From Sipunculus nudus (taxonomy: Eukaryota; Annelida; Sipuncula; Golfingiida; Sipunculidae), in contig CM049318.1 of NCBI GenBank assembly GCA_026874595.1, positions 36,723,956 to 36,787,955 of the forward strand: a DNA stretch of 64,000 nucleotides. The letters are read 5' to 3'. Positions 1-64,000 of this stretch are shown one piece after another. A program made the translations under genes and the position numbers. Under the pieces are notes generated by a model. That model was not told the DNA's origin and did not search any database. It saw only the letters and a program-made list of their open reading frames with translations. The first letter of the stretch is position 1, and each line of letters opens with the position of its first letter.

Positions 1-584
1 AGAGTATGAGTGAGACTTTCATGCAGGTTGTAACATTTGATGAAATTTCTTTAAATCCATATTTGTGAAACCTATGTTATCAAATAGCATGGTGGACGAA
101 GAATTTGTTTGAATATTCTAAGTTATAGGTATTTACACTGGGCTCACCATTTTAGTAGGATATTGCTAGACTGGCGGGAGATATTTAGTCAAATATGATC
201 TGTTCAGATAATGCAAGAGCCAGTGGTATTGCTAGAAGTGGTTATGTCATATCAAACCAGATGCTACCAAGAGAACTTGCGGGGGGGGGGGGGGGGGAGT
301 AAATTTTAATTTAATATCTGTTTGGAACAGATACCAAAGATATTGAAAAAAAATATTCAGTGTTTCAAATTTGATATATTTTAAAAGAAAATTTAAGTTA
401 CTGACCTTTTTAATAATTATTTTATTAAAATACGATATTATAGATTTGTGTACTTTCTTTTGCTAATAATATTCCAATCTAAATTCTGCAAGTTAATTTT
501 GAGAGTAATCATTGTTTAAAGGTAACTTTGTGGTGTTATTTACAATAATGTTTTCTTATTGGTAATTTCTTTCTTCAATTTCAG

Positions 585-3500
585 AAATGGCATGAAGATT
601 TCAGTTTGTTCAGGAGGACAGTGCATGATTTTGTGATAGGCTTGAAATTATTTCACAAAGACAAGTATGTTGCCACATTATAAATAAATAAGTATCAGAT
701 TTATATTTCAGTTTTCTAACTATCTTGTCCCAGTAGCACTTCAGTTTGGTTGTCTGACCAGTGAACAGTATACCTTAACAGGGCCTCTGATGACTCCTAT
801 AATTTCTATATATTCCAATATATTTCTATGAAATAATTGTCACCTATAATTTCCTCTATTTTCCAGCATTTATTCCTTAATCTCCTATATTCTTCTATAT
901 CGATAGGTTTTTTTACTGCACAATCATATCTCATGTATAACTGTAAATATTTGATAATAATTGTTATGTAGACCTGCTATTAGTGAAAACATGAAGCTCT
1001 ATGGTAGGACTGTGCCTTTAGTTGTTGCATTTTACAAGGACAGCTATATATTTAAATCATTTAAACAGACATTTAGATGCTGCTTTTAAGAACTGATAGT
1101 GATGGTAAATAGCAGAGTAAAATAAGATCACAAAGTGAAAATTTTTATATTTTTTTTTTATATATATTTCTGATTGATAATTCCCTGTTCTGTTTGGACA
1201 GCAGATGACTTAATATCTGACAAAATTAACTCGCACCTCACAGGGGCCCCTTTGGAATTTAAACCAGAATTTTCTTATTCTTTTTCTGTCAGTTGATTTA
1301 GTAAATCAGGAAAGTTTCCATTTAAAATTGTCATCAAGCATAAAGGTACATGCCAGAATGAAAAAAAATATTGAAGTACCTAGTGATTTGTATTTGGGAA
1401 TATGACCTTTGACTTTTTTAATATTTCAGGTTCAGGGAAGCATTGCCATATTTGGACCTGGCCTGTGATAAAAACAGACACCTGTGTTCACATGGTGACA
1501 CATGGAAGGGACTAGACAACAAGCTTCTTCATTGCTACAGGAGGCAGTGCTTATTGGTCAGTGTCTGTTTTTTTTTTTTTTTTTTAATGGGGTTGCTGAT
1601 ACGGTTTTTCACCAAACATTATCGACACAGTTTCTTCATAAAATTGAATAAAGAAACCTCTGTGAGTTATATACAACCAAGCATAATTCGAAACTATCTC
1701 TATGCTACATTGAAGATTGAAAGACTGCTCAAACATTGGAAAATGTGTGATGATAATGGATTTAAAGTATACAAAGTGTACTGGTTTTTTTATTTCAAAT
1801 AGATAACACATCAGTCTTTTTTATTTGCATTCATTTTGAAATACATCATATGTATCTTTAACATGGCTTACAACTCTGGAGAACTGATGATATGCAAACT
1901 GAAATGTGCATGACTGCGTGGCAGTTTTTCTGACATTTGATGGCATTGTTAGCCAGTAGATGGCACTATATGCACTGGCACTGGGGACCTTCAAGGCAAG
2001 GTGCCAGATGGCTCTTCTTTCAGGGTATGATCAATGACATGCTGATTACTTTATAAACAACATGAGCCAAGTGAGGAATAATGGCCTGATTGCTACCTTA
2101 GTTTTAATTAATCTATGGTTGCAGATTATCTTTGGTGAAAGGTTGTAGAGGAGGCTTTGGTCTTTAGTACAGGCTGCACTGTTGAAATATCCAGTATAGA
2201 TGTGGGGTGGGTTTCAAATATAGTTGGCTAACTTACTGGTATCATAGTGGTGCTGTAATATATAAAACTCTCCATAATTAACTTTGGGGTGCCATGTCAT
2301 TCTAATATTTAACAATTTTATGCACACACACTTGATAGTATAGAAAGTACTATGTGCTTCTTTAAATAAAGAATTACCATGATTTTAAAGAGGATACTTT
2401 GTTATATCAGGTCACTGTCACTTTATACAGTGTATAAAGTGTACTTTATGTGGTCCTTCAGCTTATGTAGTCCAAATCAGCTGTTGCTCAGTGACTTATT
2501 GTGAATTTGGTAACTTTTGAAGCACTCAGTAATTTTTCATGAAATTTCAATTATTTCACTATTTTCTTGAATGACTTTGAAAACTGGTGACCTTGAACAT
2601 AATCCTTAAGGTCAAATGAGCCAAAATAGATGTATTAGTGAACACTATAACTTTCGAACCACTCAGTATATCATCATAAAATTTGAATCACGAATTATGT
2701 CTACCAAAATCTGGGATGATTTCAATAATCAACGACTTTGACCTTCATGTTCAATGTCAAATCAGCCAGAATAGAATTTTTGTGAACAATTTGAACCAAT
2801 CAATAATTTTTTGAGAAATTTTATAAATGAATTCTTTCTACCAAAATCTCAGATGGGTTAAACTGGTGAACTTGACCATCCTAATCATCAAATCTTCAGA
2901 ATTCTAGGATTTTTGTGACCCCCAACAAATTTTGAAGTAGTCAAATTTAGGGATGGGAGTAGCCTTTAGGAAAGGGAGACATATCTGTTTTTGTATTTGC
3001 AAAATTAAACTCTTTCTAGTTTTAATTTTCATTTGATTTCTATATTTTCAGCACCTGAATGAGGTGGCAGTCCAGCAGTTTGAACGCGTTTCAAGTGTGA
3101 CAGATTTATTTGAGATGATGGATGAGCTTGTTTTACCGTGTTTGACGGAGATGGCAGGGTCAGAGGTCATGGAAGACCAGACGGCCTTAGAGGACATCCG
3201 TGATAAGTGGTGCCACCTCTTGGCTAATGATATACCTGGTCAGTAAATAAAAAAAAATAAATCACTCTAACCACATTCAGATAAGTCCATTTCATACTAA
3301 TTTTAAATTTAATATATATGTATAATTATAGGTGCTGCCTAAACATCTCAACAGAAATTGGACTTGCAGGTGGAGCCACCTGAGATTATTAACCAACATT
3401 CTGTTATTCAAAGCTGATTACATGCACTAAGTGAAATAGCAGGGCTGCCACTCTATACCTTTTTTTAAAGTTAAATACTTTTTTAGGGAAAAAGAATGCC

Positions 3501-6500
3501 ACTCTATACCTTTTTTTAAAGTTAAATACTTTTTTAAGGAAAAAATTCTTTTTATAATTTTTTTTTATTTAATTTTTCTTGATCTTCAAGTGGTGATTTA
3601 AGGCTGTTTACAATGCTTTTATTGATTGCAGTAGACATACTGTCAATATTTCATAACAGTGGCATTTTATTTGTGCTTTTTTTTATTGTGCCTGATTGTG
3701 CTAATGTTTCACCAAATCACTGGATATATTGAATACTGATTAGTCATGCTGTAACTCACCACAGAACTGCAATTTCATACCTTAAGCTTGTTTCTGAATA
3801 TTACATGCTGTAAAATTGTACAAAAATTGCATGATTTGACATTGGTTTCATACTTTTTCAAGACAATTTAATACCTTTTTGCTCAGCTGACTGTAAGTCA
3901 TCTAAGCTATAGCGATCACTCTTTGTCAGTCGTCTGTCCGTCCATCCTGCCATCCGGTTGTCTGTCCGGTAACAAGGCACAAATCGTAACCGCTGGACCT
4001 GGAATCTTCTTACTTAACATCCAAAGAGGTCCATTAAAAATTTCCTTGGAAACCTGGTATAAGGTCTCTGTTACCCATATCCTTCGACCTATGGGGCCCC
4101 AAAGTACTCCCCAGAATAGTAAAAAATTTCATACAAAAGCTTCAATATCTCATTAACTACATCACTGATGGTCATGATTTTTGGCATACATATTGATCAT
4201 GAGATGGTCCATGAGTTCCTGCAGACTGGTGATGCCACCTGTATTTTTTTATTTTTTACAAATTTTTTTCTCTATTTTTGAGACCTTTAAAAATGTGGGC
4301 ATCTGTTAAAAGGGCACAAATCGTTAAAACTGGACATAGAATCTTCATTCATAAAATTCTGAGAGACCTATGAAAAGTCTCCATGGAAACCAGAAATTAG
4401 GTCTCTGTTACCCATATCCTTCGAGCTATGTAGCCCAAAAGTACCCTTCCAGAATAGTCAAAAATTTCATACAAAAACTTCAATATCTGATTAACTACAT
4501 CACTGATGGTCATCATTTTTTGAATACATATTTATCATGAGATAGTCCATCAGTTCCTGCAGACTGGTGGCGCCACCTGTATTTTTCATTTTTATACAAA
4601 TTTTTTTCTCTATTTTTGAGATCTTTAAAAATGTGGACATCTGTTAACAGGGCACAAATCTTAAAGACTGGACCTAGAATCTTCATTCTTGACATTCTAA
4701 GAGACCTATGAAAAGTCTCCATGGAAACCAGAAATTAAGTCTCTGTTTCCCATATCCTTCAAGCTATGGGGCCCCAAAGTACCCCCCAGAATATGGAAAA
4801 TTTCATACAAAAACTTCAATTTCTCATTAACTACATCACTTATGGTCATGATTTTTCGCATACAAATTGATCATGAGATGTTTCATCAGTTGCTGTAGAC
4901 TGGTGGCGCCACTTGTTTTTTTCGATTTTTATACGAATTGTTTTCTCTATTTTTGAGACCTTTAAAAATGTGAACATCTCAGTGTTAACAGGGCACAAAT
5001 CGTAAAGACTGGACCTAGAAACTTTATTCTTGACATTCTCAGAGACCTATGAAAAGTCTCCATGGAAACCAGAAATTAAGTCTCTGTTACCCATATCCTT
5101 TGAGCTATGGGGCCCCAAAGTACAGCTCAGAATAATGGAAAATTAGATACAAAAGCTGAAGTATCTGAACAACTAATGCATAGATCACCATAATCGTTTG
5201 CATGGATATTGATCATGGAGTGTTTCATCAGTTTCTGCAGCCTGGATGCGCCACCTCTATTTTTTAGCTCAGCTGACTTTCAGTCATGCTGGGCTATAGC
5301 GATGGGTCTTTGTCCGTCGTCCTTCCGTCTGTCCGTCCGTCCATTAGTTGGGCACAAATCGTAACCGTAGGGGCTAGGGCCATGAACCCTATGCAGTCTT
5401 AGAGGTTCTAAAAAGATATCCTTGCAAACCTGAAATTAGGTCACTGTGACCTAAGTCGATTCTCGAAGTTATGGGGTGTGTTTGCGACCCCCAGAAATAA
5501 TGCTTTTAGCCAAAATTTTCATCCTAAACCTTCCATCTTTCACATACAGCTCACCTACCAACAGGGGAAGAACCATAATAATTTTGAGGTCACAAGGTCG
5601 AAGGTCAAGGTCACAGAACCAACTTCTTTGAAAAGCCTGTGGATGCATTTTAAGCCAAACCTTTCATCCCAGTTCTTTGATCTTTCACATATAGCTCACC
5701 TACTAAGTGGGAGAAGAAGTCTATAGATGTTGAGGTCACAAGGTCAAAGGTCAGGGTCACAGGATCCACTTCTTTGAAAAGGTTGTGGACACATTTCAAG
5801 CTAGACCTTTCATTCCAAACCTTTCAGCACTGATATCGCTTCTCTGCCAACAGGGAAAAAGACCTGTTGATTTTGAGGTCAAAGGTCAAGTTCACAGCAC
5901 CCTCTTCTTGCGTGGAGTCATTTTCAGGCAGACTTTTCAATCTATACTTTCCATCTGTCATATATGGCTTACCTACCAATAGGGGAAGAAGCCTATTGAT
6001 GTTGAGTTCAAAAGGTCAAAGGTCAAGGTCACAATATTGTTCTAAATGCTTGTGAACATATTTCAAGTGAAACTGTTCAACCCAAACCTTCAGTCTTTCA
6101 CATATGCCACATCTATGCATCACTGAATGTGATTCAAACTTCATATTTATGGGTCTTTTTGCATGAAGAAATAACTAATTGATTTTGAGGTCAGCTGGTC
6201 AGGAGGTTAAAGGTTGCAGGTCTAAGTTATTCACTCATTGGTTGCCAAGTAATTACACCCGGCCAGATGTAAGTGGTTAGTAGTTACCCATCATTTAGAA
6301 AGAATCCAGCTGATATGAGGGCAAAAGGCCAAGGTCATAGGTCAGGGATGTTCACAATGACTTATTTTGTAGACCATCTCTATTTTTCTTGTACATATAA
6401 CCAATGATGTACATCTCACTGTGTGGCTGTAATTGTGAGTGATGCTGGTGACATATGACTCTCTTTTGTATCAGCCTGTTAAGTGATAAGGCTGAGTGAT

Positions 6501-7897
6501 AAATACCTCGTTACTGCATAACAAAAACACTGTTGCTGGAATGCTTCAGCCAGGCATTAAGACTGTGAGAGTATAGTATTAAGGTTAAGCTACTGATATA
6601 TAAGATGATGGGAACATTTTGCAGTTTATTTTATGGAATCATAGCAATAAACTTAGTTTCCTAGATATCTGAATATTTTAATATAAATCACCAGATATAA
6701 AAGCAAAGGTTTGTTCTCATAATATGTGGATGTGTACCTGGATTTAGGATGGCTTTTTTTTTTTATTACAAGACCTTTAGTCATGCTTTCTGCATTTCTT
6801 TTCTTTCAGGTTTTGCAGTTTACCCTGCTGATCCCATTGAAAAGCAGAGTGATAATAAAAAATACTGGACTTACACTTTTTACATTTGCATATCTATAAA
6901 TCTAATATGAGGGCCTGAAAATGCCTTTTGAATTGTTTTGGACATTCATTACTGTAACATCCTTTGGAGAATTTGCTACAAGTTTGGTCTCTTATTGGAG
7001 GATGTGTGATATCAAATGTCAGAAATCCATTATGTCTGCCATTTAGCCACCTTAGAAATCCTTTTGTCAGTGCAGTTTCAGTGATTTTTAGCTCAGCTGA
7101 CTTTTAGTCATGCTGTGCCATAGCGATGGGTCTTTGTCCGTCGTCCTTCCGTCTGACCATCCGCCCAGCCGTCCGGCTGTTAGCAGTGCACAAATTGTAA
7201 CTGTAAGGGCTAGATACATGAACCCTATGCAGTCTTAGAGGTTCTAAAAAGATCTCCTTGCAGATCTGAAATTAGGTCACTGTGACCTATATTCTCTGAG
7301 TTAGGGGGTGTGTTTGCACCTCCCAGAATTAATTCTTATAGCCAAAATAATCATCCCAAACCTTACATGTCAATAGAGGAACAAGCCTTTTGATATTTAG
7401 GTCTTAGAGTCACTGGACCAGCTTCTTGAAAAAAGTTGTGTATGCATTTCAAGTCAGACTTTTCATCCCAAACCTTCCATCTTCCAAGTATGGTCAGATA
7501 CCATATGGTATACCATCAGGCTTTAAATACAGGTCATGCTTGTCAGCTGAGCGTCATGACCCATGGGTCACTTGTTCATATAAGATTTTATACTTTTTCT
7601 TGTAAAATCCAGAGCTGCAGCACTGAAAATGCCAACTTGTTGTATGTTGTTGGGACGCCAAATGAGCACTATTTAATTGAAGGTCTGGTTACTTTTATAT
7701 CAACAGGTGAAAAAGGTGAGAGACTCCAGGACTTTCTGTCCAAGCTGTTTGAGCCACCAGCAGACGTAAGGCTGGTGACTCCAGCCCCGACAAACAAGAC
7801 ACAGCCTGGAGCAGCACTATACGACGAATACAGAGAAGCCATAAAACAAGCACGATCACACGGCTACCTTGATGTGGCACAGAAGGAAGACAGCTAG
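585..7897 (+). CDS. Unrecognised protein, 3' part of a spliced gene (five exons)
   Basis: Five exons join in phase: 585-664, 1430-1556, 3052-3238, 6810-6848 and 7707-7897, ending at TAG 7895-7897. They sum to 624 nt, or 207 residues plus stop. Each junction has AG before and GT after (donors GTATGT, GTCAGT, GTCAGT, GTGATA), and the phases 2, 0, 1 and 1 agree across all introns. The protein is soluble and helical-looking. Exons 1-2 contain a TPR-like stretch (LKLFHKDKFREALPYLDLA). Exon 3 is acidic and helical (FEMMDELVLPCLTEMAG). The C-terminus is polar and ends QKEDS. I see no membrane segment or catalytic motif and do not recognise the family. Upstream exons, including the start, lie before this window or were not found in 1-584. 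The weakest point is the short fourth exon with its GTGATA donor; reading through it would give an alternative stop at 6907-6909. Confidence 0.62.
2510..2960. repeat. Intronic AGGTCA-containing repeat (about 120-bp period)
   Basis: Degenerate units alternate phrases such as TGACCTTGA, AAATCAGCCAGAATAGA, GAACCACTCAGTAT and ACCAAAATCT. The same family recurs at 14140-14810. It lies within the intron between exons 2 and 3 of the first gene and is not coding. Confidence 0.6.
3884..5266. repeat. Dispersed repeat with about 335-340-bp internal tandem units
   Basis: It begins with a head resembling TTTTGCTCAGCTGACTGTAA, then CATCTAAGCTATAGCGATCA and a GTC/GTCC-rich stretch. About four units follow, each containing GGGCACAAATC, GGACCTAGAATCTTC, GAAACCAGAAATTA, GTCTCTGTTACCCATATCCT and GACTGGTGGCGCCACCTGTA. 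The last phrase recurs near 4225, 4563, 4900 and 5238, a spacing of about 336-340. The same family forms 61158-63095. It is intronic and carries no credible coding sequence. Confidence 0.8.
5262..6070. repeat. Repeat with the same GTCC head and a 135-145-bp AGGTCA array
   Basis: The head (TTAGCTCAGCTGACTTTCAG, TATAGCGATGGGTCTTTGTC) is related to the 3884 repeat. The body is an array of units carrying AGGTCA half-sites. Perfect direct repeats AGGTCAAAGGTCA lie at 5741-5753, 5876-5888 and 6013-6025, with a one-mismatch version at 5595-5607. A second, shorter copy of the element is at 7085-7570. Intronic. Confidence 0.75.
7085..7570. repeat. Second copy of the GTCC-head/AGGTCA repeat
   Basis: The head TTTTTAGCTCAGCTGACTTT at 7086 is followed by TAGCGATGGGTCTTTGTCCG and then by phrases shared with 5340-5480 (GTAAGGGCTAGATACATGAA versus GTAGGGGCTAGGGCCATGAA). 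It lies in the last intron of the first gene. It accounts for most of a 153-codon open frame that reads into the final exon. Confidence 0.75.
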
Positions 7898-8860
7898 TGA
7901 TTGCAAGGACATCGTTCGTTTATGTTTATATATGTATATATACAGATGTAGATTTGACACCAGAAACTGGATATGATTTTGTTACGTAAATCTCACTGGA
8001 GGGACCTGGTATTGGTATATCAAACATTAAGGAATGTTTTAGTGTATTTTTAGAGTTAAAGTTTCTTTCATTCCTCAACTGGATATATGCAGTTTTTCCC
8101 CTCATAATTTATGTTTTATAAGTTTTAAGCAAATTATTATATTAATATATGCGTAGGCGTTAAGGTAGGGATATAGAAAACATGTATACATAATAACTCT
8201 GCACTGGTTATCACAAGTTATCACAGGAAGATAATAATACACAGAGTGTGAAGTGATGTGGATGTTTGTATACTATTGTGTGATATTTGAGATATTTAAC
8301 ATAATAATAATACATGAGACACTTTTAAAGTTAGTAACATCTAATTTTATCTTATCTGCAGATGAATTGTTGCTGTATTTCACATCTGTTATAGAATCAT
8401 TGAACAGTGATTTATTTAAAGGAAAGCCTTGTAAAACCGCAGTTTCTGTTACATAGATACATTGAACAAAGTAAAAAATACTGTAAATTTCAATAATATG
8501 CATATGTTCTGCAAGGTGGCAGCACTTATCAGCACATTGTAGTGTCATGGATCTTTTCTTATTGGTTTCATTTGGATAATAGAATTTATATCCTCTGGAT
8601 AAGTGTAACTATAAGAACACTAGCACTTGAAAATGTATAACTCTGTGATGAGCAGTTGTTGAAATTGGCAGCTAGAATTTATCATAAGAGTAAATGGTTT
8701 ACATTGAAACCACAATAGACTTGAAAGCCTTAGTCAAAGGTAATAGGCCAGTGAGGGTCATAGAAAATATACTAGACTACATAATGACTACATGATCTAG
8801 GCCACAGGTTTGACATATTTTTTTTTTCATGAACAGTCCTACATTGAAGACGGTGATAAC
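7898..8860. other. 3' flank of the first gene, no further gene seen
   Basis: AT-rich sequence after the stop codon, probably 3' UTR and flank. I see no canonical AATAAA close to the stop and no open frame with coding character. A short minisatellite-like phrase (TGTATATATGTATATATAC) lies near 7930. Confidence 0.4.
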
Positions 8861-8869
8861 TAAAGTGGC

Positions 8870-9540
8870 ATCTTGATAGAGGGCATACCTCCGGCAAAGC
8901 AAAATAATCCAACAGGATTGACTCCTTTTATCTTGCTTTTCCTGAAAGTTTAGCGGGGTCTTACTTTGCTATTTTCTCATCTTTCCACTGTTTGTGTAAT
9001 TTTTGTTTAATATTTTTTTCCACACAAACCGACAAACAAACATTAACAAACAGACACAGATGAAAACATAACCTTCTTTGCAGGAGTAATTACAACACCC
9101 CCAAGTTGTGTACAGTCAGAAGAAATTGTCTACAGTCCTGTCAGGCTTGTAAACCTTCATAATGACAAAGCAACATCAAAAGATACAATAATTAGGTCTA
9201 AGCCCCTTTCAATGTCTCATTTAAACACTAGAAAGTGTGGAAACTGATTGTAGACTAAACTAGAAATCTGCATTCTAACCAATACAAACCTCCGTGATGC
9301 TGCCAAAACCATGTTTGTTATTCGACCAATATTCCCCAAGCTCATTTGTGCATTATTGACTACATTTGTGTTTATACCTTGATCTTCCTGAATCGGGATC
9401 ATGTGCTGGATCCACACCAAAATCTACTTGATTCATCATTGGTCCATTCCTGAAATGTCCCGAAAATTTCATGAGGTTCTGTTCATGATTGCATGAGTAA
9501 TGATGTGAACATACAAACAGCGCAACTTCATAAAGAATTT
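8870..9540. repeat. Dispersed repeat family D (Cys-free, CTCCG/CGGAGG type), copy 1
   Basis: Phrases AACTAGAAATCTGCATTC, GATCATGTGCTGGATCCACA, CATTCCTGAAATGTCCCGAA and CATGAGGTTCTGTTCATGAT are shared with 24445-24750 and in part with 35056-35552. The flanking 8870-9190 part (GGGCATACCTCCGGCAAAGC) is probably related sequence. No coding capacity is seen. Confidence 0.6.
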
Positions 9541-11807
9541 TAAGAGCAACAACTAAATCCCAGCAGCACCAAAATCATTTATGGAATGTTAAAATGTCTC
9601 CGTTAAGTGTACAGATATTATGTGAAATTCTCAGCAAGGTTTCCTTTCAGTTATATGATATGAATGAAAGTAGGAAAAAAGTGATTAGCATTTTGGCTCA
9701 GCATTTGGTCCTGAGAGGACCAGTGTTGGATCTGCCACCGTTGGATTCATGAAGGAGTTTTTAATCCACCTTAAACAACATGTCACAGGTATAAGGTCAC
9801 CTTGCATGAAGGGGGTTTATTTGGATGTTGGAACTGTGAAAAATGAAAAAGGCTTCTTAAGAATGGGTTTTCCTTTATATCATCTCAAGTCTAACGTTGT
9901 TAAATGACTGAAAACCCCCAAATATAAGATGGTATGTGTGTCTGGATGCTGACACATGTACTCAATAAGCAAGGACGTTCTGTACAGTTGCCTACTTGTC
10001 AAAGATTGAATGTAAAGAGAGAAGTTTATTTTTAAGGTAAATTCCAGAGATGTGTCCGTTCAGAAGCACAATAATATATGATTAACACAAAGAAAACTGC
10101 ATATGTATCATGATATTATTTATATAATATGGTGAAGAGGAAAGATAGTACACACACATATGTATCAGCATATTATATCATGCTTGTATCTTTTTTATTC
10201 TCCCTGATGTCACACAGAGATTAAGAAACGACACTAAAATTCTTCATCAAGTCCTTGAGATATTTGTCAGATTACATATTTTTCCATTTTCTTGGATATA
10301 GACTTAATATACGAGTACATGATTTATTGTTTTACTTACAAATAAGAATTAAAATTTCAGGACTTTTTTGGTGTAATCAGCACTGGATGCACCCTGTGAC
10401 CTTTCTTGTACATGATGACCTTTGTAGAGATAAACTATTTATTGGAAGGTGATTATTATAAGGAAAGTACCTTGTTTTCACCCCTCGTTGACTTGTAAAT
10501 ATCGTCACACGTTTGCTATGTAATTGTTGCCATGTTTTATAATACAACTTCACAGATCTCAGCTGTTTGTGTTATTTTGCCATTCCCGTGTAAGACATGG
10601 GACCTGCCTACCACCCCTCTTCTTTTTTGGACTGACCCATTAATAGGCCATCCCTATGGAAAAATAGGATGTCCTTAGGGGTCAGGGTCAGCATGGTCTG
10701 TGGTGCCTGAATGGGAAGAGAGTGGCCACAATCCAGCTGTTGGTTTAGGGAAAGTAACCTGGCAGATTTACCTGCTTCTCATAAGAGAACACCTAGTCAG
10801 GTCATTTTATATGACATGCTAAAGGGCTAAACATTAATCGACATACGGGGACATCCTTGGATAGTACCAACCGCGATTGTTGTATCTCTTTCACTATCAC
10901 GTTTAAAAAATAGACTGGCAGTATATGTTTTGGCGTAGTGATAACAACCATTCCAAATTCGGAAAGACCTTTCGGCCATTTGGTAATTGAAAACTGAAGT
11001 TGCTGTGTTGTTGTGTTTTGTCTATGGGAAAAATCCAACACCCGGAACAAAAAAATGTCTTGCCATCAGTTTAACATCGCACATTCGCAGGTTGTCTGAT
11101 TGTATATAGGTATTTTGTGCTGGTGTAAAAATGCCATTAATTCCCATTTTTAGATAAAAGCCAGCCATGATTAAGTGTCTGACTATATGTGTGTAAATTT
11201 TGATAGTCTCATTCAAGTGCTAGTTCTAATGAATCGTAAAATTGTTGCCATCAGCGAGACACTTGCCCCAAGAAGTACTTTCCCGTTGCTACGCAGATAG
11301 ACATTTTCCCCTCGAGCACAAGAGCGGCGATCCATGTAGGTCTGTCTGTCCAATATAAATGTCTAATGAGTCTTGTATTCACGGATGTTTTTAGATCGTT
11401 TTATATTATGCATATGTGGCCTGAGCAAAATACCCATATAAAATAATTGATCACCCATAACATTGAAATAAACTTCAAATCAAACATTAAAAAAAAATAA
11501 TAGCATTAGATTAAAATGTTGTCACTTACTGGACCATCTGTGCAAAATATGCTGAAGTCATTATTACAAAATAGACCATCACGGTAGGCCTACTTTACAT
11601 AAAGAGTTCCGAGAAACTGCGGCATTTTCATATATGCCCGTCTATGGCGGGACGCATTGTATGGTAAACCAACGTCTGTGCGTCTGTTCACGTTTTTAGT
11701 GTCACCACTATTACTTACTAAGGCAAAGATGGATTTTCACGAAACTCAACGTAACTATTAACCTACAGATTATCTTGGCCGAGTTCGATTATGGACAAAA
11801 TCAACTT
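9541..11807. other. Intergenic, no gene recognised
   Basis: AT-rich sequence with only short open frames on both strands (60-80 codons), none with splice support or protein-like composition. I see nothing else in it. Confidence 0.4.
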
Positions 11808-11817
11808 ATATTTAATA

Positions 11818-12331
11818 GGGGTGCGCGATGTTATCGATTTATCGGTTTTTCACAATACGGTGAATTGAATATTGCGGATTGCGATACCGTACAGTTTTCA
11901 AATATTTTTCGATGTTCTATCAAACGTGTTTAAAAATGATTTTTTTGTTGTAATAGAAACAGTGTTATTTAAATAATATATATATATTCTGTTAAATTTT
12001 TTGCACGTGTAATTAAGGCTTGAAGAAAACGATTTTAAATGTTTCCTCGGATACTATAAACAAGTAATAACTTTACGAAGGACATTAGTAAGTAATATTG
12101 TTATATTTCGTGTCTTAAAAAAACTAATCTCCCTGAATTTTTTCTTGTGTCATTACATTTAAGTTAAAAAAATTATATTTATTTTATTACTTATAATTTA
12201 TATATATAATATATATATATATAAAACAAAAACACAATTCTTATAAACTTGATACAATGAAAATATCGCAATACGCTACCGCTTATCGCAATATATTGAT
12301 ATACGAAATTTGTAAGCGATCCCAAGTCCTA
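11818..12331. mobile_element. hAT-like MITE (ATATCG-rich), copy 1, with TSD
   Basis: Flanked by ATATTTAATA on both sides (11808-11817 and 12332-12341). The ends are imperfect inverted repeats: GGGGTGCGCGAT at the left, and the right end reads back as AGGACTTGGGATCG. Internal landmarks are CAGTTTTCAAATAT near the left and ATATCGCAATACGCTACC near the right; both recur in the element at 51702-52631. No transposase is present, so it is non-autonomous. The 8-10-bp duplication suggests a hAT-like integrase (family knowledge). Confidence 0.72.
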
Positions 12332-12341
12332 ATATTTAATA

Positions 12342-13225
12342 AGGTAACAGGTCATCAAGTAGAGTCATATCGACCCTCTGGCATTAAGACCAGATTACTA
12401 GCGCCAGAGTATCGTTACATCTATGTCTGAGGAACGCATTAATGAAGACGCAAATATTTTCGTCATTTCTGACAATGCTTCATGGCCTACAGGTAAACTG
12501 TCAATCAACATAAACCAGACCAATCGTTAGAATTTTTTGTGTACCTTCTAATAATACCAAACATGAGTGAGAAAAGTTCCGTTTTAACCCAGCACATTGG
12601 TAAACCCTTTGGCGTGTTTGTTGAATTTATGACCGCATGAACACAAGCATAGCTCGCACGGGTTACAGGACGCACGCAGCTTGCAGCCTATACAGGAAAT
12701 GACCCGTGTCCATGGAGACGGTGTTTCAGTTAGGGTTGTGAGCTCACATGTGTACTATTGTGTAAATTCATTATTTTTAGCATTATATTGAGCTTATGGG
12801 CCGTTTACCACGATATGAATGCAACCTGATGCAAGACCACTGCGTTACATTCCTAGATATGCCTCGAGTAGGCTTACCAGCCCAATTATCCGATTGCCTA
12901 CTGAGTCGGGTTGTCACGGCTAGTCACCAAGCAACTTTGTGATGTCGCCTCAAAAACTTACAAGGAACATCATGCAGTTTATTGTAACTCAAAAGAAATA
13001 CTTAGCAATTCAATATCTCACCTAACTTTTCTTCGTTGCAAAACCTATGCATATTTAAGAAGGTTAGGGTTCATCAGACATTTGTGGGATTGTCATGGCC
13101 TTTGCCAAAAATCTGAATTTCCTTGAAACTCATATTTACCAATAGATTATCTCCCTCACATATTTAATGAGTTCAGTAATCACAATACATGCGACTTATT
13201 ATGTACCATTTTAGCGGTGCTCTTG
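12342..13225. other. Intergenic, no gene recognised
   Basis: Unique-looking sequence with short open frames only. A 71-codon plus-strand frame at 12911-13126 has no splice signals or family resemblance. Confidence 0.35.
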
Positions 13226-13229
13226 TTAA

Positions 13230-13721
13230 AGGGGCCTAATCACCTATAAAGCATGTTGAATTACCATGAAAAATAGCGTCTCCTCTTTAAAAAAAGTCAA
13301 AGTTTTCCCCTGAAACTGTTGGCTTAATTACTCCTGTACACGAGTGTTAAAACAGTGGACCAAGGTGCGATCACAGGTGTCAACATTTATAAACAGTGCC
13401 CATGGGACTGCCTGGGCCAAAGCATATGTTAATCAGGACATGCCCTGACTGAACTGGCCCCAAAAATGTATTACTTGTTCCCGCTTGCTGAAACATCGCA
13501 TATTATCTGTCGCGCATGCACAAAATCGGACCTCCGGCCACGCGGCCTTGTTAAAGAAAACAGGCACACGTGACTTTGTTTACCAACACGCAAAACCATA
13601 AAAAAAGTGTTACGCAGCTAAAAGCACACTGAGACCGTGTGTTGGAATTGTGTTGCCTGAAAACTTTTGTATAAATCAAACGTGAACTGATGATGTTAAA
13701 GAATAAGTATAATATTTCCCT
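13230..13721. mobile_element. TTAA-flanked MITE (AGGGG...CCCT)
   Basis: TTAA at 13226-13229 and 13722-13725 brackets an element beginning AGGGGCCTAATCACC and ending AATATTTCCCT. The symmetric ends TTAAAGGG/CCCTTTAA fit piggyBac-type TTAA insertion. There is no open frame of note. The assignment rests on the ends only. Confidence 0.5.
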
Positions 13722-13984
13722 TTAACACAGTTATATTCTTAGCGATAATTCTTTCTCCATCCTTCGACTAGCCAGCTGGACGCCAGCAGGACACAAATCA
13801 TAACTTTGAACGTTACTGATTAATATCAAGACAGGTCCATGTGAATTTTTTTTTAACCCGACAATAAGGTCACCAGTTACGTGGTCGCTAGTTCCGTGAT
13901 TAAAGAACACGGTTTCGAGCACCCCGGGTCTGGCTTTTCTCAATGTGTAATACATATGAACCAAACTTGATCATAAAACTGAAA

Positions 13985-14029
<45 letters not shown>

Positions 14030-14033
14030 ATAA
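13985..14033. repeat. (TA)n microsatellite
   Basis: An almost pure TA run of about 45 bp with one interruption. Confidence 0.9.
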
Positions 14034-14139
14034 TTTTTACATGTTCCATTTCAGCATGCAAAATTAGGTCTTCCTTCCAATCGGGGGAGACATCACATAT
14101 AGTATTTGGTCTGTCGTCATCTGTTTCATTTCTTGTGAA

Positions 14140-14810
14140 CACAATATAACTTTTGAACGACTCACTATTTTTTATGAAATTTGAAATTTAAATTGTTTCT
14201 TCCAATATCTCGGGCGAGTTTGAAAATCGGTGACCTTGACCGTCAACATCCAGGTCAAATATACCAAAATATAATTTTTTTTATGAACCCAACACATTTC
14301 TTTAAGAATCGCATATATTTTTTCTTAAAATTTGAAACGCTAATTGTTTGAACCAAGTTCTTTTACGAGCTAGAAACTGAATTTGATATGTGAAATGTTT
14401 CTACCGAAATCACAGGAGGGTTTGAAAACCGGTGACCTTGACCTTCATCTTCTAGGTCAACTCAGCAGAAATAGAAATATTTGGTTGACGCTCACTTTTG
14501 AACTACTCAATATATTTTCATGAAATTTGATACATGAAATGTTTCTAGAAAAATCTCAGAAGTATTCGGAAACTTGTGACCTTGACCTTCATCTTCAAGG
14601 TCGAATCAGCCGAAATAGAAAATATTTGTTAACACTGTAACTTTTGAATCACTCAGCATATTTTATGAAATCAACTCGTGAAATGTTTCTACCAAAATCT
14701 CGGAAGTGTTCAAAAGCCGTGGCCTTGACCTTCATCTTCAAGGTGAAATCAGCCGGAATAGAAATTATTTGTGAATGCTTTGACTTTTGAAGTAGTCCTT
14801 CGAGAAATTA
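14140..14810. repeat. AGGTCA/TGACCTTGACC repeat array, second copy of the 2510 family
   Basis: About five degenerate units of 115-125 bp, each with TGACCTTGACCTTCATCTTC, AAATCAGCCGAAATAGAA, AACTTTTGAA and ATGTTTCTACCAAAATCT. The order of phrases is the same as at 2510-2960. A degraded GTCCGTCC head follows at 14887-14950. Confidence 0.7.
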
Positions 14811-15757
14811 AGGAAAACCTCATGACATTTGCATTAAATCATATTATTACACTTCAAGACTGCCTATTCTTGAGGCATATATGAGTATTTTTAGCTAAGT
14901 TGACTATAAGATCTTTGTCCATGGGCTGTCTTGCCGTCCGTCCCTTAAAATCTGAAATTTGGCATACTGTCAGATGTCCCAAAGATCTGATACCAAACCG
15001 AAAAATGGGTCACTGAGACTTCGTTCCTTTGAGATATAAAGGAAATATACTTCAAGACTGCGCACTATGAAAAGCACTGGTGTTGTTTCATTAGGTGTTG
15101 CATAACTATTCGTGCATGTATATTCTACGAACTTGACAGAAATTAGGTCAGAATTACTTAATTTATAAAAGTTATGGGCCCAAACATAATGCACTTTGAG
15201 AGAAACAATAAGGAAAGATATTTACACACTTAACATAACACTTTTTGTCAGAAATAAAATTTTATTTAATCAAAATTAAATTGTATACCGGAAATTAGAT
15301 CTGAGTTTTGTAATTGTTTTAAATTATTAGCATAACTTTAAAATCAGTACCTTAAATGTAACCCAACTTTGACCATGGCACTTTTTTCCTGTAAGTACTG
15401 TAGATTCAATTTTCACAGCATGTACACATAACTATTTAATCTGTTAAACCGGCCCTGTGAAAGATGTGTCAAATCCGTTCTGATTAATAATGGTTTATCT
15501 TTAGCCATCTCGCATACTCAGTGCTATAAATCTATCCATTGTCATGACGATCACATGATAATTGTCCACGAAGTGTTTTTTGTTTGCTTTTTAATGCCGG
15601 ATACCTGGAATTGCTGTGCAAGTCAGCACCCTTATTAGTTAAACTATAATAGTATTGCCACATCATATGGTGCTTGAATCCCGTTTGCATACACATCAAG
15701 GCATAGTTTTTCTAATGTGCACAGTCGTCCATCTTTCGTGACTCGACGAGGAGCATC
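14811..15757. other. Upstream flank of precursor gene A
   Basis: A degraded copy of the GTCC-head repeat occupies about 14887-15190. After 15240 the sequence looks unique. TATAAA occurs at 15525-15530, about 230 bp before the start codon, and is a possible core promoter if the 5' UTR is long. No second upstream exon is evident. Confidence 0.35.
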
Positions 15758-16154
15758 ATGAGGCTTAGGGGGTTCTTCTCTGCCTGTTTTCTCGCACTTG
15801 CAATCCTCTCATGTGCTTGTAACCATGGTTACCAAAAGAGAACAGCTCAAGTTGATTGGTTTCTCCAGGAACCCGAGATCAGAAGAAACTTTTCCCCAGT
15901 TGATGATGCACCTGAAAATTCTGACGAAGCGGAAAGACTGGTCCGAGAGGAAGGAGACAGTGATGACAGTGATGGTGGCGAGAAAACGAGAGGTGATCCT
16001 GATACTGATGACGATGCTGAGGGAGATTGGGATGATAAAGATGAAGATGCTGAAGCAGAGGGTGAAGATCCAGACGATGATGCTGGCGACGATGATGACA
16101 GGAACGCCCTTGATACTTTAAAAAATCTCCATCAGGGACATGTCCATGCTACGG
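15758..16154 (+). CDS. Gene A exon 1: signal peptide and acidic propiece
   Basis: 132 codons plus one nucleotide. Basic N-terminus MRLRG, hydrophobic core, then Cys residues at the likely cleavage region. The acidic stretch includes DDDAEGDWDDKDEDAEAEGE and DDDAGDDDD. An overlapping open frame at 15798-16121, one base out of register, is a by-product of the GAT/GAC/GAA codon run. Confidence 0.82.
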
Positions 16155-16685
16155 GTTAGTCTATGCCGGATACCTGGAATACCTAATTCCACCTAACAGA
16201 TAATTTCAAGTTCTTAACATTCTTCTGTTACTGTGGATTTTGTATGTTTGTTTACCATCACGTTTTCGAATTTTCCATTTAAAAGTGATTCTCGGGATGT
16301 TTGTTAATTTTGACAGTCTTAATGACTTCAACGGTTCGTCTTCTTTTACTTCAACTGTTAAATTTTGAATGTATTAACGGTATGACTGTGGAAAATTTCT
16401 ATTTTCTTTGAATAATTAAACCATAGTCATGAGAAAAAAAAGCATGAGAGACAGGCAGACAGACAGATATGCAGAGAAGAGATAGACAGAGAGAGATAGA
16501 CAGCCAGAGAGGGTGAGAAAGAAGCATAGGGAGACAGATAGACAGAGAACAGACAGACCGAGGTAGATAAAAAGAAAGACAACCAGAGAGGGGGAGAGAT
16601 CAGAAGGAGACAGCTAGACGGTCAGACAGACCGAGAGGGGGAGAGAACAGAAAGGGAGACCGATAGACAGACATATATAGACAGT

Positions 16686-16755
<70 letters not shown>

Positions 16756-17035
16756 AAAGAGAGACAGCTAGCCAAACAGACAAACAGACAGACAGAGAGG
16801 GGGAGAGAACAGAAAGGGAGACAGATAGACAGATAGATATAGACAGCTAGAAAGACAGACAGACAGACAGAGAATAGACAGAGAGAGAGAGATGGAGAGA
16901 CAGCCAGAGAGGGATGAGAGAACAGAAAGAGAGAGAGCTAGATAGACGGACAAACAGACAGGCAGAGAGGGGGAGATAAGAGAAGGGGAGACAGATAGAC
17001 AGACAGATATAGAAAGCTGGACAGACAGACAGAGG

Positions 17036-17092
<57 letters not shown>

Positions 17093-17466
17093 CAGACAGA
17101 CAGATAGGGAGAGAGAACATAAAGAGAGACATCTAGACAGACAGACGAACAAACAGACAGGGAACAGTCAGACAGATAGACAGACAGAGAGGGGCAGAGA
17201 AAACAGAGAGAGGGAGACAGCTATAGACAGACATATACAGACAGACACATAGACGGAATTCAGGAGACGAAATTGACAATTTGTCATTTATTATTTCAGC
17301 GACACATGATGCCGTGACTCACAGGGTAAAGCACAGAAGTAAGCGTTGGCTAGGCTTGGTCGCCCGTCTGGTTGTCAGGGTACTTCCCAGGGTGATTAAG
17401 CATGCAGCCAGACGTCGCAGGGATTGTCGTCGACGTCGGTTCTGGAGAAGAAGATGCCGACGTTAA
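15758..17466 (+). CDS. Secreted acidic-propiece/Arg-rich peptide precursor, gene A (two exons)
   Basis: Exon 1 is 15758-16154 and exon 2 is 17300-17466, giving 564 nt or 187 residues plus stop. The donor GTTAGT at 16155 and acceptor TTATTTCAG before 17300 give a phase-1 junction coding Ala. The start is the only ATG before a clear signal peptide (residues 1 to about 20, LALAILSCAC). An NHGYQKR motif and a strongly Asp/Glu-rich propiece (roughly residues 47-120) follow. Exon 2 encodes RSKR, a furin-type site, then a 39-residue C-terminal peptide: WLGLVARLVVRVLPRVIKHA, an Arg-rich tail with AARRRR, and two Cys. It has 16 Arg, 1 Lys and 1 Asp, so the net charge is about +16. I infer a secreted antimicrobial-type peptide released by proprotein convertase. 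A shell-matrix or other acidic secreted protein is the main alternative. A paralogue is at 55984-57704. Confidence 0.8.
16155..17299 (+). other. Gene A intron, 1145 bp, with GACA/GAGA microsatellites
   Basis: From about 16440 to 17250 the intron is built of GACA, GATA and GAGA tetranucleotide and dinucleotide runs, including pure (GA)n at about 16686-16751 and 17039-17089. The open frames of Ser/Leu/Val repeats on the minus strand here are translation of this low-complexity DNA. The intron of gene B has the same composition in the same place. Confidence 0.85.
17300..17466 (+). CDS. Gene A exon 2: cleavage site and cationic peptide
   Basis: 55 codons including TAA. A short linker (ATHDAVTHRVKH) is followed by RSKR, then WLG and an amphipathic segment with one Pro. 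The tail places Cys in RRDCRRRR and RRRC, which could pair as a single disulfide or form dimers. Position and phase match gene B exon 2 exactly. Confidence 0.85.
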
Positions 17467-17746
17467 ATAACCATTCATTCTGCCAAGCGGATCCAAACTT
17501 ATGACTTTTAGTTACATATAGGTCACGTCATCCTAACAAGTATTCTATATAAACATCTGACATTTTCTGTTATTGCTAGAGTATGAACAATAATTAAAAG
17601 GCGAATGTCGCACGATATGTTAAATAGAAATACTGCGTGAGAGTTTCGGACCAGCATATTTGTTTGTAAAATTTCAATTGCTCTGCTAAGACAACTCAAC
17701 ATCCATCATGTTGAATTAACACCATAAAACTTTTACAGGCATTTAA

Positions 17747-18059
17747 GGCCAAAAAGGTTGGGTTCTCAGAAACTTTTTTTTTACCTTTGATGACGTATGT
17801 TTTGATAATAATATCAAATGATCAGTGAAACGCATGATAATAATAGCTTTGTTAATAACGCATGATAGATAATTGTTTTGTTAGCACTACATAACAATGG
17901 AATTCTGATCAAAATTGTATTATTTTATCTTCCTTAAAGACATGTCCGAGCGGCTAGAGCTCAGAATTGGTAAGTTTTTATTGAAAATAAAAATAAAATT
18001 TTTTGATGCGGTGGGTTAAAATTGACGCGCGGTGAATGAGAACCATAGTTTTTTTGGCC
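17747..18059. mobile_element. TTAA MITE with 24-bp inverted ends (GGCCAAAAA...), copy 1
   Basis: TTAA at 17743-17746 and 18060-18063. The left end GGCCAAAAAGGTTGGGTTCT and the right end ATAGTTTTTTTGGCC are inverted copies, with GGTTCTCA facing TGAGAACC inside. It is 313 bp with no transposase. A second copy at about 35127-35462 shares the interior phrase CCGGCTAGAGCTCA (here CGGCTAGAGCTCAG). Likely piggyBac-type non-autonomous. Confidence 0.78.
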
Positions 18060-18294
18060 TTAACCGAATAAGAATATGGCTTTTTTGCTCGGCCAGATGT
18101 CGTGACGTCCGTCCGTCGTCGGTATGTTAGCAATGTTTTACAGAATGACTTTACAGTTTCTCAAGAAATTTTTTACACCTATATGTTAGACTAAGTGGAA
18201 TATATTAACACAGCTTGCTGGCTTTTCCTTTTTCAAAGGCGATGGAAGGGAATAATTATAAAAAAATAATTAAATTCAAGGCATGCGACACTTA

Positions 18295-18306
18295 CCGCTC
18301 TCGTTG
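18295..18306 (-). repeat. Inverted fragment of the satellite monomer
   Basis: CCGCTCTCGTTG is the reverse complement of the core CAACGAGAGCGG of the satellite that starts about 33 bp downstream. Confidence 0.6.
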
Positions 18307-18338
18307 AACTATTTCTTTGCCCTGTGCTAGAAATTTTG

Positions 18339-21300
18339 AAATCAGACCAACGAGAGCGGGTATCTCGGTGTAATCAGACCAACGAGAGCGGGTGTCTCGG
18401 TGTAATCAGACCAACGAGAGGGGATGTCTCGGTGTAATCAGACCAACGAGAGCGGGTATCTCGGTGTAATCAGACCAACGAGAGCGGGTGTCTCGGTGTA
18501 ATCAGACCAACGAGAGGGGATGTCTCGGTGTAATCAGACCAACGAATACGGGTGTCTCGGTGTAATCAAACCAACGAGAGGGGATATCTCGGTGTAATCA
18601 GACAAACGAGGGGGGGGGGGGGAGGGGGTGTCGCGGTGTAATCAGACCATTGAGAGCGGGTGTCTCGTTGTAATCAGACCAAAGATAGCGGGTGTCCTAT
18701 TGTAATCAGACCAACGAGAGCAGGTGTCTCAGTGTAATCAGCCCAACGAGAGCGGGTGTCTCGGTGTAATCAGACCAACGAGAGCGGATGTCCTTGTATA
18801 ACCAGACCAACGAGAGCGGGTGCTTCGGTGTGATCAGACCAACGAGAGTGGGAGTCTCAGTGTAATCAGACCAACGAGAGCGGGTGTCTTGGTGTAATCA
18901 GCCCTACGAGAGCGGATATGTCGGTGTAATCAGGCCATAAGAACGGGTGTCTCGGTGTAATGAGACCAACGAGAACGGATGTCTTGGTGTTATTAGACCA
19001 ACGAGAGCGGTAGTTCTGGTATAATCAGATCAACGGGAGGGGATGTCTCGGTGTAATCAGACAAACGAGGGGGGGGGGGGGGTGTCTCGTTGTAATCAGA
19101 CCAACGAGAGCGGGTGTCTCGGTGTAATCAGGCCAACGAGAGCGGAAGTCCTGGTTTAATCAGCCCTACGAGAGGTTATGTCTCGGTGTAATCAGACCGA
19201 CGACCGACGAGAGCGGGTGTCTCGGTGTAATCAGACCAACGAGAGCGGATGTTCTTGTATAACCAGACCAACGATAGCCGGTGTTTTGGTGTAATCAGAC
19301 CAACGAGAGCAGGTGTCTCAGTGTAATCAGACCAACGAGAGCGGATGTCTTGTATAACCAGACCAACGAGAGCCGGTGTTTTGGTGTAATCAGACCAACG
19401 AGAGCAGGTGTCTCAGTGTAATCAGACCAACTAAAGCAGGTGTCTTGGTGTAATCAGGCCAACGAGAGCGGTTGTGTCGGTGTAATCAGACCAACTAAAG
19501 CGGGTGTCTTGGTGTAATCAGGCCAACGAGAGCGGGTGTGTCGGTGTAATCAGGCCAACGAGAACGGGTGTCTCGGTGTAATCAGACTAACGAGAGCGGG
19601 CGTCTCGGTGAAATCAGACCAACGAGAGCGGTTGTCTCGGTGTAACCAGACCAACGAGAGCGGGTGTCTCGGTGTAATCAGACCAACGAGAGCGGGTGTC
19701 TTGGTGTAATCAGCCCAACGAGAGCGGATGTGTCGGTGTAATCAGGCCACAAGAACGGGTGTCTCGGTGTGATGAGACCAACGAGAACGGGTGTCTTGGT
19801 GTAATTAGACCAACGAGAGCGGTAGTCCTGGTGTAATCAGATCAACGGGAGGGGGTGTCTCGGTGTAATCAGATCAACGGGAGGGGGTGTCTAGGTGTAA
19901 TCAGACCAACGAAAGCAGATGTCCTTGTATAACCAGACCAACGAGAGCGGGTGCTTCGGTGTAATCAGACCAACGAGAGCGGGTGTCTCGGTGTAATCAG
20001 ACCAACGAGAGCGGGTGTCTTGGTGTAATCAGCCCTACGAGAGCGGATATGTCGGTGTAATCAGGCCATAAGAACGGGTGTCTCGGTGTAATGAGACCAA
20101 CGAGAACGGATGTCTTGGTGTTATTAGACCAACGAGAGCGGTAGTCCTGGTATAATCAGATCAACGGGAGGGGATGTCTCGGTGTAATCAGACAAACGAG
20201 GGGGGGGGGGGTGTCTCGTTGTAATCAGACCAACGAGAGCGGGTGTCTCGGTGTAATCAGGCCAACGAGAGCGGAAGTCCTGGTTTAATCAGCCCTACGA
20301 GAGGGGATGTCTCGGTGTAATCAGACCGACGACCGACGAGAGCGGGTGTCTCGGTGTAATCAGACCAACGAGAGCGGATGTTCTTGTATAACCAGACCAA
20401 CGATAGCCGGTGTTTTGGTGTAATCAGACCAACGAGAGCAGGTGTCTCAGTGTAATCAGACCAACGAGAGCGGATGTCTTGTATAACCAGACCAACGAGA
20501 GCCGGTGTTTTGGTGTAATCAGACCAACGAGAGCAGGTGTCTCAGTGTAATCAGACCAACTAAAGCAGGTGTCTTGGTGTAATCAGGCCAACGAGAGCGG
20601 TTGTGTCGGTGTAATCAGACCAACTAAAGCGGGTGTCTTGGTGTAATCAGGCCAACGAGAGCGGGTGTGTCGGTGTAATCAGGCCAACGAGAACGGGTGT
20701 CTCGGTGTAATCAGACTAACGAGAACGGGTGTCTCGGTGTAATCAGCTCAACGAGAACGGGTGTCTCGGTGTAATCAGACCAACGAGAGCGGGCGTCTCG
20801 GTGAAATCAGACCAACGAGAGCGGGTGTCTCGGTGTAACCAGACCAACGAGAGCGGGTGTCTCGGTGTAATCAGACCAACGAGAGCGGGTGTCTTGGTGT
20901 AATCAGCCCAACGAGAGCGGATGTGTCGGTGTAATCAGGCCACAAGAACGGGTGTCTCGGTGTAATGAGACCAACGAGAACGGGTGTCTTGGTGTAATTA
21001 GACCAACGAGAGCGGTAGTCCTGGTGTAATCAGATCAACGGGAGGGGGTGTCTCGGTGTAATCAGATCAACGGGAGGGGGTGTCTAGGTGTAATCAGACC
21101 AACGAAAGCAGATGTCCTTGTATAACCAGACCAACGAGAGCGGGTGCTTCGGTGTAATCAGACCAACGAGAGCGGGTGTCTCGGTGTAATCAGACCAACG
21201 AAAGCAGATGTCCTTGTATAACCAGACCAACGAGAGCGGGTGCTTCGGTGTAATCAGACCAACGAGAGTCGGATTCTCAGTGTAATCAGACCAACGAGAG

Positions 21301-23404
21301 CGGGTGTCTTGGTGCAATCAGCCCTACGAGAGTGGATGTGTCGGTGTAATCAGGCCACAAGAACGGGTGTCTCGGTGTAATCAGACAAACGAGGGGGGGG
21401 GGGGGGGGGGTGTCTCGTTGTAATCAGGCCAACGAGAGCGGGAGTCCTGGTTTAATCAGCCCTACGAGAGGGGGTGTCTCGGTGTAATCAGACCGACGAG
21501 AGCGGGTGTCTCGGTGTAATCAGACCAACGAGAGCCGGTGTTTTGGTGTAATCAGTCCAACGAGAGCAGGTGTCTCAGTGTAATCAGACCAACTAAAGCG
21601 GGTGTCTTGGTGTAATCAGGCCAACGAAAACGGGTGTCTCGGTGTAATCAGACTAACGAGAACGGGTGTCTCGGTGTAATCAGCTCAACGAGAACGGGTG
21701 TCTCGGTGTAATCAGACCAACGAGAGCGGGTCTCTCGGTGTAAAAAGACCAACGAGAGCGGGCGTCTCGGTGAAATCAGACCAACGAGAGCGGGAGTCTC
21801 GATGTAACCAGACCAACGAGAGCAGGTGTCTCGGTGTAATCAGACCAACGAGAGCGGATGTTCTTGTATAACCAGACCAACGAGAGCCGGTGTTTTGGTG
21901 TAATCAGACCAACGAGAGCAGGTGTCTCAGTGTAATAAGACCATCGAGAGCGGATGTCTTGTATAACCAGACCAACGAGAGCCGGTGTTTTGGTGTAATC
22001 AGACCAACGAGAGCAGGTGTCTCAGTGTAATCAGACCAACTAAAGCTGGTGTCTTGGTGTAATCAGGCCAACGAGAGCGGGTGTGTCGGTATAATCAGGC
22101 CAACGAGAACGGGTGTCTCGGTGTAATCAGACTAACGAGAACGGGTGTCTCGGTGTAATCAGCTCAACGAGAACGGGCGTCTCGGTGTAATCAGACCAAC
22201 GAGAGCGGGTCTCTCGGTGTAAACAGACCAACGAGAGCGGGCGTCTCGGTGAAATCAGACCAACGAGAGTGGGAGTCTCGGTGTAACCAGACCAACGAGA
22301 GCGGGTGTCTCGGTGTAATCAGACCAACGAGAGCGGGTGTCTTGGTGTAATCAGCCCAACGAGAGCGGATGTGTCGGTGTAATCAGGCCACAAGAACGGG
22401 TGTCTCGGTGTAATGCGACCAACGAGAACGGGTGTCTTGGTGTAATTAGACCAACGAGAGCGGTAGTCATGGTGTAATCAGATCAACGGGAGGGGGTGTC
22501 TCGGTGTGATCAGATCAACGGGAGGGGGTGTCTCGGTGTAATCAGACCAACGAGAGGGGGTGTCGATGTAATCAGACAAAAGGGGGGGGGGGATGTCTCG
22601 GTGTAATCAGCCCAACGAGAGCGGGTGTCTCGGTGTAATCAGACCAACGAAAGCGGATGTCCTTGTATAACCAGACCAACGAGAGCGGGTGCTTCGGTGT
22701 AATCAGACCAACGAGAGTCGGAGTCTCAGTGTAATCAGACCAACGAGAGCGGATGTCTTGGTGTAATCAGCCCTACGAGAGCGGATGTGTCGGTGTAATC
22801 AGGCCACAAGAACGGGTGTCTCGGTGTAATCAGACAAACGAGGGGGGGGGGGGGTGTCTCGTTGTAATCAGACCAACGAGAGCGGGTGTCTCGGTGTAAT
22901 CAGGCCAACGAGAGCGGAAGTCCTGGTTTAATCAGCCCTACGAGAGGGGGTGTCTCGGTGTAATCAGACCGACGAGAGCGGGTGTCTCGGTGTAATCAGA
23001 CCAACGAGAGCCGGTGTTTTTGGTGTAATCAGACCAACGAGAGCAGGTGTCTCAGTGTAATCAGACCAACTAAAGCGGGTGTCTTGGTGTAATCAGGCCA
23101 ACGAGAACGGGTGTCTCGGTGTAATCAGACTAACGAGAACGGGTGTCTCGGTGTAATCAGCTCAACGAGAACCGGTGTCTCGGTGTAATCAGACCAACGA
23201 GAGCGGGTCTCTCGGTGTAAACAGACCAACGAGAGCGGGCGTCTTGGTGAAATCAGACCAACGAGAGCGGGAGTCTCGGTGTAACCAGACCAACGAGAGC
23301 GGGTGTCTTGGTGTAATCAGCCTAACGAGAGCGGGTGTGTCCGTGTAATCAGGCCAACGAGAGCGGGTGTGTCGGTGTAATCAGACCAACGAGATCGGGT
23401 GTCT
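18339..23404. repeat. 32-bp satellite/minisatellite array, about 158 monomers
   Basis: Head-to-tail monomers of 32 bp: a half containing ATCAGACCAACGAGAGC followed by a half GGGTGTCTCGGTGTA. Monomers vary at a few positions. Higher-order copies are visible: a block containing GGCCATAAGAACGGGTG recurs at 18.92 and 20.05 kb, one containing GACCGACGACCGACGAG recurs at 19.20 and 20.33 kb (spacing about 1.13 kb), and later copies are spaced about 1.19 and 1.45 kb. Several monomers carry G runs. There are no unique spacers, so this is not a CRISPR array. A 77-codon minus-strand frame inside it is an artefact of repetition. Confidence 0.95.
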
Positions 23405-23410
23405 GCATGC

Positions 23411-24444
23411 CAATCTGCATGCCATTAAAACGAAGTGCAAAATGAACGGGGTACTAGTGTACTGTTATTATAGGGAATAATACGTAGTAATCTTACATCT
23501 CCATGATAATAAAAATACACGTAACATTTGTTCCTGCTAAATATCCTGCTACAATCGTGGCCTTATCCATCCTTTCCTACCAACATGCCAACTGCCTGCG
23601 TAGCGGTTGTCAACTTAGTCCTGGTCTACTAAGCCGAGTTGCTGTCTCTGCTAGGACGGTATGCCTTCACCCCCCTTTCGTGTGTGTATGTTTTTATGTT
23701 TGTTCAAACATTACATATGTAATCATGAACGGAATCTCATAAAATTTCCAGGCAATTCCGGGAATGAGCCAATGGAGAATCGATAGATATTCGTGCGGAT
23801 CCGGTGCATGATCCGGATTTAAAAAAAAGTCATCTAAGCATATTCTCAAATGTACAGGTACGAATTAATCTTGGAATATGGGGGAATAAGTGAACATTAA
23901 CATGATTTTAGGAGCATCCCACCATAGAGACTCTCACATGGCGGAGGCTTGCATTCCTTTGAATGCAGATTTGAGGTTTTAAATGGAATAGTTGATATGC
24001 AAAAGACTCCAGCAGGAATCACGTCTTTCAGGCTGAGATGTTTCTACATTTATCATTAGATATATTACAAATATGTTCTTTCTTCCTTCGATATTACGGA
24101 AACGAACGTTTAGTGCAAGTTTTCGATAACTTATATTCACGTTACGTAATATGAATTGCATGAAAGGAATACTGGTTGCTAGAAGACAAAGAAAACCAGT
24201 ACAAGTCAAGGTAGAGCCAATTTGTTAACAGAGTGCTTCATTTGATAATTACTTAAAACCTTCCATGTAGAAGCTGTACTTTATTTAGATCAACAGACAT
24301 GTTTAATATGCCGCAAAAATGTGAACATTATATACCTAGATATGTTTTTCTTCAAAGAGCCTATGAATGCGCTATCACAGATTTTCCGGATTTTTACTTT
24401 TCATTAAATTTTGTCAATGACGAGTTTAGATCCTTCTGGGAAAA
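23411..24444. other. Intergenic with scattered dispersed-repeat pieces
   Basis: Part of 23760-23960 (GATCCGGTGCATGATCCGGA, GGCGGAGGCTTGCATTCC) belongs to repeat family D in inverted orientation relative to 24445-24750. Together they resemble a long inverted repeat around an AT-rich centre. No gene is recognised. Confidence 0.4.
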
Positions 24445-24750
24445 AAAATATTTCAAACTAGAAATCTGCATTCTTATGAATGCAAACCTCCGCAATTCAC
24501 TTGTTTGGTACATATTCCCGGGTTCCTTCGTGCATAAGTGACTGTACATTTGTGAATATTCCTTAATGACGCTCCTTGATCCGGATCATGTTCCGGATCC
24601 ACAACAAAATCTAAATCGGTTCTTCATTGCCCCATTCCCGAAATGCCCTGAAAATGTCATGAGATTCCGTTCATGATTACGTGAGTTATGTTGTGAACAA
24701 ACACACACGAACGGGATGAACGCATACCCTCCCGGCGGAGGCAAAAAGAG
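24445..24750. repeat. Dispersed repeat family D, copy 2
   Basis: AACTAGAAATCTGCATTCTT, GATCCGGATCATGTTCCGGA, CCATTCCCGAAATGCCCTGA, GATTCCGTTCATGATTACGT and a terminal CCTCCCGGCGGAGGCAAAAA. It ends with a small GGCGGAGG palindrome. Shared with 9195-9540 and 35056-35552. Confidence 0.7.
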
Positions 24751-25067
24751 GACGGATGAAAGAAAGACTAATGTTGCAGTGTATCAATTCAGGTTTAAAG
24801 TAATTGTGGAAAAGAGAGAACGCACTGCATTTTGGAGCATCGGGTGCTGTTTAAATTTCACATAAGAGGATTTAAAGGAATTGAAAACCAATCCTCGATA
24901 CATATTTAAGCTGATTAAACGAGGTCCGAATTAGAAAGCGAATGCTGCAACGCAGTAGTTTCTGGAAGTATCTCATGTTTTTTTAATTAAATACATAAAA
25001 CAATAAATCACCATTAAGAACTTAACAAAAATTTCATTTTCGTGTCCGTTTTTTATTTAATTATTTA

Positions 25068-25520
25068 GTGTATCTCGGTATGAAATTTATCATATACATT
25101 TTTTTCTCTGTTCTAATATTTGGGACCTCCTTAAATTTTGATTCCAGTCCCTACTCATTTGGGTCCCTGTGAGTATATAGAAGTTTTTCGTTGTTTTTTT
25201 TTTTAATTAACTTACAATAACACAATCACTGCTCTGTTAGATACACATCTGACTCGTACAGGTTATCTGTAGTCGTACCAGGAATTCTTCCTGATCACAA
25301 TATCAGCAGACGTAGTCAGTTTCTGAACACAATAACCCGTTCTAGTACACAAGTACAAAGCAATGTATGGCGAATACTACCTAGTGGATACCTGGTTAAT
25401 CTGTACGTATCTCCTCGACCATTGTTGATTTCAAACAAGCCATTGTCCAAATGAAGTTTTGCTCTCTTTTCCGGATGCAGTGACGGATAAAGGACACTGA
25501 TCCCCTCTGTGTATAGAGTT
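25068..25520 (+). repeat. Repeat R1, copy a (uninterrupted)
   Basis: Begins TATCTCGGTATGAAATTTAT and contains TTAACTTACAATAACACAAT, CTGTTAGATACACA, ATCACAATATCAGCAGACG, CCGTTCTAGTACACAAG and AGCAATGTATGGCGAATAC. The same series of phrases forms R1b (49770-50640) and R1c (53410-55800), each broken by a different insertion. R1c lies just upstream of precursor gene B. Its origin (gene-flank duplication or mobile repeat) is open. Confidence 0.7.
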
Positions 25521-25560
25521 AACGCTGACATTACCTGAAAACAACGCCAGGACGATCTCA

Positions 25561-28292
25561 AGTTGCAACTTAACAGCTAAACTTTAAAAAAAAAGGTGGA
25601 GGGGTATTACCCTCAATCTTTGTGCTCCACACTCAGAGCAATATATGAGCCCCCCCCCCCTGTTCTCAAATCTCCAATCCGCCCCGGGGATGCATGGAAT
25701 TTACCTGATTGTCAACTTAGGTCTGGGCATAGTGAAAGACCTTTTATCAATGGCTGTTATTGAGATAGTGTCAATGACGGCCCTAATTTGCATGTTACAA
25801 ATATTGTCCAAAGTGTTAATGAGAATACCTGATCTGAAATTTGCTAGGGAACCCATACTATAACAAATCCACCATAAACTTTGTACTGAGACAATTAATA
25901 GAGAAATAAGGCAGAAACATACATAATTAGAATTTTATCTCCGCAAACCTTATTTAATCAATATTAAGAAATCATAATTGTTAAATATGCTCACATTTTG
26001 CAGACGCCACTGCTTTGACCCGTTTACCTATTATTTCTAATGTTTTCGATGAAGCTCTTTAAAAAAATTCGGTCTGGTTTGGGTTCTGAGGTGTTCTCTT
26101 GGCAGGTTCTCAGCTTGGTCTACTTCGAGATATGCTCTTAATGTCTTGATGACAGTGCACCCCTCACACCGCAGTTGTACATTGCAGTGGTTCCAGATCC
26201 ACGTTTTGAAGGCTGTTTTGTATAGCCAGATTCTGCGGGTCCCACCACAAGGGCTCCTACAGGCCAAACAACTGTAATGAGCGTGTTATCACATTGTGAA
26301 TTCCGACACATAGTTTACATCCGCGACAACCTGCTCTCGTTGGCCTGATTCTTGGCCCTGCGTCAGCTCTGGTGGCGAGACCACGAAATAATTGTAAATC
26401 AAGGCAGCGGTTGAAACAAAGGAGAACTGGAACGACTGCAGGTTATATCCGTTGCGTGAGGAGTGTAGAAAGGCCAATCAAAATAAGTTAACAGGATACG
26501 CAAGGCATCGAGCGCTGCGAGGAGAAGAAAATGGAGTGAGATTTTATCAGATGAAACGTCAACTAAAATTTAAAAGTAGCAGTCAAACTTAAAACATAAG
26601 AAAACAGGAAATAATCCAAACGTTACCAACACCTAATTAGGCAATGTGATCCTCAAGATGTCCCTGAAAGGATTGGTGTTTGGACTAACATATTGTATCT
26701 GATGTAAAAAATAATAGTTAACTTGAAATATTTAAAAATAACAGAAAACTATCCAAGTCTTATGTAAATTTAATTGATAAGATAATTAATACAAATGTCA
26801 TGATAACTCAGAAGTAGATCTGAGTTACATATTGTTATATCATGTCGAGCATGAAAACTGGGGGAGAATGTAAAAAAGAACCTGTGGAACGAATAGCTTA
26901 TCAGGAGGTGGGGCTGACATAAATAGTCACTGTGACCACCTAGTGGCGCAGCATGGCATTAATGATCACTGGGGCACCGAGGAGATCGAACCTCCAAAAC
27001 AGAAGCACCTGCAATTTATTAAATTAAAGCAAATATGCAAATTCAAATTGGTGGGACACATCCTAAACTGATGGTCACGTGCCTCCCTTGTCCCAAGTCC
27101 CCCTCCCCCTAGCTCGTGCTTCCACCTAGCAACCCTTGTCATCCATGAGTGTCATGTACTGTAATATGCGAGACTGACTACAATTATAAGCCTACAGTAC
27201 TGAACAGTCTAACATACAATATTATGGCCAGGTACATTTGTACAACATCATGTCCAGTAAGGACTGCAAACATGAATTTGTCTAAAAAATTAGAGAATTA
27301 AGATTTCATAAGCTATACATATATACAGTAAACTCTCTCCATAAAACGGAATAATCAAAGGAACATGAACAGAAATGGGCATTATATTCTGGAAAAGGTG
27401 ATCACTGTTACTACAACAATATTTTTGGCTCGCAGAAACCCACATTTAAATCATGTAGCCCGCCTTGCCCCGCATATGCCAGCTTTAAGCCCGAACCTGC
27501 CCCCACCCTGCAGTTGAAATTTCTTTGACCCACCCTGCGAAATCATAAAATCAAGAATTATGTTTATTAAGTGCAACAAGCATTTGAAACGATTTTTAGT
27601 TATTCTTAATACTATTTTATCTATCTTATATATCTTGATGGGACTAACAATTGGATCTGTATACTATATAAGTTTTCTTTCCTTTGGTGCATTTGAATAT
27701 AGGTTAGAGTGTACAGTTCTTGCGTTATCTATTGACAATATTAAGGTTGTAATCGTTGCTGTAATCATGATTACTTTTTGAAGTTATCATAAAGTAATCG
27801 TAACTGTGCTCGATTACATGAACTTAATGTTGTAATCGATACTGTAATCGTAATCGGTTACTTTCAAAGTAATCGTAATCGTAATCGATTACATATATCA
27901 ATTAATCAGACCCATATCTGGTTTATATCTTCCACTGTTTTAAGTTTTATTGTTCGGTAAACAAGCTGTGAATATCCCACTCATTTCAGATGGTTGCATT
28001 TGTTTTTCTATTGTTTTAAAAGAATGATAAACGTTGTACTGTTTATGAATGTAGATGTTGATAGAGCCTGATTTAACCAACTGAAAATGTACTTAAAGGA
28101 GAAATTACATCTAAAAAAAGCAGAAAAGGCATAAAAAAGTTTTCTTTAGTTTAGTCGTGCTACTTTCAGATCTCAGTGATCAATATGTATATCTTTTGGA
28201 TTTGAGATTCTTTGCTTTTGATAAATAACATGGCATTTAAACAATTCTATATTATTGTCAATGTGAAAATCTTCCTTGATAGAATGAGTGAC
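25561..28292. other. Region between R1a and the NLR gene, no gene established
   Basis: Two short minus-strand frames are mildly protein-like: 26289-26477 and 26037-26267. The latter is Cys-bearing (CLACRSPCGG, CNVQLRCEGC) with a possible acceptor CATTACAG just upstream. Neither could be linked into a model. At 27730-27900 there is a low-complexity run of GTAATCG/CGATTAC words, probably the end of a DNA transposon remnant. 27328-27345 resembles a mariner-type end (ACAGTAAACTCTCTCC). Confidence 0.3.
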
Positions 28293-30215
28293 CTATAACC
28301 AAAGGTCGAGTGTAGGAACCTGGATACAGAATTGTCGTCTCACGTGAGCTTTCACGTGATCAGACAGATGGTTGTCCTCCAGGTCCACGCGGCGCAGTGA
28401 CGTCATACACTGCGCGAGCTTAGTTATCTGATTCATCTGATCACCTAGTTTGTTTCCCGCCAAATGGATCTCTGTGATGGATGGACATTGGTCTAACTTT
28501 CCAAAAAGTTCTAGCATGATATTTGCGTTTTTCAGGCGACAACAATACATAGCCATGATCTGGAGCCGATTGAGACTGACAAGACGTCGCGATAGACGTC
28601 GCACAGTTTGATCAGTGATGTTATTTAAACTGACGTTAAGATATTCTATTGTTACAGGAAGAGCGTCTATGAGCGTCGGCCATTCGGCGCCATGTTCCTC
28701 TGGTCCGACGGCAGCTTCTAGGTCAAGTTTAGTCAACATGAAGGACCCCTCACGAATCTGCTGACACAGCAGATCTAGGCTAGTTACGGAGAGCGTATGG
28801 ATGCCTAACTTTAATTCTGCCATGGAATGCATATTACTGAACGCTGGTAAAACTGCATTCGTTATTCCATCCTGGTGCCCAACACCCTCGACAGTAAGCC
28901 TGGTGACGGCAGAAACGTCTTGGGAGAGATACATTTTGTATAGGTTTTCTGCGTATTTTTCAGTAAATGTCAAGTACACCTCCTGCGGAAGGTTCAACTG
29001 GGTACTCTGATTCTCGGCTAAGAAACTGAGCTGTAACTGAGGTACAATTTTAGCTCTGTCCTCCTCAGAACTGGTGATCAAGGATTCGATTTCTTTGTGT
29101 ATTTCATTCCCACCTAGCCCTGCTATGAATGTTTGGATCATATCCGATTCTTTAACAGCCTTTATTGAGGTGCAGAAGTGAACCAGTAGCTCCCTCTGTT
29201 TTGCTTTTGGGGAATGAACAATATAAAAGGACACAAAGAACTCTTGTATCGATTTATGATGAAACACAACGAATTCCTCCCCATCTCTATCTGTTTCTGT
29301 TCTCAAAATGCCAAGCTTCCATCCGACATCATCAATGGCGTCTTTTACCACCAGGCATGGGAAACTCAACAGGAGCCCGTCTGGTTTTATTCCATAAACA
29401 CTGACCTCTCCGATTTTCATCAGGTGATCATGATATTTGTTTAATATATCTCTGGCTTTGGCCCTGTTTGATGCTCTGACATATTTTAGCTCATAAAGCC
29501 CACACATGTACTCTACTATTTTGCAATAAAACCTCGTGGTGGTGTTTGAGAAAGAGCCATCGTGTTTCCATAGTGTACACATCAGTAGAAGTACGGCGGG
29601 AAAACGACTCAAGTGTTTGAGGTCTTCTGATTGGCTGATGCTTGCTGACAAATTATTACCATTGGTCGGATTATTGTGGAAGAACTTACGGATGTACTCG
29701 TTCACCCCATCCTGGTTGAAGCCTCTTAGCAGCACGTGATTGTCTGGTTGGTAAATACTGACGTCGTCGTAATCAAAGTGAAAAGATGGCGGATGTCGTG
29801 ACGTCACTATTAGTGTGGACTCAGGAAAAGTTTGTCTGTGTACTATGGCGGTGATTTCTTCACTATCTGACTCTATATATTCGTCGTAACCGTCAAAGAC
29901 AAACAAAACTTTGCCCTGACATTTTATAATTTCTCTATACAGTTTTGAAGCTTTCCACCTTTCTACACAGTACTGATTTTGTATGGACTCTTCCAAAGTC
30001 TGCCCTTTCTTTATATACCTTAACAGTATAAGCACCAGGTAATCAAAAGTGGAAAATAGGTTTGCTTCTTTGTCTGACAGTTCAACAGTTTTGCCCAAGA
30101 TATTCCTTCCGACCAAACAACACCATTTCATTGCCAGCTTCTTCACAAGGGTTGACTTTCCTGTGCCCGCGAGCCCCTCCAAAAACACATATTTAACCGG
30201 CAGATCGTCTCCATG
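28293..30215 (-). CDS. NLR terminal exon: NACHT and LRR
   Basis: One long exon of 641 codons including the TAG. The acceptor is TTTTCTTTCAG (complement of 30216-30226). Codon use and motifs are intact, with no internal stop or frameshift, so the gene is probably functional. The LRR region has only about five to six recognisable repeats, short for the family. A further exon downstream is unlikely because of the stop. Confidence 0.92.
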   Translation of the reverse strand, partial: HGDDLPVKYVFLEGLAGTGKSTLVKKLAMKWCCLVGRNILGKTVELSDKEANLFSTFDYLVLILLRYIKKGQTLEESIQNQYCVERWKASKLYREIIKCQGKVLFVFDGYDEYIESDSEEITAIVHRQTFPESTLIVTSRHPPSFHFDYDDVSIYQPDNHVLLRGFNQDGVNEYIRKFFHNNPTNGNNLSASISQSEDLKHLSRFPAVLLLMCTLWKHDGSFSNTTTRFYCKIVEYMCGLYELKYVRASNRAKARDILNKYHDHLMKIGEVSVYGIKPDGLLLSFPCLVVKDAIDDVGWKLGILRTETDRDGEEFVVFHHKSIQEFFVSFYIVHSPKAKQRELLVHFCTSIKAVKESDMIQTFIAGLGGNEIHKEIESLITSSEEDRAKIVPQLQLSFLAENQSTQLNLPQEVYLTFTEKYAENLYKMYLSQDVSAVTRLTVEGVGHQDGITNAVLPAFSNMHSMAELKLGIHTLSVTSLDLLCQQIREGSFMLTKLDLEAAVGPEEHGAEWPTLIDALPVTIEYLNVSLNNITDQTVRRLSRRLVSLNRLQIMAMYCCRLKNANIMLELFGKLDQCPSITEIHLAGNKLGDQMNQITKLAQCMTSLRRVDLEDNHLSDHVKAHVRRQFCIQVPTLDLWL

Positions 30216-32851
30216 CTGAAAGAAAATTTTACACTTATTAACTTATTTGGCCACCGACTGATAGATTCCTGTTCAATTCTGAAAATGCGCTTACACATAC
30301 AAAACTATGCCCTGCCCAAACCAATTCTGAAAGAAGATACAATTTTTTTTCAAATCTGTCCCTTTCTCCGCCTGTCTGTATAAAAATCCATGCATGCAAA
30401 TTGAGGTTCCATTTTTATGTTCCTTTCTGAAGTTAGGAAAAGGCCTTGCGCTTGGATTTGATCGGGTAGTTTATACAATTAGGAATTGCATTGCATCAGG
30501 TTATTCATATATCTTGTTCAGTAACTTCAGAGAGCAGTTAATTTATCCGATGAAATGAGGGAATGAATACAGGAGTTTGATGTATGAACTTTATAGGAAT
30601 TGCAGGAAAGTCACGTTTCAGTAAATATATATACAAAAGTCAAATTCACGTTGAAACATTAGATCAGCAGAAATGGCACTGTCAACTTTCGAGTACTTAC
30701 CTGTAGCATATCAGTATAATTCCCCAGGGTTTCTCGTTCAGCCAAGATGTGGTCACCTTGTCTAACCCAGACGAGATCAGTAAATATTTGGTCTATAGAT
30801 ATGGTAGTTTTGTCTGGTGCCCAGGTCCAAGCCTCGACTTTCCCACACAATCGAAGCAAAGATGTCCTTACAGTTAGCTGAAGCTCTTGTTCGACAGATC
30901 CTGCAATGCATATAGACTTTGTATAAAATTTAGTTTCTGTAAAACTGCTTTACAATATATGTCTGCTCTTTGATTTATATTCCATGGCATGTTTTTATTT
31001 TATTTATTCACTGATCTGTGAATAACCTTGACTTGTGTAAAAGTAAGTTGCAATGTTAAGCTTAAACGAACTCATTTCAAGAAACAAGGAACACAAATTC
31101 CTCTCAGAATATCTGAGAAATACAGGATAATAGAAAATGACTAATTTTGCACATCGTAAGAACACCAGCACAAGTACATAGGTATATGTTATCCAAATCA
31201 GATTATATTGTATTTTAGTGTACTAGTATTTCGGATGTATTAAATGGACACAACGGAAGTGATGTGACGTCCATCAGAAATTAAAATAAAACAGGCCTGT
31301 TGTATGTCCTTGTCTTGTAGCTGGTGGCGATGCCACACCCATATGGTCACTCATACTCGGAACCTCAATGAAAAATACGTATCAAATTTTCAATATTTAT
31401 CTTCTTAATTAAATTTTTTTAATTTAGAAGAAATGATATGATGCCCGTTCATTGAATTAAAGAGTACTTTCTATTTAAGCCCAAGACTTCTGTAAAAGTA
31501 GTATAATTCAATATTTCAATAGATATTCTAATACTAGAAATAATGAAAATATGCCATTCAGTTCCATACCCCCTCACGAAACGATTCTTCGCGCCCCTGC
31601 GCAGATCCAACATGATATCCGAGTCCACTTCCGGCTCTTTCATAAGCTGGTGCAAAACGAAATAACAACGATCGGTGATACCTAAATTTACAAATAATAA
31701 TGTTTCCATGTTTAGCTAAAATGAAAACCTGAGGCAAGATTTGCCCCGTCTTCGTAATAAAAGAAGGCTATATTCGCCAAGTATTCGCCAATGATCATTT
31801 GTTTCTTACCTTGTATTTCGTCAGCTATGTGGCCTTGATTCTGGTTTCGAAGACATTGTAAAAATCCATCGAAGTCAGACCGACTCCTTCTGGCCAAGTG
31901 AAGGAGAAGCCGTCTAGCCTTTCCGTCATTAGATTGTTCAGATTCCTTCAAAGTTTTTACGTTCACAAATAATATTTTTGAAGTATTTCATTCAGTAAAA
32001 GAGTAATACACATCAAGCGAAAAGAGTGCCATGAATTTATATTTAAGGGAAATCTATTTTAGAATAATGGCGTCATCAACGAACTTATTTGTTTACTATA
32101 ATTGTATTCATCAATCTTTGGCGTGAAGAATTTCTATCATCGTTTTAAATAATAGTTTTGTTTAAGAGGCCTAAATGGAAAGCTGTTGATAAATCAAGTC
32201 TTTTTAACATATATGATAAAAATTCGCATGCGTCGCGGCCGCGCCTATCTGCCTCTGTCTTTAAGTCATTTTACATTTATATTCCTCAGTCCAAGTAAAC
32301 TGCTATAAACTTCCATCTGACGGTACAGCCTATCACATAAGAGTGTTTTTGTCGGTGGATACCCTCGTTTAGACCAATTATTTACCATTTCATTTATTTA
32401 TAATATAAGTGCACTTATAGATGCAGTTACTATACAGTCTCAATAATACTGGATACAACGGCTGAACAGTTGAGTTGTTTTGCCGTTTAAATTATCAATA
32501 CTATTACTACATTTACTTTTATTGTTAATATCGATATCGATCTTGTCCCGCTGATTATAATATCTCACCAAAATACTGTTGCACTGCCATAGGCTGATTA
32601 TGTTGTTTGTTATAAGTTCATCCCATAGAACAGAGGTGTCCAAATGCTCAACAAGGTACTTGAACAGTCTAGTTATGGTTTGCTTGTGATCTGGAGGGGC
32701 ACGAAGGACACCTGTAATTAGCAAGCCATCTTTTTTTATGTCAGATGTGTACAGTTAAAACCTCGCTAAACGACCACCGTGCGACCACCGCGCAAATGCG
32801 ACATTTTATGGAGGTCCCGATGGTGGTCAGAATATCGAGGTTTTACTGTAT

Positions 32852-32941
<90 letters not shown>

Positions 32942-33892
32942 TGAGAGAGAGAGAGGGTTAAGCTTTTAAAAATACAGTCCAGAGGACAGCACAAATATAA
33001 AGTGATATTTGAAAATGTCTAATCGGTTGAGAGTGACCGATATTAACATTATATATTTCAACTTTATTCACTCTTCCGCCAGAGGTCATTCACACTCAAA
33101 ACAAAACTCTTCCAGTTAGGCACTGTGGGACGGCCGGGATTACTTGTCTCAACTTTAAAATAATAATTTGTTACAGCTCAAGGAAACACCTTCTGTTTAC
33201 ATTTCATATTTGCATGCTTACAAAATAATACTTAAAGTCTGTATTATAAGTCATAACATAATGAGGAATAAAATGAGCTACAGATTTAGCAGCTATGAAA
33301 TTCTTGTCCAACGTATTTGAGCGGACTACATTATCCTCTTCACTACATTTATACGTACGCCATATGTGCATGTAGAACCATCAGTGCACTGTGAGCCGTA
33401 GATTTCGAAGCCCAACCCTAACCAGCAGAGTCGTACTCTGGAGAGTCCGATTCTGCACAGAGTTAACTTTTTAATTTTAAAAGCTTACCGAGATTCGACG
33501 ATGTAAGGCGGTCTCCGTCAATTTCTGAATTGTCTTCCGAATCCTATATTCATATAAAATATAACATCAAATGTGTAACCATATAAAGGAAAATCTTATA
33601 CTTGTCCTCATAAAAAGGAAACTAGCAGGTTCTTTTTAATAAAATGATAGTGACCTCGCCACAACAAACGCATGTTTAGATATAAAAAAAAAATACGCTT
33701 TCCAAGAATCCTTTAGACTAAATAACTTTCATATAAACTAATATGTAACGTAATGATTAAAATTATTAAAACAAGTTATATGTATATATGTATATATTAT
33801 AATATGTTATTTATATTTATGTTAGCTATAACATATTCTACTATAAACTATAAATAAACAAGTATTCTCCTTACCTTTGACGTAAGAGCCAT
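28293..33892 (-). CDS. NOD-like receptor, CARD-NACHT-LRR (six exons)
   Basis: Minus-strand exons, in transcript order: 33875-33892, 33489-33543, 32569-32711, 31810-31945, 30701-30900 and 28293-30215. They sum to 2475 nt, about 824 residues, with consistent phases (0,1,0,1,0). The start codon is at 33890-33892 (MALTSK). Residues about 27-118 form a CARD, spanning exons 3-4 (VLWDELITNNIISLWQCNSI, then LLLHLARRSRSDFDGFLQCL). The NACHT starts near residue 185: Walker A GLAGTGKST at about 198-206, Walker B LFVFDGYDEY near 288-297, and sensor-like TSRHPP near 323-328. C-terminal leucine-rich repeats run from about residue 633 (LTKLDLEAA, IEYLNVSLNNIT, ITEIHLAGNKL, LRRVDLEDNHL). By family knowledge this is a cytosolic innate-immune sensor that oligomerises through NACHT and recruits CARD partners. 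The ligand is unknown. Confidence 0.85.
31562..31681 (-). other. Candidate alternative exon of the NLR gene
   Basis: After a good acceptor (TTTGTAAATTTAG) an open stretch reads ITDRCYFVLHQLMKEPEVD and continues to the RRGAKNRF region. It enters in phase after the CARD exon, but the nearest donor (GTATGG) leaves the wrong phase for the next exon, whereas skipping this segment keeps the frame perfectly. It may be an alternative, poison or decaying exon. Confidence 0.3.
32750..32850. mobile_element. Short mariner-type MITE (TACAGTTAAAACCTCG ends)
   Basis: 101 bp between TACAGTTAAAACCTCG and CGAGGTTTTACTGTA, with inner GACCACC/GGTGGTC also inverted. TA at both ends fits TA target duplication. 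It lies just upstream of NLR exon 3, inside intron 2. Confidence 0.7.
32853..32955. repeat. (TA)n followed by (GA)n microsatellite
   Basis: About 55 bp of TA then about 45 bp of GAGA, directly abutting the mariner-type MITE. Intronic in the NLR gene. The Tyr-Ile and Arg-Glu repeat frames here are not proteins. Confidence 0.95.
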
Positions 33893-35055
33893 CTTGGTGT
33901 GTAATGGAGGTCAATACTGGTCCAGCTTTGAGTAACCTCAGAACAGAGATAGAAACTGTTATGTCAGGAGATTTAAAACATTGACCAGGTCCTTTTTTGT
34001 TTTCGTCTAGAGAGCAACAAGATGGATTTGTTTTAGAACATGCGAATCAATGTTATTATCTTTATTCCCTCAAAATATTTTGAATCAAGTTATATGATTT
34101 GATAAATGTGACGGTGCATATAAAAGCGTTCCTACTGGTCTCGCCAGTGAAGCTTGCTTTATTGGTTATCTATAGCAGCCCCTTAGTAATTTCCTACTTA
34201 TAGAACATCCCGCAAGAATATTTATAATAAACGTGCAAGTCTGCTTCAGTAAATTAAATTTATCTAGTAGTAGCTAAAGTAACACATGTAGTCCGTGTTT
34301 GACTATCCATTTGAATGTTTAACCAGAAAGCACTCGAACCGGCATAGACTGGCCCGGTCAATGCAATGGTTAATATAATTCCTCCCACTATCAGAACCTT
34401 CAAACTTTTGTAATTTGGAGTCCTTCCCACACTTTTTCTAAACCAGCATATGGTTCATTCAGTCATCATTTATTGCGGGCTTCCAGCTGGCTACATATAT
34501 TCTCTTTTAATCAGTTTTAATTTTAAGGCCCTCGCCTATGTTGAGTTCGGCGAGACTTTTAAACACTATTATAAGTGTTCAGTTTTCTACCAAACTGCCT
34601 AAAATAAAACGCGATTCCATGTACTGTGTACCAATAGACGTAGCTGGGTACCAGCTCTTAACCAGCGGGTACATGTATTACATGCTGACTGCGTTCGTCG
34701 CGTGTACGATTGGCAAAGCCAGTGTTTGTTTCATTTTGTTTAAACAGGCCCAGTTTGAAGAGCGATGGTCTGAAAAACGGTAACTAAAAGCCCGGTTGCA
34801 TTCCACCGTCAACACCAGGTCTACATAAATAGGTCCCAGTCTCACAAAATGTTGTGAAATACGGCACATGTTCTAAATAAAATTGTTATCCTGGCACTGC
34901 CAATTACAATTAGCAATATTGATTACAGGAAACCAAGCAATTAAACAACCAGCTACCGTACAGGAAAACGATATCGTAACACCTGACCTCTGACCTTCGA
35001 TTCTACCAGTCTCTGGTGTAGCTTTAGACAGAGTTCCAAAATGCACTGCACAAGG
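33893..35055. other. Upstream flank of the NLR gene
   Basis: The sequence immediately upstream of the NLR start on the minus strand includes the likely 5' UTR and promoter. I cannot pick a transcription start. Plus-strand words ATATAAAAGC near 34118 face away from any gene. No other gene is seen. Confidence 0.35.
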
Positions 35056-35552
35056 CCATGGCAAGTTACTCTCGATTCTTTATCGACCCATACCCGAAAT
35101 GCCCTGAAAAAATTTCATGAGATTAGGAAAAAAAAAGTTTGGTTCTCAGGTACATTTTTTTCCTATATCAGTGCGGGGGATTGTTTTAATGACCTTTTTT
35201 GTATGTTTCGATAAAAATATCATATGATCAGGGAAAAGCATGATAATAACATTATTTTTTATAAACAGGTAAAAGCACTTCATAAAAAAGGAAATCTGAT
35301 CAATATCGTATTATTTTACCTACCTTCTTGAAAAAAATGTCCGACCGGCTAGAGCTCAAAATTTATAAGTTTCTATTGAAAATCAAAATTAAATTTTTAA
35401 TGCGAGGGGTTAAAATTGATGCGCGCGGTGCCTGAGAACCATACTTTTTATTTCTTTTGGCCTTATGTTCATGATGTTGTAAGCAAACACATAAACTTAC
35501 AAACACACACACACCAACGGGAATGAGCGCATACACTCCTGGCGGAGGCAAT
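35056..35552. repeat. Dispersed repeat family D, copy 3, split by a MITE
   Basis: The left part (TCTTTATCGACCCATACCCG, AATGCCCTGAAAAAATTTCA, TGAGATT) ends at about 35126 and the right part (TGTTCATGATGTTGTAAGCA, CTCCTGGCGGAGGCAATA) resumes at about 35467. In copy 2 these two parts are contiguous (ATGAGATTCCGTTCATGA). The intervening DNA is MITE copy 2. Confidence 0.75.
35127..35462. mobile_element. TTAA-type MITE (GGTTCTCA ends), copy 2
   Basis: Left AAAAAGTTTGGTTCTCAGG, right CCTGAGAACCATACTTTTTA followed by TTTTGGCC. The interior CCGACCGGCTAGAGCTCAAA matches copy 1 at 17747-18059. The flanking TTA(G/T) is a degraded TTAA. It was inserted into repeat family D. Confidence 0.7.
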
Positions 35553-36626
35553 ATAATATATTTTAATGCATGACTTTATAAACACTATAGGCACTGTAAG
35601 CGACTGGCACGGTATTGACTGTTCATGGTGAAGGCGAATCATATACATACATCATTCTCAAAAATAAACAGATCGGAATCAGATGACTTGAATTTATGTT
35701 CAGCTGTGAAGCTGTAAATCGGAATATCCACTTTTTGTTGCTAATTATCTGTTATAAGGTCACATCACAAGGTAAAACGCGCACATTTATCAATCTGAAC
35801 AGAGTGCACCTAGTCATTAACGTCAAAGAAGTGTTTGGTTACCCTACTCACGCAACGCTCTCTGGACGCCTTTTTTGGCAATGGTAGGATACTGGAAGTA
35901 AAACAAAGTCAAACATACGTATTATAGCACAATGGGTATTAGGGTGTTTATATAAAGTTAAAATTAAACTTTGAGTATCCACCGAATTGGGATATATGTT
36001 GATTTTGACGGTGATTCACAATATTTCGTGTGTTGGCTTCTGGTAATCTGGAATGTTGAAATTAAGAAGTTAATGGTCGAAGTGCCGGGGATATAACCAC
36101 TATATATTATATTATTACATATAAATTCTGTCGGAGTTGAGTTTTAACACAACTGATAAATGAACATCCTGTAACAGCAACTGGGATAAGACAATTGACT
36201 TTAAATTATTTAACTTAAAACCAGGGATAAGACGCATAAACCATGGCAAGTTTCCATGCTGATAAAATCTGATGAAATATCCATGGAAACCCAATCGTAT
36301 AGGAATAGGTTACCAATATTTGCCTGTTTTTGACCTTATGTAATGTATAAATTTAACTAAGCATTAGGGGACATAGGTCACATGTTTAATTTATTTTTTA
36401 TGACGAACATATTTTTGATTTGGTAGAGGTATGTCGTACCCTCGGAGTGTTTTCTGACAGCTCGATCGATCAAGTATACATCACCCGTGCAATAAGACAA
36501 ACAATTATATCCTATACAATGCTTTTATCTGATGAGGTTTATATAAAGCACGGGGGGAAGAGCAGATACTATTATGAAGATTAAGGAGTGTCTTTGAATA
36601 AGGGCACAAGATTCGCAGCTTTAATA
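35553..36626. other. Intergenic, no gene recognised
   Basis: AT-rich. A 63-codon plus-strand frame at 35696-35887 begins at an ATG but has no supporting feature. Nothing else seen. Confidence 0.35.
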
Positions 36627-37195
36627 CGTGAGAATCATTTTTGTGCCATTTATTTATACCTTTATCTTTTATCCTCAATATTTTAAAATCAAATTATTTA
36701 TTTTCTTTTAGAGACATCCTTTTCACTGGTTATTATATGTGATAGACAGATTAATCTGCTCTCTTTTTGGTTTTACACATAAAGAAAAAATAAAGCCAAA
36801 TAAGGAAATAAAAATGCTATACAAAAATTGGTGTACAAAATTAAACTACTTACAAACTTGTCTTCTTTGAAGACCAGGGTAAACCCGAATATATACAGTC
36901 ATTTTCTTTTTATCAGTGCTATATAGGTAATAGAGCTTAATGAAAGGTGGAAATACTAATAAAGTCAAAATACTTACTTGACCTTTGATTATATCCTTAG
37001 CTCGCACAGCCTTTACTTCCCTTTGTGTGCCACAGGCCCTCTGTTGTTATATGTACTATTACATCATTTTATCTATGGAAGGGTGTTTGGAACACCACGT
37101 GATGTTTGTTTGTGGTTTTTGAATGGTCTGTGAATAAGAATTCACAGAGCTAAAAAAATGCAGCCTGATGAGGAAGTGTTCGTCAAAATCAATCC
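36627..37195 (+). repeat. Tandem duplication, copy 1 left part
   Basis: Aligns in the same orientation with 44408-45018: both contain TTATTTTCTTTTAGAGACAT, a GATAGAC(A)AATTAAT-like phrase, ATCATTTTATCAGTGCT-like and AAAGTCAAAATAC.TACTT phrases, and CA(C/T)GTGATGTTT.CTTGTGG. I judge them roughly three-quarters identical by eye. Copy 1 resumes at 44009 after a 6.8-kb insertion. Confidence 0.75.
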
Positions 37196-37209
37196 AGCGG
37201 CGTATCCAG

Positions 37210-40020
37210 GACCCAGGAAGGGGTCGAAATATTAGGCAAAGACAATTGATGCATATGTGGGTATTTCTACAGAAATGTCGCTTTTCATGTCCAAAAACTA
37301 TATTTGTTACTAAAAATTATCAAATGCTAAAGATGGCATGAATAACCATGCAAATTGTTGCTAAAGCTATAACCATTATTATGAGATAAAAATAATTTAA
37401 ATCGGGCCAGAAATACAGACTGAAAAAAACTGCAAATGTTACAATACCCTAAAATTTCTGATGTGCCTTTTTTCGGATCTTAAATTCAAAACAGCGTTAT
37501 TCTGTAATTACTTTTCCATTTATAGAGATTTTTTCTTTTCAACGTGGTCATGGGGTGAAAGTTTATTAAGATGATATTTTTGCTTGATTTTTTCCTGACC
37601 GTTTTGTTTTTAATACCAAAAATTTTGATATAAAAAGTATGTCCCCCAAGATACTCGGCGTCGTTACCTGACCTTTTGACCTCGTAGCACGTGAACAATA
37701 ACCACTTTACTGATGCAGTGAGCAGCGTTTATTAGAGTTCAGGAAAATTTGTACACATACACCATAATTAAATTGAGTAACTGTCATATTAATGTTGTCT
37801 GTTAATCATGAAAGGTTAAAAAATCACCGTATGTTTATTTAGACTCGACACTGTTACACTTGCATAAAAGTAACTCCTCGAAAATGGCCTCATCTTGTTG
37901 CCCCTGTAGAGATAACTCGTGCTGCCCTCTTACGGACGGTATGGAAGTTATTTTTGTCCTGCATCTGACGTATATATGAAAAATCTTAACACCTTTACCA
38001 CTCGAAACCGTTACCTGCATAAAAAATAACGCCGTCGAGAGCAAGGTAACGATGACGAGTACTTGGTATTAAATCCAACATGTGATATAGAATTTAAAAC
38101 ATATTTTGGGATAAATATTTTAAACATTTGCGTTTCTTTTATTCAAACAGGTATTTGCTTGTTTTAATACATAACTAGCTGCACCCATGGAAAATCATGG
38201 GCTCTATCTGATGCATATTTTTCTAATGAGCTGATAGGGACTGAACGACGCATATTTTAATCCTAAGTTTTTTTGCAGGAACTTTTGTCATGTGTTTTAC
38301 TTATATGATATAAAGATTACTTCTGCTGGAATTTTCCAGGAATACCCTCGCCCAAAATGTTAACATAGATAGAAAAATTATTCAATTCAAGAAATAAAAA
38401 ATAAAATAAATTTTGGAAAAGACGTGAGGCATATAGAGGGTGTACGCATTTTTTAAGTGAGTTTTATTTAAGTTTTTAATTTGATAAACAGCATGCGTCC
38501 GATAGTTTCATTTCTTTGAAAATATCGTAGATATCACGATTGTATAAAAAACATTCTACCGTTAAATTATATGAAAGATATTTTGTATTAGTTGAAGTTC
38601 AGGCGACATCATGAAACACGATGTTTATTCAGTGTAGTCAGTTGAAGGTATAGTCTGAGGCATGTTAACAGACACATGCGTTATTTGTATACACGTACAT
38701 ATATGTCGTTGAAGTCTTGTACGCGAAACGTATAACTGCCAATGTGATAAAGATAGGCCCAGAAAAATATATTCCAACTGTATAAAGTTTTTGGTTTAAG
38801 TACTGTAAATTGTTAGGGAATATTCAGGTCTGATGCAAAACTGACAACTCTCCCAGATTAAAAGAAGTCAATCTGATATATTTCGATGAAAGCATTAAGC
38901 AAAGAAACCACTTCAGCCTTGGTTCGTTGCATTGTCTTTCAGCAAATTAACGCAAAATGAACATTTGTGGAAGGGTAGAGTATAACTGCATCCGAAATCG
39001 ATTACATTTTTGGAAGTAATCAGAATCACCATAATACATTTTTCTTAAGTGCCATAATAACAATTGCACAAAGGAATAATTATAAGGGGATATTCCTTTG
39101 TCCCCAAGTAGAAGCCGCCAATTCGTATGCAGTTGTTCTGGCACTCGCCTGGCGAACCCGTGTTTCTGAACCTTGACAATATTTTGCTTAAAAAGTGCAC
39201 TTATGAACAAACGACTGAGTAGTTGATTCTGGCCTGGGTTTCAAAGTCCTTAAGATATTGAGGACCCATAGTAGTATGTGCAATCCCCCCCCCCCCCACC
39301 CGGGCCTCCATTTGAAAAACATTTTATCAAACAACCCATAAATCGGCCGAACTAATTAAACCATAGATATTACGGAAAGTACTTCTGAATGTGTGTAAAT
39401 CAGCAAACCTGTAAACCTATAAAACGGTGATCGTGACATGTTAAGGGTCTCAGCTCTTTGTGTCCAATCAACGAAAAAGTGCTCCCCATTAAAAGATTCA
39501 TGTGGAAATTTGTTCCGCGCTTGAATTTATTTATTTGTTCTGCCACTCGCAAGGGTAAACGCATGTTACTGAAGCATGACAGTGTTTACACATGAAACCC
39601 ATACACGTGAACACATGACTGATATTAAAGGGGATTCAGGTGGAGGTTTTTACGCCCTGGCTACAGATTCTAGTTAGTCATGTTTCACCGTCCATTCAGA
39701 CAACGGATCTTAACAAATATATGTGACCCCCCCCCCCCACCCCACCACCCAACCCGAATGATTATTAAGTTGTGGGGCTTCTTTTTGAGAAAAAAATACT
39801 TCATAAAACATATGTCTTGGCCGAAGTTTTAAAATTATGGTTATCATGGAAAGATTTTTTTTTTCATGTATAAAAATCAACAAACGGTGGTCACATCACT
39901 GGACTCAGTGCGTGGTGTTGACTAAACTGAAAAGCACTCGCATTGAAAGCGGAGTCATGTGGTCTTTGGATTAAAAACCTTTACTTCCTTCTGAGATAAT
40001 AAAAAAATCCTTTAGAGGCG
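37210..40020. other. Non-coding interior of the 6.8-kb element
   Basis: AT-rich with frames under 90 codons. No motif recognised. Two C-rich runs (39287-39297 and 39727-39737) lie close to short phrases that may be ends of further decayed elements. Confidence 0.35.
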
Positions 40021-40025
40021 TTACG

Positions 40026-40358
40026 ATGGATATCGTTGATCAATGGGGATTAAATTGGACCCGGGTGCCGGCGTATTGCAAGGAAATCGCTTTTGGGCAG
40101 GACATGCGCTCTGGCCACGGTCTTAACAAGCCAGTGAAAATCCACAAGGCGCCTCCTGAAAGGCGTGGAAAACCTTGCAGCACAAAAGACATAGGGGCAC
40201 CTAATAGGGAAATATTAAAAATATTAATAATTCAGCTTAATAGGGAATTATCCCGCAAAATAAAACAAACTTGTCCTAGAAGAGCGCACCACCGATACGT
40301 CTGTCGAATTTGGAGAGTCAAATCAGAACGAAAGCAGATAAATCGATATTGTCAATAG
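40026..40358 (+). other. Unassigned 110-codon open frame before the LINE
   Basis: Basic, Lys/Arg/His-rich frame (KPVKIHKAPPERRGKP) just 5' of the LINE coding region. It could be LINE 5' leader sequence or chance. No domain recognised. Confidence 0.2.
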
Positions 40359-40517
40359 GTGGCGCCCTTAGAGGCTGCACTGTGTATTGGCTCTCAATCT
40401 AAGGAGAAATTCTTGCAGAAAGAGGCTTTGTTACACATTGAAATTTACACCATCATATGGACAAGATTCTTAAGAGTATGCTGAAAGTGTTTCAGTGTTG
40501 GTTACCATCAGGAAAGT

Positions 40518-42851
40518 GTGCATTTTCATCAGAATTATGAAATAGATTTCCTGCATAGGACCATTTCTGAAGACATGCATCAGTGGTTTCTTTGTTTGCT
40601 TGCCTTGTGCGTAACTCTCTGGATCAATGGCACGATGGTTAACGGGACTTATTCACGAGCAGAGCTTAGTGCCTTTCAATTAACTACAAGCCACATTCAA
40701 TTGTCATTGTTACACATTCTAAGAGACCTGGATATTTGCGTCACTCCAAAGACAAGGAGGGGAACCAAGGCAGGTAGAGGTAAACAAAGGCCCATTGCTA
40801 AGGTCACAGGCATTGGACACAAGAGACTCAAACACAAAGGCAAGTCCAAGGCAAACCACAACACTCATATCATACTTAATTATACCACTCAAAACTGTTG
40901 TGTTAGTAAAGTTCCACTGAAGGCTACACTTTTGAATGCCAGATCTGTGTGTAATAAGAGTATATTACTGAGTGAATATGTAACAGAGAAAGATCTTGAT
41001 GTTTTACTTGTAACAGAGACATGGTTAAAACCAGGAGATACATCAGTTGTGTCAAAGCTCTGCCCAGAAGGCTACAGCTTCCTAGGAAAATCACGTCAAA
41101 CTAGCAAAACTAGAGGAGGTGGTGTAGGCATTGTCTACAAGTCAAACTTGCCCCTCCATCAGCAGCCATCCCCTATAGACAATCTGTTATCCTTTGAGGT
41201 GCTGTCAGTGAATCTGAAGGGCCCAAAACCTTTTAGTCTGTTCCCCATCTACCGACCCCCTCCTTCACAAAGAAATGGACTTACAATATCAAATTTTATG
41301 CATGAAATAGAACTTTTTCTTGCCGCTGTCAGTGCCATCCAGCATCCAGTCTGTGTTCTTGGGGATTTTAATCTGCATATGGATGTAGATGATGACAGGT
41401 TCTCCAAGCAGTTCACTTCAATACTCCGGTCGTTTGGTATGTGCCAGATTGTGCCTTCATCTACACACAAAAGCAACCACATACTGGACCTTGTAATCAT
41501 CAGAGATGATGAAGACAGAGTGAAGGTCGTGGGTGTGCGCGATGATCACATCTCAGACCACTATTCTGTGGAATGTACAATCCATGTCTCAGTGGATAAA
41601 TCACCACAGACCACAGTATGTGCCAGGAAACTCCGGGCCATTAACATAGATCAATTTGCAGCAGATCTGTCTTTAGGTCTGGATATCGGAGTGCTGGATG
41701 GAAATGCGTCACAGTTAGTAGAATTGTACAATTACACTGTAACAAATATTCTGGACAAACATGCCCCAGCCCGACCCATTCGTAAAAAGCAGGTAACCAT
41801 GAAGCCATGGTACTCGGACATTATCCATTGTGCCAGAAGGAAAAGAAGGCAGTTAGAGAGAAAGCTGAGGAAAGATCCTATAGAAATCAATAAGCAGATG
41901 TTCTTGCACCAGAGAGGCTTCGTTGTTAAACTGATAGATGAGGCTAAGAGGTCATACTATAGACAGAAATTTAGTGATGCAACACCCAAAGAGACCTTCA
42001 GACTAGTGAGTGATCTACTTGGGTCTGGAACTGGCAGAAAATTACCCTCTACAGATAGTCCGGAAATACTCAGCAACAGCTTCGTAAACTTCTTCACATC
42101 TAAGGTGTTGAAGATTCGAAATGACTTGGATAGCACAAGTGTAGATATGGATTTGATCAGGACGTCCCACGGAGCACCCCCGCCTGCTATGGTCACTTTT
42201 CATCCAGTATCCTCCGAGGAGCTGCAGAAATTCATCCAGAAAAGTCCAAACAAATCCTGTAGCCTGGATCCTTTGACAACAAATCTTCTGAAAAATCCTA
42301 TTGTGCTACGTTCATTATTGCCATGCCTTACATCTGTAATAAATACCTCAATTACATCATCCGAGGTACCACTTTGCTTGAAAGAAGCTCTTATAACACC
42401 ACTTTTGAAGAAGGATGGTCTTGACCAAGAGGATTTGAAGAACTATCGTCCTGTGGCAAATCTTTCGTTCGTAAGCAAATTACTGGAGAGAGTGGTTGCA
42501 AAGCAGATCCAGGACCACATGACACAGAATCAACTCCACGATCCACTCCAATCTGCCTACAAACCAAGGCACAGTACAGAAACAGCACTGATAAGGATAA
42601 AGAATGATATTGACCATGCACTGGATACAGGCCAGGGAGTAGTACTCCTTCTGCTTAACCTCTCTGCAGCCTTCGATGCGTTAGACCATGGCATCCTAAT
42701 TGAGAGACTAGTTGAGGAAGTGGCATTCAAGGTTCAGCACTGGATTGGTGCAAGTCATAACTTACAACTCGCACTCACCGTGTTAACCTCAGTGGTGTAC
42801 TATCTGATCCAGCCATGCTCACTGTGGGAGTGCCGCAAGGATCAGTATTAG
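40518..42851 (+). pseudogene. LINE endonuclease plus N-terminal RT frame
   Basis: 777 codons open. The true homologous part ends at about 42708; the last ~45 codons are out-of-frame translation after the frameshift. The ATG at 40518 is only the first available, and the basic leader begins about 60 residues later. Confidence 0.8.
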
Positions 42852-43777
42852 GTCCTTTGTTATTTCTTATCTACATCCTTCCTCTGCGTAGAGTTGTCGA
42901 GGCCTTCGGTGTACATAGACACGGATACGCTGATGACACCCAACTTTATGAATTCTTCAAACTCAGTGACCAGCAAGGCCTTGCTCAATCCCTGAGGAAG
43001 ATTGAACAATGTGCAGCTGGTGTTAGAGCGTGGATGATTAAGAACAAACTAAAGTTGAATGATTCCAAAACCGAACTCCTTATCATATCACCCAGGTACC
43101 ATCTTAATAAGATCCTTAGCGCTGAACCTAAGATCTGTATTGGTAGTGCAGAAATAAGACCAGTACACACTGTCAGAAATCTTGGGGCCAATTTCGATGC
43201 CAATATGAGTATGGAGTGTCAGACAAGATCAGTCGTGAAGAACATTTTTTACCATCTTCGCAGAATTGGTAAGATCCGGAACCATCTTGATGACCAGACA
43301 GCTGCTAAGACCATCAACGCACTGATTACATCAAGATTGGACAACAACAACAGCCTGCTAACTGGAACTTCCAATGCTAACATCCATCGCCTCCAACTTG
43401 CACAAAACGCATCAGCCCGATTACTTACAAGGTCCAGGAAGTACGACAGCATCGGACCTGTTCTAAGACAGCTTCACTGGCTGCCTGTTGAAAGGAGAAT
43501 CACATTTAAAGTCCTCACACAAGTGTATAAAGCGCTGAATGATAGCCTGTATCCACTGTATTTGCGCCAACTGTTTGTGGAATATTCTCCCCGCAGGTCT
43601 CTTCGTTCTTCTGATGCTCACAGGATAGTCTGTGTACCTCGCTCCCATAATGTATATGGTGACAGACAATTTTCCAAGTACGCTGCCACCGCATGGAATT
43701 CTTTACCAGACTCTGTTAGAGCGTGTACACATATTGAATCATTTAAGCGTGCTCTCAAGACATACTTATTTTCTTAA
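42815..43777 (+). pseudogene. LINE C-terminal RT frame
   Basis: 320 codons beginning just before the GVPQGS box (motif B). It includes YADDTQLY (motif C) and a C-terminal thumb/tail region ending ALKTYLFS. In-frame homologous sequence extends upstream to about 42712 before the TAA stop. Confidence 0.85.
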
Positions 43778-43964
43778 CCCTTTGTATCAGCGCATAGAAA
43801 TGTATATTATATTTGCGCTTTATAAATGAACTCTATCATATCATATCATATCATTTAGGAAAAAAACCCAACTCCGTATTAATTATATAGAAAGAATACT
43901 GGTATTCCAGTAGTTACTACGGTTATTTTTACTTCAGAAGGTCAACACCGTTAGAACACCGTGG

Positions 43965-43988
43965 GGGGGGGGGGGGGGGGGGGGGGGG
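43965..43988. repeat. Poly-G tract
   Basis: An uninterrupted run of about 24 G immediately inside the right end of the 6.8-kb element. Such runs next to the CTGGCTACGTCCCTG end are a feature of the element. Confidence 0.9.
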
Positions 43989-44008
43989 CTGCTCTGGCTA
44001 CGTCCCTG

Positions 44009-44407
44009 ATTAATCCGTTCCGACACAGCCAGTGAGATGGACGTGCATGGACATTATAGTTTTATTTATCACCAGAAAGAATCCTGACCATACGTTTTAT
44101 TATTATGATGGAATTGGAAAAGCTGTTCGCAGGATGTTTGAAATGTTATCAGATCTTTCCAATTGACTGCCATTAACGAACAATATTTTTTGTTGATAAG
44201 ATTTTGTGCACATAATAGCCATTTTGTATAATTGTGGTTTTACTATGTTTGTAGGTCTTTTTGTATTGTGAGATCGCGAAAACTAAACCTTAACGAAACA
44301 CTGAAAAAGTGTAATTCGCAAAATCTTACTGATTATCGGGCCACCCATGTATTTCACCTGCGAATCTGGTGTCCTTATTCAAGGACAGATATTAATCTAC
44401 ATGCTGC
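44009..44407 (+). repeat. Tandem duplication, copy 1 right part
   Basis: 44018-44150 matches 45041-45165 (GACACAGC, ATCACCAGAAAGAATCCTGA versus ATCATCAGAAAGAATCTTGA, GGAAAAG.(C/T)GTTCGCA). The segment 44355-44390 is an inverted match to 36588-36620. Confidence 0.65.
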
Positions 44408-45165
44408 ATGTGAGACCCATTTTATGGCAATTCATTTATCAGTGTTTATACCTTTATCTTTATATCTTTATATTCTAAAATCGCAATATTTATTTTCTTT
44501 TAGAGACATTCTTTTCAGTGGCGATTATATTTGATAGACAAATTAATGTGATCTCTTTCTGTTCTAGACTTTTAGAAAAAATAGAATTCCACTAGGTAAA
44601 CTAAATGGTATACAGCAATGGGTGCAAAAATACTGACAAACCGGTTTTCTGTCAACACGTGGATACAGCCGAATGTATTCAGTTATAATCATTTTATCAG
44701 TGCTGTATGTTAACAAGGCTTAACGGATGATTTCATTGAATGAAATTGCAAACAACTTATGTAACTGGAATATATTAAAGTCAAAATACCTACTTAGTCC
44801 TGGATTATGTTCCTAGCTTGTCTAGCCTTTAATTCCATTGTGTGGCACAGACCACCCATTGCAGTGTGAACTATTACATAATGGCAGAATGTTTGGGAAT
44901 ATCACATGATGTTTACTTGTGGTTTCTGTGAGGTTATATTGACGCCTTGGAAAAACCATAGCGCTGAAAAGAATGGTTTACCAAAACGCCGCCTGGTGGA
45001 CAGATGTAAAACTAATCCTCGTTTCGTCGGATATCTTCTCGACACAGCACTATAGGTAGTCATGGAAATAAGATTTGTACTTATCATCAGAAAGAATCTT
45101 GAAACGCCGCTTTATTAATATCAGGTGACTGGAAAAGTCGTTCGCAAGGTGTTTGATCACCATCA
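44408..45165 (+). repeat. Tandem duplication, copy 2 (no insertion)
   Basis: Continuous counterpart of 36627-37195 plus 44009-44150. It holds the empty site ACTAATCC at 45011-45018. No coding sequence seen. Confidence 0.7.
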
Positions 45166-46082
45166 TTTAAAAGTATTGGGAGGAATATAAAAAAGTACTC
45201 CATAGGACATAACACTTTAAAAGCCTTTAATATAAAGGCCGAGTTCTTGAACCGTCCGGTTCGCTTTTGAGTCATGTGACTGTGACTGACAGCCAGAGGC
45301 GAGCTTATCATATACAGACATCAGCCTGAGCACGTGGCTTACTGCTGACATGTATACATGTAGTGTATCCTTCTGTGCTGGTTAGCTGTGTATGGGTGTG
45401 AATCAGTAAATATCTTCATGTCTCCCTGGGTCCCAATAAATGTATAATCATTTCAATAATGACATGGGACATTACATGAATATGAACCCTGTTTTATCAT
45501 ATATTTGCTTTTGAGTAACCCGAGGAAGACGATAGTAATGAACAGATACCAACAGATACCCTCTTAATGAGGTTGCCTGTGTATGTGACATTACACATTA
45601 CAGAAATCCCCCTGTGCCTGTCGTCTTGGTAGCTCAGAACTCCAAGGGTAAATCAAGATTAATGGCTTGATTGAAAGACGTATACAAGCTGGAATCTGGA
45701 AAGCATGTTTCAGAGGCATCACAAGAAAATTATGTGGTTAAATGTATTTTTCATGCATATTTAAATTTCCAATTCATTTTGTCTGCTATTAATTTGAGTT
45801 TCTTTTGTCAACAATAACTCCAAAAGAGGTTTTTCTCACCTTCATACAGGCTTAAAAATACTTCAGCTTCTTCTCAAGTTGACTCACTAAAATCTATTCA
45901 ACAAATATTGCTGTCTGTTTCCCTAAGTAAATGAGAAATTCCTAACATTAATGAAATAACCCAATGTGGTTCCTGTTTCCTGTCCATGGCCTAGCAATAA
46001 ACTGACCAAGAATTTTTATTAAGCCAAGCCACAGCTTCACTCAGAAACTTGGTGAACATGTTCATGTGACTGTGTAGTGTGT
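45166..46082. other. Intergenic, no gene recognised
   Basis: AT-rich, short frames only. Nothing supported. Confidence 0.35.
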
Positions 46083-46090
46083 TCTCTCAT

Positions 46091-46992
46091 TAGTGGTGGG
46101 CCGATCATCGAGTTTTTTCGAAAGTCAGTCGGTTTGCTGCCACTTTCAAGCGCTCGATTACGAAAGGCAACTATCGATTACATGATACTCATGATTGTTT
46201 TCCAGAATGTCTTCAAATTATAGGCAAAAATTACTCTTCCATTTTTTACAACATTCCGCGCTTCATATAATGAATCTGTGTTCCCAAATAACCTCCGTAT
46301 ATAACTGAGTATGACACTGTAGGTGAGAGAACGGAGGACTTATTAAACCTCTGTGAACTGGCAGGGAGCTGCAGAATTAGCGGAGAGTTTTCTAACGAAA
46401 TGTCCATTGCAAAATACGGGCGGCTTGGCTTTAAAATGCTCCATAATGCTCCAGGTCTATGCCAATTTTGCAAGATTCTCTTAGAAATGATCTCCTCAAC
46501 TGATGTCAGGTGCCGCTGCCGCATGAGTAATTATATTTTTAGCTTTCAATTACTTATTTTTTAATTTTTACCCAAAATTATATGGGCCTGTAATTTTTCT
46601 GGCAGGTCTGTGAAACTAGTATCCATGTCGGCAGTCATCATAATTGTTATAAAATGAAAGTCCTGGTAGTGAAGTTAAAATGATACGCGGGAGTATTCAT
46701 GAGGGCCAGCAAGTAGATGCCCTGGACTGTGGTTAAATTCTTTATTACTATAATTAAATAAATGAATCTTTGAATAGCATATCTTAGTGATATTAGGAAA
46801 ATAAAAAAAAAAGGCAAAAGCTTCTTTTCGTCAGGTAGAATTACTAAGACATGCCGGCTGGGTTAAGAGAGTACAGTTTCACAGATAATTGCACATTTCT
46901 TTATATTTGTCTGAACCGATTAATAATCGATCATCGATCGGTTTGCCCAAACCGATGATCGATTATGAAAAAGTAACCGACTCCCACCACTA
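46091..46992. mobile_element. hAT-like non-autonomous element (TAGTGGTGGG ends)
   Basis: Left end TAGTGGTGGGCCGATCATCG, right end GACTCCCACCACTA, giving a 10-bp perfect inverted repeat with further inverted CGATCATCGAT-type words inside. It is flanked by TCTCTCAT (46083-46090) and ACTCTCAT (46993-47000), an 8-bp duplication with one mismatch. It is 902 bp. No transposase is visible; a 92-codon minus-strand frame inside is not recognised. Confidence 0.78.
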
Positions 46993-47390
46993 ACTCTCAT
47001 CCTGTTCATCAAGGTGTAATTTCTAACAAAGCTTGATTTAAACTGGGCTTATAAAGTTAACATTTAAAAGCCAATATGGATTTGTATGGTGAATGGAGTT
47101 TCAGCAGAGCTTGTTCTGGTGAGTACCAGTATTTGGAACAAAGTCAGTCACTGACTAATGACATGGCACGCCTGCTTGTGCACAAAGCCAAAGTATTTGT
47201 AGACTGTAAAGTATTTGCTGGAGTATCAATGTTTTAATATTCACGTACCTCTCATTCTGCCACTTAATTTATTGTGTCTCACTTACATATACTGACTAAC
47301 ATTAATATTCTCGTATCCCTCGTGTTCTTTGCGGGTCGTGAGGGTCACTTCGCTGGTTCCTGTAAAGGGCGCAAATACACAGAGGGGAAG

Positions 47391-47500
47391 AGAATCTGGA
47401 GAAGCCAAGTGGTTAAGGCACCCGACCGGATATCGGAAGATTGTGTTTTCGATTCCCACTTTCAGTGAACCGACTTCACTGTGTATACCATTTCCACATA
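47391..47500 (+). mobile_element. tRNA-derived SINE head
   Basis: An A-box-like CCAAGTGGTTAAGGC at 47405-47419 and a B-box-like TTTTCGATTCCCAC at about 47446-47459, spaced as in a tRNA, followed by a non-tRNA tail and TA-rich DNA. Stems do not close as a functional tRNA. The A-box resembles Ser/Leu tRNA heads. Confidence 0.55.
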
Positions 47501-47639
47501 TATATATATATACATCCATACCTACATCTACTATATTTATATAATTTCTTTCTACCTTTGTATTTGAGAATTAGCAATCATTTTAATGAGAGGGAGGGAG
47601 CATTTGCTTGAACATCGAGACCCATTAAATTAACCCTTT

Positions 47640-49600
47640 GATACCCAAGGCAGATATATTGGTGAAGCTTGCAGGAAAATTAAAGATACCCTTAATTATA
47701 TATATATATGATATGAAAAAAAGGTATTCTTATAAGTGTCGATTATGAAAAGGCTTTTGCTTCATTAGCATTGGGCTATTATTTTCAAAATATTAGATAT
47801 ATTTTATTTTGGGACTTCTTTGATTTTATGGGTTAAAATGTTTTACAAAATCATTTAAGCATGTTTAATGAATAACGGACTAACTTCTAGTTGTTTTCGG
47901 CTAGAAAGAGGGGTCAGACAAGGCGACCCTGTGTCTCCATACCTATTTATCTTATCACTTAAATTAATCGTATAAAAAATAATGATGATTTTAAAGGTAA
48001 ACAGGTTTAAAGAATGAAATCAAGTTATTGCTGTATGCATACGACACCATGGCCTTACTTGAATATATGTCATCAGCATATTTCTTTTTGAAAACCCAGA
48101 TAGATTTGCTATATGTCCAGGTACAAAAATTAATTAAGCGAAAACAGAGGTTATGTGGTTAGGTAGCTTACGTAAAGAAAAAGATTATTTAGGAATTACA
48201 TGGACAAGGCAGATAAAAACATTGCAAATACATGTGACTGAACAGCAGTCTCAGCGGGGGAAATTAAATATTGAACCTCAAATAATGAAAGTTAAAACGA
48301 AATGTCATCATGGAAGTCACGAGATCTTACGCTGAAGGGTCGAATATTAATATCAAAGTCCTTATTTTTCCAAATTCACACATATATGTCCAGTTCTTCC
48401 TTTAACGAAAGAATACGTTGAACGATTAAGTAGACGTATATGGATATTTTTGTAATTCTTTTCTTTGTCATTTGGGGGGCTTTCCAGTGCTACTAAATAG
48501 TCATTATCAGGTAGAAAAGTTACAGGGTCTGTGTAAAATACTGGAATTTTATTTGAATCTATTTTAGTTATGGAAAACATTTACAATGAATTCAGATACA
48601 GAACATTTTTTATGGAACAATCAAAATATTCAGATTGAAAACACAAGTGTTTTTAGTGAATATCTCTTCCAATCAGGTTTATAGTACAACAATGATTTTT
48701 TATAGTAAATAGAAATTTTATAGATTTTAATACTTGGAAATGTCGTGGTTTACCAGGTAAATATTATACCATTAAACCTATAGGGCACTTGTTGAACAGA
48801 TTAGAGTTGAACAAATAAAAGAAAAAGTTATAGAATCACCACAAACCATAACCAGAGTCATGTGTAGACCACAAACAGGAAATAAAGAGGTCAAAAAGGT
48901 GAATACTTAGGAATTTTATACTTCATATTTATATGAAGACACCAAAAAAGTATCCTGCAAAGATAACTATGAGCACATAGAATGAATACAATATAGATAA
49001 TGTTGAATGGAAATCATATTTCATTTAATTTACAAAATTAAACAAAAGATAGGAAATGCATTGAATTCTAGTATAAAATATACCTCAACTGTTTATATTT
49101 AAATGATACATTGTTCATGGGGGCATAGTTGAAAGTTCAGTGTGTACATTTTCAAGTATTAAATATACCACAACTGTTATATTTAAATGTTAAATTGTTC
49201 ATGTGGGGCATAGTGGAAAGTTCAATGTGTACATTTTGTAATCAAGATAAAGAGAATGTTAACATTTATTCCATCAGTGTGAAGTGGTGAAAACAGTTTT
49301 TGGATGATGTGTATGAAGGGTTTCAACTAGACGATGACCTTAAGAATAAAAAAAATTCGAATTCTAGGAATACCGGAGAGTACAAGCCTGAACAAGCTAG
49401 CCATTCATTCTCGATATTTTATATATAAAAGTAGATTTGCTCAGACAAAACCATACTATGAAAAAATTGTGAATTTTCAAAAAAAAATATGAGGTATTTA
49501 GAATGTATAAGGAAGTAACTTTAAATCAAAAATATTCAAAGATGGATAAAGCTGTGGAATTCAATTACTATGCCTTGTTCAGAGAAAAATATGATGAGTC
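47640..49600 (+). mobile_element. Degraded L1-like LINE fragment
   Basis: In broken plus-strand frames: RGVRQGDPVSPYLFIL at about 47908-47955, a decayed metal-binding motif C in the next 100 bp, FLWNNQNIQIENTSVF near 48610-48660, and a terminal zinc-knuckle-like CTFCNQDKENV near 49220 with HLFHQCEVVK in a shifted frame. The same protein family as the element at 53486-55555. Many stops and shifts; inactive. Confidence 0.75.
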
Positions 49601-49634
49601 ATGATCATGTACGACACTGAAACAGAAAGAAGGA

Positions 49635-49752
49635 CAGGAAAGATGGAGCATAAGGTCAAGGAAGGACAGGGAGGAAGGACAGGAAGGACAGGAAGGACAG
49701 GAAGGACAGGACGGAAGGACAGGAAGGACAGGAAGGACAGGACAGGAAGACA
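49635..49752. repeat. (GGAAGGACA)n minisatellite
   Basis: Units GGAAGGACA with variants, about 12 copies. The same motif forms 50830-51345. Confidence 0.9.
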
Positions 49753-49769
49753 GACATATATAGTATTGC

Positions 49770-50640
49770 TGATCTAGTCTATCTCGGTATAAAATTTATG
49801 TTATACTTTTTTTTCTGTGTACTAATATTTGGGCCCTTTGAAATTTGGACCCCGGTCATCACTCATTTGGGGGACAGGGGGCGCTCGCGCGCTTCCCTTT
49901 TTCGACCTTTCATCCGAGAATTAGACGTTTTAGCGCTTAATAAAGAAACAGAGCCCATTTTAGTATCATGTTTTTTTAACATCCCATATTCCACCATTAC
50001 TGCCCGAATGTTTCAAAAGCAGTATGGGGGGGGGGGGGGGAGAGAAGGGGGGATCTCCCTATTCTTAAATCCAGTATCCGTCTCTGTCAGTATATAGATT
50101 TAAACTTCCATTTTTTCAGACCAGTCTTCACGGATGCTGTGGTCAGCATGTGTTCCTGAACTTATTAACTTACAATAACACAATCACCAGTCTGTTAGAT
50201 ACACACCTGTGGAGTATACCTCAGGTTATCCGAAGTCGTACTACGATATCCTCATCACAACATCGGCAGACGCATGCGGGCAGTATCTGACAACCAGAAA
50301 CAGATCCAAGGGGGATCTCTTCTTTTTAAGGAGTCAAGATTATTTTTTTCGCAGTCTCGACCCCCTTTCCTAGACCTGAGGACCTTTTTATAGGTTTTGT
50401 CAGTAGTCCTTCTTTGCTGGACCCCTCCTTTGCCGAAATCCTGGATCCACCCCTGACAACAATAACATCCGTTCTAGTAACAAGCAGAAAGCAATGTATG
50501 GCGAATACGTCCTGTAGCATGCCTAGATGGTCTATACGTATCTGTTTGCCTATTGTTGATTTTCAAACAAACGATTGTCGGAATAACCGGAGGACCAATG
50601 TACAGAAAGAGCTTTGTCGTTGCTCTCTGTACCGCACAGA
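49770..50640 (+). repeat. Repeat R1, copy b (two insertions)
   Basis: Starts TATCTCGGTATAAAATTTAT, matching R1a. It carries extra DNA at about 49870-50085 and a 158-bp MITE at 50296-50453 that R1a lacks. The right part has AGCAATGTATGGCGAATACG, TATACGTATCTGTTTGCC and CAGAAAGAGCTTTG. Confidence 0.7.
50296..50453. mobile_element. 158-bp MITE inserted in R1b
   Basis: Flanked by TGACAACC (50288-50295) and TGACAACA (50454-50461). The right end CCTGGATCCACCCC and left AGATCCAAGGGGG are imperfect inverted ends of the GGGGTGGATCCAGG type. R1a and R1c are uninterrupted at this point. Confidence 0.65.
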
Positions 50641-50829
50641 CATAGACATAGTTTATTTCCCTACATTTTACAGGCATATGAGTACTCAGATACATTAACA
50701 GTAAAATTAAACAGTTACATTTAATTTTGATATGGACCTGCGAAACCTTGATGAAAATAAGGTTAAACAAGGTTTACATAATACTCTGTCTATAAACAAA
50801 GAATAACATCTGCACACCGATAAATTTGA

Positions 50830-51345
50830 AACGCTTTCATGTCAAGGGCAGGAAAGATTTGACAGGAATCAAGGATAGGAAGGACATAAATGATAGGAAG
50901 GACAGGAAATACAGGATGGACACGAATGAAGGACGGAAAGAAAGGACAGAAAGAAACGAAAAACTGGAAGGACGGACAGGATAGGAATAAAGGACAGGAA
51001 GAACAGAAAGGAAGGACAGGAAGGAAAAGAAGGACAGGAATGAAAGAACAGAAAGGACATTTAGGACAGGAAAGACAGGAAGGAAGGAAGGACAGGAAGG
51101 AAGGGCAGAAAGGAACAACAGGATAGAGAAGAAGTACAGAAAAAAAAGGATATTAACGACAGCGTGAATATAAAGACAGAATTGACAGGATAGAAGGACA
51201 GGAAAAGATAAGGAAGGAAAGGCAAGTTAGGAATAGAGGACAGATAGGAAGGGCATGAAGGGCATGAAGGACAGGAAGGAAGGAAAAGAAGGACAGGGAG
51301 GGAGGGACAGAAATGACGTTTAGGACAGGAAGGACAGGAAAAATG
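50830..51345. repeat. Long (AGGACAGGAAGG)n minisatellite
   Basis: About 500 bp of degenerate GGACAGGAA/GGAAGGACA units. The Ser/Phe/Leu/Pro-rich minus-strand frames and Gly/Arg/Lys-rich plus-strand frame here are repeat translation. Confidence 0.9.
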
Positions 51346-51701
51346 TTGCAGTAAATGTGCAGTAAATCCTGATGTTTTCATGAATTTTAAAAAATGTTCC
51401 CCCATGAGGGTCCAATGAAATGTGGCTATATTGCTCACACTTAACTTAATTCTCATCGCACAGTTTTCACTGAAGTGGGTGACGGACTAAACGCCTGATA
51501 TAACATATTAAAACAACCTTGACAAGAACCGACATTTAAATCTACATTTTTCTGATTGCTTGCTAAGGGTATTGTGAAAAAGTTAAATATCTACTGCCTT
51601 ATGCTTGGGCGTAATTTCCTGTAGGACCAGCGGAACATGTCTCAACCCCCTCCCCACACACACACACATACACACACTCACCTTCAGCCTGGTGTAAAAG
51701 G

Positions 51702-52631
51702 CAGGCCTCCGATTTTATCGATATATCGCTATATATCGCGAAACGGTGATTCGCATATTGCGCATCGCGATACAGTTTTCAAATATCGATACTTTGTTAA
51801 CTAGCCTAAATCTAATTTATCTTGAGATAAAGACAACGCGTCTGTTATACAAATTTAGACATCTAAATGGGTTGGGATTAATCACCGGCTTGAAGTGAAA
51901 GCCTCTTCCTTGTCTTTCGACGTGTAGTAGGGAATTTTCAAGTTGACCTGATTTACCAGGGAATTTGCATGTCTGCTCGGGGACTTATTGGTAGGCCTAT
52001 ATGAGAAATATTTTGATACGCAAAAAAAGAAAGAAGTGCTGAACACGGTCATAATAATTAATCGTTAATAATTTTAAATATTCTCTGCTGACATCTAATG
52101 ATAACTGAAGGAAGATAAAGTGTCAGTTTCGTTACCTCTGCATGTAATATGGTAAACACAAGTTTACAGGTGGAAAAAGGCGTTCTGCAATTTGTCCCAG
52201 TGGTATTCACCACTGGCGAACTGGGGCTACTTCGATTAATACCATCTGTCCCACTTGGCGACCTTCACCTTTATCCACGGCAATGACGGTATCCAGGGAG
52301 CAAATAATGAAACTAATATGTTACTAGTGTGCATAATATTTTGTAATTACAAATAAAATTGAATAAATGTAACATGAAACATATATTATAAATTAGTTCC
52401 TGTTTGGTTAGTTTGACAACCTAGACATCCGGTCAGTTGGCCGTTTGTTGGGTACTGAAAGGTTGTAAGGCGTTTGCACTACTTGACATCAGGTGATCAT
52501 CATAAATCCCAGAGGTAAATTTACAGAAGACACTTATTTCCTTTACATTTAATACAATGAAAAAATCGCAATACGCTACCAATTATCGCAATATATTGCG
52601 ATAAGAAATTTGTAGGAGATACCCAGCCCTA
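51702..52631. mobile_element. hAT-like MITE (ATATCG-rich), copy 2
   Basis: Flanked by GTAAAAGG (51694-51701) and GTAAAAAG (52632-52639). Left CAGGCCTCCGATTTTATCGA, right GGAGATACCCAGCCCTA. Shares CGATACAGTTTTCAAATAT and ATCGCAATACGCTACC with 11818-12331, with additional interior DNA (930 bp versus 514 bp). Confidence 0.72.
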
Positions 52632-52773
52632 GTAAAAAGAAAACTTAATGGCAAACCGAAATAACAATAACAGAGTTATTAACAATAATAGGCCACAGGT
52701 TTGTAAAGCTCCTCAAATAACAATAAACTACAGTCATTCAAAATTCAATTTAAAAAATGACAAAATGGATATA

Positions 52774-52777
52774 CATG

Positions 52778-52835
<58 letters not shown>
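52774..52835. repeat. (TA)n microsatellite
   Basis: About 55 bp of nearly pure TA. Confidence 0.95.
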
Positions 52836-52837
<2 letters not shown>

Positions 52838-52839
52838 GG

Positions 52840-53409
52840 TTAAGGATTCAGCCGTTTCCACGACACTGGGGTACCCATTCTTTTAACACTAAAATTTAAA
52901 AAAATCATGCAGGTCTCACATTTAAGACTTTTAGGGTATAAAACATTTACTTCATGTTAGTTGCTGGTGTCTGAAACGATACTATTTCTTTTTATTTTAT
53001 ACAACAAATTGCTTCAATATTGCTTAAAATTTGAATGTAAAAAAAATCCACACTGGACACAACCTCGCACGCCCAACACCCTCAGCCGAAGGCACTATCT
53101 CTTGACAAAAAGAAACTTAACAGTCGCACTGGCCTAAAAAAAACTCCGAGAAATGGGTTCTGGATGTGTAACAGATAACAATATTATCATTGAACTACAT
53201 TGAGAAAGTGTGAAGGGATATTAAATACGATATGTATACCCCATGCACTATATAGGATTGTGTGTGTGCGTGGCGGGGACATTCGAAGTCCCCGATTTCT
53301 CTGATCGGAAGAATAAAAAAAAACATTTTTCATTTTTAAAGAACTCTTTATTTGATACGACAAAAGAGCTATGATACGCAAGAAAAAGCTTCGGCTAAGG
53401 TTTTTAATT
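52840..53409. other. Intergenic, no gene recognised
   Basis: AT-rich; nothing supported. Confidence 0.35.
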
Positions 53410-55800
53410 AACGGATGCTGTGGTCAACATATCCCTGACCTTAATAACGTACAAAACACAATCAATAGTCTTTTCAATATACATCTTTTTTTTTCTTTTT
53501 TTTAACACATTTATTCTCATAAAACAAAGAAATACAGCAAATACAAATTACAAGACAATTACAAAGACACAACACACATATACAAAGACGTGTTGTTTAC
53601 ATGTAATTTTACAAACATAACATATTTTCTTTGGTCGGTTCTGTGTTCCGACACAGAAGATATTATAAAGATAAACAACATGAACGCATAAACAAGAACA
53701 GACACCATTTACCCATGGCCATGATATACTTATATAAGGAAATCTCAGTCAGAAATTTTCAAAACATCAACTAATTTACCCCATTTCTTTAAATGATTAT
53801 AAAATATTCCTTTGCTATTTGCAATGTAACTCTTAACCCTTTCTGTATCTCTTAACCTGCTTTTAAACACTGCAAACAAGGAAGAACTATTTTCCGCTCT
53901 TTGCTTGTAGAGGACATATTTATACAGTAACAGAATCTGATTTTGCAGCCTCTTTTTATCATCAACTGGTATGATACCATACAATATTTCCATAAGTGAT
54001 ATGGCTGGGAGATATAATTCATAATCTTGCAACCATGCCTTTATTTTGAAATAAAAATTCCTACTGACCATACATTCAAAAAATAAATGTACAATATTTT
54101 CGTGATCATTGAAACAAAATGAACATCGAGAAGTTTCTTTTATTGTCCATTTAAACAGCTGCTCATTCAGAGGTATATAATTGTGCAATATCTTATACTG
54201 AAATTCTCTAAGGTATGTATCTAAAGTTATTTTATATATAGCTAGATATGCATTTTCCCATCTAATTTCAATATTATTCTCACTGTTTATAATATTCCAC
54301 TTTTCTTGGGCTGTGGGCTTTTCCCATATATTTTCTACAAGTGTATCATATATCATTCGGGATTTCAGACTATTCAGTGTCGCTTGTCCTCCAATAGTTA
54401 AGATTGTTTCCATATTTGAATAGTTTTTTTTCAACCTTATGATTTAGAATACATTTTTTCCACTGTTTCGGAATAACTTGTCTCAGTGACATACAATACA
54501 TGTAATCTATAAATTTAACATCAATATGACCTTGCTTAATGGCATTCCAGGTCTTCCAGGTTCCTTTTTCATCAATCATGTCTTGAATATAATATAAACC
54601 CATGCTATGCAACTGTTTATTATACACTACTTTTGAGTTAATCTTTATATATTTGTTGTTCCACAGGCACTGATATATTACATCATCTGGTTTGTTGGGT
54701 TCCACAGATACATAAGACGACCAGTCTTCAAAACATTTTCTATAAAACTTTGGCAACCTATTTGGCAGTACTGTGACATCAAAATTACTTCCCATGCACG
54801 TTAAACCTCCTATATTCTTTAGTTTATAATTTAATATCTCCTTGATTACCGAACTTTTAGGTTCAATGAGGCGCTTTGCCCACATTACTCTCTGTGTCTA
54901 AATTTTACAGGCAAAATCAGGTATGTTTATTCCTCCATTTTCAATTTTTCCAATGACTGTTTTGTATTTTACCTTGGGCTTTTTAGCTCTCCAGATGAAA
55001 TCACAAAGAAGTCTCTTTATGGATAACACAGTATTTTTGGTGGTATTAAAACATTTGTAACATAATATATTTTTGAAATGAGCAATGAACGTACAACTTC
55101 TGCTCTTCCATATAATGTGAGGTTTCTATACATTTCCATAATGATAATGTAGATTGTAAACTATTTTCAACTCTCTTAAAATTTTCTTTATGTACAATAT
55201 CTTTATTATATGAAAACCAGATTCCAAGTATTTTCATACATGATTTTGTCAAGTCTATCCACCTTAAATTATACACATCATTCACAAATTTCTTCTTTGA
55301 TCTAATATATGCAGCCTCAGATTTTGCTAGATTTAACTTAAGTGATGAAAAATATTCAAAATGTTTGATAACAGGAAGAACCTTGTCCAATGAATCAGTG
55401 TTTTTAACAAATATAGTAGTATCATCTGCAAACATGCACATTTTCACCACAGTATTTCCAATTTGAATTCCATGAATATTTCTATCATTTCTAATCATTA
55501 TTGCCAATATTTCTATAGCCATTATGAACAAATATGGAGCCAGAGGGTCTCCCTCTTCAATATACATCTGATTAAAGCAGGTTATCTCGAGTTGTAATCG
55601 GATTTTTTCCCTATCACAATATCAGCAGGCGCAATTGATCAATAATCAGTAACAATACCACCCGTTCTAACACACAAGCAGAATACAATGTATGCCACAG
55701 TTTTACATCCTGTTGCATAACTTACTAATCTATATCATATAACAACTGATTGTCCAAAAGACCGGATGTACTTTGTCCAGAAAGAGCTCAACTGTTGCTT
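53410..55800 (+). repeat. Repeat R1, copy c, split by an L1-like LINE
   Basis: Left part 53410-53485 (ACGGATGCTGTGGTCAACAT, ACAAAACACAATCAATAGTC) matches 50133-50195. The right part from 55569 (AGGTTATCTCGAGTTGTAAT, ATCACAATATCAGCAGGCG, CCGTTCTAACACACAAGCAG, CAGAAAGAGCTCAACTGTTG) matches R1a and R1b. It ends about 180 bp before the start codon of precursor gene B. Confidence 0.75.
53486..55555 (-). mobile_element. 5'-truncated L1-like LINE with 13-bp TSD
   Basis: TTCAATATACATC lies at 53473-53485 and again at 55556-55568. On the minus strand the element ends in poly(A) (poly-T at 53486-53503) and begins inside the reverse transcriptase (GDPLAPYLFIMAIEILA, MCMFADDTTIF), in frames 55567-55046, 54885-54370 and 54434-53745. 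The C-terminal part carries CSFCFNDHENIVHLFFEC, a C-x2-C-x7-H-x4-C motif typical of L1/Tx1-type elements. Two frameshifts, one at about 54400, separate the frames. Dead on arrival through 5' truncation. Confidence 0.92.
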
Positions 55801-55983
55801 TATGTAAAGGATACGTGGAATGTAGCATTGTGTCGGTCACTATTGGGTGTTTAGTGTAATCGTACTCCCACGTTCATATGTACATGTATATTAAATCCAG
55901 CGTATATTCAGTGATCGAGACAGGGTGACTTGACACGCGCATGCGGACAGCTGACCGTCTGAACATAATCAGGCGCATGCATC
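55801..55983 (+). promoter_or_regulatory. Putative proximal promoter of gene B
   Basis: TATATTAA at 55887-55894 lies about 90 bp before the ATG, a plausible core promoter. No initiator or immune-factor site is clear. Confidence 0.3.
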
Positions 55984-56377
55984 ATGAAGTTTCTGGGCTC
56001 CTTATGCGTCTGTTTGCTGGCAATCGTGGTCCTTTCGTGTACTGGTAACCATGATTACCAAGAACGATCGGCCCAAGATGATGTTCAAGAGTCCAAGGCC
56101 AGAGAAGAAGAGATTTTAACATCTCTTTTTAAAGATTCTGAAAGTTTCGGCGAGGAAGAGAGCGTGGCCCGAGATGAGGAAGCCAGTGACGAGAGAAGAA
56201 TCGAAGAAGAAGAGGCCACGACAGGTGATCTTGATTATGATGATGGTGATGATATTGAAGATGATGATGACGATGATGATGATGATAATGTTGAAGAAGA
56301 AGATGATGATGATGATGATGATGAAAGGGCCGCCCTCGCTACAGAAAACGTGCACCAAAGATATGCCAGCGCCATAG
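55984..56377 (+). CDS. Gene B exon 1: signal peptide and poly-Asp propiece
   Basis: 131 codons plus one nucleotide. The apparent continuation of the open frame to 56439 is intron. The propiece is more extreme than in gene A, with DDGDDIEDDDDDDDDD and EEEDDDDDDDE separated by a short NV. GAT-rich codon runs here are slippage-prone. The Met/Lys-rich plus-strand frame and Ile-rich minus-strand frame are shadows. Confidence 0.83.
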
Positions 56378-57704
56378 GTAGGCTACTGAAAGATATTAAA
56401 TACATGTATATACCATGTAATTTCAGATTCTTATTATAACTCTTTATTTAACTAATTTCATTATATATTTGGCGTCTTACAACTGTTGTTATACTACTTC
56501 TACTTATACTTTTGATATTATTATAATTATTATACTAATAATAATTGTTATTTTTAAATTGAACTCAGGAAAGTCGTTGCCTTCCAATTATCTTGTTTTA
56601 CGGATTTACTGATAACATTTTTTCTCTTAACAATACCAATAATCTCAATAATACATGTACAAATCGTGGATTTCACATGATACCAACACAAGACGATGCA
56701 AAATAAAAGAAAGAGAGACAGTGACTGAGATAGACAGGGCAGGATATATTCTAACGTGCAATTGTAAATGGAAAATGTGCAGCTGTAATTCCGGATTTGT
56801 GAAGCTCTTAATTAAAAAATAATCCCTTGCTACAGATTGCTTCCATGCCCATGAGTAAGTCAAATCTTTTCGATCTCTCATAAAAATGCTATATACGACA
56901 TAAATTTAGTCTGGAATGTGTCTGAAACATTCTGTTAAGTTTCATATATTCAATGAGAAATCATGGTAATATTTACATAATATTAATATCATTAATGAAA
57001 ATTGATAGAGCATCGACATTAGTTTAGTATTTTTTTTATTATAATGAAGGTTGTTTATAACCTTATGTTTTTGCTCTATATGCCTAATTTAATGATGTCG
57101 AGGGATGCTCATTTACAAGTTTGTGCGGTCCTGAATTTCGTACAATACAGAGACAGACAGACAGAGAGAGACCGACAAGCCAGAGATATAATAATAATAG
57201 AGAGATATAGACAGAGACAGAGCTTGGCACAGACAGAGAAAGAGACGGAGAGAGACATAGAGAGATAGAGGGAGACAGAGAGATAGAGAGACAGACAGAC
57301 TGACAGACAGACAGAGAGATAGAAAGACAGAGAGGGACACAGACAGACAGCAAGAGGCAGAGGGACAGAGAGAGTGATAGACAGAGCGACAATGAGAGAC
57401 AGAGAGAGAAAGATAGAGACAGAGAGACACAGAAAGAGAGAGACAGAGACAGACCGACAGAGACTTACGGAGACAGGACAGAGACAGACAGACAGGGTAT
57501 GACACATAATCGGTATATTTTTTTCTGTTACACTTTTCAGCGTCACAAGATAGCGCCGCTGATCTGGAGAATAACCGACCTAAGCGCTGGCTTGGTTTTG
57601 CATTCCGTGTAATTAAGTGGGGGATCACGAGAGCAGCTAGACGTCGCAGGCGCAAGTATCGTCGTCGATTGAACCAACGTCGCCGATTTCGAAACCGAGG
57701 CTGA
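55984..57704 (+). CDS. Secreted acidic-propiece/Arg-rich peptide precursor, gene B (two exons)
   Basis: Exon 1 is 55984-56377 and exon 2 is 57541-57704, giving 558 nt or 185 residues plus stop. The donor GTAGGC and acceptor CACTTTTCAG give the same phase-1 Ala junction as gene A. The signal peptide is residues 1 to about 21 (LLAIVVLSCTG), followed by NHDYQERSAQ, which matches NHGYQKRTAQ of A. The acidic propiece contains runs of up to nine Asp. Exon 2 encodes RPKR, then a 37-residue peptide beginning WLGFAFRVIKWGITRAA, with an Arg-rich tail ending RNRG. It has 14 Arg, 2 Lys and no acidic residue (+16) and no Cys. The terminal Gly could serve for C-terminal amidation. AATAAA is at 57772-57777. 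I infer a secreted cationic host-defence peptide, as for gene A. Confidence 0.82.
56378..57540 (+). other. Gene B intron, 1163 bp, with GACA/GAGA microsatellites
   Basis: From about 57147 to 57495 the DNA is GACA/GAGA/GATA repeats, as in the gene A intron. The 5' half is AT-rich. The length differs by only 18 bp from that of gene A. Confidence 0.85.
57541..57704 (+). CDS. Gene B exon 2: cleavage site and cationic peptide
   Basis: 54 codons including TGA. The linker ASQDSAADLENN precedes RPKR. Shared with gene A in order: R-x-K-R, WLG, a hydrophobic/Arg amphipathic stretch, AARRRR, R-rich tail. Gene B is about four residues shorter in the amphipathic segment. Confidence 0.85.
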
Positions 57705-57771
57705 ACCTCAGTATGGATCGCGAGGGTTCAAGCTGGTGCCATTTAGTCATTTAAAGATCATATGGTTCTTG

Positions 57772-57777
57772 AATAAA
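57772..57777 (+). other. Poly(A) signal of gene B
   Basis: AATAAA 68 bp after the stop codon. Confidence 0.65.
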
Positions 57778-58900
57778 GCTTGATATATTTTCTCTTATTA
57801 TTAATTATCTTTTATTATTAATAACAATTCTGATTTATCAGTATACGGAGTTATTTTGAATTAATTAAATTACACTCTAGAAATCGGATATTGATTATAT
57901 TTTGTATATTAGAGGAATAAACCTGAACAATTCCTGCTCACTTTATAAGTGGGTTGTCACCATCCCCATCACAGAAACTAGCTTCTTTTTCAAAAATATT
58001 ATATAAAGATGCGATATATACCGTTCTATTGCAACCTGCCCCCCCCCCCCCCCCACCCTCACATGTTCTTACATGAACTAGAAAACTGACAGGTCAGTAA
58101 GGGCCCCGCAAAAGATGCAGTCATTATAAACTGAAGTACTGTGAATTTGGTGAACTTTGGTAGCATGGGCTGATAGAGCAATATTTGAAAACTAAAGAAC
58201 CTGTAAGACACCTGACATGTATAAAATGGAAGAAAATATATGGTAAAGTGAAAATGTTGAAAGCTATCAAAATAATGATATAAAAGAACTGCATGCATTT
58301 TTAGTTTCTGTATTTCTGTATTTCTGTATTACCTGTGCTAATTATTCTTGGTTGAAGTCTTGGCTGGGCTGTGTCAAATATTTTTCCAGTATTTTTATGT
58401 TGAATTGGCCTTATTATATGCGAGGCTTGAGTCTGTACATGAACCTTGTAGTATTAGAGAGAGTCAGCTGCTGGTTAGTAGTGATGCAATGGTCATTCTC
58501 TTGAACTGAGATTCAGCTGTTCTTGGGCTTGGGTCTGCTGATGTGGTGTGATGTGTAGAATTGGTACATATGAATATCAATGTAAATTTGTTGATGGTCA
58601 CTATAAAAGGTCCAATTTCCTTGAGATGTTGGAAGTGGAGATAGATTTGTCCAAACATGGTCTAAATGAGAGCCACTGTGGTGCGTTGGGCCAGTGTACC
58701 CTTTTCTGGGGAATCTTCAAATTGTCAGTACAAAATATGCTGTGAAAATGTAATGCCGCTGTACACAAGACTCGAAAAAGATTCATCCATTTCTGGCCTG
58801 ATGAAGGAGACACCAGCAACTAAACACAAAACTGTGTATTACTTATTTTTCCCTTCTGACCCAAATATCAATAAGCTTCTCCCTTAGGCCATGGGTGATA
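57778..58900. other. Intergenic, no gene recognised
   Basis: AT-rich with a poly-C run at 58040-58054. Short frames at 58548-58887 on both strands lack support. Confidence 0.35.
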
Positions 58901-58929
58901 CATCTTATGTTTGAATCCTATCCATCATA

Positions 58930-59690
58930 TGTTAGGGGAGTTATTATGCAGAAACGAATTTGATTGTTCATCAAATTCTTTGCGAGTTATTGCATTAACA
59001 TCATTTGAGAATTATCGCCTCTGTCAAGGTCATCCATCTTCGAACTTGACCAAGCCCTTCATAACAAAAATTACTGGTGCAAGTTCAGTGAGTGTTAGTC
59101 AAATTGTTTGCGAGCTATTTGGTTAACATCATTTTAGCATTATGACCTCTGTGACCTTAAAAACCATCAACGTCATCCATCTTCAAACATGATGTAGCCC
59201 ATTAAAAGGTCCATCACTGCCGTGAGTCTGGGAACCTTATATGAAATACTTTTTACAAGTTATTGTGTTAACAATGTGTGTCCTTTTGCATGCATATTTG
59301 CTAAGAGAGCGCAACCTTACTAGGTGTTCAGTAATGGTTTTTACCGCATAACTTACAGAAAAATGGCTGACTATGACCATATATCATGCCTCGTTGCTGT
59401 TGACATGAGGACCTGTCTACTGTTAAGGTGGAACAAACAGTTATGGTTACAATTATGATTACTGCCTGCTGAAAGAGGGACCTAAAATTTAACACCAATC
59501 TGTGAATAACTTTTTTGACCTTTGACCTCCGGACCCCAAAATCGATAGGGATCTTCCATAATTGATGGTTAATACATATTTCAGGTTTGAACTCAATCGG
59601 TCAATCCTAACTGGAGTTATCATCCGGAAAAGAATTTGTGGACGGACGGACGGACAGACGGACGGACAGACAGACAGACAGACGGACAGG
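58930..59690. repeat. Dispersed repeat ending in (GGAC)n
   Basis: Internally repeated phrases (TCAAATTCTTTGCGAGTTAT and TCAAATTGTTTGCGAGCTAT; CATCCATCTTCGAAC and CATCCATCTTCAAAC; GTTAACATCATTT) are spaced about 130 bp apart. The end is a GGACGGACGGACAGACGG run at 59640-59690. Related in style to the GTCC-head repeats. Confidence 0.6.
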
Positions 59691-59992
59691 TCGATTATTT
59701 TGTGTTATTTCAAAACTGTTCCTATTAATTATCAACACGGCCTACGTTTTAAATCACGTTTTCGCCTTTTTATTGTTTTTATTTTTTTATATATCACTGT
59801 TAGAGAGGTGTGTGTTTCGTAAACACAGGTTTCATTATATCCCCACGTAAGTACATGCGTGCTGGTATGTGCGTACCCTTCTTAGTCTTATTATCTCCAC
59901 TTATAGGTATGCGCATGCCTGAGGTTTTTACGTATGTGTATATTCAATGTGTATATGTGTACTCCCCATGGCAACAGTTTCAATGTATATCC

Positions 59993-60294
59993 CAGGGGCG
60001 GATACAGGAATTTAGAATGGGGGGGGGGGGGGGGCTCACATTGCGAGGCCGCGAAGCGCTGGGGGGATTGGGAGGGGGGTACCCAGCCTCCCAGGTTTAG
60101 AATTTTTTTGAAAATTTAGATTGTGATCGTGAAATCTGGGGTAGCTTAATTGCATTATAAAGCAAGACATACATTGTAACTGGAAGCGTGACGGTGTACT
60201 ATGAGTTTTTTCCCCCAAGTTTTTTTTGGGGGGCTAGGTCGAAAAAAAAAGGGGCAGCGCTCCCCCTGCCCCCCCCCCCCCTAAATCCGCCCCT
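59993..60294. mobile_element. MITE with CAGGGGCGGAT ends
   Basis: CAGGGGCGGATACAGGAATT at the left and CTAAATCCGCCCCT at the right are inverted. Adjacent poly-G and poly-C runs are also inverted. I could not define a clean target duplication. Confidence 0.65.
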
Positions 60295-60309
60295 TTATCC
60301 ACTTACCTA

Positions 60310-60835
60310 AACCAGGGATGTGGTCGAGTCCACCCCTTCCGATTCCGAGTGCAAGTCCAAGCTACTCGAGTCAAAGTCCGAGTCCATGATGTTCGAGTCC
60401 AAGTCCACCTTCTTCGAGCCCGGGTCATCTGTAACCCGAGTCCAATAAAAGTATCGTTAAAAGGAAAAAAGTAAAAAGAAATAAAGGAAATTTAAAATGG
60501 AAATATGAAATTACTATAATTATTTGAATGCTAGTTTACAATTAGTTTACACGTGCTCTTACTTGAATGTTTAGTTACATTTAGCTCCCGAAGCAGATCG
60601 AGCTAAAGCTTTGTATATATGTAGTCTTTTTTATTGTAATATTCTGTTAGCATTTCGCGCATGTATATAAATGTGTCCTTATGGGACATAGCTTTCCCTC
60701 TGCTGAACTCGACCTGATATCTCGAGTCATTATCTCCAAGTCCGAGTATAAGTCTGTGTCCAGGAACCTCGAGTCCAAGCCCCCCCCCCCAAAAAAAAAA
60801 AAGTGGACCAGTCTGGACTCGGGTCCTCTATCTAT
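60310..60835. mobile_element. Probable non-autonomous DNA element rich in GAGTCC/GACTCG
   Basis: Runs of CGAGTCCAAGTCC-type words at the left (60327-60445) and TCCAAGTCCGAGT, CTCGAGTCCAAG and GGACTCGGGTCC at the right (60715-60825) are partly inverted around an AT-rich core. No ends or duplication could be fixed. Confidence 0.45.
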
Positions 60836-61157
60836 GACCTACATTAGATTTAAAGCTGCCCATTCACCTACCTTTTGAAAAGGAATTTATGTGATTTCTG
60901 GGTTTCTCTGTCTAAATATTAATGAACTAAGGGTAATTTTGGTTGTGAAAAGTTCATATATAAGGCCTTGTAGGATGTATGGACTTGTTTATCAACAACA
61001 TGTTTGTAAACACAGCAATGTTGACACACGGGAAAAACATGTAACCTAATGTGATAGATTGCATATATGCGGAGGTAGAAAGGTTACTTGTTGCAAAAAC
61101 GCCATTTGCAAAGCTCTGCATGGCTTATCTGACTTGCTGCGATATGCCCTTGTTGGT

Positions 61158-63095
61158 TTTTAGCTCAGCTGACTGAAAGTCATCTGAGCTATAGCGATCA
61201 CTCTTTGTCCGTCGTCCGTCTGTCCGTCTGTCCGTCCGTTAACCAGGCACAAATCGTAACCGCTGGACCTAGAACCTTGTAACTTGGCATTCTGAGAGGT
61301 CCATGAAAAATCTCCTTGGAAACCAGAAATTAGGTCTCTGTTACCCATATCCTTCGCGCTATGGGTCCCCAAAGTACCCCCCAGAAAAGTCAAAAATTTC
61401 ATACAAAAACATCAATATCTCATTAATTACATCACTGATGGTCATGATTTTTTGCATACATATTGATCATGAGATGTTCCATCAGTTCCTGCAGACTGGT
61501 GGCGCCATCTGTATTTTTCGATTTTTTACGAATTTTTTTCTCTATTTTTGAGACCTTTAAAAATGTGAACATCTGTTAACAAGGCACAAATTGTAAAGAC
61601 TGGACCTAGAATCTTCATTCTTGAGACATTGAGAGTCAATGATAAAATGTCCATGGAAACCAGAAATTAGGTCTCTGTTACCCATATCCTTCGAGCTATG
61701 GGGCCCCGAAGTACCCCCCAGAATAGTCAAAAATTTCATACAAAAACTTCAATATCTCATTAACTACATTACTGATGGTCATGATTTTTTGCATGGATAT
61801 TGATCATGGAGTGTTTCATCAGTTCTGCAGACTGGTGGCGCCACCTGTATTTTTTCAATTTTTACGAATTTTTTTCTCTATTTTTGAGACCTTAAGATGG
61901 GGTCATCTGTTAACAGGGCACAAATCGTAACGACTGGACCTAGAATCTTCTCTCTTGACATGCAGAGAGGCCCATAAAAAGTCTCCTTGGAAACCTGAAA
62001 TTAGGTCTCTGTTACCCATAACCTCTGAGCTATGGGGCTCCGAAGTACCCCCCAGAATAATGGAAAATTTGATACAAAAGTTCAAGTAACTGATCAACTA
62101 TTGCATTGATCACCATGATTCTTTGCATTGATTTTGATCATGGGGTGTTTCATCAGTTTCTGCAGACTGGTGGTGCCACCTGTATTTTTTCGATTTTTAC
62201 GTGTTTTTTCTCTATTTTTGAGACATTAAAAGATGCAGTCATTGGTTAACAGGGCACAAATCCTAATGACTGGACCTAGAATCGTCTCTCTTGACATGCA
62301 GGGAGGCCCATAAAAAGTCTCCTTGGAAACCTGAAACTAGGTCTCTGTTACCCATAACCTCTGAGCTATGGGGCTCCGAAGTACCCCCCAGATAATGGAA
62401 AATTTGATACAAAAGTTCAAGTAACTGATCAACTATTGCATTGATCACCATGATTCTTTGCATTGATTTTGATCATGGGGTGTTTCATCAGTTTCTGCAG
62501 ACTGGTGGTGCCACCTGTATTTTTCCGATTTTTACGTGTTTTTTTCTCTATTTTTGAGACATTAAAAGATGCAGTCATCGGTTAACAGGGCACAAAACCT
62601 AATGACTGGACCTATAACCGTCTCTCTTGACATGCAGGGAGGCCCATGAAAAGTCTCCTTGGAAACCTGAAACTAGGTCTCTGTTACCCATAACCTCTGA
62701 GCTATGGGGCTCAGAAGTACCCCCCAGAATAATGGAAAATTTGATACAAAAGCTCAAATATCTGAACAACTATTGCATTGATCACCATGATTCTTTGTAT
62801 GGATATTGATCATGGGATGTTTCATCAGTTTCTGCAGTCTGGTGGCGCCACCTGTATTTTTTTCGATTTTTACGAATTATTTTCTCTATTTATGAGACCT
62901 TAAGATGGGGTCATCTGTTAACAGGGCACAAATCGTAACGCCTGGACCTAGAATCTTCTCTCTTGACATGCAGGGAGGCCCATTAAAAGTCTCCTTAGAA
63001 ACTTAGAAAAAGGTCTCTGTTACCCATTTTCTTCGAGCTATGGGGCTCCCAAGTACCCCCCAGAATGATGGAAAATTTGATACAAAAGCTCAGAT
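61158..63095. repeat. About 335-bp tandem-unit repeat, large copy (five to six units)
   Basis: Starts with TTTTAGCTCAGCTGACTGAA, TCATCTGAGCTATAGCGATC and TTTGTCCGTCGTCCGTCTGT. The phrase GCAGACTGGTGG.GCCA(C/T)CTGT recurs near 61493, 61828, 62162, 62496 and 62833, a period of about 335 bp. Each unit also has TGGACCTAGAATCTTC-like and TACCCCCCAGA phrases. The short minus-strand frames (e.g. 61557-61739) are repeat translation. Confidence 0.85.
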
Positions 63096-64000
63096 GTTAA
63101 CCTTAGTCATGCAACCTTATAGCCTATTTGTCTACACATATAACATCTGACCTGAAATATTCTATGAATATTTATTATGCTGTACAAAGTCAACTAATGT
63201 TTATGTATACATAAGATTATTCCAAAAATAAGATTTCTGTATTCTGATTTTGCATTCACTAGCCATCTATTAATATTCAGAATATATTGATACAAAAAAA
63301 AGTTAATATATTAGCATGAAAAACACTTTGTTCAACAAAATAACTATTTGCTAACTGATAAAAGTATCTATAAATCTCTTTTACATAGTAACAACACCAG
63401 ATCTCATCAACACCTTTAGTCTCTATAAATAGCCTTCACACAATCCCAACATCAGTTCACATCAAGATTCTAGACATCCATAAATAACTTTGGCATGATG
63501 GCAAGATTACAAGTGGAACACATGTTTTAACCTTCAACTGTTCCTACAACTTGGTATGCATTTTCATGGTAAGTTAAGTGTTTTATTTTAAACCAGTCAA
63601 TACAAATTTATATGTAAAATGTCGCCTTACCAGCAGAAATCCTGAAACCCCATAAAACTGATTTCATGCCAATCTGTCCTCCAGTGTGACATAACTCCTC
63701 TACACACATATCACCCAAGCACTAAACCTGCTGTTTATTCCATTACACATGTTTCCATGAGGCCTTGTTGTTTTACACTAGAAAAAATATAGTTGTTCCA
63801 TTTTCTCAACACCAGGTTATGTGCTCAAGTTTGGTATGTTGATTTATCATTTATTCATTGTCTGTGCATTCCAGAACAAAAAAAACCTTGCAGTTCCACT
63901 TTATTTCTAGTCTGTATGCGCAACATGCTGTTACCAGCAAAATTTAATTCTTGCAATACCAGTTAAAACTAATGTCTGATGACTACATATTCATTAGATT
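63096..64000. other. Intergenic, no gene recognised
   Basis: AT-rich sequence after the repeat; nothing supported. Confidence 0.35.

What the first reader, a model, noticed from the sequence alone, without database searches (positions are those of the whole stretch)
15758..57704. A two-member family of acidic-propiece/Arg-rich secreted peptide precursors
Genes A (15758-17466) and B (55984-57704) share an entire architecture: signal peptide, NHxYQxR(T/S)AQ, Asp/Glu-rich propiece, one phase-1 intron at an Ala codon, R-x-K-R followed immediately by WLG, an amphipathic segment, AARRRR and an Arg-rich tail. Net charge of the predicted mature peptides is about +16 each. I do not recognise this as a named antimicrobial-peptide family. 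The sequence shows the architecture; secretion, cleavage and antimicrobial activity are inferred.
Basis: partly seen in the sequence, partly recalled or inferred. Interest (0 to 1): 0.88.

Follow-up and report, generated by a model that had tools for sequence, protein, structure and literature searches.

The report
Two orphan cationic peptide precursor genes
An invertebrate genome carries two old sister genes for secreted-looking proteins, each with a long acidic shield in front of a short, very arginine-rich tail peptide that resembles a host-defence antibiotic, although no activity or expression has been shown.

Summary
Genes A (15758-16154 + 17300-17466, 187 aa) and B (55984-56377 + 57541-57704, 185 aa) are real paralogues, 41% identical: hydrophobic N-terminus, NHxYQxR(T/S)AQ, D/E-rich piece (-25/-41), phase-1 intron in an aligned Ala codon, R-x-K-R|WLG, Arg-rich C-terminus (+16/+17). 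Second codon positions are kept better than third ones (dN 0.44, dS 1.14), so the proteins were under selection. Precursor B searched against the 1.43-Gb assembly finds its own exons and exon 1 of A, nothing else at E<=10 (10 candidates scored). No relatives in Pfam, PDB or a 5.8-billion protein set, but a control suggests thin coverage of this lineage. Best reading: secreted, furin-activated, Arg-rich host-defence peptides silenced by an acidic propiece. They work like arminin, periculin or centrocin precursors but fit no family tested. Secretion, cleavage and killing are inferred; organism and expression are unknown. A 13-mer, GGATACSTGGAAT, lies 159 and 175 bases before the two ATGs. New orphan family of a known kind; moderate interest.

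The parts
15758..16154 (+). Gene A exon 1: hydrophobic N-terminus (putative signal), NHGYQKRTAQ, acidic propiece; ends phase 1
   Evidence: found by precursor B in the whole-genome search at E 1.2e-11
16155..17299 (+). Gene A intron, 1145 bp, phase 1, rich in GACA/GAGA repeats before the acceptor
   Evidence: GTTAGT...TTTCAG; length
17300..17466 (+). Gene A exon 2: linker, HRSKR convertase-type site, mature peptide, stop
17347..17463 (+). Predicted peptide A, 39 aa, net +16, two Cys
   Evidence: AlphaFold2 model of exon 2 nearly all helix, mean pLDDT 70.2
17593..17598 (+). Possible polyadenylation signal ATTAAA of gene A
55984..56377 (+). Gene B exon 1: hydrophobic N-terminus (putative signal), NHDYQERSAQ, acidic propiece; ends phase 1
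56378..57540 (+). Gene B intron, 1163 bp, phase 1, GACA/GAGA repeats before the acceptor
   Evidence: GTAGGC...TTTCAG; length
57541..57704 (+). Gene B exon 2: linker, NRPKR convertase-type site, mature peptide, stop
57588..57701 (+). Predicted peptide B, 38 aa, net +17, no Cys, ends in Gly (possible amidation donor)
   Evidence: AlphaFold2 model of exon 2 helical, mean pLDDT 72.1
57772..57777 (+). Possible polyadenylation signal AATAAA of gene B (two further candidates follow at 57864 and 57916)
15599..15611 (+). Shared 13-mer GGATACCTGGAAT, 159 bases before the ATG of gene A
55809..55821 (+). Shared 13-mer GGATACGTGGAAT, 175 bases before the ATG of gene B
16168..16180 (+). Third exact copy of the 13-mer, starting at base 14 of the gene A intron

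Best explanation
A and B are two old paralogues, on the same strand about 40 kb apart, that encode secreted prepro-peptides. Shown by sequence: a hydrophobic N-terminus followed by a conserved NHxYQxR[TS]AQ, an acidic piece, one homologous phase-1 intron, an R-x-K-R site at the same place, and a conserved WLG + Arg-rich C-terminus kept by selection. Inferred: the N-terminus is a cleaved signal peptide; the acidic piece (-25/-41) binds and silences the cationic end (+16/+17) during transit or granule storage; a furin-type convertase cuts after R-[SP]-K-R; the freed 38-39 aa peptide uses its W-L-G segment to enter membranes and its Arg tail to bind anionic surfaces (envelope lipids, LPS, nucleic acid), killing or restraining microbes. 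A second cut at the internal R-R-R-R could separate a short helix from the Arg tail.
For: Complete, in-frame, spliceable gene models with all elements in the same order; constraint at the protein level, clearest at the two ends (dN/dS 0.27/0.87 for columns 1-33 and 0.51/2.62 for columns 119-193); W-L-G directly after K-R and the Arg blocks kept; opposite charges of propiece and C-terminus; helical models for both exon-2 products; strong amphipathicity in A. The same logic is described for other invertebrate precursors: short anionic propieces that neutralise centrocins and strongylocins (PMC10608444, passages); a bipartite charge layout in most Hydra antimicrobial peptides (PMC10945409, passages).
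Against: No expression, peptide or activity data. No signal-peptide predictor was run. Amphipathicity of B is not significant. AlphaFold2 confidence is moderate (pLDDT about 70-72, pTM 0.31 and 0.33), and Arg-rich peptides with two-row alignments may be drawn as helix by default (my judgement). The acidic stretch is conserved mainly in composition (z 2.7; dN/dS 0.47/0.69). The two Cys of A are absent in B. An Arg-rich secreted peptide need not be antimicrobial. Only two copies were found, whereas Hydra and mussel defence-peptide families are larger.
Confidence: 0.6

Rival explanations
1. Secreted acidic/basic protein of a biomineral or extracellular matrix: the Asp-rich part binds calcium and the Arg tail binds matrix; not cut.
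For: 41 and 53 D/E in the 148 and 147 residues before W-L-G, of the kind seen in mineral-binding proteins (recalled).
Against: R-x-K-R followed by WLG and the Arg blocks are kept, while the acidic stretch is conserved mainly in composition (z 2.7); no Pfam match above cut-off.
Confidence: 0.12
2. Cationic storage or nucleic-acid-binding peptide (granule basic protein, extracellular-trap component, or a secreted protamine-like peptide) whose acidic propiece neutralises Arg charge, with no direct killing role.
For: Very high Arg:Lys ratio (16:1 and 15:2). Mammalian eosinophil major basic protein has an acidic propiece before an Arg-rich mature part (recalled; the listing was not read further).
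Against: The conserved W-L-G start and the amphipathic stretch in A suggest membrane action.
Confidence: 0.13
3. Regulatory peptide or venom-type cytolytic peptide precursor.
For: A signal sequence plus dibasic cleavage is common to neuropeptide and venom precursors (recalled); B ends in Gly, a possible amidation donor.
Against: Only one peptide per precursor, no repeated copies, an extreme Arg tail not typical of receptor ligands (recalled); A lacks the C-terminal Gly.
Confidence: 0.1
4. Chance open frames or decayed genes.
For: The acidic part of B contains GAT-repeat runs of microsatellite kind.
Against: Homology with z 18.7 and 8.0 in the two non-acidic parts, second-position conservation over third, intact splice sites and frames in both.
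Confidence: 0.05

Closest known systems
Arminins and periculins (Hydra)
   Same: Precursors with biased distribution of negative and positive charge, small paralogous families, taxon-restricted (PMC10945409, passages); [quoted passage not shown] That arminin's N-terminal part is acidic is recalled.
   Different: No arminin or periculin sequence was fetched, so no alignment was made; periculin's cationic part has eight Cys, here 2 and 0; the conserved R-x-K-R|WLG and long acidic piece are described here, not compared. The mitochondrial fragment reads ATA as Met, which argues against a cnidarian (recalled code).
Centrocins and strongylocins (sea urchins)
   Same: Anionic propiece that neutralises the cationic mature peptide before release (PMC10608444, passages).
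   Different: Their propieces are 15-30 residues and the peptides are Cys-linked or Cys-rich with bromo-Trp; here about 125 residues if the signal ends near residue 21, and no conserved Cys in the mature part; the mitochondrial fragment argues against an echinoderm.
Myticalins / modiocalins (mussels)
   Same: Signal peptide, Arg-containing linear cationic peptide, anionic region, dibasic site, a phase-1 coding intron (PMC5577615, passages).
   Different: In myticalins the Pro/Arg-rich peptide comes first and the anionic extension is C-terminal, with the phase-1 intron just behind the cleavage site; here the order is reversed and the intron lies before the site.
Molluscidins (oyster, abalone)
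   Same: Short and very basic, with many dibasic pairs.
Eosinophil major basic protein (mammals)
   Same: Acidic propiece ahead of an Arg-rich basic part (recalled).
   Different: Mature part is a folded C-type lectin domain (recalled); no Pfam domain here.

Membership tests
Secreted, convertase-processed cationic host-defence peptide (functional kind) | N-terminal signal sequence | tested here: inconclusive
   Hydropathy over 12 residues peaks at 2.62 and 3.19 near the N-terminus; no signal-peptide predictor was available, no secretion data
Secreted, convertase-processed cationic host-defence peptide (functional kind) | Convertase-type site before the cationic part | tested here: met
   R-S-K-R and R-P-K-R at aligned positions; cleavage itself not shown
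Secreted, convertase-processed cationic host-defence peptide (functional kind) | Antimicrobial activity of the mature peptide | not testable with these tools
   No assay
Arminins/periculins | Bipartite charge layout, anionic part then cationic C-terminal part | tested here: met
   -25/-41 versus +16/+17
Arminins/periculins | Sequence homology to the Hydra families | not tested
   No Hydra sequences fetched
Arminins/periculins | Restricted to the genus Hydra | tested here: inconclusive
   Organism not identified; a 51-residue COX1 fragment with ATA at three conserved Met positions argues against a cnidarian (consensus and codes recalled)
Myticalins/modiocalins | Order: signal, cationic peptide, dibasic site, anionic C-terminal extension | tested here: not met
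   Anionic piece precedes the cationic one
Myticalins/modiocalins | Phase-1 coding intron within the anionic extension, behind the cleavage site | tested here: not met
   Phase 1 is met, but the intron lies between the acidic block and the cleavage site
Centrocins/strongylocins | Short (15-30 residue) anionic propiece and Cys-linked mature peptide | tested here: not met
   About 125 residues before the site; Cys count in the mature part 2 and 0
Molluscidins | Precursor without signal peptide and anionic pro-region | tested here: not met
   Both precursors have an anionic piece and a hydrophobic N-terminus
Any Pfam family | Profile match above curated cut-off | tested here: not met
   A: 0 families at E<=0.1; B: Cwf_Cwc_15 at 13.4 bits against a cut-off of 30.4, on the acidic part; with the acidic part masked, one of two members matched UPF0239 at E 0.29

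The most novel reading that the evidence does not exclude
A lineage-specific peptide pair whose helix and Arg tail are two separately released effectors (a W-L-G membrane helix and a poly-Arg nucleic-acid or LPS binder, split at the internal R-R-R-R), used to manage a resident bacterial community: the same assembly holds contigs of an uncultured bacterium in several similar copies.
Probability: 0.06. Interest if true: 0.75.

Novelty: new member of a known kind. Interest (0 to 1): 0.45.

Why it matters
Orphan defence-peptide genes are hard to find by homology because they are short and change quickly. A pair under selection, with the cleavage site, charge layout and intron kept over a large silent divergence, gives a defined peptide to synthesise and test. 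If active, it would add a family with a long acidic shield and an almost Lys-free Arg tail; if inactive, it shows that this layout alone does not predict a defence role.

Tried and rejected
Protein database searches: alignment A1 (the 7995 candidates sharing most words were scored, none at E<=1). Acidic words probably crowded the candidates, so I replaced the acidic stretch by X (A2; its B row came out one residue short, 184 aa) and searched again: 897 candidates, none at E<=10. Control: a neighbouring ORF of this genome found one relative (E<=0.001) among 1520 candidates in the same database, so absence of hits is weak evidence. PDB by sequence: two weak hits of A1, both on the acidic part (E 0.028 and 0.42), none with the mature peptides at E<=10. 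Literature: strings KRWLG, AARRRR, ARRRRR, RWLGL, NHGYQ, NHDYQ (at least two per paper) gave 8 listed papers, none about such precursors by title; architecture searches (listings only, partly capped) pointed to the families named above. They cover only the held open-access library.

More copies: 200 kb downstream and 60 kb upstream of the window were scanned by tblastn and motifs; no further copy seen. Whole genome: mature A found itself only (1 candidate); exon 2 of A found itself plus four chance matches, E 1.3-9.3 (5 candidates), and missed B, so that query is insensitive; precursor B found B exons 1 and 2 and A exon 1 (3 matches at E<=10 of 10 candidates scored), not A exon 2. Flanks, introns and downstream DNA of A and B share nothing convincing by blastn except the 13-mer seen by eye.

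Organism: genome-size searches of papers failed. The fragment reads ATA at three positions where COX1 has Met (recalled consensus), which speaks against an echinoderm. I first guessed a chemosymbiotic mussel from the bacteria (note); one search did not support it. An ORF I took for an innexin had no Pfam match.

Full report
What is there. The Ala residues fall in the same column of the alignment, and overall identity is 41%.

Is it more than chance. The N-terminal 47/46 residues align with z 18.7 against 1000 shuffles, exon 2 with z 8.0 and the mature part with z 4.5; no shuffle reached the score in these three. The acidic stretch reaches only z 2.7 (7 of 1000), so it is mostly shared composition. 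Codon positions 1, 2 and 3 are 65, 69 and 49% identical overall and 50, 68 and 32% in the mature part; NG86 gives dN 0.44 and dS 1.14 over 179 codons. The segment ratios are 0.27/0.87 (columns 1-33), 0.47/0.69 (acidic, 34-118) and 0.51/2.62 (119-193); YN00 returned no value and dS of the mature part alone could not be computed. Silent positions of the C-terminal part are near saturation while second positions are kept, which makes chance frames or dead copies unlikely. In 324 kb of the same chromosome, only two stop-free, non-overlapping 50-residue windows hold 24 or more D/E, one in each gene. At 15 or more Arg in 30 residues there are three windows, peptide A and two Glu/Arg simple repeats; peptide B falls under that threshold.

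How many members. Precursor B searched against the whole 1.43-Gb assembly gave 3 matches at E<=10 from 10 scored candidates: its own two exons and exon 1 of A at E 1.2e-11. The search therefore sees exon 1 of a paralogue (44% identity there) and finds no third. The tool scores only its best candidates. Exon 2 of A alone found itself and four chance matches and did not see B, so members related only through exon 2 could be missed. Local scans of 200 kb downstream and 60 kb upstream showed none. The equivalent search with precursor A did not complete.

Anatomy. After a hydrophobic start (12-residue Kyte-Doolittle peaks 2.62 and 3.19) comes NHGYQKRTAQ / NHDYQERSAQ, then the acidic piece; from residue 21 to the cleavage site the net charge is -25 / -41. 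Exon 2 begins with a short linker, then HRSKR|WLG / NRPKR|WLG. The C-termini are 39 and 38 residues with 16 R + 1 K and 15 R + 2 K. Peptide A has two Cys, B none, so a disulfide is not a family trait. B ends in Gly, which could serve amidation (recalled principle). Further R-x-[KR]-R sites lie inside the Arg tail (A after 173 and 179, B after 168 and 169; a last match in A ends at its C-terminus), so a convertase could also split the helix from the tail. The mature form is thus uncertain. The amphipathic moment is strong for A (0.3% of shuffles for its first 20 residues, 4% with the following RRRR) and unremarkable for B (14% and 27%). AlphaFold2 draws both exon-2 products as helix with mean pLDDT 70.2 and 72.1 and pTM 0.31 and 0.33, a modest support.

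Regulation. GGATACSTGGAAT occurs three times exactly in the window, always on the + strand: 159 bases before the ATG of A, 175 bases before the ATG of B, and from base 14 of the intron of A. I noticed it by eye in these places, so the statistics are after the fact: with up to two mismatches there are 8 matches against a mean of 2.55 in 100 shuffles, none of which reached 8. Its 12-base core is absent from 260 kb of flanking chromosome, so it is not a high-copy repeat there. It may be a shared promoter element or a small duplicated piece; its role is not known.

Relatives. No Pfam family above cut-off, no solved structure beyond weak hits on the acidic part and no relative in a set of 5.8 billion predicted proteins. 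The last result is weak: a neighbouring ORF of this genome found only one relative there. The organism is not identified. A nuclear fragment of COX1 reads ATA at three conserved Met positions (consensus recalled), which argues against an echinoderm or a cnidarian and is compatible with a mollusc, annelid or other lineage.

What it most likely does. The layout fits a secreted precursor in which a polyanionic piece keeps a polycationic, partly amphipathic peptide inactive until a convertase cuts after R-x-K-R. Papers describe this logic for centrocins and strongylocins (PMC10608444, passages) and a bipartite charge layout for Hydra peptides (PMC10945409, passages; PMC11767717, passages). Membership fails on order and intron place (myticalins, PMC5577615, passages), precursor type (molluscidins, same passages) or propiece length and Cys (centrocins). 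For arminins and periculins the layout is met but homology was not tested. I therefore treat the pair as an orphan family that works like these, with about 0.6 confidence in the host-defence reading, and keep the matrix, storage and signalling readings open.

Verdict. The finding is real and testable, but the kind is well known and lineage-specific defence peptides are common (for Hydra; in general, recalled).

Noticed in passing
window 28293-30242 (-): Uninterrupted 649-aa frame with a NACHT domain (E 9e-18) and C-terminal leucine-rich-repeat matches, an NLR-type immune receptor lying between genes A and B.
   Followed up: partly
L028-L031 and L032 (contigs C60, C61, C62, C89, C123 of the assembly): The assembly holds bacterial contigs: the COX1 search gave ten bacterial oxidase hits on nine contigs. 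Nine are alike; four of these were read (C60, C61, C62, C89) and show very similar coxB-coxA-coxC-like frames (named by eye), GC 38% in the one measured (L028). No held genome above 58% identity among the 80 kept. C89 (3.3 Mb) carries two copies 2.04 Mb apart, which could be one circular genome read more than once round or two strains. C123 carries a ccoN-like gene, GC 54%.
   Followed up: partly
window 40485-43777 (+) and 53745-55621 (-): Long frames that look like remains of two different LINE-type retrotransposons (motifs recognised by eye).
   Followed up: no
window 47395-47467 (+): Borderline tRNA-like match (30 bits against a threshold of 29) that ARAGORN does not report; perhaps a tRNA-derived repeat.
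   Followed up: no
window 16440-17260 and 57150-57500: Both introns carry long GACA/GAGA simple repeats before the acceptor, although the non-repeat parts compared share nothing convincing.
   Followed up: partly
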